Below are positions 1 through 64,000 of a stretch of DNA of 64,000 nt, one piece after another. Numbering within the stretch: position 1 is the stretch's first letter; each line of letters begins with the position of its first letter. This DNA is from Propionivibrio soli (GTDB lineage Bacteria > Pseudomonadota > Gammaproteobacteria > Burkholderiales > Rhodocyclaceae). The notes under the pieces were generated by a model. That model made no database searches. It saw only the letters and a list, made by a program, of their open reading frames with translations, and was not told where the DNA came from. The position numbers were made by a program, and so were the translations under genes. The stretch spans positions 124,001 to 188,000 of the forward strand of contig NZ_JANZKY010000004.1 in assembly GCF_025770765.1 (NCBI RefSeq), written 5' to 3'.

Positions 1-2182
1 GAAAGGTGTCGCATCGAGCCAGGGAAGCGGCTTGAGCAAACCGTCGTTCGTTTTGTCCGAGCAAGTTGATTTTTCGCCTCCAGCGTCGCAGGAAAAGCCG
101 ACGATTCAGCCCGCTACCGTTCCCTCGACACAGCGTCCATCGGGCGGAGAGATCACCGAAAGCCCCCGCCTCTACCAAGCCACGATTCCGTCCGATGAGG
201 CTCCCGTGTACGTTGAGGACGAACCGTCTGCGCCCTCTCGCCCCCAAACCGAAGCGCCGACGGTTTCCGCTGTCACCTCTCAACCGACCGTGACCGAGAC
301 AAAAGCACCGCGTCTCCTGGACTCCGCCACGCTACGCGCGTCCGCCGGCGAGCCGACGCCGGACGGATCGATCCTCGGCCTGATCGCACGTCCTCATGAC
401 ACCGACTACAAGTCCTTGCTCGGCCGTCTCGACAGCTATCATCAGATGCTGCAGAAAATCCCCCTCAGTAGCGATCCCGCCTCGACCCGGCAGGCCGTCG
501 CCTTATTGAACGCGCAACTGGATGAGATGGAAACCCTGGCGCAGAAAATCGGCGATACCAAGGATTTGGCCAGCCTGCGCGAAAGCCTCAAGGGTGAACG
601 TGCGGCACTGGCGCGCTTCCAGCAAGCCCAGGCGATGCACACCGGACGTCATGATGCGATCGGCGTACCGATGAGCCTGGGCCGCGCGATCGAACTCGTG
701 CCGCGCATGACGAGCGGCCTGGTGGATGCGAACCTCCAATCGCCGATGCAACCGCTTGGCTCCGGCCAGGTGAACACCGTCTTCTCCGCGCAGTTCGCCA
801 CCCCGGAAGGCACGCCGCTCGCCGGCGTCGTGAAGTTCGACCCGGAGCACATGGCGGTCGATGCCGACGTTTTTCGCGGCGATGGCGACCGCCCGGAGCT
901 CGGCGCGCGAACGATGGCGACGTCGATTCTCGACCGTGCGCTCGGTACGGGGATGATTCCCGAAACGCGCTACGCGGTGGTCAATGGCAGCCCGGCAACC
1001 GTGATGGCACGCGCGGAAGGAGTCGATACGGCCAACACGGAAAAGGTCGTGATGTTGAGCAAGCACGACTTCGACGCGATCGGCCGGGCGCAGGCTGCCG
1101 TAGCGGATAGTCAGCGCACGGCCACTGCTCTCGTGGAGAACCATCCGCTGGCCCAGACATTTTCTGTTCGCCGTGCAGGGGAATGGTTGGAGAACCTTCT
1201 TCGCGAGCACGCCAACGACAGCCCCCCGTTCGACCTGGCCACTGCGCCCGAAGGGACGCCGTTGAAGTCGATCCAGGCCACCGAGGGGGCGCGTTACGAC
1301 CTCTCCGTCGGACCAGGCGGCACGATCGTCGCCACGTTGTCCGAGGCCGGCCGGAAGAACCACCCCGACGCGACGCCCCGGATCGAGCTCGGTTCGCTTA
1401 CCGAGCCCGCCGCCGCGTTCACCATCATGCGCGATGCGGGCGCCGCCTATGACGCCGCGGTAGCTACCGCACTCTCAGCCGTACCGCGGGAAGACGAACG
1501 GGCCGGCCTTGGCTCGTTCATTCGCGCGCTCACCTCACTGAACATGGATCTTGAGGCGGCGCTTGTCACGCAGCCCGACATGTCGCGGGACCCGGCAACC
1601 GGTAACGTGACCTACAAGCGCCCAAAACCCTATGACATCGACTACACCCACCCGACCCTGCTCAAGCAGTTATCCCGATTGCAGGCACTCGATTACCTGA
1701 CCGGCGAGAAGGACCGGCACGCCGGCAACTATTTCGTCAGTCGCGATGCGTCGGGAAACTACGCCGTGCAAGGCATCGACAATGATCTCTCGTGGATGGC
1801 GACACGCACGGAGGACCCCGCGCGATTCGATGCCCCCGACCTCGGCATGTCTCACAATCGCGGTTTGCCGCCCGCGGTCGATCCGGAAACGGCGACGAGC
1901 ATCCTAGCCATGCGCAATGGAGGCAGCGAAGCGGTCAAACGCGAACTCGGAGTCTTCCTCAACGAAACGCAACTTGCCGCTTTCCAGCAACGCCTGGATA
2001 CCTTCGCCGATGCGATCGAAAGCGGACAAGTCGCGATTCTCTCCGATGAGCAGTGGAGCGACAGGACTCATCCTGCAGTCAAGGCGACGATTGAGGATCC
2101 AGCGCGAAGCTATGCCGCGAGGGAGAGAGAGATCCTTGCTGAGTTTGCGCAACGGGGATATCAGACGATTCCTATGCCGTAA
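1..2182 (+). CDS. Partial type III effector-like protein with PI3/4-kinase-like motif
   Basis: The reading frame is open to the left edge of the window, so the 5' end is probably missing; a TTG at 32 is the first possible start inside the window. The N-terminal 110 residues are Pro/Ser/Thr-rich and look disordered, as in secreted effectors. The middle is helical, and a kinase-like fold seems to start near residue 230 (GSGQVNTVF, resembling a nucleotide loop, then GVVKFDP with a candidate lysine). Near residue 560 comes EKDRHAGNYFV and then GIDNDLSW, resembling the catalytic DRHxxN and metal-binding D-N/D-G segments of phosphatidylinositol 3/4-kinase-like effectors. Function as a host-directed kinase is inference. 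No secretion genes are visible here. The downstream 100 bases are AT-rich. An unrelated helical surface protein is the alternative. Confidence 0.6.
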   Translation, partial: KGVASSQGSGLSKPSFVLSEQVDFSPPASQEKPTIQPATVPSTQRPSGGEITESPRLYQATIPSDEAPVYVEDEPSAPSRPQTEAPTVSAVTSQPTVTETKAPRLLDSATLRASAGEPTPDGSILGLIARPHDTDYKSLLGRLDSYHQMLQKIPLSSDPASTRQAVALLNAQLDEMETLAQKIGDTKDLASLRESLKGERAALARFQQAQAMHTGRHDAIGVPMSLGRAIELVPRMTSGLVDANLQSPMQPLGSGQVNTVFSAQFATPEGTPLAGVVKFDPEHMAVDADVFRGDGDRPELGARTMATSILDRALGTGMIPETRYAVVNGSPATVMARAEGVDTANTEKVVMLSKHDFDAIGRAQAAVADSQRTATALVENHPLAQTFSVRRAGEWLENLLREHANDSPPFDLATAPEGTPLKSIQATEGARYDLSVGPGGTIVATLSEAGRKNHPDATPRIELGSLTEPAAAFTIMRDAGAAYDAAVATALSAVPREDERAGLGSFIRALTSLNMDLEAALVTQPDMSRDPATGNVTYKRPKPYDIDYTHPTLLKQLSRLQALDYLTGEKDRHAGNYFVSRDASGNYAVQGIDNDLSWMATRTEDPARFDAPDLGMSHNRGLPPAVDPETATSILAMRNGGSEAVKRELGVFLNETQLAAFQQRLDTFADAIESGQVAILSDEQWSDRTHPAVKATIEDPARSYAAREREILAEFAQRGYQTIPMP

Positions 2183-2286
2183 CCTATTTTAATCAATTGG
2201 ATAGATAACTTCGTTCAAGTGAAACACGAGGTATATCCCGCATTGAAGAACGGTCCCGGCCGGCGGCGTCCCACTGCGTTACCTCA

Positions 2287-2889
2287 CTATAGCGGTGGTT
2301 TGACGCCGTCCTTGGTGGCCTGAATACGTGAGGCCGTCAGCGAGCCGTCGGGCTGAACCTCCACGATCGCAAAGATGTAGGTGCCTGGCTGCAGCAACGA
2401 CCGGTCGCCTGGGACAGCGGTCACGAGCGGGGTGCCCTCGGGGATGAGAACCGTCTGCGAGCCGCCTTTGTATTCAAGCGTCAGTTCGTGCCCGTTGTTC
2501 GCTTGCACCATTTTTGTCAGGTTGGCGTTCGTCATTGTGGCGCCGGGTGCCGAATCCCAAGCGCGATGCCCCTCGCCCACGCCCCGCGACGATTCCGGAA
2601 ACAGGTGCACTTCGCGCGCGACGAGTTTGCCTTCCGCATTGGGCTCGGCGGCCGTTCCGATGTAATCGCCGGGTTTGATGTCGGCCAACCGTATGGCTTT
2701 CGGGTACGTGACGCCGGTCGCCTCGGTCACCTTCATCTTCAGGTCCTTCCCGTCGCGCGATTTGACGGAGAGCTCGTGTCCGTCGAATGCTGAAATCGTC
2801 CCTCGCACGCGCTCAGTTGTCTGGGCACCGGCGGTCGCGCTCACCAGGGAGGCCAAGCCGCACAAAAGGATCGGAAAGAATCTGCGCAT
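2287..2889 (-). CDS. Secreted DUF5666-like protein, two OB-like repeats
   Basis: A 200-residue protein with a clear Sec signal peptide (RRFFPILLCGLASLVSATAGAQ, cleaved after AGA near residue 22). The mature part contains two similar beta-rich modules: residues about 28-95 (VRGTISAFDGHELSVKSRDG) and about 125-195 (NNGHELTLEYKGGSQTVLI). This is the pattern of DUF5666 and other periplasmic OB-fold proteins. The biochemical role of the family is not established. It stands alone, convergent with the effector-like gene and separated by 67 bases from the diguanylate cyclase gene that follows upstream. No special promoter was recognised in front of it. Confidence 0.8.
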   Translation of the reverse strand: MRRFFPILLCGLASLVSATAGAQTTERVRGTISAFDGHELSVKSRDGKDLKMKVTEATGVTYPKAIRLADIKPGDYIGTAAEPNAEGKLVAREVHLFPESSRGVGEGHRAWDSAPGATMTNANLTKMVQANNGHELTLEYKGGSQTVLIPEGTPLVTAVPGDRSLLQPGTYIFAIVEVQPDGSLTASRIQATKDGVKPPL

Positions 2890-2956
2890 GGGGTCTGCCT
2901 CCGCTGTTGAACGCTGGCCGCGTCATGGCGGGTAGACCGCCGTCAATCGCGGTCGT

Positions 2957-4189
2957 TCAAGCGACAGCGGCCTCGCCCGATCCTTTGGCGGAGGCAATCA
3001 CTCCGTCCACGCACACTCGATTGCGCCCGCCGTCTTTCGCCGCATAGAGCGCGCGATCGGCAGCAAGTACCATTTCCTCGACGACGTTCCGTCCAACCGA
3101 GGGAATTCGGCTGTGCACGCCAACACTCAGCGTGATCGGAATCGACAAGTTGGGCACACGGACGGGATTGCGCTCGAAGTCACCACGCAGCTCCTCGGCC
3201 AGCCCGCGCACGCCTTCGATATCCGTATCCGGAAACGCCGCAAGGAATTCCTCGCCGCCATAACGGCCGAGGATGTCCTGGGCACGCAAGCGGCGACGCA
3301 GGCGTTGCGCGATTTCGGTCAGCACCAGGTCGCCGACACGGTGACCGTGAGCATCATTGATACGTTTGAAGAAATCGATGTCGATCATCATGACGCTCAA
3401 CGGCTCGCGGGCACGGCCGCCGTGCGCGACGACCTGAGCCAGCGAATCCATGACCGCACGCCGGTTCGGCACGCCAGTCAGAGCATCCTGAAAAGCCAGC
3501 CGCCGATAGAGGTATTCCGACCGTTCCTTGTGCATCAAAACAAAACCGAGCGTCGAAAACAGGATCCCGATCAACCCCATCATGTAGCTGATGGTCTGCG
3601 AGAGGTCCGGCGTAACGAGGTCCACCACCCGCGTATTTCCCGACAGGACGGCAGCAATTCGAAACATATAGAGGCCCGTCAGAAGCACCATGCCCGCAAC
3701 CAGCAGGAAGCGGCCACGCTCCAAGGGTACCGCCGGAACCGAGGGCGAGGGACGGATCACCACCCATGCCACTGCCATGGATTGCGCCGCCACCACAAGG
3801 TCTACCGAGGGCACACGCCACACGGGTGAATCAAGGAAGCACCACGTCAGGCCGCCAATGACAAGCATGGGTCCCCAAATCAGCGCACCACCGACGATGA
3901 CGCTCCGGTACAGAGCCAGCGAATGCAATGCTGCGGCCATGCTGCCGGAAAGCAGGAGGTTGCCGGGGACCAGTAGCCATAAGCGATCGGGCACCCGCAC
4001 GCCGCCGAAGACGATGAAGGCCAGCGTGTTGAGCAGCAGCGCGCCGCCCCACCAGGAAAGCCCATCACCCGCTCTCGGCCGACAACGGGCCACGAACAAA
4101 ACGGCAAATGCCATCGCGCCAGATGTCACGAGGATCATCAGCAACATCGTCGGCAGGTCTGCTTGAGCCGCACTGAGCATGCCACCCAT
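2957..4189 (-). CDS. Membrane-bound diguanylate cyclase (GGDEF)
   Basis: A 410-residue protein. The first 215 residues form about seven hydrophobic segments, a MASE-like membrane sensor. They are followed by a GGDEF domain (residues about 235-395) with the intact signature GGEEF near residue 310. The product inhibition site RxxD is present as RAQD five residues before it. It should therefore make cyclic di-GMP from two GTP molecules at the inner membrane and be subject to feedback inhibition. No EAL domain is present. The ligand of the membrane region cannot be read from the sequence. The start ATG lies just inside the upstream region of the lipoprotein gene on the other strand. Confidence 0.93.
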   Translation of the reverse strand: MGGMLSAAQADLPTMLLMILVTSGAMAFAVLFVARCRPRAGDGLSWWGGALLLNTLAFIVFGGVRVPDRLWLLVPGNLLLSGSMAAALHSLALYRSVIVGGALIWGPMLVIGGLTWCFLDSPVWRVPSVDLVVAAQSMAVAWVVIRPSPSVPAVPLERGRFLLVAGMVLLTGLYMFRIAAVLSGNTRVVDLVTPDLSQTISYMMGLIGILFSTLGFVLMHKERSEYLYRRLAFQDALTGVPNRRAVMDSLAQVVAHGGRAREPLSVMMIDIDFFKRINDAHGHRVGDLVLTEIAQRLRRRLRAQDILGRYGGEEFLAAFPDTDIEGVRGLAEELRGDFERNPVRVPNLSIPITLSVGVHSRIPSVGRNVVEEMVLAADRALYAAKDGGRNRVCVDGVIASAKGSGEAAVA

Positions 4190-4324
4190 CTTAGCGTGAG
4201 GAACCCGCCAGCCATCTGGATTTACTTGCTTTCGTTATCCCGGTGGCCGCGTTTCTCGAGACCGCAAACCCTCTACAAACCTCTATTCTTCACGTGTGGG
4301 AATTGCCGCTCGGGAGGTTTCGGC

Positions 4325-5092
4325 ATGCAAGAAATGCCGCACAAAGCAGCTTTGCCGGAACGGTGTTTGCGGTCGTCTTCTCGATGTCGACGAGCAAAGG
4401 AAACACACTCAACAGGTACCCGGGGGCCTATCCGCGCTGGATTCGTGTTCGCGGCTAGCCTGCTCGCCGCCTGCGCCGGGCAGAGCGAACTGAAGCCTTT
4501 CCCCGACGACTGGTCGCCATTGGCCACGCATTCGATCGCTGAGTGCCCGAACTTGCAGGGCCGTTATCAGGTGCTCGGATCCGATGTCGGCTTGCGTGAC
4601 GTTTGTACGCGGGGCGCCGCGGATGCCGGCTACTGGAATTGCAGCCTTCGGCTCGATGAGCAATTCCGTTTCGACGACCCGTTGCCCGTCATTACCATCG
4701 CTCAGCCGGATGCCGACGCGCTTGTTTTCGCAGGACTGAACATACAAGGGACACCGGTCGAGAAGCGTTTCAGCCGCTCAGCCGGGGACTTCCGATGTGC
4801 CGGCAACCACGTCATTTTCACAGCGCGCGGCTCGTTCTTCTCAGATGAAAACACCTCGACAGGAGACGGCGCGCTGGCGACCGCCGGCGGCCTCCTGTTG
4901 CTGCGTGACGGCGTACGCACGCTAGAGCGAGCCTTATCGGTTTCCACCGACGAAGCGCTCGTGATGAACTTGACTGTCACCAACACCGGCGTGCTTTTTC
5001 CAATCCCATTCAACGCGGCGTTTTCGGCGTGGATTCGCTGGCCGTCCCTACCGGCTCCGCCAGCGACTGTCTCCGAGCGGACCGCACCGTGA
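4325..5092 (+). CDS. Putative lipoprotein of unknown function
   Basis: The frame is open from 4163, but I place the start at ATG 4325 because GGAGG lies eight bases before it; this gives 255 residues. A hydrophobic stretch followed by LLAAC (residues about 42-51) is a plausible lipobox. The N-terminal extension before it is unusually long and positively charged, so a later start cannot be excluded. The mature part has five cysteines in its first third (AECPNL, DVCTRG, NCSLRL, FRCAGN) and is otherwise mixed beta. No family was recognised. It begins where the divergent diguanylate cyclase gene ends its control region, and no operon partner follows. Confidence 0.6.
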   Translation: MQEMPHKAALPERCLRSSSRCRRAKETHSTGTRGPIRAGFVFAASLLAACAGQSELKPFPDDWSPLATHSIAECPNLQGRYQVLGSDVGLRDVCTRGAADAGYWNCSLRLDEQFRFDDPLPVITIAQPDADALVFAGLNIQGTPVEKRFSRSAGDFRCAGNHVIFTARGSFFSDENTSTGDGALATAGGLLLLRDGVRTLERALSVSTDEALVMNLTVTNTGVLFPIPFNAAFSAWIRWPSLPAPPATVSERTAP

Positions 5093-5144
5093 CAATCACG
5101 AATTGAGATTGGGCTTCGCGGCTACGTACGGTGGCCCCGACGAT

Positions 5145-6074
5145 TCACGCGCCCGGCTCGCCGTCTTGGCCGAGTCTGGTTCGCATCACGTCGGCCAGCC
5201 AGTTCATGAAAACCTGAACCCGTCGGGGCAAATGCCGCCGATGGGCATAAATCAGCGAAACCGGCATCGGCGCAGCACGGTATCGAGGCATTACTTCGAC
5301 GAGTTCCCCCTTGGCGACCGCCTCGTTCAAGCCCGCTTCCGGCACCTGAATAATCCCAAGCCCCGCACGGCAAGCGGCGTAGTACGCGTCGGAATTATTC
5401 ACGGTCAGCACGCCGGCCATGGCGACGCGGCGCACCGTTCCCGGGTCTTCCGGATCGACGTATTCGAAGCCCGGATCGCGCGCGCCGAGGTTCTGCACGT
5501 AGTGGACGAGCCGATGGTCCGCCAATTCGTCCGGATGCAGAGGATTGCCGAACTGCGCGACATACGCCGGACTCGCGTAGTTGACCATTCGATAGTGTCC
5601 CAACGGACGGGCAACGTAGCCTGCATCGCCTAACGCTCCAACGCGCAGTACGCAGTCGAACCCTTCGCGGACGAGATCGACGCGGCGGTCGGTACTCGAC
5701 AATTCGATTTCGAGTGCCGGATGGTCAACCAGGAATTCGGGAAGCTTCGGCATGACCACGTCGCGCGCTACGGCGCTCGGCATATCGACGCGCAATCGTC
5801 CTTGTAGCGCCGAGCCATCATGGCGGAACAAGCCTTGCAACTCGTCCATGTCGGCGAGCAGATCCTTGCTTCGCTCGTAGTACGCCTGACCGTCCTGCGT
5901 CAGGTGCACGCGTCGGGTGGTGCGGTGCAGGAGGCGGGTACCCAGCTCGCCTTCGAGCTGGCGGATCGTGGTCGACACGCTCGCCTTGGGCAGACCGAGG
6001 TCCTCCGCCGCTTGCGTGAAGCTCGCCACTTCTGCGACGCGGACGAAGATGCGCATGGCTTCGACGAGATTCAA
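5145..6074 (-). CDS. LysR-family transcriptional regulator
   Basis: The N-terminal winged helix-turn-helix (residues about 1-65: AMRIFVRVAEVASFTQAAEDL, PKASVSTTIRQLE, TRLLHRTTRRVHLT) is followed by a periplasmic-binding-protein-like effector domain (residues about 85-295). Length about 309 residues is normal. The frame also allows a GTG start at 6086, but GAGG five to six bases before TTG 6074 favours the latter. It is divergent from an SDR oxidoreductase gene, the usual arrangement for a LysR protein controlling its neighbour, and a palindrome (6085-6107) lies directly over its promoter side. The inducer is unknown. This subgroup resembles regulators of quinone or aldehyde detoxifying oxidoreductases. 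Confidence 0.93.
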   Translation of the reverse strand: MNLVEAMRIFVRVAEVASFTQAAEDLGLPKASVSTTIRQLEGELGTRLLHRTTRRVHLTQDGQAYYERSKDLLADMDELQGLFRHDGSALQGRLRVDMPSAVARDVVMPKLPEFLVDHPALEIELSSTDRRVDLVREGFDCVLRVGALGDAGYVARPLGHYRMVNYASPAYVAQFGNPLHPDELADHRLVHYVQNLGARDPGFEYVDPEDPGTVRRVAMAGVLTVNNSDAYYAACRAGLGIIQVPEAGLNEAVAKGELVEVMPRYRAAPMPVSLIYAHRRHLPRRVQVFMNWLADVMRTRLGQDGEPGA

Positions 6075-6084
6075 TGAATACCTC

Positions 6085-6107
6085 ACTGTTCGTTATTAGC
6101 GAACAGT
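6085..6107. promoter_or_regulatory. LysR operator palindrome
   Basis: The arms ACTGTTCG and CGAACAGT are perfect 8-base inverted repeats separated by seven AT-rich bases. The centre contains the T-N11-A geometry typical of LysR boxes. It lies between the divergent LysR and SDR genes, immediately before the LysR start, so autorepression and control of the SDR gene are likely. Confidence 0.7.
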
Positions 6108-6222
6108 CTAATCAATTTCTCCGAATTTATCTTCCTAAATCGTAGCAATAAACTGCCCCCCAACGCTGCACGATGATCGGGCGGCGGAACAAAGAGACAA
6201 CCCACTTTTCATTGGAGGCACC

Positions 6223-7011
6223 ATGACCACCACGACACACTCCGAAAGTCGTCCGCAATCGAGAATCGCTTTAGTCACTGGCGGCAGTCGCGGGCTGGGA
6301 AAGAACACGGCTCTGCATCTGGCGCGCAAGGGCGTCGGCGTCGTCATCACCTATCGTCAAAAGCAGACAGAAGCCGAGGCGGTCGTTAGCGAAATTACTG
6401 GCCTCGGAGGAAAGGCGGCGGCGTTGCCGCTGGACGTCGGCAACAGCGCATCGTTCGCGGCGTTCGCTGAACAGCTGCGCGGAACCCTCGATAAGAATTG
6501 GCAGCGCCGCAACTTCGACTACCTCATCAACAATGCCGGTATGGGCGTGCACACGCCGTTCGCCGAAACCACCGAGGCCCAGTTCGACGACCTCATGAGC
6601 GTGCACGTGAAAGGCACGTTCTTCCTGACGCAAACGCTGTTGCCGATGCTCGTCGACGGCGGACGCATCCTTAACACGTCGAGCGGCCTCGCCCGCTTTA
6701 CCCTACCCGGCTATTCTGCCTACGCGGCGATGAAAGGTGCCATCGAGGTCCTCAGCCGATACATGGCGAAGGAACTCGGGCCGAGGGGAATCGCGGTCAA
6801 CACGATCGCGCCGGGCGCGATCGAAACCGATTTCGGCGGCGGCGCCGTACGCGACAATCGGGACTTGAACGCCTTCGTCGCCAGCCAGACGGCGCTGGGC
6901 CGCGTCGGTCTGCCGGACGATATCGGCGGCGCAATCGCTTCGCTGCTCGCCGATGAAAACGCGTGGATCACCGGTCAGCGCATCGAAGTGTCGGGCGGCA
7001 TGTTCCTTTAG
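6223..7011 (+). CDS. SDR-family NAD(P)-dependent oxidoreductase
   Basis: A 262-residue classical short-chain dehydrogenase. The cofactor loop is TGGSRGLG (residues about 20-27), followed by NNAG (about 105), a catalytic Ser in NTSSG and YSAYAAMKGA with the Tyr-x-x-x-Lys pair near residue 166. The IAPGAIETDF segment and C-terminal GQRIEVSGGM are typical of FabG-like enzymes. GGAGG six bases before the ATG supports the start. It is divergent from the LysR gene and shares the operator with it, so it is probably induced by the LysR ligand. The substrate cannot be read from the sequence; the family reduces carbonyls or oxidises alcohols. Confidence 0.93.
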   Translation: MTTTTHSESRPQSRIALVTGGSRGLGKNTALHLARKGVGVVITYRQKQTEAEAVVSEITGLGGKAAALPLDVGNSASFAAFAEQLRGTLDKNWQRRNFDYLINNAGMGVHTPFAETTEAQFDDLMSVHVKGTFFLTQTLLPMLVDGGRILNTSSGLARFTLPGYSAYAAMKGAIEVLSRYMAKELGPRGIAVNTIAPGAIETDFGGGAVRDNRDLNAFVASQTALGRVGLPDDIGGAIASLLADENAWITGQRIEVSGGMFL

Positions 7012-7026
7012 CCAGCTTCAGCCGCA

Positions 7027-8247
7027 TCAGCCAGATTCGGCGCGCGAATCCCCGGTGCCATTCTCACCGGGGATGGGCACCGGATCGCCGAGGACGTCCT
7101 GGACATAGAGCATCGTCACCAGGACGGCGAGAACGGCAGTCAGCGGCGTCGCCAGCGCCACGCCACCGAGCCCGAAAAAGGCGCCGAGCAACGTCTGCAT
7201 CAGGATGGTGACGGCCGGCGGTAAAGATACGGTGCGCCGCTCGATCAACGGCAAGATCAAGTAACCCTCGACGGTCTGCACGGCAACGAACAGCAGAAGC
7301 ACGTAGAGCGCCAACGTCGGGCTTTCGGAAAAAGCGATCAATACGGCCGGAACACCGGCCAACAGCGGCCCGATATAGGGGATGAAGTCGAGCAAGCCGG
7401 CCAGCAGGCCGAGCACCAGCGCCAGCGGCGCACCGATCAGCGCAAGGCCGGCGGCCGTCAGCACGCCGACGATGAGCATGGACAGCAGCTTGCCCATCAA
7501 CCACTGCCCAAGAACGTTCCCCAGTTCATGCGCTACCTCCCGGGCACGTTGTCGTTTCCTCTGCGGCACCAAAGTAATGAAACCATTCACGTACATCGCC
7601 GGCCGCGCGGCGAGGTAAATGCCGACGAAGACGATGATCACCACACTCGCCACGCCGCCCACCACGCCGGTAAAGAAACCTCCGGCGCGAGCGATCATCG
7701 ACGAAGCCTGGGACGCCACCGCGTCAGGCGCAGGAAGCCCCGGTGGCAGGTTGTTCGTCGCACCGAAACGCTGAATCCAGGCTTGCAGGCGCTGCAGAGC
7801 GCGCGTCAGCGCTTGCACGAGCTGATGACTTTGTTCGGCGATGTCGGGAGCCACGAGCCAACCCAGCAGGCCGAGCGCACCGATGGACACGACGACGATG
7901 AGGCCGAGCGCGAGGTCATCCGAAAGGGGTAGCCAGGACTGCAAGCGGCGACTCGCGTCCGAGAGCAGGATCGCCAGCAAGACCGACGCAAACGCCAGCA
8001 GAAGCACGTCGCCAGCCAACCAGAGAATGCAGACAGCGATGGCGACAGCCACCCCGAAGCCATAAAAGATTGCAATTTCACGCACGAAACCGGCACGACC
8101 GCGCTTTGGAGATTCGGGGCGTTTTGTGGGTTCGGAGAACTCCTGCCGTCCCCGAGAGTGTCGCCCGCGCTGGCGCCGCGTCCCATCAGCCGGCTCCGCA
8201 TCAATTGTTCTCCTTTTGGTTTCATGAAGCGCACGATCAACCGCCAT
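7027..8247 (-). CDS. AI-2E family transporter (first copy)
   Basis: A 406-residue membrane protein of the AI-2E/PerM/YdiK family. A charged N-terminal tail of about 50 residues is followed by paired hydrophobic segments (about 58-100), a cytoplasmic/periplasmic helical part and a C-terminal cluster of four to five helices with the family segment DFIPYIGPLLAGVP near residue 290. Family members export small molecules or exchange ions; the AI-2 link holds only for a few. GGAG seven bases before ATG 8247 supports the start. A sigma-54-like site lies about 110 bases upstream. A paralogue sits at 33723-34985, so the island has two copies. Confidence 0.92.
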   Translation of the reverse strand: MAVDRALHETKRRTIDAEPADGTRRQRGRHSRGRQEFSEPTKRPESPKRGRAGFVREIAIFYGFGVAVAIAVCILWLAGDVLLLAFASVLLAILLSDASRRLQSWLPLSDDLALGLIVVVSIGALGLLGWLVAPDIAEQSHQLVQALTRALQRLQAWIQRFGATNNLPPGLPAPDAVASQASSMIARAGGFFTGVVGGVASVVIIVFVGIYLAARPAMYVNGFITLVPQRKRQRAREVAHELGNVLGQWLMGKLLSMLIVGVLTAAGLALIGAPLALVLGLLAGLLDFIPYIGPLLAGVPAVLIAFSESPTLALYVLLLFVAVQTVEGYLILPLIERRTVSLPPAVTILMQTLLGAFFGLGGVALATPLTAVLAVLVTMLYVQDVLGDPVPIPGENGTGDSRAESG

Positions 8248-8359
8248 GAGCCGACTCCTCGATCTTCTTGCGCGCTTTCAACGCCGTTTCGTTGCTTGGT
8301 ATCGTTTCGTTCTCCTCTTTCCACGTGGCCCGGGCGGACGGGCCTTCCATCATCACTCT

Positions 8360-8373
8360 GCAAGGAAGGCACC
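8360..8373 (-). promoter_or_regulatory. Candidate sigma-54 promoter for AI-2E gene
   Basis: The minus strand reads GGTGCCTTCCTTGC, with GG-N10-GC spacing and TTGC at -12 but a weaker -24 half. The predicted transcript start near 8348 leaves about a 100-base leader before ATG 8247. Confidence 0.45.
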
Positions 8374-9212
8374 CGGGCGCACACCCACGCCGATAGCCAT
8401 CGAGCCCGCCGGAGAGGATCGTGGCGTCAATCGCCTAATTACCTACTGAATTGCTCGGATTGCCGCGCGTTAGCGGGAAAAAGGGATCGAATCGTTTAGG
8501 GAAAGTCGAAAAAACGGCGTAAAGCAGGAGAATCTTGGCAATTAATGACAAAAAATACCGATTTTGTCAGGTTTATCGTCGATATCCAACCGAATATGGT
8601 CTCCTATCCGATTTTTTCGCTTCTCTTTCCGCGCCTCTGTTGATACGGCGTAGTAGAAAAACCAACTTCCGCCGCATCATTCAGCGTAATTTCTCTCCGC
8701 CGACACTTGACCGGCGAGTTTCTCGGCACTCTCCATGCTTTCGTTCTTTAGTACCCAGCCGACAGTCGACGATGCGACTTCTCGGCGGAATCCGGGTCCC
8801 TTTGAGCCATTGCATGCCTTCAGGCCCCGTAGAAATTTCGGTAAATTTTTCCACCCATCCGATGGGAGGGTTGGGTTTTTTCGTGTGTTTCGGTATTTCC
8901 TGCAGAGGAGGAAAAAATAGCGCGGAACAAACGCACCTCGTCTTCCCAGCCAGCTTTTGGCCTACGCCAGGGCCTTGCGGAAAGCCTTCGAAACAGACTC
9001 AATTTGTTCAGATCCCGTACTGGTGGGCCTTCGGCGCGATAGCAAAACAGTGCTACGTGTGGTCGGCACTGCCGCAATCAGCCGTAAACACTCAAATCTA
9101 GAACACCCGACCACCCGAGGACAACTTGTTTGTTTTTTATTTATAAAACAATAAGATAAAAACAAAGCAAGCCCAATTTCCGAAACTCTCGCCCCGCCAT
9201 CTCGAAAAAACT

Positions 9213-9226
9213 GGCATGGCGATTGC
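9213..9226 (+). promoter_or_regulatory. Sigma-54 promoter without a downstream protein gene
   Basis: TGGCATGGCGATTGCT matches the sigma-54 consensus at both halves (GGCAT, TTGCT). The expected start of transcription is near 9238. No open frame with a start codon follows; instead a GC-rich structure ending in a T-run does. Confidence 0.65.
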
Positions 9227-9237
9227 TCTATAGGAAA

Positions 9238-9318
9238 CAGCTCCGGGGCAACACACCGCCCGCTTGTCACCCTCCCCACCCCCCCCTCTTGAGCGGCTCG
9301 GGCCCGGAGCGATTTTTT
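9238..9318 (+). ncRNA. Candidate sigma-54-dependent small RNA of about 80 nt
   Basis: The predicted start from the promoter at 9213-9226 is near 9238. The first bases GCTCCGGG (9240-9247) are exactly complementary to CCCGGAGC (9303-9310), which is directly followed by GA and six T (9313-9318). This would form a closing stem with an intrinsic terminator. A shorter local hairpin GCTC/GAGC at the same 3' end is also possible. The interior is C-rich and single-stranded looking, with no ATG. This is prediction by eye; expression is unproven. Confidence 0.45.
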
Positions 9319-9599
9319 CCCCCTAGTTTTTTGGAAGGCCAGGAGTAGTCACAACCTTGTTGTCGGCTGCTTAGCGTCCACAAGCGCTCACGGAAGAGTA
9401 TCGTTTTGCTATCCTGCGCCGCCGTCAGCCAAGACGTGGCCAAGACGTTCCTGAATGGGCGGTTGGATGGCGGTGCCCGCGGCATGGTTACCAAGCGCGC
9501 GGCAAGCCCCGACCGGACGACAACCGCATCCGGTTGCCGGTCGGCTAGCACGAACCCAAGGGGGTGATTGGGGCTGGTTATACTCTCCCGCCCAAGAGG

Positions 9600-10820
9600 C
9601 TAATCGGGAGAGATCGGATAGGGAGCGCTCGGCACGGCAGCAGTGCCCATTGTCGCGCCAGGCGTGAGGACGACTTTCCGGCAGTTATCCTCCTTGCCAT
9701 CGAACATGGCATAGCCACGCGCCGCCTCGGAGAGCGGCATCTGATGCGTGATGATCTCCTCCGGATGCAGCTCGCCGTTCAGGATATGCGTCAGAAGCTT
9801 CGGCATATATTGCTGCACGTGCGTTTGCCCCATCTTGAAGGCCAGTCCCTTATCGAACGCATCCCCAAACAGGAAGGCGTGGATGAACCCGGCGTAGACG
9901 CCCGGAACGCTCACGGTTCCTCCCCGGCGCGTGGCGGCGATCGCTTGCCGCAAGGCAGCGCCACTGGAGCCTTCGAGCTTGAGGTTGGTCATCACCGTTT
10001 CGACCGTGCTGCCTTTCGCCTCAAAGCCGATAGCGTCGATCGTCGCGTCCACGCCGCGGAACTGCGTCTGGTCGATGATGTACTCGGCCGGGTCATCCAC
10101 CTCGTCGAAATTGATCGGGTCGACGCCGTACGTTTCCCTGGCGAAGTTGAGGCGGTACGGATGGTGGTCGATCATGAAGATGCGCTCGGCTCCGAGCAGG
10201 CGCGCGCACGCGGCCGCCATGCATCCGACGGGTCCGGCGCCGAAAATAGCGACCGTGGAACCGGGTCGTATGCCGGCGTTAACCGCTGCCTGGTAACCGG
10301 TTGGCAGGATATCGGAAAGAAACAGCACACGTTCGTCAGGCAAGCCTTCCGGGACAGCGAGCGGTCCGGTGTTGGCCCACGGAACGCGCACATACTCCGC
10401 TTGCCCGCCGGCATATCCGCCGTAAAGGTGCGTATAGCCGAACATACCGGCGCCGGGACGCAATGTTTTCTTGTTGATGATCGCGCCGCGGTTCGGGTTC
10501 GTCTCTTCGCACGCCGCGAACAGCGAACGTTCGCAGAAGTAACACGTGCCGCAGGAAATGGTGAATGGCACGACAACGCGGTCGCCGCGTTTGAGACGCG
10601 TGACCGCCGGCCCGACCTCCTCGACGATGCCCATGAACTCGTGCCCGAGAATATCGCCGTCCTTGAGCCCCGGCACTTTGCCGCGATAGAGGTGCAAATC
10701 GGAACCGCAGATCGCCGTCGCCGTCACGCGCAGGATGATGTCCTGCGGGTCGATCAGGCGGGGATCCGGTACGTCTTCCACCCGTACGTCGCGGTGGCCA
10801 TGGTAGGTCAGAGCTTTCAT
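9600..10820 (-). CDS. Zinc-dependent alcohol/formaldehyde dehydrogenase (MDR), first copy
   Basis: A 406-residue medium-chain dehydrogenase of the glutathione-independent formaldehyde dehydrogenase-like branch. Catalytic zinc ligands are seen in AICGSDLH (Cys38) and GHEFMG (His62-Glu63). A structural-zinc Cys cluster appears as CGTCYFC...AACE (about 92-107). The Rossmann loop [12 protein letters not shown] is near residue 190. It should oxidise an alcohol or aldehyde hydrate with NAD. It lies 36 bases behind the SDR gene on the same strand and is probably cotranscribed from the sigma-54 site at 11831. The gene at 32067-33290 is a paralogue with the same architecture. Confidence 0.93.
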
Positions 10821-10856
10821 GATCGTTGCCTCTTGGTTGCCGGTTTTCGGGAGAGA

Positions 10857-11750
10857 TCAGGTATTCACGGTCTCGCCGCCGTTTGGATGCAGGACCTGGC
10901 CGGTCATGTAGCTCGCGTCGGAACTCGCCAGGAAGACGAACGACGGAGAAATTTCGTCGGGTTGGCCCGCCCGACCTAGTGTCGTGTCTTTGCCGAAGTT
11001 GGCGAGCTTCTCGCCCGAGAACGTGGACGGGATGAGCGGGGTCCATACCGGCCCCGGCGCCACGGCATTCACGCGAATGTTGCGGTCGGCCAGTTGGTGC
11101 GCCAGCGAACGCGTGAAGGCGACGATGGCCCCCTTGGTCGACGCGTAGTCCAGCAGTTGCGGGCTGCCGCGATAAGCGGTGATCGACGTCGTATTCACGA
11201 TCGCGCTTCCATCCGGCATATGAGGCAACGCCTCGCGGCAGAGGTCGAACATTCCGAAGAAATTGGTACGGAACGTCTGCTCAAGCTGCCCGCGCGAAAC
11301 CTGAGCGATGTCCTTCTGCGGATGCTGCTCGGCGGCATTGTTCACCAGCACGTCGATACGACCGAAGGCGTCGACCGTCTTGCGTACGATCTCGGTCACG
11401 AACGCCGGTAGGCCAATGTCGCCGGCAAGCAGCAGGCACCGCACGCCGGCGGCTTTTATCGCTTCTTCGGTCGCTCGCGCATCCTCGTGTTCGTTCAGAT
11501 AGACGATGGCGACGTTGGCGCCTTCCTTGGCGAAACAGATCGCCGTCGAGCGGCCAATCCCGCTGTCGCCGCCGGTAACGACCGCCACTTTGCCGCGCAG
11601 CTTGCCGCAACCGACGTAATCGCGTGCGAAGGAAGCGGAAGCCGGACGCATCTGCGCCTCTCGGCCAGGCTGAGTATCGAGGGTCGGCGGACGAGTGTTG
11701 GCGAGTTTCTCGCTGGCCTCGTGTTTCTGCGGCTGCTGCTCGTTGCTCAT
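10857..11750 (-). CDS. SDR-family oxidoreductase, YghA-like
   Basis: A 297-residue short-chain dehydrogenase with the N-terminal extension typical of the YghA/general-stress SDR group. The cofactor loop is TGGDSGIGRS (about 59-68), followed by NNAAEQHPQ, a Ser in VNTTSITAY and YASTKGA with Tyr-x-x-x-Lys near residue 201. The C-terminal TGQVLHPNGG is the usual end. It is the first gene of a two-gene unit with the zinc dehydrogenase downstream. A consensus sigma-54 promoter stands 81 bases upstream, back to back with the promoter of the AsmA gene. The substrate is unknown; relatives are induced by osmotic or oxidative stress. Confidence 0.93.
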   Translation of the reverse strand: MSNEQQPQKHEASEKLANTRPPTLDTQPGREAQMRPASASFARDYVGCGKLRGKVAVVTGGDSGIGRSTAICFAKEGANVAIVYLNEHEDARATEEAIKAAGVRCLLLAGDIGLPAFVTEIVRKTVDAFGRIDVLVNNAAEQHPQKDIAQVSRGQLEQTFRTNFFGMFDLCREALPHMPDGSAIVNTTSITAYRGSPQLLDYASTKGAIVAFTRSLAHQLADRNIRVNAVAPGPVWTPLIPSTFSGEKLANFGKDTTLGRAGQPDEISPSFVFLASSDASYMTGQVLHPNGGETVNT

Positions 11751-11830
11751 GTCTTATCTCCGGTAAATCGTTTTCCGCCGGGCGCCGCTCGCCTTGCGAC
11801 TGCCGCACCACGGGACCGAGCCCTGCAGCG

Positions 11831-11844
11831 GCAAGGCCCATGCC
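11831..11844 (-). promoter_or_regulatory. Sigma-54 promoter of the SDR/dehydrogenase pair
   Basis: The minus strand reads GGCATGGGCCTTGC (GGCAT-N5-TTGC). The predicted start is near 11819, about 70 bases before the SDR ATG. Only ten bases separate it from the oppositely oriented site at 11855. Confidence 0.72.
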
Positions 11845-11854
11845 GCGTAGCCAC

Positions 11855-11868
11855 GGCATAAGGCTTGC
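11855..11868 (+). promoter_or_regulatory. Sigma-54 promoter of the AsmA gene
   Basis: GGCATAAGGCTTGC matches GGCAY-N5-TTGC. The predicted start near 11880 lies downstream of ATG 11840, which argues that AsmA translation begins at the later GTG 11921. Confidence 0.72.
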
Positions 11869-11920
11869 CCTCAAAGAGCGATTACAACGATTTAGTGATG
11901 GGGCGCCACGGAGATTCCGC

Positions 11921-14335
11921 GTGCAGGCGAACGACAATCAACCAGAGAACTTCCGGGTGCCAAGAGAAGGGGGGGCCAACGGCCCCAATGCCCCGCACTC
12001 CACGCCTCCCATCCGTTATGCCGGACGCAAGTCGCCGCGCGGCCTCATCGTACTGGCCACACTGGTTGCCATCATCGCCGTCTGCGAATGGCTTGAATGG
12101 CCTTTCCTGCGCGCTCCTATCCAGTTAGCGGCCAGTTCGGCGCTCGATCGGCCGGTGACTGTCGGCGCACCGTTCGGCATGCGCTTTGTCGGCCCGCTCC
12201 GCGTGCATGCCGAAAGCCTCGTGATCGGACCGGCTTCCGATTGGCCGGCGGGGGCGCCTTCCCCCGATCTTCTCAATGCCGATCGCCTGCGTATCGCCGT
12301 ACCGTACACAACCTTGATCGCCCTGCTCTTGGGTCACGACCCAGGTCGCGGCAACGATTCCGCGAAATCCACCGATACAGGCAAGGGAGACTCTCGACAG
12401 ACGCCGCCAAACGCCGACGATAGGCGGCCGCACATCAAGGCGTTGGAGGTGGAACGCCTGCGCGTCAGTCTCGTGCGCACGGCGGACGGCCGCGCCAACT
12501 GGCATTTAGGAGAACAACGCGTCGACGATCAACCGCCGGCGGCCATTCCGCGCTTCGACCGCTTGGCGATCGACAAAGGCGAATTATCGGTGGACGATGC
12601 CGTCGGCCGTGTACACATCCGCGCGGAGTTGCGTACGCGCGAACAACCGGCAGAAGCCGGCCAAGCCGCTGGAGAGCCGGGGATCGAAGCCTCCGCCGAA
12701 GGCCGCTTCCGCGATCAGGAGCTCTGGGCCAGAGCCAGTGCCGGCGGCCTCTCGGCGTTGGCCGGATCGGGGAATGGTTCGGCGCAGGCACCGGTACGGA
12801 TCGAGTTCCGATCAGGTCCCGTCGAACTCGATTTCGACGGCTGGGCGCGCGACGTGCGCAATCTCGGCGGACTGGACGGCAAGTTCCGCCTCGCCGGTCC
12901 GTCGCTCGCTGCTGTTGGCGCCGTCGTCGGCCTCACCTTACCGACCACGGCCCAGTTCTCGATGCGCGGTCGCGCACGCAAGGAGGGCGAGGTCTGGTCG
13001 GCGGACATCGGTGAACTGGCCGTCGGTCGCTCGCGACTCGCTGGCGATTTCCGCTACGACCCGACACCGGCCGTCCCCAAGCTGACCGGCAAGTTGGGTG
13101 GCGCCCTGCTCTCGCTGCCCGATCTCGGGCCGGCTGTCGGTGCGCCGCCGACGAAACCCGGCGCGGGCAAGGAGAAAAGAACGGAGGACAAGGTTGCGGA
13201 GAACAAGAACGCAGAGGACAGACCCGCATCCTCGACAGAGAAATCGGCCGGGAACGATAAACAACGCGGGAGCGGGCAAACACAGGTTTCCGGATCGGCG
13301 GGCGCCGCTCCAAACGGCGGCTCCGAGGCTGGCCCGGCGGAACGCGACCCGAACGCCAAACGACCCGGGGACGAAGCCGCTGGCCATCGCACAACGCCTG
13401 CTCGGCGGGTTCTGCCGCAGAAGGAATTCAACACCCCTTCGCTTGCCGCGATGGAAGCCGACGTGCAAATCGAACTGCAAGAATTCGATCTCGGCACAGC
13501 GCAACTCGAAGAACTCAAACCGTTCCACGGTCACCTTACGCTCCATGACCGGGTACTGACGCTCGAAAAGCTCAAGGCCGGGGCGGCCGGCGGGGAAATG
13601 TCCGGCGTGATCAGTTTCGACGCCCGCGCCAAGACGCCGCAATGGAATGCCGATTTGGGTTGGGCGGGGGTTCAACTGCAGCGTTTCGTAAAGCCGCGCG
13701 ACGTCGTCGGCAGAGACCCACAAAGCGGCTACGTAAGCGGTGCCCTCAGTGGACGCGCCAGGCTTTCGGGTCACGGCCGATCGACTGCCGCGATTCTCGG
13801 ATCGCTCGACGGCGGCGTCCAACTTTGGGTGCGTAACGGCACAATATCGCATCTGCTTGTCGAAGCCCTCGGCATCGACGTTGCCCAAGCCCTCGGCGTT
13901 CTCGTGCGCGGCGACGCGCAACTTCAAATGAACTGCGCCGTAACGTCCATGAGCGTCCGCGACGGACGAATGGACCCGGACGTAGCGCTGATTGAAACGA
14001 AAGACAGCACGCTCACTACCACTGGTTTCATTTCGCTCGCCGATGAACGCCTCGGCCTCGAGTTCCGCGCGCACCCTAAGGATGTCTCACCGATGACCCT
14101 GCGCTCCCCGCTTTACGTCGAGGGGACGTTTTCCGATCCGGCGATCCGTATCGACAAGCGTCGTATCGGTCTGCGCGTGGCCGCCGCGGCCGCGCTGGCC
14201 GCTGTGACGCCGATCGCCGGGGCGCTCGCATTGATCGATCTCGGCGACTCGGAACGCGACGCATGCCAGAAAGCGTACGCTCGAGTACAAAGCCCGACTC
14301 CAGCCTCTCGCCCGGGCAACAGGACGCCGCGTTGA
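11921..14335 (+). CDS. AsmA family envelope protein
   Basis: The frame opens at 11624, but GTG 11921 is chosen: GGAG stands seven bases before it and the sigma-54 transcript should begin near 11880. This gives about 804 residues. One membrane anchor (about residues 35-55) is followed by a large periplasmic part with the AsmA start region (QLAASSALDRPVTVGAPFG). A Lys/Glu/Ser-rich disordered insert (about 420-490) comes next, then the C-terminal AsmA_2 module, which includes GGDA-like VRNGTISHLLVEALG and a final SPLYVEGTFSDP segment. AsmA relatives are bridge-like proteins that help move phospholipid between the membranes. It is divergent from the SDR gene. Confidence 0.9.
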   Translation: MQANDNQPENFRVPREGGANGPNAPHSTPPIRYAGRKSPRGLIVLATLVAIIAVCEWLEWPFLRAPIQLAASSALDRPVTVGAPFGMRFVGPLRVHAESLVIGPASDWPAGAPSPDLLNADRLRIAVPYTTLIALLLGHDPGRGNDSAKSTDTGKGDSRQTPPNADDRRPHIKALEVERLRVSLVRTADGRANWHLGEQRVDDQPPAAIPRFDRLAIDKGELSVDDAVGRVHIRAELRTREQPAEAGQAAGEPGIEASAEGRFRDQELWARASAGGLSALAGSGNGSAQAPVRIEFRSGPVELDFDGWARDVRNLGGLDGKFRLAGPSLAAVGAVVGLTLPTTAQFSMRGRARKEGEVWSADIGELAVGRSRLAGDFRYDPTPAVPKLTGKLGGALLSLPDLGPAVGAPPTKPGAGKEKRTEDKVAENKNAEDRPASSTEKSAGNDKQRGSGQTQVSGSAGAAPNGGSEAGPAERDPNAKRPGDEAAGHRTTPARRVLPQKEFNTPSLAAMEADVQIELQEFDLGTAQLEELKPFHGHLTLHDRVLTLEKLKAGAAGGEMSGVISFDARAKTPQWNADLGWAGVQLQRFVKPRDVVGRDPQSGYVSGALSGRARLSGHGRSTAAILGSLDGGVQLWVRNGTISHLLVEALGIDVAQALGVLVRGDAQLQMNCAVTSMSVRDGRMDPDVALIETKDSTLTTTGFISLADERLGLEFRAHPKDVSPMTLRSPLYVEGTFSDPAIRIDKRRIGLRVAAAAALAAVTPIAGALALIDLGDSERDACQKAYARVQSPTPASRPGNRTPR

Positions 14336-14384
14336 CCGAGCCTCCGACGATACAACTCCGCAACGACTCCCCCCAACGGCCACG

Positions 14385-14398
14385 GGTACAAGGCTTGC
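14385..14398 (+). promoter_or_regulatory. Sigma-54 promoter of the tryptophan-repeat protein gene
   Basis: GGTACAAGGCTTGC has GG-N10-GC spacing and a perfect TTGC; the -24 half is GGTAC. The last nine bases and the next five (GGCTTGCCCGTTT) are also present at the site for the acidic protein (58444-58457). Predicted start near 14410. Confidence 0.6.
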
Positions 14399-14532
14399 CC
14401 GTTTGGCATACGCCGGCCGGCCCGAAGGTACCTTAAGTCTGGGCCTCGATTCGCCTGGAGGCGCGAGCAAAACGCCGATAAGGGCACACCGCCCTCTGTG
14501 GCGCCAACAAGTAAATGAAAGGACACGAAGCG

Positions 14533-15348
14533 ATGCAACATGGGCAACGCGGCCAAAAGGAACGGCGCGGCGAACAAAACGAGGAACGTTCGGGGCGGGC
14601 GCAAAGCGGCGCCGGTTACACGGGATTCTTACGCCGACAGAGTGATCGGCGTCGGCAAGCCGATCCCGCTCGCGACCGTGAGCGTGGTGGCCAGCAGGGT
14701 TCGACAAACGCCCCACCAACGGGCGACGCGAGCCATGCTTTGAGTGGACAGACGGGCGGCGTGGCCTACGGCGGCGGCGAGAGCCCCAACGCGGTATCCG
14801 ATTCGGGTCGCTATCAGGAAAGTTATGGTCCGCACGGCGGAGCCCAGGAAGATATGGGATCGGAGAAGATCGGCCGTGGCGGCGGCTACGGGGGACTGGC
14901 ACGTCAAGGCATGGGCCACGACCCTCGGTACGGCCGTCCTGCGCAAGACGAACATGTCGATGCCGCCGGTTATTCTTATCGTGGCGGTGAAAGCGCCGGT
15001 TCGCAACCGGCCGTGCCCCCGGGGGAATCGCGCGACCGATTTGACGCCGATTACCAGCAATGGCGTGCCGAACAGATCAATCGTCTCGACCAGGATTACG
15101 ACGCCTGGAAAAATCGGCGTCACGAGCGCTTCTCGGGCGATTTCGACCGGTGGCGCCGCGCACGCGAGGCGGAACACGCCGCCGCAATCCGTCGCGGCGG
15201 AAGCGGCGGGACGCTTTCCGTTGGCTCCGCGGCAGCGGCGGATAGCCCCGGGTCGGTTAGAGGAAATGCCGACAATTCGGCCTCGGCCACACCTGGAACG
15301 CCGACTTCCGCCGGTAGAGAAAGCTCTGGACACGGCGAATTGGAGTAA
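14533..15348 (+). CDS. Hydrophilic protein with D-x-DY-xxW repeats
   Basis: ATG 14533 is preferred over 14515 because AAAGGA stands nine bases before it; the product is 271 residues. The first 170 residues are Gly/Gln/Arg-rich and look disordered. Residues about 165-210 contain three copies of an acidic-aromatic repeat: DADYQQWR, DQDYDAWKN and SGDFDRWRR, spaced by 17-18 residues on a probable long helix. The tail is again Gly/Ser/Ala-rich. No catalytic motif is visible. Proteins with this layout occur next to stress genes in Burkholderiales and rhizobia. A sigma-54 promoter lies about 135 bases upstream, which places it in the same presumed regulon. Confidence 0.7.
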   Translation: MQHGQRGQKERRGEQNEERSGRAQSGAGYTGFLRRQSDRRRQADPARDRERGGQQGSTNAPPTGDASHALSGQTGGVAYGGGESPNAVSDSGRYQESYGPHGGAQEDMGSEKIGRGGGYGGLARQGMGHDPRYGRPAQDEHVDAAGYSYRGGESAGSQPAVPPGESRDRFDADYQQWRAEQINRLDQDYDAWKNRRHERFSGDFDRWRRAREAEHAAAIRRGGSGGTLSVGSAAAADSPGSVRGNADNSASATPGTPTSAGRESSGHGELE

Positions 15349-15431
15349 GCGGGCCGTAAGGCTGGGAAACTACCGTTCCTGGATGACCGAGTTTGGTCAA
15401 AGCCAGCCAACACCGGGCTTTTCCGGCCGTA

Positions 15432-15445
15432 GGCACTCTATTTGC
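15432..15445 (+). promoter_or_regulatory. Sigma-54 promoter of the small 96-residue protein gene
   Basis: GGCACTCTATTTGC matches GGCAY-N5-TTGC. Predicted start near 15457, leaving a leader of about 130 bases before ATG 15588. Confidence 0.7.
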
Positions 15446-15587
15446 CCCACGCGTTTTGCCACGGCGGAACACCCGATTGAACAGGCGCGGTGGCAGTGGG
15501 CCGGATTCGGTCACGGCAGAATAAGGCAATCGCAACGGCCGTGCGGCGTGTACCAGCCAGTTATCTGAAAAAATTCGGAAAGGAACG

Positions 15588-15878
15588 ATGATGGGCCAAC
15601 GCGATTATCAGGAGCTACCTCAGGATGGCGGAGGTTTCGTGCCGCTGAGTGCGGCTGGACGTCAGTATCCCGCGTCGGGTGTTTTGCCGAACGTTGATGT
15701 GTTGGCGGCGGCCCCGACCGGAATGGCCGATATAGCGGATTCCGACAACCGCCCGGCAAAATCGCCGCAAACCCGATTCAATACTGGGTGCGGCCAATGG
15801 CGTAGCGTTTTCGATCAAGTGGACGCGACACCCGCCCCAACTCGTATTCCGACGCCTCAAGTCGAAAGCAGCCTCTAG
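15588..15878 (+). CDS. Small protein of unknown function
   Basis: A 96-residue protein without recognisable domain, signal peptide or membrane segment; it is rich in Pro, Ala, Gln and Asp. Three things support a real gene: GGAAAGGA stands five to eight bases before ATGATG, a consensus sigma-54 promoter lies about 145 bases upstream, and a textbook intrinsic terminator follows the stop within 31 bases. The transcription unit is thus monocistronic. The function is unknown. Its place between other presumed sigma-54 targets suggests a stress or envelope role, which is inference only. Confidence 0.6.
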   Translation: MMGQRDYQELPQDGGGFVPLSAAGRQYPASGVLPNVDVLAAAPTGMADIADSDNRPAKSPQTRFNTGCGQWRSVFDQVDATPAPTRIPTPQVESSL

Positions 15879-15908
15879 GCCTCTTCCGCTCCAACGGAAG
15901 GCTTTGGG

Positions 15909-15936
15909 AGCCCCGGAAACCCCGGGGCTTTCTTTT
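15909..15936 (+). terminator. Intrinsic terminator of the small protein gene
   Basis: AGCCCCGG and CCGGGGCT form an 8-base stem around a five-base loop and are followed by TTCTTTT. Confidence 0.85.
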
Positions 15937-16032
15937 GTCCGCAAAAATGAGCGGTGACAAGAGCGGCAGCATTTAGTACGGGCCGTATCTTCTCATCCGA
16001 AGCGTGACCGCCGTACGCGCCTTCATACCAGC

Positions 16033-16051
16033 AAAAAAGGGCACCGTGCCC
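16033..16051 (-). terminator. Intrinsic terminator behind rpoN
   Basis: On the minus strand GGGCAC and GTGCCC pair around a very short loop and are followed by six T. It lies about 70 bases past the rpoN stop. A second structure on the plus strand (16054-16082, CCGGC/GCCGG then six T) partly adjoins it. Confidence 0.65.
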
Positions 16052-16122
16052 CCCCGGCAACCGTGCAGGCCGCCGGTTTTTTAACGCACCGCCGTTGGGA
16101 GAGTGAAAGAGCGGAGATCAGA

Positions 16123-17601
16123 TCAAGCGTGTTTGCGGCGCCGCTCGAAGGCCTCGATGTGCAGCAACTGTCTGTACTTCGTCACTGTCCGCCGGGCGAC
16201 GATGATGCCCTGGCGCGCCAGCTGGCGTGCGATCTCCGCGTCCGACAGCGGCGCATGCGAGCGTTCGGAATTGATCATGTCGCTGATCAAACCACGGATC
16301 GCCGTCGCCGAGCATTCGCCGCCGCTCGCGGTCGTCATGGCACGTGAGAAGAAGTATTTCAACTCGAAGACGCCCAGCGGCGTCGCCATGAACTTGTTGT
16401 TGGTGACGCGCGAAACGGTCGATTCGTGCACACCAACCTCGTCGGCGATCTCGCGCAACCCGAGCGGCTTCATCGCCAGCGGGCCGTACTCCAGGAAGTT
16501 CTTCTGATGGTTCACGATCGCCTGCGAAACGCTGAGGATCGTGGCGAAGCGCTGCTCGACGTTGCTAACGGTCCAGCGCGCTTCCATTAGATGCGCGGCA
16601 AGTTCGGAGTGCTGCGCGTTGCGGTTGCGCTGGAACATCTCGGCGTAGACGTGATTGAGGCGAACGCGCGGGACGATCGACGGGTTGAGTGTCGCGGTCC
16701 AATTGCCGCGCACCTTCTTGACGATCACATCGGGCGTTACGTACTGCACGTGAGACGAGCCGAATCGCCATCCTGGGCGCGGGTCAAGGCGGCGGATCGA
16801 TTCGAGGACTGATTCGACCTCGGCCGGTGAAGCTGACAGACGCCGCGCCAGTCCGGCCACGTCCTTCGCCGCCAGGAGTTGCAGGTACTTGTCGATAATC
16901 GTATGCGCAAGTTCCTGCTTGATGGGGTCGGCGATCACGGGCACCTGCAACAGCAGGCACTCCTGGACGCTGCGCGCCGCGACGCCGGCCGGTTCGAGCG
17001 ACTGCACGCGCGAGAGGGCAATGCGCAGCTCCTCTTCGGTCGGCCGCGGGTCAAGCCCCGCGATGTCGACGAGGTCCGGAAGCGAAAAACGCAGATAACC
17101 GTCATCGTCCAGCGAACCGACGATGACTTCGGCAATCGCCCGATCGCGCTCGGTGAGCGGCAATACGTTGAGCTGGCGCAGCAGGTGATCGCTGAGCGAA
17201 TCCTCGACGGCGTGCATTTCCATCAGGTTGGCGCCGCTGTCGTCGTTGCGACGATTGCTCGAGATGCCGTCGGCCTGCCAGGTTTCGCGATCGCTGTCGA
17301 TGTCATCGCCAGCCGTCGTTTCGGCTTCGTTCTCGACGGGCGGAACCTCGACCACTTCCTGCACCGTGGGAGCCGTCTCTACCGGGAAGGGGCGCTCCAG
17401 TTCGTCGGCGGTTTCGACCTCTTCGGCCGGATTCTCGATATCCGGCTCGTCGGCTTCGAGGAACGGATTCTTGTCCAGCGTTTCGTGCACTTCCTGGGCG
17501 AAGTCGAGTGATGACAACTGCAACAAGCGCACAGCACGCTGAAGGCGTGGGGATAGTCCTTGCTGCTGGCGATGTTCCATGCCAAGCGTAAGCGATCTCA
17601 T
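16123..17601 (-). CDS. rpoN: RNA polymerase sigma-54 factor (RpoN paralogue)
   Basis: ATG 17601 is chosen because AGGAGG stands seven bases before it, giving 492 residues, the normal family length. Region I is Gln/Leu-rich (QQQGLSPRLQRAVRLLQLSS) and binds activator and core. The acidic region II covers about 55-120, the core-binding domain about 130-310, and the helix-turn-helix about 370-400 (EIADEVGVHESTVSRV). The C-terminal RpoN box reads ARRTVTKYR near residue 476 and contacts the -24 element. Sigma-54 needs an AAA+ activator to open DNA. The usual housekeeping neighbours (lptB, hpf, ptsN) are absent, so this looks like an extra paralogue. A consensus sigma-54 promoter lies upstream. Confidence 0.95.
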   Translation of the reverse strand: MRSLTLGMEHRQQQGLSPRLQRAVRLLQLSSLDFAQEVHETLDKNPFLEADEPDIENPAEEVETADELERPFPVETAPTVQEVVEVPPVENEAETTAGDDIDSDRETWQADGISSNRRNDDSGANLMEMHAVEDSLSDHLLRQLNVLPLTERDRAIAEVIVGSLDDDGYLRFSLPDLVDIAGLDPRPTEEELRIALSRVQSLEPAGVAARSVQECLLLQVPVIADPIKQELAHTIIDKYLQLLAAKDVAGLARRLSASPAEVESVLESIRRLDPRPGWRFGSSHVQYVTPDVIVKKVRGNWTATLNPSIVPRVRLNHVYAEMFQRNRNAQHSELAAHLMEARWTVSNVEQRFATILSVSQAIVNHQKNFLEYGPLAMKPLGLREIADEVGVHESTVSRVTNNKFMATPLGVFELKYFFSRAMTTASGGECSATAIRGLISDMINSERSHAPLSDAEIARQLARQGIIVARRTVTKYRQLLHIEAFERRRKHA

Positions 17602-17758
17602 CGAGTGGCCTCCTTGTTTTATGCCGTGGATTCGAATCGTCCCGAGACCCGCCAAGAACCCGCCGCTTGTTGCCCCTGCGGTACGGTGTTCACTGTAGTC
17701 GAGACGACTTCATTTAGGATGCCGCCAAAAAAATCGAGGGCGGCTGGCAAGGCTAAAA

Positions 17759-17772
17759 GCAACGATGATGCC
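17759..17772 (-). promoter_or_regulatory. Sigma-54 promoter of rpoN (autoregulatory)
   Basis: The minus strand reads TTGGCATCATCGTTGCTTTT, an excellent match to the -24/-12 consensus including the T-run after TTGC. Predicted start near 17747, leader about 145 bases. Confidence 0.75.
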
Positions 17773-18287
17773 AACTGCTGAAACAGTTATCCCTAGTGCA
17801 TTGACCCGTTATCCAAGCCATTGAGAGATCAGGCAATTGCAGGACCATTAGGGCGCCTTCGCTCGCTCTTGGCGCTCTTAGCTGAACTTTGATTCCATGA
17901 AGCGGGTGGCTCTGCCCGCGCGAATATCAACGGCTTTTGCGGCAAGAATTACACCGGGGCCCCGGATCGATGCCCGCTATGCCTCACCACGCAAGGCTTT
18001 TCGGGGATCGGCGAAGAAAAGGCCCAGGACTCGAAACCGTGGGGAGACGAGAAGAGAGGAGAAGAGAACGGGTACGGGCTGGCCCTCGCGGACGGTAAGA
18101 AACAAACACACAGGCTGTCCTCCTAGCGTGAAATCGGCATGCGACCGCATTTGCCCCGAGCGCTTCTGGTATGTCATAGGAATTCCAACGGAGACGCGCT
18201 CCGCTCAAGGGCGTGATGAGCACCGCGTTATGCGCTTCCCACGGCATGCTCTTCCCTCGCTGAAATCCCCGCACGAGCCCCCTCCGC

Positions 18288-18301
18288 GGCACGGCGATTG
18301 C
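18288..18301 (+). promoter_or_regulatory. Sigma-54 promoter of the hemerythrin gene
   Basis: GGCACGGCGATTGC matches the consensus through GGCACG and TTGC. Predicted start near 18313, leader about 55 bases. Confidence 0.75.
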
Positions 18302-18367
18302 CTGAAATCGGCGCTGCAATGCCCTTTCCGGGGCCCAATCATTCAATCGTTAGTCAAGGAGAAAACC

Positions 18368-19072
18368 ATGCCCTCCCGTCAAACCAACACAAGCGCAACG
18401 TCACGCAGCCGCGCCAGCAGCAACCGCGCGGGCGCTGCCGCCCGCAATGAGATCCTTTCGATGCTCAAGGACGACCATAAGGAAGTGAAAAAACTCTTCC
18501 GCCAGTTCGAGAAACTCGACGTGCATGAAGATGCCGAGGAATGCGAAGCTTTGGTCAAGCAGACCTGCCAAGCGCTTGAGATGCACGCGACACTGGAAGA
18601 GGAAATCTTCTATCCGGCGGCACGCAGCTGCCTGGGCGAAGAAGACGTCGTCGACGAAGCCGAAGTCGAACACATGTCGGCCAAGATGCTCATCGAGCAA
18701 CTGAAGGGCATGACGCCCGACGACGAGAAATACGCGGCGACGTTCAAGGTTCTCGGCGAATACATCAAGCATCACGTCAGTGAAGAAGAAAACGAGATGT
18801 TCCCTCAACTTTCGCACGCCAAGCTCGACTGGCAGGAACTCCAGGAAGAGATGAACGAGCGTCGCGAAGCGCTCATGGACGAAATGCAATCCGGCAGCAA
18901 GAAGAGCGGCGCCTCGGCCAAGAGCGACAGCAGCTCAGCGTCGCGCGACATGCAGAAAAACCGGGGTAGCGAAAAGGATAGTGGAAAGTCATCGGACCGC
19001 TCTGCGAGCCGTTCATCGGGAGAGGATCTCGGAGAAGAGTCGATCAACGACACCGGACTCGACGAAGGCTAA
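18368..19072 (+). CDS. Hemerythrin HHE-domain protein
   Basis: The frame is open from 17897, but ATG 18368 (AAGGAG six bases before it) begins the real protein of 234 residues. An HHE cation-binding four-helix bundle occupies about residues 25-165. Candidate iron ligands are visible in DDHKEVKKLF, HATLEEEIFYP, EVEHMSAKML and HHVSEEENEMFP. The last 70 residues are a Ser/Lys/Asp-rich disordered tail. Such proteins bind a di-iron centre and are linked to oxygen, NO or oxidative stress handling. It is monocistronic: a sigma-54 promoter precedes it and an intrinsic terminator follows. Confidence 0.93.
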   Translation: MPSRQTNTSATSRSRASSNRAGAAARNEILSMLKDDHKEVKKLFRQFEKLDVHEDAEECEALVKQTCQALEMHATLEEEIFYPAARSCLGEEDVVDEAEVEHMSAKMLIEQLKGMTPDDEKYAATFKVLGEYIKHHVSEEENEMFPQLSHAKLDWQELQEEMNERREALMDEMQSGSKKSGASAKSDSSSASRDMQKNRGSEKDSGKSSDRSASRSSGEDLGEESINDTGLDEG

Positions 19073-19145
19073 GCAAGCGTTTCTTGTTCGTCGGCGCAAC
19101 GGTCGGGCTGTCCGGCCGTGGCGCCTGCGCTTCGAAGATAACGAG

Positions 19146-19183
19146 ACGGGCGTGCCGCTTTATACGGCCGCCCGTTTTTTTTT
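19146..19183 (+). terminator. Intrinsic terminator of the hemerythrin gene
   Basis: ACGGGCG and CGCCCGT form the outer stem, CCG/CGG the inner stem, followed by nine T. Confidence 0.85.
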
Positions 19184-19229
19184 GATGGCTACGGACGTCG
19201 CGTCAGTAACGTGCCCCAAGGCGCAGCCG

Positions 19230-20261
19230 CTAGGCGCAGTCAATAACGATCTTGCCAAACGGCCCCTCCCCGAGACGGTCGAATGCCGCCGGCGCTTCCG
19301 CAAAGGGGAATACCGAGTCGATCACCGGCTTCAGGCCGACCTGCTCGACGGCGGCGTTCATGCGCTCGAATGACCGGCGATGGCCGACCGCGACGCCAAA
19401 CAGCTTCAGATGCTTGCGGATCAAGGGCAGCGTCGGCAAGGCCGATGTCGCATCGCCGAGCAGGCCGATCAGCGACAGACGTCCCTCGGCGGCCAGCGCG
19501 TTAGCCGAACGTGCGAGATTGTCGCCACCGACGAGCTCGAGCACCTGATTCACGCCGCGACCTCCCGTGAGCTCGCGCACCACCTCATCCCACTCAGGGA
19601 TTTTCCGATAGTTGATTCCCTGCCAGGCGCCCAGCGCCCGCGCGCGCTCGAGCTTTTCGTCGCTGCTTGAGATGACGATCGGGCGCATGCCGGCCAGGCG
19701 GGCAAACTGGAGAGCGAATAATGCGACCCCACCCGTCCCTTGAATCAGCAACGTTTCTCCGGGTGCCGGACGCGGCCCTTCAAAGAGCGCCGACCAGGCG
19801 GTGAGCGCCGCGATCGGCAAGGTCGACGCCTCGACGTCGGTCAAGGACGGCGGGGTCGCCACGGCCGCTTCCTCGGGCAGGATCGCATATCTGGCCAACA
19901 TCCCCGGGAGCGTCATGCCGAGCGTGCGGGTGTGCATGGGCGACGGCACATCCCCGTCGATCCAGTCGGTAATCACATGGCCGACCACCCGCGAACCGGG
20001 AGAAAATCGGCGAACCTCGGAGCCCACCGCAACGATTTCGCCGGCGGCGTCGGACACGGGGATGAACGGCGCGTTCGGCAGCGGTTCGATCGCTCCTTCA
20101 ATGGCCAGCTTGTCTTTGTAGTTGAGCGAGACCGCACCGACGCGGACCAGCACTTCGCGCGGTCCGGGTTGGGGCGTCGGCGCCCGGGTCAACAACAACT
20201 TGTCCGCCCCTGTTCCAGCGACTTGCCACTGGGCGTTGCTCAATTCGTAAGGTGCAGTCAT
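19230..20261 (-). CDS. Zinc-independent MDR oxidoreductase (quinone reductase-like)
   Basis: A 343-residue medium-chain dehydrogenase/reductase. The N-terminal GroES-like fold contains VSLNYKD (about 46) and lacks the cysteine cluster of zinc enzymes. The Rossmann part has LLIQGTGGVALFALQ (about 167-181), typical of NADPH-dependent quinone oxidoreductases and enoyl reductases. It should reduce quinones or alpha-beta-unsaturated carbonyls with NADPH. It is divergent from a LysR gene 144 bases away, which is the likely regulator. It is convergent with the hemerythrin unit. Confidence 0.92.
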   Translation of the reverse strand: MTAPYELSNAQWQVAGTGADKLLLTRAPTPQPGPREVLVRVGAVSLNYKDKLAIEGAIEPLPNAPFIPVSDAAGEIVAVGSEVRRFSPGSRVVGHVITDWIDGDVPSPMHTRTLGMTLPGMLARYAILPEEAAVATPPSLTDVEASTLPIAALTAWSALFEGPRPAPGETLLIQGTGGVALFALQFARLAGMRPIVISSSDEKLERARALGAWQGINYRKIPEWDEVVRELTGGRGVNQVLELVGGDNLARSANALAAEGRLSLIGLLGDATSALPTLPLIRKHLKLFGVAVGHRRSFERMNAAVEQVGLKPVIDSVFPFAEAPAAFDRLGEGPFGKIVIDCA

Positions 20262-20405
20262 GGCTCTCTCCTTTTGAAACGGTGGAAGGCATCAGCGCCT
20301 TGCCGATGCGCATGGCTGCAGTATATTTACGACATTGCCGCTCCAGTTGTGGTCATTTTTCCTCATATAGTTTCCAATAATTCTCCAATAAAAGGGCAGG
20401 ACCTC

Positions 20406-21341
20406 ATGATCGAATCAGCCAACCTTCAGGGTCTGCTTGCCTTCGTCCACGCGGTCGAAGCCGGAAGCTTCACCCGCGCCGCCAACCGCCTGCACCTCAC
20501 CAAGTCGGCGGTCGGCAAAGCCGTAGCGCAATTGGAGGGACGTCTCGGCATCCGTCTGCTCAATCGCACCACACGCCGATTGAATCTGACGCCGGAGGGC
20601 GAGGCCTACTATGAGGCTTGCGTACGGGCGCTCGGCGAACTCGATGCGGCGCAGTCCCTCCTCGCCTCGCGTCGCGAGCGGCCTTCCGGGCGGTTGCGCA
20701 TCGACCTGCCGATGGCCTTCGGCCGCCGCTGCGCGGTCCCCGTGCTCTTCGATCTGATCGGCCGCTACCCGGAGCTTGACATGGAAATGTCGTTCAACGA
20801 TCGGCGCGTCGACCTCATCGAAGAAGGATTCGATCTGACGATCCGCTTTGGCCCGCTCGACGACACGCCGAGTTTGAAGGCGCGCCGGCTTTTCGCACAG
20901 CGCTCGACGATGTTCGCGGCACCAGGCTACCTCAATGCCCGCGGGCGCCCGACGTCGCTCGACGAACTCGCCGGACACGCGCTTATCGCCTATGGCCGCG
21001 ACGGCATCATCGCCCCGTGGTACCTGCGGGATGCCGAAGGACGGCCACGCGTCATGCGGCCGCGTGGTCGGCTCGTCATCGGGCACGGCGAACCCTTGCT
21101 CGATGCGGCAGTCGCCGGTTGCGGCATCGCCTACCTGCCCGACTGGCTGGTGCATGAGCACTTGGCTCGCGGTGAACTCGAAGTCGTTCTCGACCACCCG
21201 TGGCACGAATCGGCGGAGGTTCACGCCCTCTGGCCCGCGACGCGGACGCTGGCGCCGAAGATCCGGGTTGTCGTCGACGCGCTCATTGCGGCGTTCGCCG
21301 CCGCCCCCTGGCGCGATCTCGGGACAGCGAGTCCCGGCTGA
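20406..21341 (+). CDS. LysR-family transcriptional regulator
   Basis: The frame extends back to 19740 on the antisense of the oxidoreductase, but ATG 20406 with AGGA a few bases before it starts a normal 311-residue LysR protein. The helix-turn-helix is in AGSFTRAANRL and SAVGKAVAQLEGRL (about 18-50), followed by the LLNRTTRRLNLT wing. The effector-binding domain covers about 90-295. It is related in sequence to the LysR protein at 5145-6074 (shared RRVDL-EEGFD segment). It probably controls the divergent quinone reductase-like gene. Confidence 0.93.
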   Translation: MIESANLQGLLAFVHAVEAGSFTRAANRLHLTKSAVGKAVAQLEGRLGIRLLNRTTRRLNLTPEGEAYYEACVRALGELDAAQSLLASRRERPSGRLRIDLPMAFGRRCAVPVLFDLIGRYPELDMEMSFNDRRVDLIEEGFDLTIRFGPLDDTPSLKARRLFAQRSTMFAAPGYLNARGRPTSLDELAGHALIAYGRDGIIAPWYLRDAEGRPRVMRPRGRLVIGHGEPLLDAAVAGCGIAYLPDWLVHEHLARGELEVVLDHPWHESAEVHALWPATRTLAPKIRVVVDALIAAFAAAPWRDLGTASPG

Positions 21342-21510
21342 ACGACTTTCCCCTCGCCACTATTCCGCGACGTCCGGCTGCGGCCGCACGGCTAGCCGAA
21401 ATATTTCTTGTTTTCCGGTAATCCGATTTTCATTTGCCTCGTTCAACATATGAGGGGCTTCGGTTTTCGAGGCTTCCGATAGCGCACCGAACAACCGCAA
21501 GAGCATGTGA

Positions 21511-21826
21511 AATGGACAGATCGCTTCCGGCCGGCATGATGGTCGGGACTCTCGCAACAGAAGCAAAATCAGGCATCCTGATCGATGCCGTTACCCACCC
21601 GCTGGAAACCGCCGCGCTGATCCTGATCATCGCCATCGCCGCCCAGTTCGCCGGCCGGCTGACAGCCTATCTGGCGAAGTCGATTCTCACCGCCATGCGA
21701 ACGTGGCCGGAGAAAAACTGGCGGGACGTGCCGTTACTGAATGGTGAAACCTGGTCGATCCTCGCTCGTCAGGCGGCACTCTACATCCTAGCGTTCAAAC
21801 GCACCCTGCGCGCCGCACGCGACTGA
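21511..21826 (+). CDS. Small one-helix membrane protein (paralogue A)
   Basis: The frame starts at 21434, but ATG 21511 matches the start of its paralogue in layout and gives about 104 residues. The core LIDAVTHPLETAALIL followed by AAQFAGRLTA contains one hydrophobic segment (about residues 30-50). The protein at 26744-27055 has the same core (LIDAVTHPIETLLLIL, AAQLIGRLTA), so both belong to one small family. The C-terminal half differs. No function is known to me. It lies between a LysR gene and the AhpD-like gene without obvious operon links. Confidence 0.6.
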
Positions 21827-21929
21827 CTGCCGCCCCGGCGCACCGAGCGGCAGCATCGAAACCAACCACCGGACATCCGCGCCGGACGGTCGAGGAGGCG
21901 ACTCCCCGGCCGCGCCGGCTTTTACGCAC

Positions 21930-22379
21930 TCAGGGGTTCTCGGGAAGCGGCGTCCGGAAGCTCACATTGAGCAGGTTCCAGCCATTGATCGCTGAGATGG
22001 CGAATCCCAGATCGGCGATTTCCTCCTCCGAAAACAACCGGCGCAACTTCTCGAACAACTCGTCGCTCGGGTCTCCGTGCGGAATCGAGGTGACGACCTC
22101 GGCCCATTCGAGCGCCGCACGTTCGCGCTCGCTGAAAAACGGCGCCTCGCGCCAACCGGCGACAGCGTTGAGATGGCGCGGGTCGACCTCCTGTCGGATC
22201 AGGTCGCGCCAGTGCATGTCGATGCAGAACGCGCAGCCGTTGATTTGCGAAACGCGCAGGAAGACAAGGTCCACCAGGCGGGCACCGAGTCTGTCGTGCA
22301 CCGCACCGGAAAGATCGAGCATCGCCTTGAAGGCTTTCGGGGCGAGTTTGGCGTAGGGAAGGCGTGCAGCAAGCGTCAT
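21930..22379 (-). CDS. AhpD/carboxymuconolactone decarboxylase-family protein
   Basis: A 149-residue all-helical protein. The redox motif is INGCAFCIDMHWRDL (Cys-x-x-Cys with downstream His, about residues 54-64), as in AhpD-like alkylhydroperoxidases. It should act as a thiol-dependent peroxidase or reductase. It is followed upstream by an ECF41 sigma gene on the same strand, the standard partner of this family. An ECF41-type promoter lies about 58 bases before its ATG, so it is very likely a direct target. Confidence 0.93.
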   Translation of the reverse strand: MTLAARLPYAKLAPKAFKAMLDLSGAVHDRLGARLVDLVFLRVSQINGCAFCIDMHWRDLIRQEVDPRHLNAVAGWREAPFFSERERAALEWAEVVTSIPHGDPSDELFEKLRRLFSEEEIADLGFAISAINGWNLLNVSFRTPLPENP

Positions 22380-22436
22380 GGTTTCGTCCTTTCAGTTCTC
22401 TGAACAGCCGCCCCATGCGGCCATCCATACCTTCAA

Positions 22437-22463
22437 GACGAAGGAGCACGGTCGTTTGTGACA
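22437..22463 (-). promoter_or_regulatory. ECF41 promoter of the AhpD-like gene
   Basis: The minus strand reads TGTCACA, 16 bases, then CGTC: the published ECF41 signature. It is 58 bases before ATG 22379 and inside the 3' end of the sigma gene region. Confidence 0.82.
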
Positions 22464-22476
22464 GCCCACGCCGCTG

Positions 22477-23430
22477 TCAGGTCTGCAGTCCTGCCGGGGC
22501 CGTCGCCAGCTTGTGGGGGTTGCGCACGATATAGATGCCGGTGATCTGATCGCCGTCGGTTTCGAAAGCCTGTGCCGATTCGAGCAAACCGTCGAAATAG
22601 CGCAACAGGCCGGGCTCGCCGTTGATGCGAGCAAAACGGTAGACAAATTGCCCCCCGTATCGCCGCTCCATTGCCCAGTAGAACTTGGCGATGCTTTCTC
22701 GGCCGCGCATGATCTTGAGAATCGAAGGCACGACTCCACCGCCGTCGCCGACCAGCTGGGCCTGCTCGGCGAGCAACGCCTGGATGGCTTCACGCTCGCC
22801 GCTACGTGCGGCGGCAAGGAAGCGTTCAAGCAAGCGACGATGCGCGGGTTCAGGCACGGCCTGCCTTGCCGGTTGACGCTGCAGCCGCTGGCTTGCCCGG
22901 TGCACGAGCTGACGGCACGCGGCTTCGCTCTTCTGAAGATAGGCGGCGACTTCCGCATAGTCGTAATCGAAAACCTCGCGCAACAGAAAGGCCGCCCGCT
23001 CTTCCGCTCCAAGTCGTTCGAGCACCCAGAGAAAAGCCAGCGAGAGCTCACCTGTTTGCTCCGCAATGGCCTCCGGGGTCCGATCGTCGACTTCAACGAT
23101 CGGTTCGGGAAGCCACCATCCCACATAGGCCGCGCGTTCGGTCTTGGCGCTGCGCAAGCGGTCGATGGCGAGCCGGGTGACCACGGCCACGAGCCAGGCT
23201 TCGGGCGACTGAACGACAGCCGGGTCGGTGTCGTGCCAGCGTAGCCATGCATCTTGCACCAGATCCTCGGCGTCGGCCCGCGTCCCGAGCATGCGATAGC
23301 CAATCGCGAAAAGGCGCGGTCGCAAGGCAGCGAACGCGGCGTCGGGAGCAAGTCCCGAAGGGTTTGTCCGTCGCAGTCTGGCGCTTGGCGGAGGGAGCGG
23401 TTGAAGCTCTACATGGAGCGGCGCGGTCAT
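22477..23430 (-). CDS. sigJ: ECF41-family RNA polymerase sigma factor with SnoaL-like extension
   Basis: The open frame reaches 24180, but ATG 23430 starts the sigma factor of 317 residues. Region 2 covers about 35-100 (AIGYRMLGTRADAEDLVQDAWLRW) and region 4 about 130-185. They are joined to a C-terminal SnoaL-like domain of about 110 residues. ECF41 hallmarks are present: WLPEP in the linker, DGGG in the extension and NPHKL near the end. In this group the extension replaces the anti-sigma factor by tuning polymerase binding. It stands directly upstream of the AhpD-like gene, and both carry the same promoter motif, so it is probably self-activating. Confidence 0.93.
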   Translation of the reverse strand: MTAPLHVELQPLPPPSARLRRTNPSGLAPDAAFAALRPRLFAIGYRMLGTRADAEDLVQDAWLRWHDTDPAVVQSPEAWLVAVVTRLAIDRLRSAKTERAAYVGWWLPEPIVEVDDRTPEAIAEQTGELSLAFLWVLERLGAEERAAFLLREVFDYDYAEVAAYLQKSEAACRQLVHRASQRLQRQPARQAVPEPAHRRLLERFLAAARSGEREAIQALLAEQAQLVGDGGGVVPSILKIMRGRESIAKFYWAMERRYGGQFVYRFARINGEPGLLRYFDGLLESAQAFETDGDQITGIYIVRNPHKLATAPAGLQT

Positions 23431-23479
23431 GGCGTGCGAGTCGTTCACTTGGTTAACCGACGGGCGGCGAATCTCCGTA

Positions 23480-23506
23480 GACGGGAGAGTCCTGCCGGTT
23501 GTGACA
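23480..23506 (-). promoter_or_regulatory. ECF41 promoter of its own sigma gene
   Basis: The minus strand reads TGTCACA, 16 bases, then CGTC, identical in both boxes and spacing to the site of the AhpD-like gene. It lies 50 bases before ATG 23430. Confidence 0.82.
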
Positions 23507-23564
23507 GCGCAAAAGGAAAAAGATCGCCCCACCCCGCGCCCACCATCGGGCGTAGCGGGCGGGT

Positions 23565-26525
23565 TCAGTGAACCGAAGCGTCCTCTGAAGACTTCGCCTG
23601 GCCTTTGCCCGGTCGCAGGTAGGGAAAAAACTCCCGATCGGCTTGGAGCAGATGTTGAGCCAGGACGTCGCGCATGATGAACTGGAACAATTCGCCGACG
23701 GCGAGGTTGCCTGAGCGATAACGGGCCGCGAAATCCTGGGCCTCCGCAACCAGCCGACCGTGCAGCGCCTTGTGCGCATTGGCGTCGGGATAAGCCACCG
23801 TGGCGAGTATGTGTTCCTCGTCGTCGAAGTGGCCGGCGACGTCGCTGAGCAGCAGGTCGATCAGCGTCGAGATCTCGGAACGCGGACGCTCGGCGAGGAC
23901 CGCCGAGAGCAGACCGTTGGCGTCGTCGAAAAGCGTCCGATGTTGCGTATCGATCAGCGCATTGCCTGACTCGTATTCCGGATACCAGTTGAGATCGGCA
24001 AACCCGACGCCCCCCGATGCCCCGGCGCCCCCATTCTGGATCGGGAGAAGCGGCGCGACGTGCACGGCGTTGCGTCCGGTTTCCTTGGCGCGATACATCG
24101 CGTCGTCCGCCACACGCAGGATTTCTTCCTCGTTGCATAAGTAGCCGGAGAACAGGTTGACGCCGATGCTCGCCGAACACCGGTACTCGACGGTCTTGTC
24201 TCCTGTTCCACCTTCGGGCGTATGGACCGATACGAGATAAGGTTCGGATATTGCATGGCGGATGCTTTCCGCGATGCGCGCCGCCGCGGCCGCGGACTTG
24301 GCCTTGTCGTCCTCCAACTCGGCAATCATGACGGCAAACTCGTCACCGCCGAACCGCGCCACGGTGTCCATTGGACGAACGCAACGCTTGAGTCGCGCGG
24401 CCACTTGGCCCAGCAGCTTGTCGCCGGCGTCGTGGCCATAAAGGTCGTTGAGCGGTTTGAAATTGTCGAGATCGAGGAACATGACCGCACCGCACAAACC
24501 GCTGCGGGATGTCGCGGCCATCGCCTGGCTTAACCGATCCGAGAACAGGCGCCGGTTAGGAAGCTCGGTCAGCACGTCGTGGAACGCCATCTGGCGCACC
24601 TGCTCCTCCAGCGCCTTACGCTCGGTCACATCGGTGATGAAGCCGTACCACAGCAGCGACCCGCCCTCCTCCCGCTCAGGAACCGAGTTGCCCGACAACC
24701 AGCGCACCGTACCGTCTGCAAAGCGAACGCGGAAATCCTGCTTCCAGACGGAGAGCGCCTCCCCTGACCGGCTGATCGACGCGCGCACCTCATCGATGTC
24801 TTCGGGATGGATCACCGACAACAGCGCGCTGGCGTCTTCGCGCAACTCCTCGGGTTCGAAGTGGAAGATCTCGCGCAGCGCCGCGCTCGCATACGGCAGA
24901 GCGGTCCTGCCATCCGGAAAAACGCGGTACTGATAAACGACGCCGGGAACCCGGCTGGCAATCTTGCGCAGACGGTCAAGCGCCTCCTTTTCAGCCTGTT
25001 CGAGCTTCAGACGCTCGGTAACGTCGATGCCGACACCGAGGAAGTAGGACTCTTCGCCAGTCTCGAAACGCGCGCCGGTCATGCTGAACGAAATCCTGCG
25101 CCCATCTTTGGCTATCAGGGGAACGACGACCTCACCTTCATCCGACGGACGGCCGCCGTTCATGACCTGCTCGATGGCGTCGAAAACCATCCCTTTGGCC
25201 TCCGGTGCCGCCCAGCCGGCCATGCGATGGTCGACGAAATCGCGCGGTTCATACCCGAGCAGGGTTTCGTACCGCTGATTGCGCAGCACCAACCGGCCCT
25301 CGGGATAGGAGTACATGTAGAAAATCCCCGGCAGGCTGTCGATGACCGAGAGGAAAAGCTGACGTTCGCGCTGCAGGTCGCGGGCGCTTTGCTTGCGTTC
25401 TGAAACGTCGATGTCGAAGCAGTAAACCTCGGGCTGCGCCGAACGATCATGGAGAACAACGTAACTGGTGAGAACCTCGACCGGCAAACCGTCGGCACAG
25501 AGCAGTACCTTCTCCGTGGCCGGCGCAACGGTCCCGGTTTCCACCCACTGCTCGAACTCGTCCACCGCCGCCTCGCGTTGCGAATCGGGAACGAGCAACT
25601 CTTCGCGGCGCTGACCCAATGCCTCGGCGCGCGTATAGCCGTAGAGACGTTCGCTGGCCCGGTTCCAGAAAATCACTCGTCGTGCGCGGTCATACCCTTG
25701 CACGGCGACCGAGGGGACCTGTTCGAAAATCGAGCGGAAACGCCGCTCGCTCTTGGCCAGCGCCTCCTCCATGCGCTTTGCTTCGGTGATATCGCGGGCC
25801 ACACCGAACAAACCGACGATCTCGCCGGTTTCGTCGTGAACGGGATATTTGCGATTGTCGACCCAGCCGCCTTCGCCGCCGGTGGTCAATATCCGCTGCA
25901 CTTCACGCGCCACCGGTGCGCCCGCGAAAACGCGCTTCTCCAGGGCGTAATAGACGTCTGCCAATTCTTCCGGAAAGACGTCGTAGTCGGTCTTTCCGAG
26001 CAGGTCAGTCCAGTGTTCGGCCGGGCTGGTGATGCTCACCAGGGTTTGGCTGGCGCCCGTGAAGACGTGGTTGCGGTCCTTGAAATAGATATAGTCGTCG
26101 GTGTTCTCCAACATCGCCCGCGAGTTCGCGGAAATCGGCACCGTTCCCACCTGTTGACGGAGCGTTTTCGCGTCCTGGAGTAGCAGGTCAAGAATGCGTC
26201 CGCCCCATGCCCCGCGATTGCGCTGTTCGGCATGCCCCCTGAAACATCGAATCCGTCCATTTGCCTGCCGCAATCGGACATTGAAATCCCACGTGGCCGA
26301 AACGATGGAGTCAGGAGACGAAAACAGCCGTTCGGCAATGTCTTCATCATCGCGGTGTATCAGCCGCCGCAGATTCACTGAGCCGTCAAGGAAATCGGCG
26401 GCGCAGTAGCCGAGCAAGCCTAAGGCGTCTCCCGCAACCGCTTCAACGGTCGCTTCGGTTTTCAGCGCGATGCGAAAACGAAGGTCGGCCGACCGGTCGG
26501 TGGCGTCGCCCTCAATCTCCGTCAT
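23565..26525 (-). CDS. Multi-PAS diguanylate cyclase with C-terminal bacteriohemerythrin
   Basis: A 986-residue soluble signalling protein. At least four PAS/PAC units lie between about residues 10 and 640; the ends of several are marked by the D-x-TE-R/K junction (DITEAKR, DVTERLK, DVTERKA). A GGDEF domain (about 660-830) has the intact motif GGDEF near 728 after the conserved HDxLTxLPNR. The last 140 residues form a bacteriohemerythrin with iron ligands in IDTQHRTLF, HFDDEEHI, HKALHGRL and HLLQADREF. It should make cyclic di-GMP in response to signals on the PAS domains and to O2 or NO on the di-iron site. There is no EAL domain. Confidence 0.94.
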   Translation of the reverse strand: MTEIEGDATDRSADLRFRIALKTEATVEAVAGDALGLLGYCAADFLDGSVNLRRLIHRDDEDIAERLFSSPDSIVSATWDFNVRLRQANGRIRCFRGHAEQRNRGAWGGRILDLLLQDAKTLRQQVGTVPISANSRAMLENTDDYIYFKDRNHVFTGASQTLVSITSPAEHWTDLLGKTDYDVFPEELADVYYALEKRVFAGAPVAREVQRILTTGGEGGWVDNRKYPVHDETGEIVGLFGVARDITEAKRMEEALAKSERRFRSIFEQVPSVAVQGYDRARRVIFWNRASERLYGYTRAEALGQRREELLVPDSQREAAVDEFEQWVETGTVAPATEKVLLCADGLPVEVLTSYVVLHDRSAQPEVYCFDIDVSERKQSARDLQRERQLFLSVIDSLPGIFYMYSYPEGRLVLRNQRYETLLGYEPRDFVDHRMAGWAAPEAKGMVFDAIEQVMNGGRPSDEGEVVVPLIAKDGRRISFSMTGARFETGEESYFLGVGIDVTERLKLEQAEKEALDRLRKIASRVPGVVYQYRVFPDGRTALPYASAALREIFHFEPEELREDASALLSVIHPEDIDEVRASISRSGEALSVWKQDFRVRFADGTVRWLSGNSVPEREEGGSLLWYGFITDVTERKALEEQVRQMAFHDVLTELPNRRLFSDRLSQAMAATSRSGLCGAVMFLDLDNFKPLNDLYGHDAGDKLLGQVAARLKRCVRPMDTVARFGGDEFAVMIAELEDDKAKSAAAAARIAESIRHAISEPYLVSVHTPEGGTGDKTVEYRCSASIGVNLFSGYLCNEEEILRVADDAMYRAKETGRNAVHVAPLLPIQNGGAGASGGVGFADLNWYPEYESGNALIDTQHRTLFDDANGLLSAVLAERPRSEISTLIDLLLSDVAGHFDDEEHILATVAYPDANAHKALHGRLVAEAQDFAARYRSGNLAVGELFQFIMRDVLAQHLLQADREFFPYLRPGKGQAKSSEDASVH

Positions 26526-26743
26526 CTGTTTTCCACCCCACTACCGCCAACACAATCTCCCCTCACGACACCACCCGACGGTACCCGAACTGACGGTCAG
26601 CAGTCGCTCGCCCGCCGGTCGTCCGGTTTCTCCCGCCGGGCGCCATGTATCCAGATTTAACAGTTGTGTAACCCATAATGCGTTCGTCACGTTCAATATA
26701 AGCGTAACGAAGAACGTACGGAATCAACGCAGAGTGTACGGTC

Positions 26744-27055
26744 ATGAGCAGAGCGCGTCCGATGTTGTCTTCCTCCATGCTGGTTCCCAGCTTGGGAGCG
26801 GGCGTGTTATCTGAGGACGCCGCCGGTGCCGTTCTCATCGACGCCGTCACCCACCCAATCGAAACGCTGCTCTTGATTCTGGCCGTCGCCTTCGCGGCGC
26901 AACTCATCGGTCGCCTCACCGCACGCGGCGTCAAATATCTGATCGAATATGCCGACGCGATACGAGCCAGGCTGACGATGCAGCCGGCCACCCAGCGGGC
27001 TCCGATTACGACACAACCTCCGGTCCCGCCAGGGCCCGCTCCCGGGCTGCAATAG
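26744..27055 (+). CDS. Small one-helix membrane protein (paralogue B)
   Basis: A 103-residue protein. Its core LIDAVTHPIETLLLIL plus AAQLIGRLTA matches paralogue A at 21511-21826 closely, although the ends differ. The single hydrophobic segment covers about residues 36-56, and the tail is Pro/Gln-rich. It stands alone, divergent from the PAS-GGDEF gene and convergent with the MFS gene. Conservation between two dispersed copies argues for a real gene; the function is unknown. Confidence 0.62.
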   Translation: MSRARPMLSSSMLVPSLGAGVLSEDAAGAVLIDAVTHPIETLLLILAVAFAAQLIGRLTARGVKYLIEYADAIRARLTMQPATQRAPITTQPPVPPGPAPGLQ

Positions 27056-27058
27056 AGC

Positions 27059-28498
27059 CTACACATCCACGTCGCCGCCCAGTTCCTCCCTGGCTTTGGG
27101 CGGTGCTGATCCCTCGTCACCACGCAACTGCATGAAGATCGCGGCAGCCAGTGCCGCCATCAGTCCCACGCAAAGGTAAGTCTTGTGGAAAGCCGACAGG
27201 ATCGTCGCCGGATCGGGGTGCAGTCGCAGATCGACGAAGCCGGCGAGAAGCGCGGCGGCAATCGCGACCCCCAAGCTCATCGACAACTGCATGACGACGG
27301 AAAGCAGGCTGTTGCCGCTGCTCGCCGTCTCGTGATCAAGATCGATCAGAGTGAGCGCGTTCATCGCCGTGAATTGTTGCGAATTGATCGCACCAAACAC
27401 CGCCAAGTAAGCATAAAGGAACACCTTGGGCGTTTGAGTCCCGATCAAGGCAAAACCGGCGATCATTGCGCCGAGGAGCAAGGTGTTGCCCACGAGGACG
27501 CGGCGAAAGCCGATCCATTTGATCAGCCGCGTCGTCGCCGGCTTGGCAACGATCGCCGCAACGGCTAAAGGAATCATCGACATGCCCGCGTCGACCGGGG
27601 AGTAACCAAGCGCCACCTGAAGCAACAACGGGGTGAGAAACGGCATCGCTCCACTGCCGAGACGTGCGAACAGATTGCCCAGAATGCCGACGGCGAACGA
27701 GTGAATACCGAAGAGCCGCGGATTGAAGAGCGGCACCGCGTGCCGGGCTGAATGCAACCCGTACGCGCCGAGTGCGGCGAGGCCGGCCGCCAGCAGGAGC
27801 ACGACTTTCGCGTGCGAGAACTGCAACTCGCCGAATCCCTCGAACGACAACGAGATCATCGCCATCGCCGCGGCGAAAAGCACGAATCCCAGCGTGTCGA
27901 AAGGCATCTTCTTGGGGCCGTGGATTTCCGGCATGAAGCGCAACGAGGCCAGGCAACCGACGAAGGCCACCGGAATATTGATCAGGAAGATCCAGTGCCA
28001 CGTCGCGTACTCGACGAGCCATCCACCAAGCGTCGGGCCGACAAGCGGGCCGAGCAGGCCCGGTATGGTGACGAAACTGAGCACACGCACGAGTTCCGAG
28101 CGGGGGAAGCTGCGCAGCACGGCGAGCCGGCCGACCGGCATCATCAACGCCCCGCCGAGCCCCTGCCCGATACGCGCGGCAACCAACTGGTCAAGGCTCG
28201 TCGAAAAGGCACAGGCCAGTGAGCCGAGCGCGAAAATGACAATCGACACGATGAAGACCCGCCGGATGCCGAAACGGTCGGCCAACCAGCCGGAAACTGG
28301 GATCAGCATGGCCACCGTGAGCAGGTAGGCGATGACGACCGATTGCATGCGCAACGGGCTTTCGCCGAGCGAACGCGCCATCGCCGGCAAGGCGGTATTG
28401 AGAATCGTGCCGTCCAGCGTTTGCATGAAAAGCGCCGTGGCGACGAGCCAAGGCAAATATCGGGTTGATTCCCGGTCGAGCGGTGGGGTTTGGTCCAT
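27059..28498 (-). CDS. MFS drug transporter, DHA2 family (14 TM)
   Basis: The frame is open to 28609, but ATG 28498 starts the typical family N-terminus (LPWLVATALFMQTLDGTILN); the product is 479 residues. About 14 membrane segments are visible. Family motifs are present: LDGTIxNTALP in helix 1, GWLADRFGIRRV in loop 2-3, and GPLVGPTLGGWLVE (motif C region) in helix 5. It should export toxic compounds in exchange for protons, similar to MdtD/EmrB-like proteins. No adaptor or regulator gene adjoins it. It ends four bases from the stop of paralogue B on the other strand. Confidence 0.92.
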   Translation of the reverse strand: MDQTPPLDRESTRYLPWLVATALFMQTLDGTILNTALPAMARSLGESPLRMQSVVIAYLLTVAMLIPVSGWLADRFGIRRVFIVSIVIFALGSLACAFSTSLDQLVAARIGQGLGGALMMPVGRLAVLRSFPRSELVRVLSFVTIPGLLGPLVGPTLGGWLVEYATWHWIFLINIPVAFVGCLASLRFMPEIHGPKKMPFDTLGFVLFAAAMAMISLSFEGFGELQFSHAKVVLLLAAGLAALGAYGLHSARHAVPLFNPRLFGIHSFAVGILGNLFARLGSGAMPFLTPLLLQVALGYSPVDAGMSMIPLAVAAIVAKPATTRLIKWIGFRRVLVGNTLLLGAMIAGFALIGTQTPKVFLYAYLAVFGAINSQQFTAMNALTLIDLDHETASSGNSLLSVVMQLSMSLGVAIAAALLAGFVDLRLHPDPATILSAFHKTYLCVGLMAALAAAIFMQLRGDEGSAPPKAREELGGDVDV

Positions 28499-28852
28499 GG
28501 TTTTTCTGGTTCGGCCCGACCGGCTTGCAGCCGACGATAGGCGGGAGAAGGCAATCGAGCACGTCGATGCCGTCATTCTACAACTGGCCGAACAGCCGGC
28601 CGACGCCAATTCCGATGCAAGCGCGGGGCCTGTCGGCGAAAACAGTGTCGGTCAAGAGGGAAGCACGGCGCTCATAGCCAACCACCAGTGGCCCGGTTTC
28701 CGTGCTTCTACCGGGCATCCGTGCCGTCGTTCTTCACTTTTCCACTTCACCCGCACATTTTGCGAGAATAGCCGTTTGCAACCCGCCTTTCGCTCTTCGC
28801 GTGCATCCGAGAAGTCGCCGCACGCCAGCCAGAGATTGGCCGAGAATCCTCC
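28499..28852. other. Intergenic region, nothing recognised
   Basis: This 354-base divergent gap separates the MFS gene from the anion transporter gene. I found no sigma-54 geometry, hairpin with T-run or small gene with a supported start. Confidence 0.6.
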
Positions 28853-30112
28853 ATGCCCCACCTCCCTGCTCCCGAAATCCTGTGGTACGACGCCAGGATC
28901 ACGACGGCCGTCGCCGTTTTTGCCGCAACGTACGTCTTCATTGCCGTCGGCAAGATACCTGGCTATCACCTTGACCGTGCCGGCGCGGCGCTCCTCGGCG
29001 CGAGCCTCATGGTGTGGCTCGGCGTACTGTCCATCGAGGAGGCGTACCAGGCGATCGACTTCAATACGATCGCCCTGCTCCTCGGCATGATGATCGTCGT
29101 CGCCAATCTCCGCCTGTCGGGCTTCTTTCAACTGGCCAACGAATGGATCGTGCGCTGGGCAAGGCATCCGCTCGCTCTGTTGGCCACGATCGTCGTCGTC
29201 TCGGGGGTTCTTTCGGCGTTTCTCGTTAACGACACGATCTGCATCGTCATGACGCCGCTGGTTCTCGAACTCGTCACGCGGCTCAAACGTAACCCGATCC
29301 CGTACCTGCTGGCGATCGCCATGGCGTCCAATATCGGGAGTACGGCCACGATCACGGGCAACCCGCAGAACATGATTATCGGCAGCCTGTCGCACATCCC
29401 GTACGCCAGCTTCGCCGCGGCGCTGTCCCCGGTGGCGGCAGCGGGGCTCGTGTTGACCGCCGGTATGATTGCCCTCGCCTACCGCCGCGAGTTCTTCGGC
29501 GGCATCCCGTTTCCGCCAAACGATGATCGGTCGGTTCGCTACCACTCGCCGATCGTCACCAAATCGCTGATCGTCGCCGCCCTGATGGTGATTCTCTTTT
29601 TCGCCGGGCAACCCGTCTCCAAAGTCGCCATCCTCGGCGGCGCCTTCATGCTCTTCACCCGGCGCATCAAGGCGCACAAGATCTACCGCGAGATCGACTG
29701 GCCGATGCTGGTCATGTTCTCCGGCTTGTTCATCGTCGTCGAAGGTTTCGAGCGCGCGGTGCTCACACCGGGCCTGATCGCCGCCTTCGCCGCCGGGCCG
29801 GGCCGGCACCTCGACGCAGTACCCGTGCTGGCCGGTGCAACGGCCGTCCTTTCGAACATCGTGAGCAACGTTCCCGCGGTGCTCGTCCTCAAACCTTTTG
29901 TCGCCAAGCTCGCAGACCCGCAACGCGCCTGGCTGGTCGTCGCGATGGCCTCGACGCTCGCCGGCAACTTCACGCTCGTCGGCTCGGTCGCCAACCTGAT
30001 CGTCGCCCAGCGCGCCCAGGGCGCGGGAGTCACGATCAGCTTCTGGACCTATTTCAAGGTCGGCGCTCCGCTCACGCTACTCACCCTCATCCTTGGCGTG
30101 GTCTTGCTGTGA
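28853..30112 (+). CDS. SLC13/ArsB-NhaD superfamily anion transporter
   Basis: A 419-residue integral membrane protein with about 11 hydrophobic segments. Two helical-hairpin signatures of the ion transporter superfamily are visible: AFLVNDTICIVMTPLVLE (about 123-140) with ASNIGSTATITGNPQN (about 157-172), and near the C-terminus SNIVSNVPAVLVLKPF with LAGNFTLVGSVANLIV. The best fit is the YbiR-like branch. It should move an inorganic or carboxylic anion or act as a cation/proton exchanger; the substrate is not decided by sequence. It stands alone. Confidence 0.88.
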   Translation: MPHLPAPEILWYDARITTAVAVFAATYVFIAVGKIPGYHLDRAGAALLGASLMVWLGVLSIEEAYQAIDFNTIALLLGMMIVVANLRLSGFFQLANEWIVRWARHPLALLATIVVVSGVLSAFLVNDTICIVMTPLVLELVTRLKRNPIPYLLAIAMASNIGSTATITGNPQNMIIGSLSHIPYASFAAALSPVAAAGLVLTAGMIALAYRREFFGGIPFPPNDDRSVRYHSPIVTKSLIVAALMVILFFAGQPVSKVAILGGAFMLFTRRIKAHKIYREIDWPMLVMFSGLFIVVEGFERAVLTPGLIAAFAAGPGRHLDAVPVLAGATAVLSNIVSNVPAVLVLKPFVAKLADPQRAWLVVAMASTLAGNFTLVGSVANLIVAQRAQGAGVTISFWTYFKVGAPLTLLTLILGVVLL

Positions 30113-30130
30113 CGTGATGGCGGGACCAAG

Positions 30131-30931
30131 TCAGCGTCCGCTCGCACCGCCGTCGCGCACACCCGGGATATCGCTCGTCGGCCGGGGGGATCGGCCCTTG
30201 AGCGCGTCAACGCCGGATTGAGGCCGCGCCAGCGGAACCAATTCCGAGCGGGAGCGACGCTTGGCGGACGAGTCGATGCTTAGCCGCTGGTCGCGCTGCT
30301 CGACGAGCCCCGGCACGGCTTCGTCGTCCCGGTTGAATGACCACGCCAGCCGCGGTTCTCCCAAAGGCAGCGCATCGGCCGACTGGCCCAGCGCACCAGT
30401 ATTCCAGACATGCCACGTCTTGCCGTAACTGTTCATCTTCTTGCGCATCAACGCTTTTTCGGCGACTTCGGGAATACCCGGTGCGACGAGTTGTCCGCTG
30501 AGGATTTCCCCATTGTGCGGGTGCCAGTATTTCTTCTCGATTTCCGGAAGCGTCGCATAGAGCTTCTCCGAGATGATGTACTCGATGCCATTCAGGTTGG
30601 CTTCGGCCTCCGCTCCGTCGAACAACGCGCATTGGGCAAAGTCTTCATTGACTTGCCGGCAGAAATGGTGCGCTTCCATCTGGTGTTCGGGGTGATCCTT
30701 CATGGGGTGAAATCCATTCAGGTAGATGTCCATCGTCGCCACGGGAGAGTTGCCTTGCAGAATCTTGGCGCCGGCTTCGAGCGCACGCGTCTCGGCTGTT
30801 TTCTCCGCGCCCGAAGGTCGGGCCTTGACGGTCGATTGCGATTGGCCGAGGGCGGACGAGGCCAACCCGATGGCGGACACGAAGCCAACCAGGACCGGTG
30901 AAAAACGAAAGATGGTGGAACGCGAGGCCAT
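30131..30931 (-). CDS. Secreted DUF1264 (OBAP-like) protein
   Basis: ATG 30931 with AAAGGA five bases before it starts a 266-residue protein; the longer frame to 31009 is unsupported. A signal peptide (about residues 1-29, ending SALG-Q) precedes a DUF1264 domain (about 50-225). Family segments include YLNGFHPMKDHP, QMEAHHFC, CALFDG, GIEYIIS and KKYWHPHN. The domain is related to plant oil-body-associated proteins; the biochemical role is unknown. The last 40 residues are low-complexity. It lies behind the YihY gene on the same strand with a gap of 132 bases. Confidence 0.88.
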   Translation of the reverse strand: MASRSTIFRFSPVLVGFVSAIGLASSALGQSQSTVKARPSGAEKTAETRALEAGAKILQGNSPVATMDIYLNGFHPMKDHPEHQMEAHHFCRQVNEDFAQCALFDGAEAEANLNGIEYIISEKLYATLPEIEKKYWHPHNGEILSGQLVAPGIPEVAEKALMRKKMNSYGKTWHVWNTGALGQSADALPLGEPRLAWSFNRDDEAVPGLVEQRDQRLSIDSSAKRRSRSELVPLARPQSGVDALKGRSPRPTSDIPGVRDGGASGR

Positions 30932-31063
30932 GGAAATCCTTTCGGACAAATGTGAGGCCAGGATTGAAGGGCAGCGGCCCCTGAAGACAACGGCATCAAG
31001 AGAATGCAACGAAAAGCAGCGAAGCCGTTCGTCGATAATCGGCGCTCCGAAACAAAGGGGTGT

Positions 31064-31993
31064 TCAGGTGGCCGATCGGACTTCGGGCGCTTGCTCGCGG
31101 GCATGCTGGTCGTACTCGTCGCTGATCCGCCCCAACGCCGCGCCATAAAGGAGAATCTGCGCCGAGTAGTTGATCCACAGCATGAGCACCACGAACGATC
31201 CGGCGGCGCCATAGCTCGATGCCACGGACGAACGCCCGAGGTAGAAGCCGATCAGCGACTTGCCGATGGTGAACAACACCGCCGTGGCAATCGCCGAAAT
31301 CCAGACGCCCTTGCGGGTCGGCGGTGTGTCGGGAAGCCAACGGACGAGCGCAGCAAACGCGACGCTGAGGACGGCCATCGAGACCGCAATGTCGATCAGG
31401 GTGGCGAGAACGCCGAGGCCGGCGTAATGCGCAGACATGTAATTGCTGAAAGCGGCCAGCACCGCGCTCAGAAGCAGCGAGGCGATGGCCAGGAAACCGC
31501 AACCGAGCAGCAAGGCAAATGCCGTAAGGCGCACTCGCAGAAAGGTGCCGATCGTCGATTCCGGAGGTTGTACCTTACCGATGAGATTCAGCGTGCGGCG
31601 AAGTTCGACAAATGCGCCGCTGGCACCGATGAGCAAGGTTCCGGTGCCGATCAGCGCCGCGCGCAAGCCTCCGGGTTCCTGCCAGGCCGACTTGATCATG
31701 GCTTCGATGGCGCGTGCCGCCAGCGGCCCGACGAGTCCCTCGATCTCACCAACGATCTGACCCCGCGCGGCTTCAGGGCCGAAGACGGCACCGGCCACCG
31801 CGATGGTGATCACCAGCAGCGGCGCCAGCGCGAACATCGTATAGAAGGCGATTGACGCGGACAGTTGCGGCGCGCTCGCCTCCACCCAGCGAGCGCCGGC
31901 ATCGACCGCCAGTTGAATCGGATAGCGGATCGGCCGCGGTATGGCGGCCCAGATCCGGCTCTTCAGCTTCCCGAAGTCGATGCTCATCCCCAT
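31064..31993 (-). CDS. YihY/BrkB family membrane protein
   Basis: A 309-residue protein with six membrane helices and the family features ISAxxIAFYTMFALAPLLVI (about 45-64), GPLAARAIE and VASSYGAAGSFVVLMLWINYSAQILLYGA (about 250-278). YihY was once called ribonuclease BN, a misassignment; the family is now described only as an inner-membrane protein of unknown transport or envelope function. The gene is located between the formaldehyde dehydrogenase-like gene and the DUF1264 gene, all on the minus strand. It might be read from the dehydrogenase promoter. Confidence 0.93.
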   Translation of the reverse strand: MGMSIDFGKLKSRIWAAIPRPIRYPIQLAVDAGARWVEASAPQLSASIAFYTMFALAPLLVITIAVAGAVFGPEAARGQIVGEIEGLVGPLAARAIEAMIKSAWQEPGGLRAALIGTGTLLIGASGAFVELRRTLNLIGKVQPPESTIGTFLRVRLTAFALLLGCGFLAIASLLLSAVLAAFSNYMSAHYAGLGVLATLIDIAVSMAVLSVAFAALVRWLPDTPPTRKGVWISAIATAVLFTIGKSLIGFYLGRSSVASSYGAAGSFVVLMLWINYSAQILLYGAALGRISDEYDQHAREQAPEVRSAT

Positions 31994-32066
31994 CGTTATT
32001 CGCTTCCTTCGTCCGCCCTTTACGCCAGCTCCACCGGTCCAGCGGACATAGCCTAAGGTGATGCAG

Positions 32067-33290
32067 CTAGGCGCCCGCTCCGCCGGGCAGCAGCTCTACC
32101 TTCATCCAGCCCGCCTGGCGTTTGTCGAATGCCTTGTAGGCGTCGACAGCAGATACCAAATCCTCGCACTGCGTGAGAATGGTTTCCGGCTCGAAAGCGC
32201 CGGTGCGTACAAGTTCGAGGAGATGCGGGATGTACTTGCGGTGATTGCAGTTGCCCATGCGGATCGTCAGGTTCTTGTTCATCGCCGTGCCGATCGGGAA
32301 GAAACCGTCGTTCGGCGGATAGACGCCAATGATCGACAGCGTCCCGGCTTTGGCGAGCGCGTCGACAGCCCAGCGCTGCGCCTGTGACGGCGCACCGCCT
32401 GGGTGCCAGTTTTCGCCGGCCGGGTTCTGCTCCGGTGCGATCTTGCCGACCTCAGCCTTGAACTCTTCGCCCTGCTGCTGCGCTGTGCCGGCCGCGGGGC
32501 CCTTGTGCGGGCACTCGGCGTCGACGCCCACCGCGTCGATGGCCCGATCGACGCCAATGCCGCCAGTCAACCGCTTGAGCGTTTCCACCGGGTCTTCGAG
32601 GTTGAAGTCGATTGTCTCGGCGCCCTGCCGCCGTGCCATATCGAGGCGATCCTGCACGGTGTCGATGGCGAACACACGGCCCGCGCCCATCATCCTGGCC
32701 GACGCGATGGCGAACTGGCCGACGGGTCCGCAACCAAAGACGGCCACCGTATGCCCCGGCTTGATGTCGGCCATGTCGGCACCGAAGTAACCCGTCGGAA
32801 AAATATCCGAGAGCAGGATGGCCTGGTCGTCACTGACCTCTTCCGGTAGCTTGATTAGGTTGATGTGGGCAAACGGCACCCGCGCCTTCTCGGCCTGCAA
32901 CCCTTGGAAAGCCCCGCTGGCCTTCGGCCCGCCGTAGAAAGCCGTGCCGGCCGCGGCGCCGTTCGGGTTGGCGTTGTCGCACTGCGCGTAATAGCCCTCA
33001 CGGCAGTAGACGCAGTAACCGCAGGCAATGGTCGACGGAATGACGACGCGATCGCCCGCGTTCAAATTGCGCACGTCCGGCCCGACTTCTTCAACGATGC
33101 CCACGGCCTCGTGGCCAAGCACGGTTCCCGACTCCAAGCCGCTGAAGGTGCCACGTACAAAGTGCAGGTCGGTGCCGCAGATGGCGCTCGCCGTGATGCG
33201 GACGATCGCGTCTGTGGGTTCCTGTAACGTCGGCTCCTGCACGTCCTCGAGGCGGATGTCGCCCACACCGTGAAATACCACTGCTTTCAT
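32067..33290 (-). CDS. Zinc-dependent formaldehyde/alcohol dehydrogenase (MDR), second copy
   Basis: A 407-residue medium-chain dehydrogenase. Catalytic zinc residues occur in AICGTDLHFVRG (Cys38) and GHEAVG (His-Glu about 61). The structural zinc cluster is CGYCVYC...AQCD (about 90-105), and the Rossmann loop is VFGCGPVGQFA near 185. The insertion around residues 260-300 (Gln/Glu-rich, before NWHPGGAPSQAQRW) is typical of the glutathione-independent formaldehyde dehydrogenase-like group. It is a paralogue of 9600-10820. A sigma-54-like site lies 49 bases upstream and AAAGGAG supports the start. Confidence 0.93.
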   Translation of the reverse strand: MKAVVFHGVGDIRLEDVQEPTLQEPTDAIVRITASAICGTDLHFVRGTFSGLESGTVLGHEAVGIVEEVGPDVRNLNAGDRVVIPSTIACGYCVYCREGYYAQCDNANPNGAAAGTAFYGGPKASGAFQGLQAEKARVPFAHINLIKLPEEVSDDQAILLSDIFPTGYFGADMADIKPGHTVAVFGCGPVGQFAIASARMMGAGRVFAIDTVQDRLDMARRQGAETIDFNLEDPVETLKRLTGGIGVDRAIDAVGVDAECPHKGPAAGTAQQQGEEFKAEVGKIAPEQNPAGENWHPGGAPSQAQRWAVDALAKAGTLSIIGVYPPNDGFFPIGTAMNKNLTIRMGNCNHRKYIPHLLELVRTGAFEPETILTQCEDLVSAVDAYKAFDKRQAGWMKVELLPGGAGA

Positions 33291-33338
33291 CGCAAGACTC
33301 CTTTGTCCAGGGGGTGGAATAACGAATACCGAGGACTG

Positions 33339-33352
33339 GCAAGCGAAATTCC
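33339..33352 (-). promoter_or_regulatory. Candidate sigma-54 promoter of the second dehydrogenase
   Basis: The minus strand reads GGAATTTCGCTTGC: correct GG-N10-GC spacing and TTGC, but GGAAT instead of GGCAY at -24. Predicted start near 33327, leader about 37 bases. Confidence 0.5.
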
Positions 33353-33471
33353 CGGGGCAGTCTAAGCGCTGTTTGGGTTATTCCCATGGTTTCGCCATCC
33401 CTGGCACATAGAGCATCGCCGTGCACCGCTCTGAACCAGCCTGTGGCGCCCATCGAGATGGCCGGCCCGCA

Positions 33472-33485
33472 GGCACGCCGAATGC
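33472..33485 (+). promoter_or_regulatory. Candidate sigma-54 promoter of the second AI-2E gene
   Basis: GGCACGCCGAATGC has a perfect -24 half and spacing, with ATGC instead of TTGC at -12. The leader to ATG 33723 would be about 225 bases, which is long. Confidence 0.4.
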
Positions 33486-33722
33486 CCGGTGAGCCTCCGC
33501 CGGGCGGTCAGCGACTCTTTCCGGCGATCGATCACCAACGAGAGAACCGATGTACGAATCCGCTCCGAACCTTACGTTTTTGTTCGCCGCCACCGGCTTG
33601 TGTCCGGCGGCTGAGTTCGGACCGAGAGGTTTCGGAAAACGGGCTCGCGACGCCTCGAAACGGCGGGTCTCCCGGTCGGGCAAGGCCGCGTCTGCCGTTC
33701 CGGTCAAGCTGTCCGAAGCGAC

Positions 33723-34985
33723 ATGAGCGCTCCCGGACTCCCCAGGCCGGAGTTTCCACCGGCGGCACAGCTCCCGCCCGCCGCGCCATTTCCCGGGGTA
33801 ACGGAACTGCGTCCGGCCGCGCAAAAGCTGCCGGGGGCCAGCGCGCTACGCTGGCTGCTGGCGATCGCGGCCGTGTTTCTCGTACGTGAAGCGCAAGCGC
33901 TCCTGGCGCCCATCGCCATCGCCGTCGTGCTCACGTTCGTACTTTCGACCCCCGTCCATCTTCTCCGACGCCACGGCATACCGGAATTCATCGGCGCAGC
34001 CGTGCTCGTTCTGGCCTTGATCGGCAGTACGGCGCTCGTCGGTACTATCCTCGCCGGCCCGGCCTCGGAATGGTGGGAAAAGGCACCGACGACGGTGGAC
34101 GCCCTCGTTGAGCAGACCGAAAAGTTTCGGGAGGCAATCGGCTTGCCGGCCCCGCCCGCGCCGCCTCCTTCGCGCCGAAGTCAGGCCCCCGCCCCCGAAG
34201 ATCCTGTCAAGGAACGCCTCGTGAGCGAAAGCGTGGCGCTTACCGGACTCGTGATCGGTCGCGCGTTCTCGTTCAGCCTGTCGGCGATTGCGACGGTGAT
34301 CCTGCTGTACTTTCTGCTCGCGTCCGAACACTGGCTGCTTTCGCGCACCGTCGAGGCGTTTTCGCGGCGGCGGACACGTGCCCTTCTCCTCGGCGGCGTA
34401 CGCAACGCGCAACGCGAGATCGGCCGCTTCATCGGCGCCCTGTCGATCATCAACTTCGGGGTCGCGCTGGTGACGATGGCGTTCATGGCCTATATCGGCC
34501 TGCCCAGCGCGGCACTGTGGGGCAGCCTGGCCGGTGTTCTGAGTTTCATTCCGTACATCGGCCCGATTCTCACCATGGGCCTTCTGTTGCTCGCCGGCGT
34601 GGTCACTTTCACCGACAACCCGGCGCTGATGCTCGCGCCGGCGGCGGGCTTCATGGTCATTCACGCGATCGAGAGCAATCTCGTCAGCCCGTGGTTCATT
34701 GGTCGAAGGCTCGCCCTTTCACGGATATCCGTATTCCTATCCGTCATGCTATGGGGCTGGATGTGGGGCATCGCGGGCGCGGTCCTCGCGGTTCCGTTCC
34801 TGATCGGATTCCGGAGCCTGTGCCGACGCGTGCGTAAATTGCGCCGCGTCTGCGTCTATCTCGACGAGGCTCGCAAACCGCCGCCAAGCCTGAGCTACCT
34901 CCTCACCCAAGGCGTCGTGCTGCATCGAGGTTCTCTCTTGCGGGGAGTTGCGGAGAGGCGCGCTCCGCAGAAACCACCCGAGTAG
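33723..34985 (+). CDS. AI-2E family transporter (second copy)
   Basis: A 420-residue paralogue of the protein at 7027-8247. A Pro-rich N-terminal tail is followed by paired helices (about 38-105), a variable helical region and the C-terminal helix bundle with LSFIPYIGPILTMG (about 273-286). The NLVSPWFIGRRLALS segment follows. The substrate is unknown. The last 40 residues are basic and Pro-rich. It is divergent from the second dehydrogenase, mirroring the vicinity of AI-2E and dehydrogenase genes around 8-10 kb. A stable hairpin without a T-run follows the stop. Confidence 0.92.
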   Translation: MSAPGLPRPEFPPAAQLPPAAPFPGVTELRPAAQKLPGASALRWLLAIAAVFLVREAQALLAPIAIAVVLTFVLSTPVHLLRRHGIPEFIGAAVLVLALIGSTALVGTILAGPASEWWEKAPTTVDALVEQTEKFREAIGLPAPPAPPPSRRSQAPAPEDPVKERLVSESVALTGLVIGRAFSFSLSAIATVILLYFLLASEHWLLSRTVEAFSRRRTRALLLGGVRNAQREIGRFIGALSIINFGVALVTMAFMAYIGLPSAALWGSLAGVLSFIPYIGPILTMGLLLLAGVVTFTDNPALMLAPAAGFMVIHAIESNLVSPWFIGRRLALSRISVFLSVMLWGWMWGIAGAVLAVPFLIGFRSLCRRVRKLRRVCVYLDEARKPPPSLSYLLTQGVVLHRGSLLRGVAERRAPQKPPE

Positions 34986-35609
34986 CGGCTTGGCCCCCTC
35001 CTAAGTCGGGTCGGAGGCGACCCGACTCAGAGAATCAATCGCTTACTACCATCGCAATAAAATCAATTGCTTGCAACGCTCACCATAGGCACTAACAGTC
35101 TCAAAAAGACCATTCGGTACGAACAATCTACTTGTGTAGCTACGTTTAGGCTACGTCGGCTCACGACCCAAAGCCGACCTTGGTCATCCGGCCTCTCCAA
35201 GGGCGGGTTTCTGACTGAAGCGGCCCTTGAGCGAGCAGAGTGACCGAAAGGTACTCGGCCGAAGCGGACGTTGGCACCGCAGTGAAAACAGGTCAGGAGC
35301 GCCGCGCTATTCTGCCGCTCAGCCTACTGAACAGCTCGACGACCTGCGCACATGGACGCTCCCCCGCTTCAGGCGTCCGCTACGCCGCAGCAGGCGTCCA
35401 TGCACGCTTACTGCAATCCGCAAGCGCACGGTAATTGAAGGCCAGGGCTTGTTTTCGCCTTTTGCCCGAAGACCTGATTCTTTCCCGGGGTAACCGAATC
35501 TTGTGTTCCCTTATGTATGAAGGATTGCCGCATAGGGGTCGCGGCGTAGGTGAATGTAGCTCTCTTTCTCCGAATCGGGCTGCCGTATCTTATTCAAAAT
35601 CTTGGCGAA
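34986..35609. other. Intergenic region with a strong hairpin
   Basis: This 624-base region follows the second AI-2E gene. It starts with the perfect hairpin at 35004-35027 and then becomes mixed AT/GC without a supported gene. The short frames at 35227-35728 lack ribosome binding sites and recognisable products. Confidence 0.6.
35004..35027 (+). terminator. Perfect 10-bp hairpin after the AI-2E gene
   Basis: AGTCGGGTCG and CGACCCGACT pair perfectly around GAGG, 18 bases after the stop. No T-run follows on either strand, so it may protect the mRNA 3' end or act as a weak terminator. Confidence 0.5.
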
Positions 35610-36905
35610 TCACGTCAAGAATTGATTTGAGTTCGCAACTGAACGCACCGTGGAACCAATCCGATTTACTACGATCCTCGTCTTCCCATTTTCGTCGAAA
35701 GGTACACGATCAACGTATCGGATCGTAGCGTTGACGTTTTCGCCCAGTTGCCCACGCAATCGCGCTTCCAATTTGGCTTTATCGGCTACTGAGCAATCCG
35801 CTAAACGTAGGAAAATGTCGCATTCACCAACTCTATCTTGAACAATGCGGAATTGACGCACGAAAGGTTCATTAGTCAGCCAACTGTAGAAAAGCGAAGC
35901 CGATATTTTCTCACCGTCTCGACTCACGACATATTCGCTCACGCGCCCCATAATACTGGTAATTGATGTTTTAAGTTCGAGTAGCCTATCGTACCTTCTG
36001 CAAGAGACAACATCACCTAATTCCAGCATTAGGATTGGTGCAGCTGCGGCATGGAGAGATGTAATCGCGATCTCCCCTGTGGCGATGCCATGGTCAACGT
36101 TAGGGTTGGACAATGTAAAAAACACCGATCGAAAATTTACTTCATAATCGCCATCAGCTTTTTTAAGGGCGATTAGCCCGGTTTCGGTAGACCCATAGAT
36201 TTCTCTATATAAGCGTGGCTTGAAAACATCGCACAGGAGTCGGCGTGAATCTGGCGTAACAATCTCGGCTCCCGGAAGTATTACCTCCAGCGGATGCACT
36301 GATCTACCTGACTCAAGACATCTTTCTGCCAACATTCGCATCATGCTGACGCGACCAAAGAGGACATTCACGCCATGTTCGGATATTCGATCGAGTATCG
36401 TGTCTGCATGTTCGACAAAACTCGCGTCGTACCTGCGGAAAATGCCCAATCGCTGCAATTCGTGCTGCCTTTCCCTGATATCCCAAGGGGGAACCAAGGC
36501 CATAATCTTGTGCCAAGGCCTGACACCTCCCTTGATGAAAGTGTAGACAGTATTAGCGCCATGGATTCGCTCATATTCAGGATAAGTGCGCAGAACATGC
36601 ACTGGGGTTCCGGATGACCCACCTGACAGGAGCTTCTTCATGGGTTTGTCCGCGTAGCGCCTATCCATGACGAACGCAGCGCCGTATTCCGACATTACAC
36701 GGCGGTACTCCCTTGTGGTCGTTCTGGGAAATTTGTGGACGTAGTCAGGTAGATCCTTGAAATCCTTTGGCGACAGTGCGTGATCATCCAGAAGTTTCTT
36801 GTAAAACGGAACATTATTGTAAGCGTCCGTCACCCTTTGGATAATTGTTGAGACGACGTCCTTGGTAGTGGCCGGGAGACAGTTCGAAAGCAGTTCAGTG
36901 AGCAT
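35610..36905 (-). CDS. CapK/PaaK-like adenylate-forming enzyme
   Basis: ATG 36905 is preferred to 36938 because GGAGG stands eight bases before it; the product is 431 residues. It resembles phenylacetate-CoA ligase-like CapK proteins. The phosphate-binding loop is LLSGGSSGTP (about 90), followed by the adenine motif EIYGSTETG (about 240) and LELGDVVSCRRYDR (about 308). CapK-type enzymes activate carboxylates and often sit in capsule or antibiotic clusters. The sequence is distinctly AT-richer than both flanks, which suggests recent acquisition. It adjoins the surface-polysaccharide genes but is not in an operon with them. Confidence 0.85.
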   Translation of the reverse strand: MLTELLSNCLPATTKDVVSTIIQRVTDAYNNVPFYKKLLDDHALSPKDFKDLPDYVHKFPRTTTREYRRVMSEYGAAFVMDRRYADKPMKKLLSGGSSGTPVHVLRTYPEYERIHGANTVYTFIKGGVRPWHKIMALVPPWDIRERQHELQRLGIFRRYDASFVEHADTILDRISEHGVNVLFGRVSMMRMLAERCLESGRSVHPLEVILPGAEIVTPDSRRLLCDVFKPRLYREIYGSTETGLIALKKADGDYEVNFRSVFFTLSNPNVDHGIATGEIAITSLHAAAAPILMLELGDVVSCRRYDRLLELKTSITSIMGRVSEYVVSRDGEKISASLFYSWLTNEPFVRQFRIVQDRVGECDIFLRLADCSVADKAKLEARLRGQLGENVNATIRYVDRVPFDENGKTRIVVNRIGSTVRSVANSNQFLT

Positions 36906-37430
36906 TGGTCGTCCCTCCATTTGACCGATCACGCTCAACCATCTTCATAAACATCCACAAAAAAGTAAATCTTTCTAAAGTGGGCTTGCCTTGATTGGCG
37001 TCGGATAGAGTCAAAATGCCAACTAGCGGAACGGCTTCTAAAGCTTCGCGCTGAACTGAACACAGCCAAGGAGTTCAACTGGCCTTCAAACACCGCCCGA
37101 GCAGCGACATGACGCAAAACAGACCTTTGATGCCCACCTTGCCGCAGGACTGTTGACCCGCTAATACCGGCCATTCATGCGGCACTGTCGTCTGTCTGCT
37201 AAGGCCGATCAGTGTGAATTTGCCCTACGGCAGGTTTCGGAGTAAATCAGCCGTCTCGATGGCGGCGATCAGACCGGGGCGAATTTCCGCTTCTGGCCGA
37301 TAGATGCCTGATGATGCATGGTTGGCCAGTTCAACGACAGCCAACGACACCAACCGACTTTTTGCACACAGCAAAAGCAGACCTTCGCTTCAGCCGCCAT
37401 TTGCAGGTTGGCGTATTAAGAGGCCGGAGG
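36906..37430. other. Intergenic region upstream of the CapK-like gene
   Basis: The 525 bases contain no supported gene. A 79-codon frame (36935-37174, minus) ends just before the CapK-like gene but has no ribosome binding site or family resemblance. It may be eroded DNA left by insertion of the AT-rich gene. Confidence 0.5.
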
Positions 37431-39071
37431 TTACTCCTTCTCCGACTCCATGGTCGCAGATCCCGGGCGGGAAACGAGGGCCGATGCCGCATCGACCAAT
37501 GCCACGTAGCGATCGCGGTAACGCTGCATAGCCAAAGGTCGCATTTCCCGCAGAGCCTCGGCCTGCTTTGAATAGATCACCACCGCGGCGTCGGCGTGGC
37601 CGGCGAGCCAGTTCTTTAAATCGGCGACCTCATCGAATTCCTGCAAAGGCGCACGCAGGCGGCCGGCAAATTGATACTGGGCGTGGTACGTGCCGAGGTG
37701 GGCCACCGGGCGGCCGCTTTCCTGTACTTGACGGATGGCGTTCGCCATCGGACGCATGTCGTGCGCCGGGTAAAGCGACGGTGAGACGCCGAGCTGCACA
37801 AACCCCGACACCGCCACGCCGAGAAGCGCTAGCCAGGCCACCGGTCTTGCGGAACGCCGTCCCACCGCATAGATCGCCGCGGCGGTCACTGCGAGCACGG
37901 CGATCGGCCACAGGGCAAGCGACTCGCCGACATTGCGCAGAACGAGCTCGGGCCGTAGAACCGCGACAGCCGAGGCACCGGTCGCCATCAACACAATGAG
38001 CCACGTCGGAAACCAAAGCCCGTTCAGGCGACGTTCATCGTCCAGAGCGCGAGCGGCAAACAGCGCGAAGGCGGGGAAAACGGGAACCAGATAATGCGGC
38101 TGCTTGCCACTGATGAACGAAAAAGCAACGAAGACCGGAATCATCCAGGCAAGGCAGAAACGGCAACCGCGCCCAACACCCTCGCGCAGTCGCGTCTTGA
38201 TGCCGCGCCACAGTCCCGGCCACAGCATCCACGGAAACAGAAGGACGGGTAGCAGCGGCACGTACCACCACAGCGGCCGGCGATGGGCGAAAGACTCGAC
38301 CATGCGGTTCGCCGTCTGGCCCCAAAAAATCGCGCGCTGGTACTCCTCGCCGCCCGCCATCCCGGCCGGAATGGCCCAAGCCAAGGCGATCGCCGCGCCA
38401 CCCAAGACGGCGATCAGCACGCCACCGTACCAGCGAGTCCAGCGCAAACCCGGATTCCACCACGGTGCAAGCAGCGCAACGGGTAGCACATGCAGGAGAA
38501 TGACCGGTCCTTTGGCGAGCGTACCGAGGCCGACCGCCAGCGCTACTAGTACGAACCCGCTTCGCCGTCCCTCGCTGGCCATCGCAATGCCGGTCATTCC
38601 GATCAGCGTGAAAAAGGCAAGCAGGATGTCGAACATCGCCGACGTGGAGAAAACGGTCCACAGCAGGCTGCTGCCAAGAATCAGCACCGCCGTGCCCGCG
38701 AGCCCAGGACGATCAGGCCACAAGCGTCGAGCCAGGCCAAGCGTAAGCAAAAGGTTGCCGGCTGAAACGAGCGGCGAAACAAGGCGCGGCCACCATTCAT
38801 TGACGCCGAAAACCGCCCATCCAAGTTGAAACAGCCACATCATCAATGGCGGCTTATGGCTGTAGGCGGCACCGTTCTTGAAAGGCACCAGGAAGTCGCC
38901 GCGCAGCCACATTTCCCACGCCACGCTCACGTACCGCGTTTCATCGATTGGCGTCATCGGGCGTGCGACGATCGCCACCCCGGTCAATATCGCCAACATG
39001 AGCAACGCGAGTACCAGCGCTTCGCGCTCCGCCGTTGCCATTCCCGAATTCACGCCCCGCATGTTATTCAC
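37431..39071 (-). CDS. ArnT-like GT39/GT83 membrane glycosyltransferase
   Basis: A 546-residue polytopic protein with about 12 membrane helices. The N-terminal periplasmic loop has the family motif PIDETRYVSVAWEM (about 40-53; the Asp-Glu pair is catalytic in ArnT). It continues with YSHKPPLMMWLFQLG (about 70-84). The enzyme should transfer a sugar from undecaprenyl phosphate to lipid A or another envelope acceptor at the outer face of the inner membrane. Possible starts are ATG 39071, 39062 and 39038; the choice is open. It opens the polysaccharide region but has no sigma-54 site. Confidence 0.9.
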   Translation of the reverse strand: MNNMRGVNSGMATAEREALVLALLMLAILTGVAIVARPMTPIDETRYVSVAWEMWLRGDFLVPFKNGAAYSHKPPLMMWLFQLGWAVFGVNEWWPRLVSPLVSAGNLLLTLGLARRLWPDRPGLAGTAVLILGSSLLWTVFSTSAMFDILLAFFTLIGMTGIAMASEGRRSGFVLVALAVGLGTLAKGPVILLHVLPVALLAPWWNPGLRWTRWYGGVLIAVLGGAAIALAWAIPAGMAGGEEYQRAIFWGQTANRMVESFAHRRPLWWYVPLLPVLLFPWMLWPGLWRGIKTRLREGVGRGCRFCLAWMIPVFVAFSFISGKQPHYLVPVFPAFALFAARALDDERRLNGLWFPTWLIVLMATGASAVAVLRPELVLRNVGESLALWPIAVLAVTAAAIYAVGRRSARPVAWLALLGVAVSGFVQLGVSPSLYPAHDMRPMANAIRQVQESGRPVAHLGTYHAQYQFAGRLRAPLQEFDEVADLKNWLAGHADAAVVIYSKQAEALREMRPLAMQRYRDRYVALVDAASALVSRPGSATMESEKE

Positions 39072-39419
39072 CGTATTGATTTCGCGGGGCCCATTTGCCC
39101 CACTTTATGTCGGGGACAAACCGTCCCCATCCGCGGGCGACATTATTCCAGAAAAGACGGCCGGGCGAGGCATGGGCGTGGCGGAAATGAGCCAGGGCTC
39201 GATGTTTCAACAACCGGTTTTCCTGGCCCTCGGCACAGATTCGCGGCCATTCCCCTATAAGAGACGGAGAGCGCCGACCGCCAATCCTCTGCCTGTGTTG
39301 CCGTAGGTCGGCGGCGGGGATTGTACCGACAATCGTTCGAACGCACTGGAGACGAACGCTCGCGAAACCGCGCTTCCGGCGGCTTATCTGGGGACGAACT
39401 GCGGCGGGTATGAGCTGTA
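39072..39419. other. Intergenic region, nothing recognised
   Basis: A 348-base gap between the ArnT-like gene and UXS. A frame on the plus strand runs through it but is a continuation of antisense sequence and has no supported start. Confidence 0.55.
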
Positions 39420-40442
39420 TTAGCCGGAAACAGCCCGGTTAACCGCCCATGTATTCACACCCTTTGCGGGCAACACGACGGTACGGCGCGACAGGTCGAG
39501 TTCGCAGCGAAAATAGTCGATCGTCCGTTCGAGACCGTCGCGCAGCCGTACGCGCGGTTCCCAGCCAAGCAGCGATCTGGCGCGGGTGATGTCGGGGCGG
39601 CGGCGTTTCGGATCGTCCGCCGGCAGCGGCCGCCGTTCCAGTCGTGAGCGGCTGCCGGTCAGGGAGAGGACAAGCTCGGCCAATTCCAGAACCGTGTTCT
39701 CGATTGGATTGCCGAGATTCACCGGCACGTCGACGTCAGCGTCCATCAGCCGGAGCAGGCCATCTACCGTGTCGTCGACGTAACAGAAACTGCGCGTCTG
39801 CTGGCCGTCGCCGTAGACCGTCAGCGGTTCGCCGCGCAACGCCTGGACAATGAAATTGCTGACGACGCGCCCGTCTCCCGGACGCAGGCGCGGGCCGTAG
39901 CAATTGAAGAGTCGCGCGACGCGCATCGAAGAGAATCCTTCGCGCCGATAGGCGTAGAACAGGGCTTCGGCGAAACGCTTGCCCTCGTCGTAACACGAAC
40001 GCGGTCCGATCGGATTGACGTAGCCCCAATAATCCTCGTGTTGCGGGTGCACCTCGGGATCTCCGTACACCTCGCTCGTTGAAGCTTGCAGCAAGCGCGC
40101 CCCATTGCGCCGGGCGAGCTTGATCAGATGCAACGCGCCGAGCGCGCTGGTCAATGCAGTTTGTACCGGGTCTTCCTGATAGAACGCCGGACTTGCCGGG
40201 CACGCGAGGTTGAAGATGAGTTGCGCGCCATCCGCGGATTCCGGCACCGGTTCGGTCACGTCATGGGTCCCCAGACTGAAGCCCGGATGGTGCAGCAAAT
40301 GGTTCACGTGGTCGGCGTGCCCCGTGGAGAAATTGTCGAGCGCGAGCACGTCGTAACCGCGCGCCAGAAGCCGTTCGCAAAGGTGGCTGCCGATGAAGCC
40401 GGCACCGCCGGTTACCAGCACGCGTTGGTTTTCGGTACTCAT
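39420..40442 (-). CDS. UDP-glucuronate decarboxylase (UXS-like NAD-dependent epimerase)
   Basis: A 340-residue extended SDR. The NAD loop is [11 protein letters not shown] (about 12-22), and the UXS signatures are [12 protein letters not shown] (about 78), STSEVYGDP (about 117), [13 protein letters not shown] and CYDEGKR with the Tyr-x-x-x-Lys pair near 148. A red-cluster Arg follows in [13 protein letters not shown]-like sequence. It should convert UDP-glucuronate to UDP-xylose, a precursor for surface glycans. A consensus sigma-54 promoter lies 121 bases upstream, back to back with the promoter of the GT4 gene. The C-terminal 25 residues go beyond the usual family end. Confidence 0.93.
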
Positions 40443-40562
40443 CGGTTCGGCCCTCGTTCAGGTCGTCGGGGTCAGCAGGGAGTAAAGCCATCGGCACTGG
40501 CGCGACGCAAAGCGCAAAAAAGACGCTCCAACGCCAACGCATGCGCTCACCGCACAGCGAAG

Positions 40563-40576
40563 CAACCGGCATGCCC
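40563..40576 (-). promoter_or_regulatory. Sigma-54 promoter of UXS
   Basis: The minus strand reads GGCATGCCGGTTGC (GGCAY-N5-TTGC). Predicted start near 40551, leader about 110 bases. Confidence 0.72.
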
Positions 40577-40614
40577 TGGCTCCGACCTCCAGGCCCGCGC
40601 TTGGTTCCGGGCAG

Positions 40615-40628
40615 GCACGCGCGTTGCC
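40615..40628 (+). promoter_or_regulatory. Sigma-54 promoter of the GT4 gene
   Basis: GGCACGCGCGTTGC matches GGCACG and TTGC. Predicted start near 40640, leader about 100 bases to ATG 40741. Confidence 0.74.
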
Positions 40629-40740
40629 CAAGACGGACGAGACGGCACCCGCCACTCACGATCTGCGAAGACCGGTCCCGACCTCGCTTTCAAGTGCCTG
40701 CGCGCGTTCTCGTCAGGCCTCATGTTCCGGATTCACCACG

Positions 40741-41904
40741 ATGCGCATCGCTTATGTCACCGAAACCTATCCTCCCGAAATCAACGGTGTGTCGCTTACC
40801 GTCGAGCGAGCCGTGCAGTTTTTGCGTGCTCGCGGCCATCAGGTGAACCTCATCCGCCCGTTGCAACCCGGCGAGCTAGCGCGCGACGATGCGAACGAGC
40901 TGCGCACCGCCGGCCTACCGCTGCCGATGTACCCGGACTTGCGTTTCGGCCTAGCCTTTTCATGGACGCTGGCGAGGCGTTTCCAGCGCAGCAAGCCAGA
41001 CCTCGTGCATATCGCTACCGAAGGCCCGCTGGGCCGGGCGGCGATGATGGCCGCGCGTCGTCGGCAGATACCGATGACCACGGACTTCCGTACGAATTTC
41101 CATGTCTATAGCGCTTATTACCGGTTGGGATGGCTGCGCCCCGTGATCGCACGATACCTGCGCGAATTCCATAACCGCGGCCGACTGACCTTCGTGCCTT
41201 CGCGGACGATCCAAAACCAACTCGCGGCCGAAGGCTTCCGGCGTCTGGAAGTGATCGGACGCGGCGTGGATACGACGCTTTTTTCGCCGACCCGCCGTAG
41301 CCGTGTTCTGCGGGCCGAATGGGGGATGAGCGGCGACGATGAACACGCGCTGCTCTACGTTGGCCGTCTGGCTCGCGAAAAGAACGTTGAACTGGCGTTG
41401 CGCGCCTTCGAGATGGTGCGCTACTTGCGCCCCCGCACGCGCATGATCGTCGTCGGCGACGGACCGATGCGGCGTGAATTGGAGAAGGAATTCCCGGCAG
41501 CGCGTTTCGTCGGTGTCCGCCGCGGCAAAGACCTCGCGGATCACTACGCGAGCGCCGACCTTTTCGTCTTCCCAAGTGAAAGCGAGACGTTCGGCAACGT
41601 GACACTGGAGGCACTGGCGTCTGGACTGGGAGTGATCGCCTTCAACTCGGCCGCCGCTGCAGACCTCGTCGTACACGGCGACAACGGTCTCGTGGCGACG
41701 CCGGGCAACGAAAGCGCCTTCATCGGTCTCGTTTGCCGCAGCGTCGCTATGGACGCTGACGCGCTGGCCGCCATGCGAGCCCGCGCCCGCGAATCGGCTC
41801 TGCACACGACGTGGGACAAGGTGCTCGGGCGCTTCGAAAACCGGCTCGCTCAAACGGCATTCGCCGACGTGCTCGAACCGAGACGCCGTATCGCCGTCGT
41901 CTAG
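40741..41904 (+). CDS. GT4-family glycosyltransferase
   Basis: The frame is open from 40624, but ATG 40741 begins the classical GT4 N-terminus (MRIAYVTETYPPEINGVS), giving 387 residues. The N-terminal Rossmann part binds the acceptor. The C-terminal part contains LLYVGRLAREKNVELALRAF (about 200-219), GDGPMRRELEKEF and the nucleotide-sugar E-x7-E motif in SESETFGNVTLEALASG (about 278-294). It is closest to the alpha-mannosyltransferase/sulfoquinovosyltransferase group. It should add a sugar to a lipid-linked or membrane glycan on the cytoplasmic side. It is divergent from UXS and probably cooperates with it. Confidence 0.92.
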   Translation: MRIAYVTETYPPEINGVSLTVERAVQFLRARGHQVNLIRPLQPGELARDDANELRTAGLPLPMYPDLRFGLAFSWTLARRFQRSKPDLVHIATEGPLGRAAMMAARRRQIPMTTDFRTNFHVYSAYYRLGWLRPVIARYLREFHNRGRLTFVPSRTIQNQLAAEGFRRLEVIGRGVDTTLFSPTRRSRVLRAEWGMSGDDEHALLYVGRLAREKNVELALRAFEMVRYLRPRTRMIVVGDGPMRRELEKEFPAARFVGVRRGKDLADHYASADLFVFPSESETFGNVTLEALASGLGVIAFNSAAAADLVVHGDNGLVATPGNESAFIGLVCRSVAMDADALAAMRARARESALHTTWDKVLGRFENRLAQTAFADVLEPRRRIAVV

Positions 41905-41927
41905 CCCGATGCCAGCGGCGCCCTCGC

Positions 41928-41941
41928 GGCGCGCCAATTGC
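41928..41941 (+). promoter_or_regulatory. Candidate sigma-54 promoter of the PAP2 gene
   Basis: GGCGCGCCAATTGC has GG-N10-GC and TTGC; -24 reads GGCGC. Predicted start near 41953. Confidence 0.5.
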
Positions 41942-42093
41942 CCGTTCCTTCCACGAAGCCCTGAGCCCTGAATATCGGCCCGGCGGATTGCTGCTCCCGG
42001 CGGCTTGGCTTCGCCGAGGTACTGGGCTAACGACGCCCGATGGTGTACTTGATCGGCGGGCGTCGGCTTTTGGAGCCAGCATTTGGAGAACAG

Positions 42094-42648
42094 ATGAGGT
42101 CTACCTTGTCACGCGTCACCTGGATCCAGCGTACCGCCGTGCGCTGTGCCAACGTTGATCGCCGCTGGGCGCATGCCCTACATCGGGTGTCCGCGTGGCC
42201 TGCCGTCATGGCGACCCTGCGCGTCGTGAGTTGGCTGGGCGACGGACCAATCTGGTACGCGACCATGGCAGGCCTCCCGATCCTGCTCGGCTGGTCAGGC
42301 TGGCCATGCACGCTGCAAATGCTCAGCGTGGGCGGGATCAACCTGCTCATCTATCTCTGCCTCAAACATGGCATCGGTCGCCCTCGCCCCTACGTGAGCT
42401 GTCCGGACATCCGAGCCTGCGCGCGGGCGCTTGACCGCTTCAGCTTTCCGAGCGGACACACGCTGCACGCGGTCGCCTACGCCATCATCATTTCACATCA
42501 CTATCCGTCGTTCGCCCTGCCGTTGTGGGTATTCGCCGCGCTGGTGTCGGCATCGCGCGTCGTTCTTGGCCTGCATTACCCGAGCGACGTGCTTGCGGGA
42601 GGCGCGGTCGGGGGCATGATCGCGGAAGTCGTCCTCGCCTGGCCGTAA
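42094..42648 (+). CDS. PAP2-family lipid phosphatase
   Basis: ATG 42094 (GGAG five bases before it) is preferred over 42040, giving 184 residues. The three phosphatase motifs are KHGIGRPRP (about 91-99), SFPSGHT (about 121-127) and SRVVLGLHYPSD (about 154-165), with catalytic His in the second and third. Four to five membrane segments surround them. Such enzymes dephosphorylate undecaprenyl pyrophosphate or phosphatidate at the periplasmic face. Recycling of the glycan carrier lipid would fit the neighbouring glycosyltransferases. It follows the GT4 gene by 189 bases on the same strand. Confidence 0.92.
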   Translation: MRSTLSRVTWIQRTAVRCANVDRRWAHALHRVSAWPAVMATLRVVSWLGDGPIWYATMAGLPILLGWSGWPCTLQMLSVGGINLLIYLCLKHGIGRPRPYVSCPDIRACARALDRFSFPSGHTLHAVAYAIIISHHYPSFALPLWVFAALVSASRVVLGLHYPSDVLAGGAVGGMIAEVVLAWP

Positions 42649-42744
42649 CCTCCGCACCCCCTCCACCCCTACTCCCTGTGGTCCGTTGAGCAACGGTTCC
42701 CGGAGCCGTCATCTGCCGGGAATCGCCGCGCCGCCGGCCGGCAC

Positions 42745-43509
42745 TTACGGCAAGAGACGCCGTACCGCCTCATGCGTCGTCAAGGCTTCGCGCTCACGAA
42801 ACGCGGCAGCCAACAGCCCGCGCCATGACGCGCGAACCGCCGCGTACCGTGCATCGGGCGGATGCAACTCGAACCGCAACAAGGGCGCCGTGCTCAGTGT
42901 ACGAGCCACCGCAGCATTCCAAATGCGCGAGACACCACGCCGCCATGCGCTGCGCGTGCTGTAGACGATGCTCTGGCTGGTGAGAGACTGCGCCGACGGC
43001 AAGGCGATGAGACTGGAAAGTGTGGCGGTATAGGTGAAAGCGCTCGCCAGAAGCGCACGCTGCGTTCCGGCGCTCATCAACCAGGCCGGGGCCACAAAAC
43101 CATGCAACGGCCAAGCACGGGCGGCAAACCAGCGCCGACCCTCCTCGAGGCGACGCGTCGCCTCATGTTCATCGAGCGCCGCGAATTCGCCTTCGCCGGC
43201 GGTATACCAGCGCCGCCTCAAGTAATCCGTCCATCCGGCGAGCGGCGTATCGTCGTGGTGGAACCAGCCATGCAGTGCCACCTCGTGTCCCTGCTCGATC
43301 AGTTGCTCGATTCGACGTTCCGACGCTCGATCGAGTGAAACCCCGTGGTACTTCGGCACGACGAGCAAGGTCACGGGCATCGATCCAATCTCGGCCAGCG
43401 CGTCGAGCAGTTCAAGGCAGGCCGGCATCGTCGCCGTCGCGACATCGTGAATGACGACGGTCAGCGCGCGGCTCGTCGTACCGTCGCCTGTCATACCGGG
43501 TACGGTCAT
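42745..43509 (-). CDS. Polysaccharide deacetylase-like protein (DUF2334 type)
   Basis: The frame extends far upstream, but ATG 43509 overlaps the stop of the glycosyltransferase gene in ATGA, so this start is well supported; the product is 254 residues. The NodB-like fold shows VVIHDVA (about 18-24) as the first motif, EVALHGWFHHDD (about 68-79) as the metal-binding motif and HGFVAPAW as motif 3. It should remove acyl groups from a surface polysaccharide or its precursor. It is translationally coupled to the GT4 gene upstream and belongs to its sigma-54 transcript. Confidence 0.88.
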   Translation of the reverse strand: MTVPGMTGDGTTSRALTVVIHDVATATMPACLELLDALAEIGSMPVTLLVVPKYHGVSLDRASERRIEQLIEQGHEVALHGWFHHDDTPLAGWTDYLRRRWYTAGEGEFAALDEHEATRRLEEGRRWFAARAWPLHGFVAPAWLMSAGTQRALLASAFTYTATLSSLIALPSAQSLTSQSIVYSTRSAWRRGVSRIWNAAVARTLSTAPLLRFELHPPDARYAAVRASWRGLLAAAFREREALTTHEAVRRLLP

Positions 43510-44768
43510 GCCGCCGCGCGTGATTTCGTCGCGGGATGAGCCATCGGCACAGAGCCGCGCCCCGTTGCACGACCAGCGTTCTCGATGAGCCGCGCGTAAC
43601 GGGTCGTCAATTCCGGAAGCACGCGTCGCCAATCGAGCGCTTCTGCGCGACGCCGACCGGCGCGCACCCTCTTTTCGCGTTCTCCGTCGAATAGGGAAGC
43701 GATGGCCTCGGCCCAGGCTTCGGGCTTTCCCGACGAGACGGCAATGCCCGCTTCGCTGCCAACAAGCTCGCCGAGCCCGGCGCGGGCGCAAACGGCGACC
43801 GGCGTCCCCGATGCCATCGCTTCGAGCGCGGACAGGCCGAAGGTTTCTTGATCTCCGGCGTGCACGAAACCATCTACGCTGGCATAGGCCCGCGCCAATT
43901 CGCTGGCATGCGCTTCGTACGGAATGATACGCACTCGCGACCCGGCCGGAGGACGAGGTCCGCCCCCGATGGCGAGGAGTACATAGGGCGGTCCGAGGCG
44001 CTCGATCGCGGCAACGAGCAACGCGAGATTCTTCTCGGCCGCAAAACGTCCGGCATAGAGCAGCACGCGAGCATTGCGCGGCAAATGCAGCGCTTCCCGC
44101 CACGCCGGATCGCGCCGGCAGGGATGAAACACCCGACTGTCCACACCCAGGTTTTGTCGCTCAACGTGCTCGATGCCGAGCGCCTTCAGCTGCCCGGTCA
44201 TCCAGTCGCTTGGCGCGAGCACGAGATCGAAGCGGGCATAAACGCGCTTCAGATACGCTTCGGCCGCCCGCCGAGCCAACCCGGAAAGCGGCCCTCCCCG
44301 GCGGCGTCCGCTCGCGGCTCCGGCCAGGCACTCGGCCATGGCGGCGATATGGCTATGTGCAAAGGCTACGCTCGGCACGCCGAGTCGTTGCGCCGCATCG
44401 AGCGCCGACCACGCGAGGCGGTACGGATCGCCGGCTTCGATGAGGTCGGGTTGCAGGTTAGTGAGTTGCGCAGCGGCCTGCTCGCGCCGAAATGGCAAGC
44501 AATAGCCCCCGGAAAACGGCAAAGGCAAGCCGCCGCAGTCGATCATCCCCGGCCCGTTGGCGCCCGGGGCGACGATGGTATGGCGCCAACCCGGCTGGGC
44601 GGCGAGCCAATCGCGTTTGCGCATCAAGTAGCGGCGGACGCCTCCGGAGGCAGCGCTCCAGAACATCGTCACGTCGACGAGATGGTGCGGTATGGCCCTG
44701 TTCGCGATGTTTGGCAAAACCACGCCGCCGGACGCCGCCTCATGCCATTCGGGTTTTCCCGACGTCAT
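43506..44768 (-). CDS. GT4-family glycosyltransferase
   Basis: The frame reaches 44870. ATG 44768 is chosen because the sigma-54 start should be near 44802, leaving only this and later codons usable; about 420 residues result. The acceptor domain contains DVTMFWSAASGGVRRYL (about 32-48). The donor domain has LLYAGRFAAEKNLALLVAAIE (about 237-257) and the E-x7-E motif in DQETFGLSALEAMASG (about 325-340). It probably builds a surface glycan with the coupled deacetylase. Its neighbours are presumed stress genes on the other strand, with back-to-back promoters. Confidence 0.9.
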   Translation of the reverse strand: MTSGKPEWHEAASGGVVLPNIANRAIPHHLVDVTMFWSAASGGVRRYLMRKRDWLAAQPGWRHTIVAPGANGPGMIDCGGLPLPFSGGYCLPFRREQAAAQLTNLQPDLIEAGDPYRLAWSALDAAQRLGVPSVAFAHSHIAAMAECLAGAASGRRRGGPLSGLARRAAEAYLKRVYARFDLVLAPSDWMTGQLKALGIEHVERQNLGVDSRVFHPCRRDPAWREALHLPRNARVLLYAGRFAAEKNLALLVAAIERLGPPYVLLAIGGGPRPPAGSRVRIIPYEAHASELARAYASVDGFVHAGDQETFGLSALEAMASGTPVAVCARAGLGELVGSEAGIAVSSGKPEAWAEAIASLFDGEREKRVRAGRRRAEALDWRRVLPELTTRYARLIENAGRATGRGSVPMAHPATKSRAAA

Positions 44769-44813
44769 TTCGACGCCGCGTGAATTCTCCAGTTCTCTCA
44801 TGCGACGCGGCCG

Positions 44814-44827
44814 GCAAACGGCATGCC
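44814..44827 (-). promoter_or_regulatory. Sigma-54 promoter of the GT4/deacetylase operon
   Basis: The minus strand reads GGCATGCCGTTTGC (GGCAY-N5-TTGC); predicted start near 44802. Confidence 0.7.
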
Positions 44828-44885
44828 GGGCCCACGGAAAGGATACGCCACGCCTCATGTACATCCGCACACGGGCACGTCATTG

Positions 44886-44899
44886 GGCACGATATCTGC
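44886..44899 (+). promoter_or_regulatory. Sigma-54 promoter of the DUF2383 gene
   Basis: GGCACGATATCTGC has a perfect GGCACG and spacing, with CTGC in place of TTGC. Predicted start near 44911, leader about 127 bases. Confidence 0.6.
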
Positions 44900-45037
44900 C
44901 GATTGACGGACGAGGCGGACAAGACATCGGCAGCCGCCCCTCGTATCTCACGGGCCACCGGCCGACAGCGCGAAGCGTTGCCAGCTGGGAGGAACCCCAA
45001 TCCGGTTATTTCCAAATTCATACCGAAAGGATCGTGC

Positions 45038-45502
45038 ATGGACAACGACGAAGTGGTTTCCACACTCAATAATCTCATCGAGACGTGCAAGGACGGCGAG
45101 TACGGTTTTCGCTCGTGCGCCGAGAACGTCGACTCGGACGACCTCGCCGTGTTTTTCAATCAACGCGCCGAGCAATGCCGGCAAGCGGCCGCGGAACTAC
45201 AACAGCAGGTCGCCGCTTATGGCGGAAAGCCCGACACATCCGGCAGCGTAAGTGGGGCCATGCATCGCGGCTGGGTGGCGGTACGCAGCACATTGTCGAC
45301 TTATGACGATCTCGCCGTACTCAAGGAATGCGAGCGTGGCGAGGATGTCGCTGTAATGAGCTACCGCAAGGCACTCGAGAAGCCGCTTCCTGAGCCGGTA
45401 CGCACCATTGTGCAAAGGCAATACGAAGGTTGCCAACGTAACTACGAGCAGGTTTGCGCATTGCGCGATCGCCAGCAGACAACGACCTCGACCGGTATGT
45501 AG
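45038..45502 (+). CDS. DUF2383 / PA2169-family four-helix protein
   Basis: The frame is open from 44492, but ATG 45038 with AAAGGA eight bases upstream starts a 154-residue protein that matches the family length. It is all-helical and ferritin-like in layout, with the family start VVSTLNNLIETCKDGEYGFR and a second helix pair around ECERGEDVAVMSYRKAL. PA2169-type proteins occur in stress islands of pseudomonads and Burkholderiales; the reaction is unknown. It leads a likely three-gene run with DUF4142 and topoisomerase IB. A sigma-54 site lies about 140 bases upstream. Confidence 0.92.
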   Translation: MDNDEVVSTLNNLIETCKDGEYGFRSCAENVDSDDLAVFFNQRAEQCRQAAAELQQQVAAYGGKPDTSGSVSGAMHRGWVAVRSTLSTYDDLAVLKECERGEDVAVMSYRKALEKPLPEPVRTIVQRQYEGCQRNYEQVCALRDRQQTTTSTGM

Positions 45503-45605
45503 GCCGTTTCGCCACACCTCAACCTTCGTCTCTACATGACCCGACAGCGCACTGCGCTACCAATTGACATTCACACATGAATCTCTCACATCAAAAGGAC
45601 ACAGC

Positions 45606-46817
45606 ATGCATACATTCGACCTCAAACCACGCCACACCCTGATCGCCCTCGCCATCGCCGGAGCACTGACGGCATGCGGCCGCAACGATCCGCCGCCGGC
45701 CACGAGCACGACGCCGCCAAGTTCCTCCACGACGCCAAGTACGACCACCACACCCTCAACGACCACTCCCGCCACACCGTCGACGGCCGCGCCAAGCGGT
45801 GGTAGCAGCACCGGATCAGGCACCAGCTCGGGTGATGCGGCCAGCGGCGCCGGCGGCACCGGTGGTTCGGGCACCGGTACGAGCTCCGGCAGCGGTTCGT
45901 CGAGCGGCGCCGATACCGGCTCTGGCGCCACCAGCGGAGCATCCGGCGGAACCACTGGCGGAACCACTGGCGGTACGACAGGAAGCTCAGGCACGTCGGG
46001 CGCTACCGGCGGTGCGACGGGAACCGGATCGGGAACGGGCAGCGGCGGCAGTAGCCAGCTTGAAAACCCGAGCGAGCGATTTGCTCGCCTGTCGCCCGAT
46101 GATCTTCGCCAAGCGTATGGCATTCAGCTGACCCGCGTGCAGAATGACCAAACGCGCAGCGGCAACGCCGCGGCCGGAACATCGGTCGATGGGGGCAAAG
46201 CGACCACTGACAAGGCCAGCGGCAAAATGGGCGATGGCAAAGACGACGGCAAGCTCGCCCGGGCCGACAAAGGATTCGTCAAAGACGCTGCCGTCTCCGG
46301 CCTTTACGAGGTCGAGGCCGCAAAAGTGGGCACCGAGCGCGCCAAGGACCCGGCGGTGAAAGCATTTGCCGAAATGCTGGTCAAGGACCACACCGCGGCC
46401 AACGACGAGCTGAACAAGCTTGCCGCTGCGCGCAACGTCGAGGTGCCGGGCGAGTTGCCCGCCATGAAACGGCGAGCCGTCGAAAAACTGCGCAAGGCGA
46501 AAGACGAGGATTTCGATCGTGACTTCGTGCGTAAGGTCGGCCTCGACGATCACAAGGACGATATCAAGAGCTTCGAGAAAGCCTCGAAAAAAGTGAAGGA
46601 CCCCGAACTGCGTGCCTTTGCCGAGAAAACGTTGCCGACCCTCAAGCAGCACCTCGCTGAAGCCCAGAAGCTTCCGGAAGCGGCCAAGCAATCCCGCAAA
46701 GGCGGTTCGGACGCCGCTGGAGCAATGAGTGGCAGTGGCACGGGTAACGCCGCAGGCAGTGCAATGGGCGGTACCGCCGGGAGTGCCGCCGGCACGGCGG
46801 GTGGCGGCACCAAGTAG
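45606..46817 (+). CDS. DUF4142 lipoprotein with Ser/Thr/Gly-rich stalk
   Basis: ATG 45606 starts a 403-residue protein with signal sequence and lipobox LTAC (Cys about residue 21). A very long low-complexity stalk of Ser, Thr, Gly and Ala runs from about 25 to 155. The DUF4142 ferritin-like helical domain covers about 205-355, with FVKDAAVSGLYEVEAAKV and DHTAANDELNKLA as recognisable segments. A Gly/Ala-rich tail ends the protein. The domain probably binds metal in the periplasm, anchored by the stalk; this is inference. A good -35-like TTGACA stands at 45564, so it may have its own promoter besides readthrough from DUF2383. Confidence 0.9.
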   Translation: MHTFDLKPRHTLIALAIAGALTACGRNDPPPATSTTPPSSSTTPSTTTTPSTTTPATPSTAAPSGGSSTGSGTSSGDAASGAGGTGGSGTGTSSGSGSSSGADTGSGATSGASGGTTGGTTGGTTGSSGTSGATGGATGTGSGTGSGGSSQLENPSERFARLSPDDLRQAYGIQLTRVQNDQTRSGNAAAGTSVDGGKATTDKASGKMGDGKDDGKLARADKGFVKDAAVSGLYEVEAAKVGTERAKDPAVKAFAEMLVKDHTAANDELNKLAAARNVEVPGELPAMKRRAVEKLRKAKDEDFDRDFVRKVGLDDHKDDIKSFEKASKKVKDPELRAFAEKTLPTLKQHLAEAQKLPEAAKQSRKGGSDAAGAMSGSGTGNAAGSAMGGTAGSAAGTAGGGTK

Positions 46818-46867
46818 TCGCCTGCTCTGCGTGCGCTGCGTGCGGTGAGTTGGAGGAGCGTACAGTA

Positions 46868-48166
46868 ATGACGGACTTCTGCGCAGACGCGCCCGGCATG
46901 TCCGCGTTGCCTGCCGGTTCCTCAAGAACTCCCCGCCCCTCCAACGAATCGGCGCTCTCTGTATCGGGAGCGCCGTTTTCTTCCGCCCCCGAGAAAGCAT
47001 TCGACGAACTGCCTGCGGGTCTCGTTTATGTGAACGACGCCCTGCTTCCCGGAATCCGGCGCGAGGGGACGAAGGAAGCCTTCATCTATCGCGGGCCGGA
47101 TGGCCGGCGCATTCGGAACCCGACGGAACTGCAGCGAATTCGCCGTCTCGCGATACCGCCTGCCTATACCGATGTGTGGATCTGCCCCTGGCCGAACGGC
47201 CATCTGCAGGCCACGGGGCGCGACGCCCGCGGCCGCAAGCAGTATCGCTACCATCCCGATTGGAATGAGCAACGCGGCACCGACAAGTTCACGCGGCTGC
47301 AGGCCTTCGGCCGCGCCTTGCCGCGTATCCGCCGTCGCGTGGCTCGCGATCTTGCGGCAGATAACAGCCGCGGCGCTCCCACGTATCGTGTCGTAATGGC
47401 GACGCTGGTTCGCTTGCTCGACACAACCTTCGTGCGCATCGGCAATGAGTCCTACGCGCGCGAAAACAATTCGTTCGGACTGACGACGCTGCGCGATCGG
47501 CACGCCGAGGTGCGCCCCGGCGGCTTGCGGCTTTCCTTTCGCGGCAAGCACGGCGTACGGCAGGAAGTCGAACTCGACGACCCGCGCATTGCCCGCATCG
47601 TGCGGCGCTGCAAGCAATTGCCCGGGCAGGAGCTATTTCAGTACCAGGAAAGCGGCGAGGTGCGCCGAGTCGGCTCCGGCGACGTCAATGACTACTTGGC
47701 CGAAGCCGCCGGCGAACGCTTCACGGCCAAGGACTTCCGCACCTGGCATGCCACGGTGCAAGCGCTCGAACTGACCCGGCTCGCCTGCATGGCCGAGGGA
47801 GACACGAAACGCGCTTTCAATGCCAAGGAGATCCTGACGGCGGTGGCGAGCCGCCTCGGCAACACCGTCGCCGTTTGCCGCAAATCCTACGTCCATCCGG
47901 GCGTTCTCGTTTTCGGCCAACAGCTGGCGAAGGACCCATCCGCAATGGCGGCCATCGAGGAGCCGTTACGTACGAACGGGGACAAACACTCCAAGCGTTC
48001 AGGCGACCGGGCGTTCGACGGCCTACAGCCCGCAGAAAAGCGGCTCATGCGCTTTCTGGCGCGGCTTGAGGAAACGTTGCCGGCGGCGGACAAAGTCCAG
48101 GTAGCACGGCCCGCTCGCCGCAACGCCCGGGCAAAGAAGTCAGAGAAAACGAAAACGACGAAATGA
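46868..48166 (+). CDS. DNA topoisomerase IB (poxvirus type)
   Basis: ATG 46868 with GGAGG upstream gives 432 residues, longer than usual because of a 50-residue disordered N-terminus. The DNA-binding N-terminal domain contains PAYTDVWICP and the YRYHPDWNEQR segment. The catalytic domain has RIGNESYARENNSFGLTTL, KDFRTWHAT and the active-site Tyr in CRKSYVHP near residue 345. It relaxes both positive and negative supercoils through a 3'-phosphotyrosine link. Bacterial IB enzymes are accessory and often found in stress islands. It follows the DUF4142 gene by 50 bases. Confidence 0.94.
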   Translation: MTDFCADAPGMSALPAGSSRTPRPSNESALSVSGAPFSSAPEKAFDELPAGLVYVNDALLPGIRREGTKEAFIYRGPDGRRIRNPTELQRIRRLAIPPAYTDVWICPWPNGHLQATGRDARGRKQYRYHPDWNEQRGTDKFTRLQAFGRALPRIRRRVARDLAADNSRGAPTYRVVMATLVRLLDTTFVRIGNESYARENNSFGLTTLRDRHAEVRPGGLRLSFRGKHGVRQEVELDDPRIARIVRRCKQLPGQELFQYQESGEVRRVGSGDVNDYLAEAAGERFTAKDFRTWHATVQALELTRLACMAEGDTKRAFNAKEILTAVASRLGNTVAVCRKSYVHPGVLVFGQQLAKDPSAMAAIEEPLRTNGDKHSKRSGDRAFDGLQPAEKRLMRFLARLEETLPAADKVQVARPARRNARAKKSEKTKTTK

Positions 48167-48274
48167 ATCCTTAATGAATCCCTATCGTCCTGCCCGCACT
48201 CTATACATAGAGTCGCAATCAGGGAGGAATTGGTGCTGGCTACCGTGAACGCGGCGTGCCTCTGGAAGATCGGA

Positions 48275-49537
48275 TCATCGGGGTGAATAGCCGAAGGTCA
48301 ACCGCGGCACAGTTCCCGCCGGAAGACGGACGTTCGTTGCTGAACCGACACGGGGCCACATTTCATCGACCACGTCGACGACCTCGTTCACGCTGATCGC
48401 GGCCGCGCAGCCCCAGACCTCCGGACAAAGCGCCAACTGGCAGGGGCGGCAAGGCATCGGCGCCCACAGTACACGATGCCGAGTGGCATCAAGGGGGGCC
48501 CAGCGCGCCACGTCACCGCCGCAACTGACGATCACGCTATGCGTGCCGAGCGCGGAAGCGATGTGCGACACACCCGTGTCGTTGCATACGATGCCGGCGG
48601 CCCCTTCGATCAGGGCGCCCAACGTCCATAAGTCTGTGCGGCCGGCCAACGATACCGCCGGATGGTGCATCACCGCGGCCACTGTGGCGATCAGCGGCTG
48701 CTCCGACGCGCTGCCCGTCATTACGATGACATACCCGCGCTCGGCCAGGGCGTCGGCGACGGCCGCAAAGCGGTGCGGCATCCAGCGCCGGGAGGCGAGT
48801 TGCGCCCCGGGATGGACGCAAATGTAGGGCCGGCTGCCGCGCGCACCGGGCCACAGTTGAGCGAGTGCGTCGCGGTCGGCGTCATTGACCGGGAACTCCA
48901 GCCCGCGCCCCGTCTCAGGCATACCGAGCGCCCGAGGCAGCGCCAGCAGCCGGTCGATCTCGTGGCCGGTTTCCGCCCAGCGGATGAAAAAACCATCATC
49001 TGCATCGGGCGCCCACGCGGACGTGCCGCGGAATCCCGCCATGCGCCGCGCGCCGAAGGCCGCGACCAGCGGATTGGTGATCGTCCCCGCGCCGTGCAGT
49101 TGGATCGCCAAATCGAAACGTCTGGCCTGTATCCCGGCGAGAAAGGACGGCACAGCGGAGACGTCGCAGACGCTTTCGGGCAATCCCGGGTATCCGGGAA
49201 ACTCGATGAATTCGTCGACGCACGACAACCGCGACGCCAGTTCGCGCGCCCACGGCAAGCCAACGAGCGCGATGCTCGCCTCGGGCAACCCGACCCGCAA
49301 GGCACGCAGTGCCGGTACAGCACAGAGAAGATCGCCGAGCACGAGGGCACGGAAGACCGCCACCGAGCGTATGCGTTCGGGCCTGGTTGGCAATGGGCCA
49401 AGCTCCCCGCCGCGCTCATTGTGACGGATCGACAGCGGCCTCGACACAAGGCGCCCTTCGCGGCCGGGGGACACTTTGGCGAAATCCGGCCGCTTGGCCT
49501 TGGGCTCGCGCCGAGGCGTTTCGATCGCGGTACTCAC
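48275..49537 (-). CDS. GT9 (heptosyltransferase-like) glycosyltransferase
   Basis: GTG 49537 overlaps the stop of the carbamoyltransferase gene in GTGA, which fixes the start; 420 residues result. After a charged N-terminus of 60 residues the first Rossmann domain contains VFRALVLGDLLCAVPALRAL (about 62-81). The second has the ADP-heptose-type motif NDTGVSHIASALG (about 310-322) and the family PCRPCQLALCPE cysteine segment. It should transfer a heptose-like sugar to LPS core or a related glycan. It is the last gene of the four-gene operon; the other GT9 gene is two genes upstream. Confidence 0.9.
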   Translation of the reverse strand: MSTAIETPRREPKAKRPDFAKVSPGREGRLVSRPLSIRHNERGGELGPLPTRPERIRSVAVFRALVLGDLLCAVPALRALRVGLPEASIALVGLPWARELASRLSCVDEFIEFPGYPGLPESVCDVSAVPSFLAGIQARRFDLAIQLHGAGTITNPLVAAFGARRMAGFRGTSAWAPDADDGFFIRWAETGHEIDRLLALPRALGMPETGRGLEFPVNDADRDALAQLWPGARGSRPYICVHPGAQLASRRWMPHRFAAVADALAERGYVIVMTGSASEQPLIATVAAVMHHPAVSLAGRTDLWTLGALIEGAAGIVCNDTGVSHIASALGTHSVIVSCGGDVARWAPLDATRHRVLWAPMPCRPCQLALCPEVWGCAAAISVNEVVDVVDEMWPRVGSATNVRLPAGTVPRLTFGYSPR

Positions 49538-51339
49538 GGCGTCTTCCGCAACATGAAGGAGCCGATCACCAGCGCATCGAGCGGCGTACTGGCAAAAGCC
49601 TCGATCGCGTCCCTCGGCGTGCATACGATCGGCTGGCCGCGCACGTTGAACGAGGTATTGATCAGCACCGGCACCCCGGTGATGTCGCCGAAGGCACGCA
49701 GCAGCGCGTGAAAGCGCGGATTGCTCTCCTCGTGCACCGTCTGCACGCGGGCCGTGTGGTCGGTGTGGCATGCCGAAGGAATACGCTTGCCCTGCCCCGG
49801 CAAGGCGTCGTAAATGAAGAGCATGAACGGCGAATCGCCGCCGTTGGCCGCTGCCGGGGTAAACCATTGCGCGAGATCCTCGCGCGGGATCGCCGGCGCT
49901 ACGGGGCGAAAGTCTTCGCGATCCTTCAACTCGTTCATGCGCGCCTGCATCTCGGGATCGATCGGCGACGCGAGAATCGAACGCGCGCCCAGCGCACGCG
50001 GCCCGTACTCCATGCGGCCCTGGAACCAGCCAATGATGGCGTTTTCGGCCAACAGGCGCGCCGTCTCTCCGCCGACGTCGTCGAGCCGTCGATAAGGGAG
50101 CTTTGCCCAGCGCAGTTGCGACTCGATTTCCTCGTCAGAAAACGACGGTCCGAGATACGCGTGGTTCATGCGCCAAAGCCGGGGCGCCAGCGGCGCATCG
50201 GCGGTGTTCATTTGCCCGGCGGAGATCGGGAACTCGCGGCCGGCGCGCTCACGTGCGTCCACCCACAGCGCGGCGCCGAGCGCCGTACCCGCATCGCCTG
50301 CGGCGGGTTGCACCCAGACATTGTCGAAAATGCGGGCATCGCGCAGGCGGGCATTCATCACGCAGTTCAACGCCACGCCGCCAGCCATCGCCAGATTCGG
50401 CTCGCCGCTCTTCTCGCGCAGCCAGCGTGCCAGCCTGAGCACCGTGTCTTCGAGCACCGACTGCAGCGACGCGGCGATGTCGAAATGGCGTTGCTCGAGG
50501 CGCTGTCCCGGCGTTCGTGCCGGGCCGAACACGACTTCCATGTCGAGCGGAGCGACGGTGAATTGACCATCGCGGCCGACGCGCACAACATCCGACAACG
50601 GCTGCCGGTATCGGGGCTCGCCGAGAGCCGCGAGGGCCATGACTTTGTATTCGTCGCTCGATTGAAGAAAACCCAAGTGCTCGGTGATACGCTCGTAAAG
50701 AATGCCCAGCGAATTCGGAACGGTCACTTCACCGAACGGCTCATAGGTACTGTCGCGGTAGGCGCCGTACGTCGTCGTGGCACGCTCACCGCGCCCGTCG
50801 AGGGTAAGGACCGCACAGCGCTCGAACGGCGCGGCGAGGAAGGCGCTTGCTTGGTGGCAGGTGTGGTGGTTCACGAAATGCCATTTGAAACCCGGCGCGT
50901 TGCCCTTATCCGTCTTGCGACGGCTGGCGACGAAACGTCGCCGCAAGTGATGCGGCACGCCGTCGATCAATTGGCGCGGCGCGTTTCGGACATAGGCAGT
51001 GAACAATGCATCCCACGGATTGCTCCAGTCCTCGCTCGGCCCTGCGGCAGGTTTGAGCGGCAACGAGATGGTCTGCGCATCGGCGGGCGGCGCGCCCGGG
51101 AAGCACGCCGGATCAAAGCTGTAGGCGACGTGATCGACGCCGGAAAGCGAGATGCCGGCTTCGCGCAAGCAGTAGTCGATGGCGTTGTAGGGAAGCTCCC
51201 AGGCTGAGAACGGCACCGGCCGTTTCGCGTGTTTGATGCGGGAAAAGCGCTCTTCTTCGACGGCCGCCAACGTCACGCCTTCTGCGGCGATAGCCGCGGC
51301 GCTGTCGTGGAAAGCGGCATTAATTCCGAGTGTGATCAT
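49534..51339 (-). CDS. NodU/CmcH-family carbamoyltransferase
   Basis: A 601-residue two-domain enzyme. The N-terminal Kae1-like domain starts ITLGINAAFHDSAAAI and carries the metal motif VNHHTCHQASAF (about 140-151), which holds the conserved HxxxH. The C-terminal domain has FQGRMEYGPRALGARSIL (about 430-447), typical of carbamoyl-phosphate-dependent O-carbamoyltransferases. It should carbamoylate a hydroxyl of a sugar. Placed between two GT9 genes, the acceptor is probably an LPS-core or exopolysaccharide heptose or hexose. It follows the first GT9 gene by ten bases and overlaps the next one. Confidence 0.93.
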   Translation of the reverse strand: MITLGINAAFHDSAAAIAAEGVTLAAVEEERFSRIKHAKRPVPFSAWELPYNAIDYCLREAGISLSGVDHVAYSFDPACFPGAPPADAQTISLPLKPAAGPSEDWSNPWDALFTAYVRNAPRQLIDGVPHHLRRRFVASRRKTDKGNAPGFKWHFVNHHTCHQASAFLAAPFERCAVLTLDGRGERATTTYGAYRDSTYEPFGEVTVPNSLGILYERITEHLGFLQSSDEYKVMALAALGEPRYRQPLSDVVRVGRDGQFTVAPLDMEVVFGPARTPGQRLEQRHFDIAASLQSVLEDTVLRLARWLREKSGEPNLAMAGGVALNCVMNARLRDARIFDNVWVQPAAGDAGTALGAALWVDARERAGREFPISAGQMNTADAPLAPRLWRMNHAYLGPSFSDEEIESQLRWAKLPYRRLDDVGGETARLLAENAIIGWFQGRMEYGPRALGARSILASPIDPEMQARMNELKDREDFRPVAPAIPREDLAQWFTPAAANGGDSPFMLFIYDALPGQGKRIPSACHTDHTARVQTVHEESNPRFHALLRAFGDITGVPVLINTSFNVRGQPIVCTPRDAIEAFASTPLDALVIGSFMLRKTP

Positions 51340-51349
51340 CGGCGCTCCG

Positions 51350-52618
51350 TCAGTCCAATAGTTTTACGGGATGAACAACGGCCGTTCGCCCGCGTCGTCC
51401 ACTGTCTCGGCTTCCTCTATTTTCTCGGCCAAGCCGATTCTCGACCGGCAAACGCAGCTCCGGCGACCGTTCAAGGGCGACGTTCGCCGCTGGCATGACA
51501 AGAGGCGCCAGTCCCATAAGGTCGAGCGCAGCCCCCGCGACATCGTGCGGCTCGACGCCCAGCAGGCATTGATGGTGTCCCTCCGGACAAACGCTCTTCA
51601 GGCAGTTGCGGCAGGGAACGTCGCGGAACAGAACCCGCGACGGCACGCCCCACGGAGTGTGCTGCGGGTTGGTCAAGGCGTAGACGTCCACGACGGGCGT
51701 ATTCACTGCCGCCGCGATATGTGCGGGTCCGGAGTTGTTGGCGATCAGGACCTTTGCCCCTGCGATCAGCGCCGCCAGCTCGCCGAGCGAAAGATCGCCC
51801 GCGAAGGCAAGGGATGGAACCGTCATGACGGCTTGTGCTTCTTCGATCAGCGTACGTTCGCTGGCGGCTCCCGTAAACACGACTTGCGCTCCGCTCTCTT
51901 CTGCGACCGCTTGTGCGGCAACGCCGAAACGTGCCGCCGGATAGCGGCGCGACGGCGCGCTCGCGCCCGGATGCACCACGACATAAGGCTGCCGGGGATC
52001 GAGCCCCGCCAACAACGTGCGTTCCTGCAGGCGCACCGCGTCATCCATCGGTACTTGGAAGCGCAGGCGATCAGTGGGCGCGCGCCAGCCCACATGCTCG
52101 ACCAGCGCGAGTTGGCGTAGCACCTCGTGGCGCATGCCGTCAGCAACGACTTCCTGGTCGGCAACCCAGTCGGTGAGCAAGGCGTAGGGATTCTCGCGGC
52201 AATAGGCAAGCCGGAGCGGAATACCGGCGAGCATGCAGAGCATTGCCGCCGGCAAGGCGCTTTGCGTGCACACGGTGAAAATGACCGCCGCATCGAATCG
52301 GCAGGCCGCGAGGCGACGCACCATGCGCTGCGTCCCGCGCCCATCGAACCCGCCGTTGGCGGCGCCGGCTTTGATCCATGGCGCCTGGAAGATGAGCGCT
52401 TCGTCGATTTCTGGAATATGGCGCGCGGCCATTGCGCCTGCCGCCGAGGTAAGCAACGTGATCCGGGCGCCGGGCAAACTCTGCCGGATGGCAGACAGCG
52501 CTGGTGTCGTCATCAACACATCGCCGAGATTGTCGAGCCGCACGGCCAATACGTTGCGCACGTCGCGCCACCGCCGGGCCGTATCCTCACTGGCGGTCAT
52601 CGGTACGCGGGCGTTCAT
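51350..52618 (-). CDS. GT9 (heptosyltransferase-like) glycosyltransferase
   Basis: ATG 52618 overlaps the HAD gene stop in ATGA, fixing the start; 422 residues. The first domain has VLAVRLDNLGDVLMTTPAL (about 23-41), the classical WaaF/WaaC start. The second contains VVHPGASAPSRRYP (about 235) and NNSGPAHIAAAVNTPVV (about 318-334). It should transfer an ADP- or GDP-activated heptose. With the preceding HAD phosphatase it suggests synthesis and use of a heptose donor. The C-terminal 40 residues are low-complexity. Confidence 0.92.
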   Translation of the reverse strand: MNARVPMTASEDTARRWRDVRNVLAVRLDNLGDVLMTTPALSAIRQSLPGARITLLTSAAGAMAARHIPEIDEALIFQAPWIKAGAANGGFDGRGTQRMVRRLAACRFDAAVIFTVCTQSALPAAMLCMLAGIPLRLAYCRENPYALLTDWVADQEVVADGMRHEVLRQLALVEHVGWRAPTDRLRFQVPMDDAVRLQERTLLAGLDPRQPYVVVHPGASAPSRRYPAARFGVAAQAVAEESGAQVVFTGAASERTLIEEAQAVMTVPSLAFAGDLSLGELAALIAGAKVLIANNSGPAHIAAAVNTPVVDVYALTNPQHTPWGVPSRVLFRDVPCRNCLKSVCPEGHHQCLLGVEPHDVAGAALDLMGLAPLVMPAANVALERSPELRLPVENRLGRENRGSRDSGRRGRTAVVHPVKLLD

Positions 52619-53304
52619 GCCGGCTCCGCGGGAAAGACCGGCGCGCCATGAATCGCACCGTCGGTCGCCGCTTCGGCAACGATCACCTTCGCGGCTTCGA
52701 ACAAGCTGGCGCAACGGTAATGCGGCATGCGCAGCGGCGAGATCCGCCAAATGGTTTCGTTGCCGACATCGAGCAAAATCGTCCGGCAGCCCGCTCGGCG
52801 TCCCGCCTCGATGTCGTCCAGAATGTCGCCAATCATCCAGGACCGCGACAAATCGTAACGATGCGCCATCGCCGCCTGGCGCAGAAGTCCTGGTGCCGGC
52901 TTGCGGCAGAGGCAGGGAGCCAGCCCGCTCGGATCCGGCGCGTGCGGACAGACGTAAACACCGGCCAGCGCAACGCCAGATTCCGCTTCCAGCTTATCCG
53001 TGAGCGCTTTCTGGAGCACGGCGAATTGTGCCCGCGTAAAGCGGCCGGTCGTCAACCCTGGTTGATTGGTCACCAGAACGATGGGAAAGCCGGCCTCGGC
53101 GAGCATTCTCACGCCTTCAACGGCGCCCGACGTGAAGCGCAGATGTGCCGGATCGACGTTGTACGGAACGTCCTCGATCAGCGAGCCGTCCTTATCGAGA
53201 AAAACCGCCGGGGTGAGCTTGTTTTCAACGAGGACAGGCGGGAAAGCGGTTAGCGCGTGGTTACCGGTAACGCCGGATTGCATGAATGTGAAAGGTCCGC
53301 TCAC
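52615..53304 (-). CDS. gmhB: HAD-IIIA phosphatase, GmhB-like
   Basis: A 229-residue protein; GTG 53304 or ATG 53283 may be the start, the core begins near residue 25. HAD motifs: FLDKDGSLIED (nucleophile Asp about 34), VLVTNQPG with Thr, CRKPAPG (Lys) and WMIGDILDDIEAGR (acidic pair). The zinc loop is CPHAPDPSG...CLCRKP, as in D-glycero-D-manno-heptose 1,7-bisphosphate 7-phosphatase. It should make heptose 1-phosphate for the GT9 enzymes coded downstream. It is the first gene of the operon. The nearest promoter recognised is a sigma-54 site 266 bases upstream. Confidence 0.88.
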   Translation of the reverse strand: MSGPFTFMQSGVTGNHALTAFPPVLVENKLTPAVFLDKDGSLIEDVPYNVDPAHLRFTSGAVEGVRMLAEAGFPIVLVTNQPGLTTGRFTRAQFAVLQKALTDKLEAESGVALAGVYVCPHAPDPSGLAPCLCRKPAPGLLRQAAMAHRYDLSRSWMIGDILDDIEAGRRAGCRTILLDVGNETIWRISPLRMPHYRCASLFEAAKVIVAEAATDGAIHGAPVFPAEPA

Positions 53305-53798
53305 AGGACCCCGCTTTCCGGCCGCAAAACGCCGCCATCCGGAAAACCTTCGCGGGCAGAACGAACCACTCTGTCGTTCCGTCCGTAGATTTTTCCTGAT
53401 GCAACGGCTCCCCGTCGATTATTCGGTGAAAACGTCGGCAACGGCCGGAATGCCAGGCGCCCGGACCGGAGCCCTCGGTTCTTCTGCATGGGTGACGATC
53501 CCCTATCGTTTCGTTTGCGAATGCTTTTCGCTCTCGGTCTCGGAGAGCGGGTGTTCGGACCGGTGATAGGCAAACGTCGTGCCGACCGCTGACGGAGTCT
53601 GGCCGGCTTGCTTGCTACGTGCGGGAAACGGCGCCTGAAGCGGCAAACGAAGGGAGCGAAGCAAAAGGAGAACGAACAAAAGGTGCTAGGTGCCGAGTTT
53701 GGATGCGGAGGGCGTCGGCCCTCTCGCGCTCTCTCTCGTCATGCCACCTGAATCGGAGCGTCGCTTGCGCCCGCTCCAACAAACCAAAGGCTACAGAG
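53305..53798. other. Leader region of the heptose/carbamoylation operon
   Basis: The 494 bases between the HAD gene and the PRC-barrel gene hold a consensus sigma-54 site (53570-53583, minus). The 250-base leader that would result has no supported gene; a 90-codon minus frame (53301-53573) overlaps the promoter and is not credible. Confidence 0.55.
53570..53583 (-). promoter_or_regulatory. Sigma-54 promoter of the HAD-GT9-carbamoyltransferase-GT9 operon
   Basis: The minus strand reads GGCACGACGTTTGC (GGCACG and TTGC). Predicted start near 53558, leader about 255 bases. Confidence 0.65.
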
Positions 53799-54248
53799 CT
53801 ATTGCCAATACGGCCTGGCGTGGTAATGCGTGTGAATTCTCTCGTGCCACTGCCGATCAGGACTCTCCGGCCAGTGTTCCTTGTCGAAGACCGGGGCATT
53901 TTCGAAGATCGACTTGTCGGCATCGAGCATGAAGCACTTGCGCTCGACATCGAGCTTCAAGGCGTTCCACGGAAGTGCGAAAAAGCGTTCGGCAACCCCC
54001 ATGAACCCGCCCGAGGCCATCACGGCGTACGCTACCCGGCCGTGTTCCATGTCGACCAGTACGTCGTTGATCGTTCCCAAAGGTTCCGCCCGACCGTTGA
54101 GCACGCGGTTTTCGGTCACCGTGCTAACGCTCAGCAGGTCGTGGCTCGACGATGGCGGGGCGATCCCCTCGCTTGCGCGTGGCGCGGAAAAAGCATTTTT
54201 CGTCATGGCGATACCCGAAAAAAGACCTAACCTTCTGTGACGCCCCAT
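53799..54248 (-). CDS. PRC-barrel domain protein
   Basis: A 149-residue protein; ATG 54248 has GGAG eight bases before it, and ATG 54206 is the alternative. A PRC-barrel fold covers about 40-115: SVSTVTENRVLNGRAEPLGTIND followed by VDMEHGRVAYAVMASGG, the typical beta-hairpin with a glycine. The end is rich in aromatic and His residues (HTHYHARPYW). PRC-barrel proteins of this type are common in envelope or desiccation stress islands; the role is unclear. No sigma-54 site was found upstream. Confidence 0.9.
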   Translation of the reverse strand: MGRHRRLGLFSGIAMTKNAFSAPRASEGIAPPSSSHDLLSVSTVTENRVLNGRAEPLGTINDVLVDMEHGRVAYAVMASGGFMGVAERFFALPWNALKLDVERKCFMLDADKSIFENAPVFDKEHWPESPDRQWHERIHTHYHARPYWQ

Positions 54249-54758
54249 TACATCAGCTCCTCAACTTTCTCCTCGATAACTTATCCGCCGTGACGGAACA
54301 CCACGGCCTACGGCTCGTCCCTCGCCTAGCCCGCATCAAGCGCCACCGGCTGACGCTATGCTCTCGGGTTGGCACGGTGATGTCGTACGATACATAATCG
54401 CCATGCCTCAAAAGCGCCGCTCCGCCAAAAGGCGCTCTGGTAATTCCCTGCTGCTCCACGAAGCACCAACTGATGGATGACAAGGGAGCCGGCCTCCGGT
54501 CATCCGATCAGTAACTTCCTTGTTGGTATCCTCAGATGGATCTAGCGTAAAGATGACCATGGTGATACGGACACATATCAGCGTCGGCCGCATGGCGCAC
54601 GCAACCCATACGACGACCTTTCGCCGCGCGGGAAGAACTCTAGTCGCCGATCACTGTCAAGCACCGACCACGCCGGTGCCCGAGGCTCGTAGCAATTGGC
54701 GTGCCCGTGAGCCGATTTTCGCTGTTCCGGGAACCGCCCTTGCCCTGATTACGCGACC
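54249..54758. other. Intergenic region before the hybrid kinase gene
   Basis: The 510 bases contain no supported gene. A GG-N10-GC site at 54730-54743 lies too close to the kinase ATG to be trusted. Nothing else was recognised. Confidence 0.55.
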
Positions 54759-57700
54759 ATGAAAGACGAGGAAAAAAGCCTGTCACTGCCCCGACTGCCT
54801 ACTTGGCCGACAGCCTCGTTACGCACGTACCTGGTCATTGTCATTCTTCTCGCGACCGTCCCCATCGCGACACTGATGTCGTACCAGATCTTCAAGCAGG
54901 TAGAAAACCAGCGCGAGAATCTCAATGCGGACATCGAACGGCGCACGACCGTTCTTGCGCAGGCCGTCAACCGCGAACTCCTGTCGTCAATCGACGCGCT
55001 GAACATCCTTTCGTTTGCCGGCGAACTACAGCAAGGTGACGTCGCGCGCTTCGAGCAGGCATTGCTCAACCGACCCCTCCTGCGGGAAAGCTGGAGCGGC
55101 GTCTATCTTGCCAGCCTTGATGGCATCGTGCTTTTCAACACGGCGCATCGCGGCCAGCCGACGACGCAAAGATACAACGACGTCAACGCATTCCTGAGCA
55201 GCATTCGTGACCGGCCAGCCGTCGTATCAAACCTGCTCTCCGACCGCGACGAAGGACGCTTCACGACGACGATCGAAGTTCCTGTCGTCGTCGACGGAGC
55301 CATCCGCTACATTCTCGGCGTCAGCATTCCCGCCTCCATCTGGCAGCGCCTGACCATGGAGTCCGGTATCCAGACCTCCGCGGTCATGGTCATCGTCGAC
55401 CGCAATTCCCGGATGATCGCGCGTAGCCGCCTTGCCGAGCGCTTCACCGGCGTCGAGGTGCTTGAACACAACCGGCAAGTAATGGCCGAGCGCCCGGCGG
55501 GAACCGCTCGCCTCGAATCACTGGAGGGCGGAACCCTGTATGCGTCGTGGGAAACCGTGCCCCTCTCCGGGTGGGTCGTCTCGGTCGGCGTGCCCGCCGG
55601 CCCCGTCGACTATGCACATGCCGAAGCGATCGCCATGGCCTTGGCAACGGCGTTCGGCTGCCTGCTCCTTGGCGTCTTCCTGGCCCTGATCGTGGCGCGA
55701 CGGATGACGCGGCCTTTGCATCGCCTCGCCAGCAACGATCTTTCGATGCCGTCCGAGCGCATTGCCGTGCGCGAGATTTCCATGCTCCGCGATTCGCTGG
55801 TGGCCGCCCATACGCATGACGAGATCACCCGCGAACTGATCCGCAAGAAACGCGACCAGCTCGAAAAGAAGGCGGACGAATTCGAGACCCTGCTCGCCAG
55901 CAGCCCGATCGGCCTCGCCTTCGCGCAAGACCGGCTATGCCGTACGGTGACGCACAACGCGGCGATGGACGCGCTCTTCGGCGGCGCCTCGGGCCGTATC
56001 GGCGAAGTGAGGGTACTGCACGAAGGTCACCCGATGCCGCGCGAGCAACAGCCGTTGCAACGCGCGGCGGCCTATGGGGAAACGACGACCGGCATGGAAC
56101 TCGAGGTCCGTGTTGAAGGTCGTCCCCCGGCCTTCGTCATCGTCCACGCCGTGCCACTGCGTGATGAGGACGGGCAACCGCGCGGGGCCATCGGCGCCGT
56201 CGTCGACATCACCGAACGCAAGGCCGCGGAAGAGAGGCTCATTTCCGCCGAACAACGGCTGCGCGAGAGCCAGCACTTGGTCGACCTCGCGCAGGAAACC
56301 GGCCATGTTGGTTTCTTCCACTACCAGCTGGCCGACCGAATCCTCGCCTGGACGCCCGGGCAAGCGAAGTTGTTCGGCATCGGTCCGGGCGAACCGGCGA
56401 GCCAGTTGTCGGTATGGACGCGGCGCATCGATCGCGAGGACTGGTGCCGCGTCCTGCGAGGTTTGTTGACGGCATTCAAGAGGCGCCATGAAACGGCAAC
56501 GCTAGACTATTGCGTTCAGTTGCCCGATGGCGGTCCGGCCCGGTGGCTGTCGTCCCGGGTCCGCTTCGTCTTCGGCGCCGACGGAGAGCCTCAGCACATC
56601 ATCGGCGTGACGGTCGACATGACCGAGCAGAAGAACACCGAGCGCGAACGCGACGCGTTGATCGTCCGCGAACAGGCCGCACGTATCGAGGCCGAAGCGG
56701 CCAACCGATCCAAGGACGAGTTCCTGGCCATGCTCGGCCACGAATTGCGCAACCCGCTTTCCGCGATCGCTTCCGGCGTCGAAGTGCTCAATCGCGTCGA
56801 CGGCGGAACCGAAGTCGCAAAGAACGCGCTGCGCATCATCGGCCGACAAACGCGCCATCTGTCGCACATGATGGACGATCTGCTCGACGTGGCGCGCGTG
56901 ATGACCGGCCGCGTCGACCTGCCGCGCCATCCGCTCGACCTGGGCGCGCTGGTCGAGCGCGTGATCGCCACGTTGCGCATCACCGGCGAGTTTCACGAGC
57001 ATGAACTGGTACCGAACATCCACGAAGTGTGGATCAAGGCCAATGCCACGCGCATCGAACAGGTGGTGAGCAACCTGTTGGTCAACGCCATCAAGTACAC
57101 GCCGCCGGGCGGCCGCATCGAGGTCTGCGTGGAGCAGGAAGATGGGCAGGCCCTGCTCGAAGTCAAAGACAACGGCGTCGGCATTTCACCGGAGTTGCTG
57201 CCGCGCGTTTTCGACCTCTTTGTACAGGGTGAGCGCACACTCGATCGCCGCGCAGGAGGACTCGGCGTAGGGTTGACGCTGGTTCGACGCCTCATTGAGC
57301 TGCATGAAGGAACGATCATCGCCTCGAACGCCAACCCGGGCACCATCATGACGGCCCGGCTGCCGGTCATCGAGCCGCCGCAACAGGACCGGATCGAAGC
57401 CCAACCCGCGCAGGCGCGCGGACGTACGATTGCCATCGTCGAGGACAATCAGGATGTGATCGAAGGGTTGTCCACGGTGCTCAAGCTCGAAGGCCACTCC
57501 GTGTGGACGGCGACCGACGGCAATGCCGGACTGGCGCTGATCCTCGACAAGCGACCCGATGTGTCCATCGTCGACATCGGCCTGCCCGGATTGACCGGCT
57601 ATGAGGTCGCGCAACGCAGCCGCGCGGGCGGTTATCCGGGAAAAATGATCGCGCTTTCGGGCTACGGACAGGAAAGTGATCGCAACAAGGCGCTCGCTTC

Positions 57701-57770
57701 AGGTTTCGACGTGCATTTCCTAAAGCCGGTCACGTCGGGCGAACTCCTCAGCGCCGTGGCACGCGATTGA
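54759..57770 (+). CDS. Hybrid sensor histidine kinase with receiver domain
   Basis: A 1003-residue membrane protein. A first helix (about 24-46) and a second (about 288-312) bracket a 240-residue periplasmic Cache-like sensor. Two PAS units follow (about 375-490 and 505-625, the first ending VDITERKAA). The HisKA box is FLAMLGHELRNPLSA with His661, the ATPase has VSNLLVNAIKYTPPGG, KDNGVGIS and GGLGVGLTLV. The C-terminal receiver begins IAIVEDNQD and has Asp939 in IVDIGLPG, Lys in LKPV. It should autophosphorylate and pass phosphate internally or to another receiver. No response regulator adjoins it, but the one at 63651 lies 6 kb away. Confidence 0.94.
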   Translation: MKDEEKSLSLPRLPTWPTASLRTYLVIVILLATVPIATLMSYQIFKQVENQRENLNADIERRTTVLAQAVNRELLSSIDALNILSFAGELQQGDVARFEQALLNRPLLRESWSGVYLASLDGIVLFNTAHRGQPTTQRYNDVNAFLSSIRDRPAVVSNLLSDRDEGRFTTTIEVPVVVDGAIRYILGVSIPASIWQRLTMESGIQTSAVMVIVDRNSRMIARSRLAERFTGVEVLEHNRQVMAERPAGTARLESLEGGTLYASWETVPLSGWVVSVGVPAGPVDYAHAEAIAMALATAFGCLLLGVFLALIVARRMTRPLHRLASNDLSMPSERIAVREISMLRDSLVAAHTHDEITRELIRKKRDQLEKKADEFETLLASSPIGLAFAQDRLCRTVTHNAAMDALFGGASGRIGEVRVLHEGHPMPREQQPLQRAAAYGETTTGMELEVRVEGRPPAFVIVHAVPLRDEDGQPRGAIGAVVDITERKAAEERLISAEQRLRESQHLVDLAQETGHVGFFHYQLADRILAWTPGQAKLFGIGPGEPASQLSVWTRRIDREDWCRVLRGLLTAFKRRHETATLDYCVQLPDGGPARWLSSRVRFVFGADGEPQHIIGVTVDMTEQKNTERERDALIVREQAARIEAEAANRSKDEFLAMLGHELRNPLSAIASGVEVLNRVDGGTEVAKNALRIIGRQTRHLSHMMDDLLDVARVMTGRVDLPRHPLDLGALVERVIATLRITGEFHEHELVPNIHEVWIKANATRIEQVVSNLLVNAIKYTPPGGRIEVCVEQEDGQALLEVKDNGVGISPELLPRVFDLFVQGERTLDRRAGGLGVGLTLVRRLIELHEGTIIASNANPGTIMTARLPVIEPPQQDRIEAQPAQARGRTIAIVEDNQDVIEGLSTVLKLEGHSVWTATDGNAGLALILDKRPDVSIVDIGLPGLTGYEVAQRSRAGGYPGKMIALSGYGQESDRNKALASGFDVHFLKPVTSGELLSAVARD

Positions 57771-57828
57771 GGCGACTCCGTGAATTGCCAGTACGCTGGC
57801 TCGCCACGGTCCGCCTACGCTGTGCGGG

Positions 57829-58392
57829 CTACGTGCCGTCGCCAGTACGTCGTACACCTTTGCCGCCCTCGATGACGGGATTCTCTTCCGCCGCCTCGAG
57901 GTCATCTGAGCTGGAGGACGAAGTGCCGCGGCGGCCTTCGGCGTAACCTTCAGCCCCAATCTCATCGTCCACGTCACCGGATTCGTCGGCATTGAGGTCG
58001 ATATCGACGTCGCCGGCGGATTCCGCGTCATCGGCCGTCGTGCTGTCGAGCGTATCGAGCGCCTCCAGGTCATCCTCGGCGTCGATCACCTTGTCGGGAG
58101 ATATGTCGGGCGCATCAGTGGGGGCCGCATCGCCGGCGGCTGTCGACCGTTCCCCGGTGCCCCCGGCGTCCGAGTCGGCACCTACGCCGAAGTCCTCGAA
58201 CGACGGATCGGTCCGTTCGGCATCCGGGTCCATCGCCACGTCGGTCGGCACGGCCGGATCACGCCCTTGATCGTTTTCGATGCCCGCAACGTCGCTGCCG
58301 CTGTCCGACGTGTCGCTCGGCCCGAGCGCACGGTTGTCGTGGCCCGGCGGGGGCGTCGCCGGCGTTTCACCCCCCAGAATGCTACTTGCCAT
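57829..58392 (-). CDS. Highly acidic disordered protein
   Basis: A 187-residue protein dominated by Asp, Glu, Ala, Gly, Ser and Thr, without hydrophobic core or cysteine. Asp-rich stretches such as DVDIDLNADESGDVDDE suggest metal binding or hydration-type protection, which is inference. GAGGAACC stands before the ATG. A consensus sigma-54 promoter lies 52 bases upstream and shares a 13-base block with the promoter of the D-x-DY-xxW protein at 14385. It lies between the hybrid kinase and RecQ genes, convergent with the kinase. Confidence 0.75.
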   Translation of the reverse strand: MASSILGGETPATPPPGHDNRALGPSDTSDSGSDVAGIENDQGRDPAVPTDVAMDPDAERTDPSFEDFGVGADSDAGGTGERSTAAGDAAPTDAPDISPDKVIDAEDDLEALDTLDSTTADDAESAGDVDIDLNADESGDVDDEIGAEGYAEGRRGTSSSSSDDLEAAEENPVIEGGKGVRRTGDGT

Positions 58393-58443
58393 AACAGGTT
58401 CCTCGCAAAAGCGGAATGCTCGGTGGCTCCGCCGTTAAAACGG

Positions 58444-58457
58444 GCAAGCCCTATGCC
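58444..58457 (-). promoter_or_regulatory. Sigma-54 promoter of the acidic protein gene
   Basis: The minus strand reads GGCATAGGGCTTGC (GGCAY-N5-TTGC). Predicted start near 58432, leader about 40 bases. Confidence 0.72.
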
Positions 58458-58548
58458 TCGGTGCCAGATGTGAATAGACGCCCCCGTGCCTAGGGATGAG
58501 CACGCCGAACAGGTACTTCGGCAATTGATCCCTTGCACTGCCTTGTCT

Positions 58549-60387
<1,839 letters not shown>

Positions 60388-60391
<4 letters not shown>

Positions 60392-61002
60392 GGGAAGGGC
60401 CGCTTCCCGCCCGACGATTGCGCGCGCTCCTGTTGGCCTTGAGACGAGGTTCCGTCTTTCGCCGATTTCCCGCCGGCATCCGGCGGCGGACCAAGCACCT
60501 TGTCGGCTTCCGGCGTTTCCTTGAGCAAGAAGGTGATCTCGCCGTCGTTCTCGAGGAACGCGCGGCGCACTTCGCTGAGCGTCGCGATGCCGGCCGCACG
60601 CAGTTTCGCTTCCAGTTCTTCACGCGTGATGAACTCGCGGCGCATGTTGCCTCTCAGCATGAGGCCGTCGCGTACGAGCAACAATGGAGCCGCCTCGACA
60701 AAGCGCCGCACCGGCTTGAAGTGATAACTCCCCCAGTCAAGCGCGTAGTTCCACCCGGCGATCGTCGCCACCAGCAGACATCCGTCGACGATCGACTTGT
60801 ACTCGCCAGCCATCGCATTCTGGGCCGCGTCGGCAATCATCACGAGCAGGAGCACGTCGGCAATGGCGATCGAGCCGACATCGCGCCGGAGGACGAAGCG
60901 GAATAGCGCGAAGAGAAACCAGTACACAGCCGAGCCGCGGACAACGATCTCCAGCGGATTGAGCGTGAAGGTGAATAGCTCCGCGAGCTTTCCGGATTCC
61001 AT
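60388..61002 (-). CDS. DUF421 (YetF-like) membrane protein
   Basis: A 204-residue protein. Three membrane segments lie in the first 90 residues ([50 protein letters not shown]). A DUF421 C-terminal domain follows with [24 protein letters not shown] (about 108-131) and [12 protein letters not shown] near 160. The tail is charged. The family is known from Bacillus spore germination (YetF-type) and from stress loci; the biochemical role is unsettled. It stands 30 bases behind the lipocalin-fusion gene and overlaps the RecQ frame, so all are likely one transcript. Confidence 0.9.
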
Positions 61003-61032
61003 GGCGGACTCATCCGGCTTGCATCGAGGTCG

Positions 61033-62217
61033 TCAGCTTACCGATCCGGGGTTCGCTGCCGTCGTTGGCGTCGAGGACGCAGGGGAAACGCCGACGTGGC
61101 CTGCCCGCCCGGTGCTCAACGGCACACCGGTCTCTGCGGACGATGGCCGCTGCACCGGGGGAGGTGCCGCCTCCTCCGACGCGGCGGTATGCGCCGTGTC
61201 GACCAGCGCTTCCACGTCGTACCCCTGCCCGCGCGCATAGTCGATCATGCGCTGCCGCGCGCCACTCTCAAGCGAGGGCGAACGCGAGAGCAGCCAGAGC
61301 CGGCGCCGGTCCGGTGTGCCGACCAGCGCGTACCGGTAGGCATCATCGACGAGCAACATCAGGTAATCATGGCGGAACGCGGGCAGCCAACGCACAAGGC
61401 GCGGGGCGAACGACACCTTGAGGTGCGCATTGCCGCTGCCGGCGACGAGGAGCGCTATTCCGCGCGCCGCGTGTATGCGCCCATCCGCGTAGCGGCAACG
61501 TTCGGTGACCGCGATGACCGGACGCGCACCCTGCCCCGGAACCACGGCGTAGTCGCTGGTGACGTCGCTGGCGCAGCGCTTCTCGTACGAATTGGGGAGG
61601 CGCGCGATCTCGTACCAGCGTCCGAGGTAACGCGCCAGATCGACAGGCCCTGCCGTAGACACCGGCGGCAACACTGGCGCTTTTCGGGCTACAGCCCGCT
61701 GCACCCGCGCTCCGAGGCCGTTTGCCGAACCTGCTCCACTCTCGGCCTGCGAAGCGGTTGCACGCTTGCGGGCGAGCCATTCTCCGATCGCAGGCATCAC
61801 CATACCGAGCAGCAGCGCCGGTAGGCCACCGCGGGCAGCGCGACCTCCGGCCAGCACCGGAACGAAGGCCGAAAGCGCGCCGAGGATGCCAAGGAGGCGG
61901 GAGCCTCGTCCTCTGCTGCCCGGCCGTACAGGGTGCCCACGATGGCGGGAGAAAAGCAACCGGCCGAGCAGCACGGCACCGCTGCCGGCAATCGCCAGAC
62001 CGATTCCGCCCTTTGAACGGACCCGCTCCTTGACGGTGCGCACGCCTTCCCGTACGCGTTCATCGCGTGCAATGACGGCGAGTTCGGCGGCGCGGATGCG
62101 CTCGTCGATATCGAGTTTTTCGTCCAGCGCTTTGGCCCGGGACGAGGACAGAGCGTGATCCTGACCGGTAGCGAAGGTCGCGCGTCCAAGTGCAGCCGAC
62201 CGAGGAGCTTCGTTCAT
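61033..62217 (-). CDS. YqjK-like membrane segment fused to a bacterial lipocalin (Blc-like)
   Basis: A 394-residue protein. Residues 1-70 are a charged helix (EKLDIDERIRAAELAVIARDERVREG), followed by hydrophobic segments at about 70-88 and 108-145, like the small YqjK/DUF3618-type proteins. A linker leads to a full lipocalin (about 185-345). Its hallmark is RYLGRWYEIARLPNSYEKRC, followed by TERCRYADG and DDAYRYALVGTPDRRRLWLLSRSP. A Pro/Ser-rich tail ends the chain. Bacterial Blc is normally a separate outer-membrane lipoprotein that binds fatty acids or lysophospholipid; here it would be held at the inner membrane. ATGA overlap with the YqjE gene fixes the start. Confidence 0.88.
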   Translation of the reverse strand: MNEAPRSAALGRATFATGQDHALSSSRAKALDEKLDIDERIRAAELAVIARDERVREGVRTVKERVRSKGGIGLAIAGSGAVLLGRLLFSRHRGHPVRPGSRGRGSRLLGILGALSAFVPVLAGGRAARGGLPALLLGMVMPAIGEWLARKRATASQAESGAGSANGLGARVQRAVARKAPVLPPVSTAGPVDLARYLGRWYEIARLPNSYEKRCASDVTSDYAVVPGQGARPVIAVTERCRYADGRIHAARGIALLVAGSGNAHLKVSFAPRLVRWLPAFRHDYLMLLVDDAYRYALVGTPDRRRLWLLSRSPSLESGARQRMIDYARGQGYDVEALVDTAHTAASEEAAPPPVQRPSSAETGVPLSTGRAGHVGVSPASSTPTTAANPGSVS

Positions 62218-62738
62218 CGCGTGACCTCCCCTCTCGTCTGCCCGCTGTCTACACCTGGCGTTCGCGAATTCGCCTCAACTTTGTCGGCGTCCGGGATATG
62301 GGAAGGTGCGAGCGTCAGGCGCCGCATCGTGGCCGGCAGCGTCAGATCGTCAACCAGCGCCGCCGCGCGCCCGATTGCGATCCAGGCGCCTAAGCCGTTG
62401 AGCACGAGAATCAGCGCAAACGCGCCGTACCAAGGCACGCCGAGTGCCAGCAGAATCACCGTCACCAGCGCCCATAGCGCGACCCATGCCGTGGCGGCGA
62501 GGATCGATGCCAGGACCACGAGCACGGCCATGCGCGCGAACGAGCCGCGGGCGCGACGCAGTTCGAGCGCAAGAAGGAGAACGCGGTCGCTGATCAGGCC
62601 GGGCAGGTCATGCCAGAGCGAAACCAGCAATTGCGCCACCGACGGTTCTGCCGTTTGCTCCGACGTTGTCCGCCTGCGCCAAAAACGACGCTGCCCCGGC
62701 GCGCCGTCGGCACCGGCGCTCTCCTCCCGTTCCATCAT
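62214..62738 (-). CDS. yqjE: YqjE-like phage holin family protein
   Basis: A 174-residue protein with two central membrane segments (about 70-95 and 100-125, including VLVVLASILAATAWVALWALVTVILLAL split by a short turn). It begins with a cytoplasmic helix QLLVSLWHDLPGLISDR, the family hallmark of YqjE/phage-holin superfamily 3. In Escherichia coli yqjE lies between yqjD (DUF883) and yqjK, and the same order is kept here. The role is unknown, although YqjD/ElaB relatives bind ribosomes at the membrane in stationary phase. It starts three bases behind the DUF883 stop and overlaps the next gene in ATGA. Confidence 0.9.
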   Translation of the reverse strand: MMEREESAGADGAPGQRRFWRRRTTSEQTAEPSVAQLLVSLWHDLPGLISDRVLLLALELRRARGSFARMAVLVVLASILAATAWVALWALVTVILLALGVPWYGAFALILVLNGLGAWIAIGRAAALVDDLTLPATMRRLTLAPSHIPDADKVEANSRTPGVDSGQTRGEVTR

Positions 62739-62741
62739 GCG

Positions 62742-63050
62742 TCAGCGGACCAGCAAGCGGCCCAGCAGCATGCCGGCGGCGATCGCCACGCCGACGGAGA
62801 GAATCGGATGCTCACGCACGCAGCCGCGGCATTCTTCGAGCCAGCGTTCCTGCATTGCGTCGAGTTCCTCGATCGTGTGATGCAGCGCTTCGCCGGCCGC
62901 ATTGACGCGACCGCGGATATTCTCGACGGCGGGCCCGGCCTTCTCGGCAACGCGATCGACGGCGGCATGCGCGCCTTCGGCGGCGCGGTTGACGGCGCTT
63001 TCCGCAGCGGCGGCGGTGTCGGAACTGATGGTCGGATTGGATGTAGTCAT
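62742..63050 (-). CDS. yqjD: DUF883 (YqjD/ElaB family) membrane-anchored protein
   Basis: ATG 63050 with GGAG six bases before it gives 102 residues. Residues 5-80 form an amphipathic Ala/Glu-rich helix (AAAAESAVNRAAEGAHAAVDR), followed by CVREHPILSVGVAIAAGMLLGRLL, the C-terminal hydrophobic anchor of the family. YqjD and ElaB are inner-membrane, stationary-phase proteins that tether ribosomes in Escherichia coli. This is the first gene of a five-gene run. A consensus sigma-54 promoter stands 115 bases upstream, whereas the E. coli operon depends on RpoS; that difference is notable. Confidence 0.92.
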   Translation of the reverse strand: MTTSNPTISSDTAAAAESAVNRAAEGAHAAVDRVAEKAGPAVENIRGRVNAAGEALHHTIEELDAMQERWLEECRGCVREHPILSVGVAIAAGMLLGRLLVR

Positions 63051-63650
63051 GGTGTTCTCCATTAAGTTGCGAACCGGGGCGTCGAGCGCCAGCGGTAAAC
63101 GGGTGGTTGGTGGATGAGCGGCGCCGGGCTGAACCCGCCGGAACCCGCGTCGCAACCGCTTTAGGCAAACGGTGTGCCGCGCCAACGAAAAAAAGCAAGC
63201 AGGCTCGCGAAGCGGCCCGCATTGCGTCATCGGAACGGCGGTCGTCGACCGGATGCTGGCCGACATCGATGAAACTTATCGCCCCAATCCGCGCTCAATG
63301 TCCTCTGAGTTGCGCACCGGCAATTGTCATAACGGCGCCATGCCGAGAAGGTATTCATCATTAAGTTTTTCTGGAGGGAATCTGCTCACTCGACCCGAGA
63401 GCATAGAACTCGCTCGGAGCGCCCGAAGCCATGGTCGCCACCGTATTCCCCTCAATGACGCAACGCTGGTTTTTTCGGTAACTTTTACGTTATCCTCTTG
63501 TGAACCTCGCCTACTTTGGGGTCGGTTCTGAGCGTGCTCTTCTTCGCCCAGTCCGCATCACCCTTTTGACATCATGGGGCAGGCTCCCCGGACAGCGCAC
63601 CCCGCTCTCGACAGTCCCAGCCTTCCCCCTTACGAGGAGAAACACTTACG
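63051..63650. other. Control region between the DUF883 operon and the response-regulator gene
   Basis: This 600-base divergent gap holds the sigma-54 site at 63165-63178 (minus). Upstream of the regulator gene the sequence becomes AT-rich (63450-63500, T-runs and TTATCCT), a possible housekeeping promoter. No gene is supported. Confidence 0.55.
63165..63178 (-). promoter_or_regulatory. Sigma-54 promoter of the DUF883 operon
   Basis: The minus strand reads GGCACACCGTTTGC (GGCAY-N5-TTGC). Predicted start near 63153, leader about 100 bases. Confidence 0.73.
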
Positions 63651-64000
63651 ATGAGCCATGCCCTGATTGTCGATGACGACAAAGACGCTGCCGAAATGAT
63701 GGCTGCGTTGGTGGCCACCGAGAACTTCACCGTCGCAACCGCTTTCACGCTACGTGACGCGCGCCGCAAGATCGCGATGCAACATCCGGACATCGTCCTG
63801 CTCGACCTGCAGCTTCCTGACGGCAGCGGCATGGAGTTGTTCGACGATCCGGAGCTCCTGGCCCAATCGCAGGTCGTCTTGATTACCGGCCACGCGAGTC
63901 TCGAAAGCTCGATCCAGGCCTTGCGCCTCGGCGCGGCGGACTATCTCGTCAAACCGATCAACGTCAAGCACCTGCAAGGTATTCTCGCCAACGTGACGAA
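63651..64000 (+). CDS. Response regulator, probably NtrC-type sigma-54 activator (partial)
   Basis: ATG 63651 has GAGGAG ten bases before it; the window ends after 116 codons, so only the receiver domain is seen. Acidic residues are in IVDDDKD (8-10), the phospho-acceptor is Asp52 in VLLDLQLPDG, the Thr is in LITGHASLESSIQAL and the Lys is K101 in YLVKPIN. The ITGHASxESxxxAxxxGAxDYLxKPI pattern is typical of NtrC/AtoC-family receivers that carry an AAA+ domain for sigma-54 activation. That the rest of the protein is of this type is inference. If so, it is the best candidate for the activator of the promoters in this window. Confidence 0.85.
   Translation, partial: MSHALIVDDDKDAAEMMAALVATENFTVATAFTLRDARRKIAMQHPDIVLLDLQLPDGSGMELFDDPELLAQSQVVLITGHASLESSIQALRLGAADYLVKPINVKHLQGILANVT

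What the first reader, a model, noticed from the sequence alone, without database searches (positions are those of the whole stretch)
8360..63178. A coherent sigma-54 regulon spread over 55 kb
Twelve 14-base sites match GGCAY-N5-TTGC: 9213(+), 11831(-), 11855(+), 15432(+), 17759(-), 18288(+), 40563(-), 40615(+), 44814(-), 53570(-), 58444(-) and 63165(-). All have the GG-N10-GC geometry of sigma-54 promoters. Eleven lie 5' of a gene in the right orientation at a plausible distance; the twelfth precedes a small-RNA-like structure. Six weaker sites (8360, 14385, 33339, 33472, 41928, 44886) follow the same rule. With uniform base composition about one such match is expected by chance on both strands of the window. 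The targets are stress proteins and surface-glycan enzymes that are usually RpoS- or sigma-E-linked. A dedicated sigma-54 stress/envelope island does not correspond to any system I know by name.
Basis: partly seen in the sequence, partly recalled or inferred. Interest (0 to 1): 0.93.

Follow-up and report, generated by a model that had tools for sequence, protein, structure and literature searches.

The report
Second sigma-54 with its own regulon
The sigma-54 promoter sites are real and belong to a stress-and-envelope gene island that carries its own spare sigma-54 factor and a linked activator, a module also seen in many related bacteria, so a poorly understood second copy of a master regulator now has a testable job.

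Summary
GGCAY-N5-TTGC occurs 15 times in the window against 1.5 expected, and the sites run on to about window coordinate 111,600, an island of about 103 kb. The genome has only one other rpoN. This rpoN2 belongs to a separate clade with 25 other loci, where the same sites cluster again. A matrix trained only on relatives finds 20 sites in the island, 2 in 170 kb of other own DNA and 4 in 960 kb around ordinary rpoN genes. Most regulon sites have C after TTGC; the rpoN2 promoters mostly do not, which hints at a two-step cascade. Targets include hemerythrin, PRC-barrel, ferritin-like, AsmA and glycosyltransferase genes and, elsewhere, OsmC and CsbD. The activator has a GSFTGA loop, alone among this genome's strong activators. 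No expression data exist for this organism. Second rpoN genes of unclear role are known in Burkholderiales; this looks like a new variant of specialised RpoN paralogue systems.

The parts
16123..17601 (-). rpoN2: second sigma-54 factor, 492 aa, complete activator-interacting, core-binding and DNA-binding domains; RpoN box ARRTVTKYRQ
   Evidence: Pfam PF00309, PF04963, PF04552; one of two rpoN in the genome; tree; NCBIfam NF009118 and TIGR02395 above their cut-offs
17759..17772 (-). promoter-like site of rpoN2, 157 bp before its ATG; class B (T before GG, T after TTGC)
   Evidence: not among the sites of 10 bits or more; 20 of 24 relatives with upstream DNA have an exact site within 400 bp of rpoN2
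17937..17945 (.). palindrome TTGCGGCAA upstream of rpoN2, candidate enhancer; 15 of 24 relatives have TTGC-N-GCAA within 700 bp of rpoN2
63651..64000 (+). start of the activator gene (REC - sigma-54 AAA+ - Fis HTH, 519 aa, GSFTGA loop); it runs on to about window coordinate 65207
9213..9226 (+). site, 18.2 bits; no convincing downstream gene
11831..11844 (-). site, 19.9 bits, 80 bp before SDR gene 10857-11750
10857..11750 (-). short-chain dehydrogenase; dehydrogenase gene 9600-10820 follows on the same strand
9600..10820 (-). zinc-type alcohol dehydrogenase, probably co-transcribed
11855..11868 (+). site, 16.6 bits, 52 bp before AsmA-family gene
11921..14335 (+). AsmA-family protein; similar site-linked genes, 6 in 5 loci including this one
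13871..13884 (+). exact match inside the AsmA gene, probably chance
15432..15445 (+). site, 15.1 bits, before 96-aa ORF 15588-15878 (not selected by my gene caller) that ends near a terminator-like hairpin
18288..18301 (+). site, 18.6 bits, 66 bp before hemerythrin-domain gene
18368..19072 (+). hemerythrin HHE-domain protein; similar site-linked genes in 7 loci including this one
31510..31523 (-). exact match inside a BrkB/YihY-family gene, probably chance
40562..40575 (-). site, 16.2 bits, 119 bp before NAD-epimerase family gene 39420-40442
40614..40627 (+). site, 17.8 bits, 113 bp before glycosyltransferase 40741-41904
44814..44827 (-). site, 20.4 bits, before glycosyltransferase 43506-44801
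44886..44899 (+). weak site (CTGC), 10.6 bits, 138 bp before DUF2383 gene 45038-45502
53570..53583 (-). site, 18.2 bits, 286 bp before HAD hydrolase 52615-53283, which is followed by glycan-type genes 48275-52618
54692..54705 (-). site, 17.9 bits, 572 bp before PRC-barrel gene 53799-54119; distance long
58444..58457 (-). site, 18.8 bits, 51 bp before 187-aa protein 57829-58392 of no known family
63165..63178 (-). site, 19.3 bits, 114 bp before DUF883-type gene 62742-63050

Best explanation
The island encodes a second sigma-54 circuit. RpoN2 (16123-17601) recruits RNA polymerase to variant -24/-12 promoters, mostly GGCAY-N5-TTGCC, in front of some 16 to 20 stress and envelope genes or operons in a roughly 103-kb island, with further candidates elsewhere in the genome. 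A linked response-regulator activator (gene from 63651, GSFTGA loop) most likely opens those promoters when its unknown sensor kinase signals. The rpoN2 gene has its own sigma-54-type site, of a different class from the regulon sites and with its own palindromic upstream element, so rpoN2 is probably switched on by a different sigma-54/activator pair, most simply RpoN1 plus an unidentified activator: a two-step cascade. Shown here: site enrichment, island linkage, replication across relatives, two site classes, clade-specific residues in both sigma-54 contact surfaces, and co-occurrence with the activator. Inferred: that RpoN2 rather than RpoN1 uses the TTGCC sites, that this activator is the partner, the cascade, and the role in stress tolerance.
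For: Sites: 15 in window vs 1.5 expected; 23 exact sites between 9213 and 111624; 18 of 58 genomic TTGCC sites in 100 kb, P about 1e-16. Matrix trained on 115 sites of relatives: 20 sites of 15 bits or more in 103.7 kb, 2 in 170.3 kb of other own DNA, 4 in 959.9 kb around ordinary rpoN genes; 19 of 20 intergenic, 16 of 20 within 300 bp and correctly oriented against 6.7% background. Replication: 25 rpoN2-clade loci hold 111 exact sites vs 18.4 expected and 74 TTGCC vs 5.9; the 55 other rpoN loci hold 56 vs 29.7 and 17 vs 7.7. Tree: clade support 100 (quick method), window RpoN2 inside it, own RpoN1 with its own genus. Base after TTGC: C in 72 of 89 other sites but 2 of 22 sites before rpoN2, Fisher 5e-10. 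RpoN box TVTKYR[QH] in 25 of 25 clade loci vs [IV]AKYR[ED] in 81 of 82 ordinary ones. Region I: Q19R, I24V and L/M47F fixed in the clade, L34F nearly so against the rest. Activator loop GSFTGA in 22 of 22 best-match loci L125-L146; alone among 13 strong own activators, one of which showed no motif. In 300 genomes of the order (own included), 13 of 14 with two or more RpoN matches also have the activator, against 17 of 286 others, P 8e-14 (E cut-offs chosen). Print: in R. solanacearum rpoN2 expression is abolished in an rpoN1 mutant and its promoter reads TGGCACAGCCTTTGCA (PMC4371752, section 20); the two activators next to its rpoN2 have GSFTGA (PMC4676750 passages); a B. pseudomallei rpoN2 mutant has decreased katE expression (PMC4745423), and a Rubrivivax katE lies behind a TTGCC site here.
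Against: No expression or binding data for this organism. The cascade is weakly supported by sequence: the 22 sites before rpoN2 have G (11) or A (8) after TTGC more than the consensus A/T, and only 3 of 22 have T before GG, so they are not simply ordinary RpoN1 sites, and autoregulation is not excluded. GSFTGA is not exclusive to RpoN2 partners: R. solanacearum AcoR has it and its ethanol pathway needs rpoN1 (PMC4676750 passages); a P. sabiae plasmid orthologue of the activator has GAFTGA. No shared enhancer was found upstream of the regulon sites; the rpoN2 palindrome is not enriched there (P 0.24) nor in the own genome over its reversed control (108 vs 103). Insulation may be incomplete: R. 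solanacearum RpoN2 complements an E. coli rpoN mutant and restores dicarboxylate growth, and B. pseudomallei RpoN2 also restores an E. coli rpoN mutant. In two Burkholderia stretches the base after TTGC is mostly G (13 of 24), not C. The RpoN-box change also occurs in second RpoN copies outside the clade. Two Rhizobacter rpoN2 promoters have C; 4 of 24 assessable clade loci lack an exact site before rpoN2. G054 has RpoN2 but only a GAFTGA activator fragment. 32 of 38 scored TTGCC sites outside the island also pass 15 bits. The window from 19 to 32 kb has no convincing site. The kinase is unknown.
Confidence: 0.78

Rival explanations
1. The sites are genuine sigma-54 promoters, but the ordinary RpoN1 serves them; RpoN2 is a drifting or antagonistic extra copy that happens to lie in the island.
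For: R. solanacearum rpoN2 mutants show no phenotype in the conditions tested, and its authors suggest an antagonistic role (PMC4676750, section 18). RpoN1 is present.
Against: Site clustering follows the rpoN2 gene across 25 loci. The sites mostly share C after TTGC and rarely have T before GG (6 of 89), which is commoner at sites near ordinary rpoN genes (23 of 53). rpoN2 is intact with all three domains and its contact surfaces are conserved within the clade.
Confidence: 0.12
2. One sigma-54 pool: both factors are interchangeable, and the rpoN2 copy only raises sigma-54 dosage under stress.
For: E. coli rpoN mutants are restored by the Ralstonia and Burkholderia RpoN2 proteins.
Against: About 44% identity to the own RpoN1; clade-specific differences in region I, the HTH flank and the RpoN box; two classes of sites; Ralstonia RpoN1 and RpoN2 were not interchangeable.
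Confidence: 0.08
3. The enrichment is a compositional or chance effect of a GC-rich region.
For: The pattern is short and GC-rich; the genome as a whole has 139 matches vs 102 for the reversed pattern.
Against: Dinucleotide shuffles, own-genome density, a matrix trained elsewhere, intergenic placement and orientation.
Confidence: 0.01

Closest known systems
Rhodobacter (Cereibacter) sphaeroides RpoN1/RpoN2 and RpoN3-AprX
   Same: Several RpoN paralogues, each tied to its own activator; promoter choice depends on the -11 base (passages in PMC3162934 and PMC11999139). The latter writes the loop motif as GAFTGA/GSFTGA.
   Different: Alphaproteobacteria; paralogues serve nif, flagella or one repressor gene. 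Here the targets are a clustered stress/envelope island and the base after TTGC is mostly C. Relationship of the paralogues not tested.
Ralstonia solanacearum rpoN2 (RSp1671) with activators Rsp1667/Rsp1668
   Same: Second rpoN in the same order; rpoN2 expression depends on rpoN1 and a TGGCAC...TTTGCA site lies before it; nearby activators with GSFTGA (PMC4371752 section 20; PMC4676750 passages).
   Different: Role called enigmatic in print; no regulon island described in the parts I read. Its sequence was not compared with the clade here.
Burkholderia island on a plasmid-type replicon (B. multivorans NZ_CP020399.1, about 290-339 kb)
   Same: RpoN of 42% identity, activator of 59%, GSFTGA; annotated genes of the same kinds: DUF1328, PRC-barrel, DUF4142, SDR, alcohol dehydrogenase, BON, glycosyltransferases, carbamoyltransferase, HAD hydrolase.
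   Different: RpoN falls outside the window's clade in a quick tree with long branches; the sites mostly have G or T after TTGC.
Burkholderia pseudomallei RpoN2 and katE
   Same: A second RpoN needed for full expression of a stress gene (PMC4745423 abstract and most of the discussion).
   Different: katE and two metabolic proteins reported, no regulon; the window's own genome has no catalase of PF00199.

Membership tests
Sigma-54 (RpoN) factors | Activator-interacting, core-binding and DNA-binding domains | tested here: met
   PF00309, PF04963 and PF04552 above cut-offs; TIGR02395 above cut-off
Sigma-54 (RpoN) factors | RpoN box of the ARRTVAKYRE type | tested here: met
   ARRTVTKYRQ: recognisable, with two changes shared by the clade
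Sigma-54 promoters | -24 GG and -12 GC with 10-bp spacing, upstream of genes | tested here: met
Sigma-54 promoters | Transcription start about 12 bp after the GC | not testable with these tools
   no transcript data
Specialised RpoN paralogue systems (R. sphaeroides type) | Paralogue-specific -11 base | tested here: inconclusive
   two site classes exist: C in 72 of 89 sites vs 2 of 22 rpoN2-own sites; which factor uses which was not measured
Specialised RpoN paralogue systems (R. sphaeroides type) | Cognate activator | tested here: inconclusive
   linkage and co-occurrence and GSFTGA loop; no biochemistry
Specialised RpoN paralogue systems (R. sphaeroides type) | Factors not interchangeable in vivo | not testable with these tools
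   published for R. solanacearum only, as far as I read
Named activator families (NtrC, AtoC, PEP-CTERM response regulator, ZraR and others) | NCBIfam equivalog cut-off | tested here: not met
   All 25 shown of 103 matches are below cut-off; best AtoC 403.4 of 714, NtrC 382 of 558.6, PEP_resp_reg 353.7 of 502.6
Sigma-54 response regulators (bEBP) | REC, AAA+ with GAFTGA-type loop, Fis HTH | tested here: met
   PF00072, PF00158, PF02954; GSFTGA

The most novel reading that the evidence does not exclude
Many Burkholderiales carry a horizontally spread, largely insulated second sigma-54 channel (RpoN2, GSFTGA activator, -11-shifted promoters) that runs a general stress and envelope response from one genomic island, a sigma-54 counterpart to the RpoS and EcfG general stress responses, itself switched on by the first sigma-54. 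The sigma-to-DNA and sigma-to-activator surfaces and the activator loop changed together.
Probability: 0.4. Interest if true: 0.9.

Novelty: new variant of a known kind. Interest (0 to 1): 0.8.

Why it matters
A second rpoN is reported as common in multi-replicon betaproteobacteria (PMC4371752 passages), yet mutants gave little: no role seen in Ralstonia, reduced katE in B. pseudomallei. This island supplies a concrete regulon, a site rule that differs from the consensus mainly at one base, and a linked activator with a distinctive loop, so the question can be tested directly. If the channel is insulated, it is a natural experiment in how a sigma factor, its promoters and its activator change in step. 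It would also put general-stress genes under a factor that needs an ATP-driven activator, unlike RpoS or EcfG (established knowledge, recalled).

Tried and rejected
Small RNA at 9213: rejected as unsupported. A common enhancer for the regulon promoters: k-mer and dyad searches found none; the strongest gapped pairs looked like neighbouring promoters. The TTGC-N-GCAA palindrome as a regulon-wide enhancer: rejected (P 0.24; no genome-wide excess); kept only for rpoN2. Catalase as a target in this genome: none found. Plasmid origin: no PLSDB plasmid match to RpoN2 reached 60% identity; the nearest in the tree is on the Comamonadaceae plasmid CP099607.1, where rpoN and activator are divergent neighbours. 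Genome-wide TTGCC counts in 24 genomes exceed the reversed-pattern control in every one, but no genome known to lack a second rpoN was in that call, so I do not count it as evidence. The low-oxygen-activated (lxa) locus and pC3 stress literature were searched as candidate matches; no match was seen in the listings. Structure prediction was not run. Statements that this island is not described rest on searches in an open-access library and on passages of eight papers.

Rows dropped before counts: L066 (no upstream DNA) from the rpoN2-upstream counts; L103 from the ordinary-rpoN controls, because it fell in the RpoN2 clade; L013 and L163 (duplicates) and L165 (truncated) from the tree; two of 40 outside TTGCC sites (C5:116242, inside rpoN1, and C31:64922). 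On rechecking the calls I lowered two odds: the main reading from 0.82 to 0.78 and the novel reading from 0.45 to 0.40, because the rpoN2-own sites are mostly G or A after TTGC rather than A/T and because R. solanacearum AcoR, tied to rpoN1, also has GSFTGA; two rivals rose slightly.

Full report
WHAT WAS CHECKED. The exact pattern GGCAY-N5-TTGC occurs 15 times in the window; 100 dinucleotide-preserving shuffles average 1.51 and never exceed 4. The genome (4.757 Mb, 36 contigs; window = contig C31, 124001-188000) has 139 matches against 102 for the reversed pattern. Fetching more of the contig shows the sites continuing past the window: 68023-, 72254-, 73312+, 92623+, 103600-, 106685-, 109005- and 111624- in window coordinates. 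There are only two in the 69 kb before 9213. I call the stretch from about 9 to 112 kb the island; its ends were not tested for insertion scars.

THE MISSED GENE. The minus-strand gene at 16123-17601 is a complete sigma-54 factor. The genome has two rpoN genes, this one and one on contig C5. A gene beginning at 63651 encodes a response regulator with a sigma-54 AAA+ domain and a Fis-type HTH; it runs out of the window and ends at about 65207.

RELATIVES. 25 are 54-66% identical (Azohydromonas, Aquabacterium, Rubrivivax, Ramlibacter, Methylibium, Hydrogenophaga, Roseateles, Schlegelella, Rhizobacter and metagenome bins, one named only Proteobacteria); the other 55 are 38-44%. In a quick tree of 116 RpoN proteins the 25, the window's RpoN2, one each from G054 and a Comamonadaceae plasmid, and a Variovorax protein form one group of 29 with support 100. 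The window's RpoN2 lies inside it, in an unresolved fork that includes Azohydromonas, while its RpoN1 sits among its own genus. Several long branches make finer placement unsure. Among 27 same-genus genomes, several incomplete, none has a full-length match of 50% or more; one (G012) has a 96-residue remnant at 75%. This suggests horizontal gain.

SITES FOLLOW RPON2. In the 25 clade loci (494.6 kb) there are 111 exact sites against 18.4 expected, and 74 with C after TTGC against 5.9. In the 55 others (971.6 kb) there are 56 against 29.7 and 17 against 7.7 (one of the 55, Variovorax L103, fell inside the clade and was left out of later controls). A matrix trained on 115 sites from relatives only, with the rpoN2-own promoters left out, gives 20 sites of at least 15 bits in the 103.7-kb island, 2 in 170.3 kb of other own DNA and 4 in 959.9 kb around ordinary rpoN genes. 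19 of the 20 are intergenic and 16 lie within 300 bp upstream of a gene in the right orientation, where 6.7% would be expected. Gene calls are from my own script, not a standard caller. At lower thresholds the contrast shrinks: at 10 bits 47 in the island, 12.9 in shuffles, 30 in the 140 kb of flanking own DNA. Nearly every exact TTGCC site scores high, so 32 of the 38 outside-island sites that I scored (of 40) also pass 15 bits. 14 of the 38 have a downstream ORF of 50 aa or more with a ribosome-site-like sequence, among them CsbD, two OsmC, a short-chain dehydrogenase and an aldehyde dehydrogenase. The matrix therefore separates regions by density, not real sites from chance one by one.

TWO CLASSES OF SITE. 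20 of the 24 clade loci with upstream DNA have an exact site within 400 bp of rpoN2. Counting sites within 250 bp, the base after TTGC there is G in 11, A in 8, T in 1 and C in 2 of 22; in the other 89 sites it is C in 72 (Fisher 5e-10). The window's rpoN2 site (17759-) has T there and T before GG, like the consensus, but only 3 of the 22 relatives' sites have T before GG, so the class is not simply the textbook site. Upstream of rpoN2, 15 of 24 loci (three Azohydromonas and two Rhizobacter among them are close kin), and the window at 17937, carry a palindrome TTGC-N-GCAA. It is not enriched at the other sites. The simplest reading is that rpoN2 is controlled by a different sigma-54/activator pair from its targets. 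In Ralstonia solanacearum rpoN2 expression is abolished in an rpoN1 mutant (PMC4371752, section 20 read), the same order of events. Autoregulation is not excluded.

MATCHING CHANGES IN THE PROTEINS. The RpoN box is TVTKYR[QH] in all 25 clade loci against [IV]AKYR[ED] in 81 of 82 ordinary ones; Burkholderia and G030 second copies, outside the clade, share the T. Beside the HTH, T401N/S, Q402N and loss of R409 mark the clade. In region I, the activator contact, Q19R, I24V, L34F and L/M47F mark it. The linked activator has GSFTGA in 22 of 22 best-match loci L125-L146; six paralogues in the same set have GAFTGA, one gave no motif, and two relatives (P. sabiae plasmid, G054 fragment) also have GAFTGA. 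In the own genome, of 12 other strong activators 10 have GAFTGA, one GAYTGA, and in one no motif was found. GSFTGA is known elsewhere as an active variant (PMC4641369 passages), and R. solanacearum AcoR, which goes with rpoN1-dependent ethanol growth, has it too (PMC4676750 passages), so the loop alone does not define an RpoN2 partner. In 300 genomes of the order, own included, 13 of 14 with at least two RpoN matches (E at most 1e-100) have the activator (E at most 1e-115), against 17 of 286 others; the cut-offs were set after earlier calls and only five candidates per genome were scored. Some of the paired RpoN proteins are divergent (42-45%), so this is a wider family than the window's clade.

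TARGETS. Genes behind sites in the island: hemerythrin, AsmA, SDR plus alcohol dehydrogenase, NAD-epimerase, three glycosyltransferases, HAD hydrolase plus glycan-type genes, DUF883, PRC-barrel, ferritin-like, DksA/TraR zinc finger, two DUF1328, a GGDEF protein and proteins of no known family. In relatives similar genes recur behind sites: DUF2383-like 12 in 10 loci, hemerythrin-like 7, AsmA-like 6, PRC-barrel-like 5, glycosyltransferase 5, CBS-like 4 (clusters named by likeness to the Pfam-run proteins here, CBS from recall). A Rubrivivax katE lies just behind a site, agreeing with RpoN2-dependent katE in B. pseudomallei (PMC4745423 abstract and first part of the discussion read). A B. multivorans replicon carries an island with many of the same gene kinds; in two Burkholderia stretches, which are near copies of each other, the base after TTGC is G in 13, T in 7 and C in 4 of 24 sites and C precedes GG in 20, as if the rule shifted with the factor.

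WHAT REMAINS OPEN. No transcript data; no regulon enhancer found; kinase unknown; the two factors may overlap, since the Ralstonia RpoN2 complements E. coli rpoN (PMC4676750 passages). [quoted passage not shown] The -11 mechanism has a precedent in R. sphaeroides (PMC3162934 and PMC11999139 passages). Bradyrhizobium RpoNp, tied to stress pathways, is another specialised copy (PMC13207237 passages). The physiological role in stress tolerance is inferred from gene families.

VERDICT. Real, functional-looking and conserved; best filed as a new variant of specialised RpoN paralogue systems, with an unusually clear clustered regulon.

Noticed in passing
window 19230-31993: A stretch inside the island without convincing sites (LysR regulator, oxidoreductase, transporter, GGDEF-hemerythrin gene); possibly inserted or independently regulated cargo.
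   Followed up: no
window 9237-9322: C-rich stretch followed by a T run after site 9213; fold no better than shuffles and no Rfam match.
   Followed up: partly
G000 contig C34, 93522-140250 (L200-L202): A second loose group of five TTGCC sites, including a divergent pair before an SDR gene and a site before an OsmC gene.
   Followed up: partly
G000 whole genome: No catalase of PF00199 found in a 99.8% complete genome.
   Followed up: no
L165 (G012:C18), about 3976-4311: Truncated rpoN2-like remnant in a same-genus genome; no exact sites in the 12 kb read, and of the island proteins only RpoN2 and, weakly, the GGDEF-PAS protein match.
   Followed up: partly
L157 and L158 (Burkholderia): The comparable island has sites with mostly G or T after TTGC and C before GG; L157 has two activator genes side by side, both with GSFTGA.
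   Followed up: partly
L006 to L008, window coordinates about 81-91 kb and 119-123 kb: Long genes resembling maltooligosyl-trehalose and glycogen enzymes, and Ku/LigD, in or near the island without convincing own sites; names from recall and likeness to L157, not run in Pfam.
   Followed up: no
window -748 to 2182 (+): 976-aa open frame crossing the window start; family not searched.
   Followed up: no
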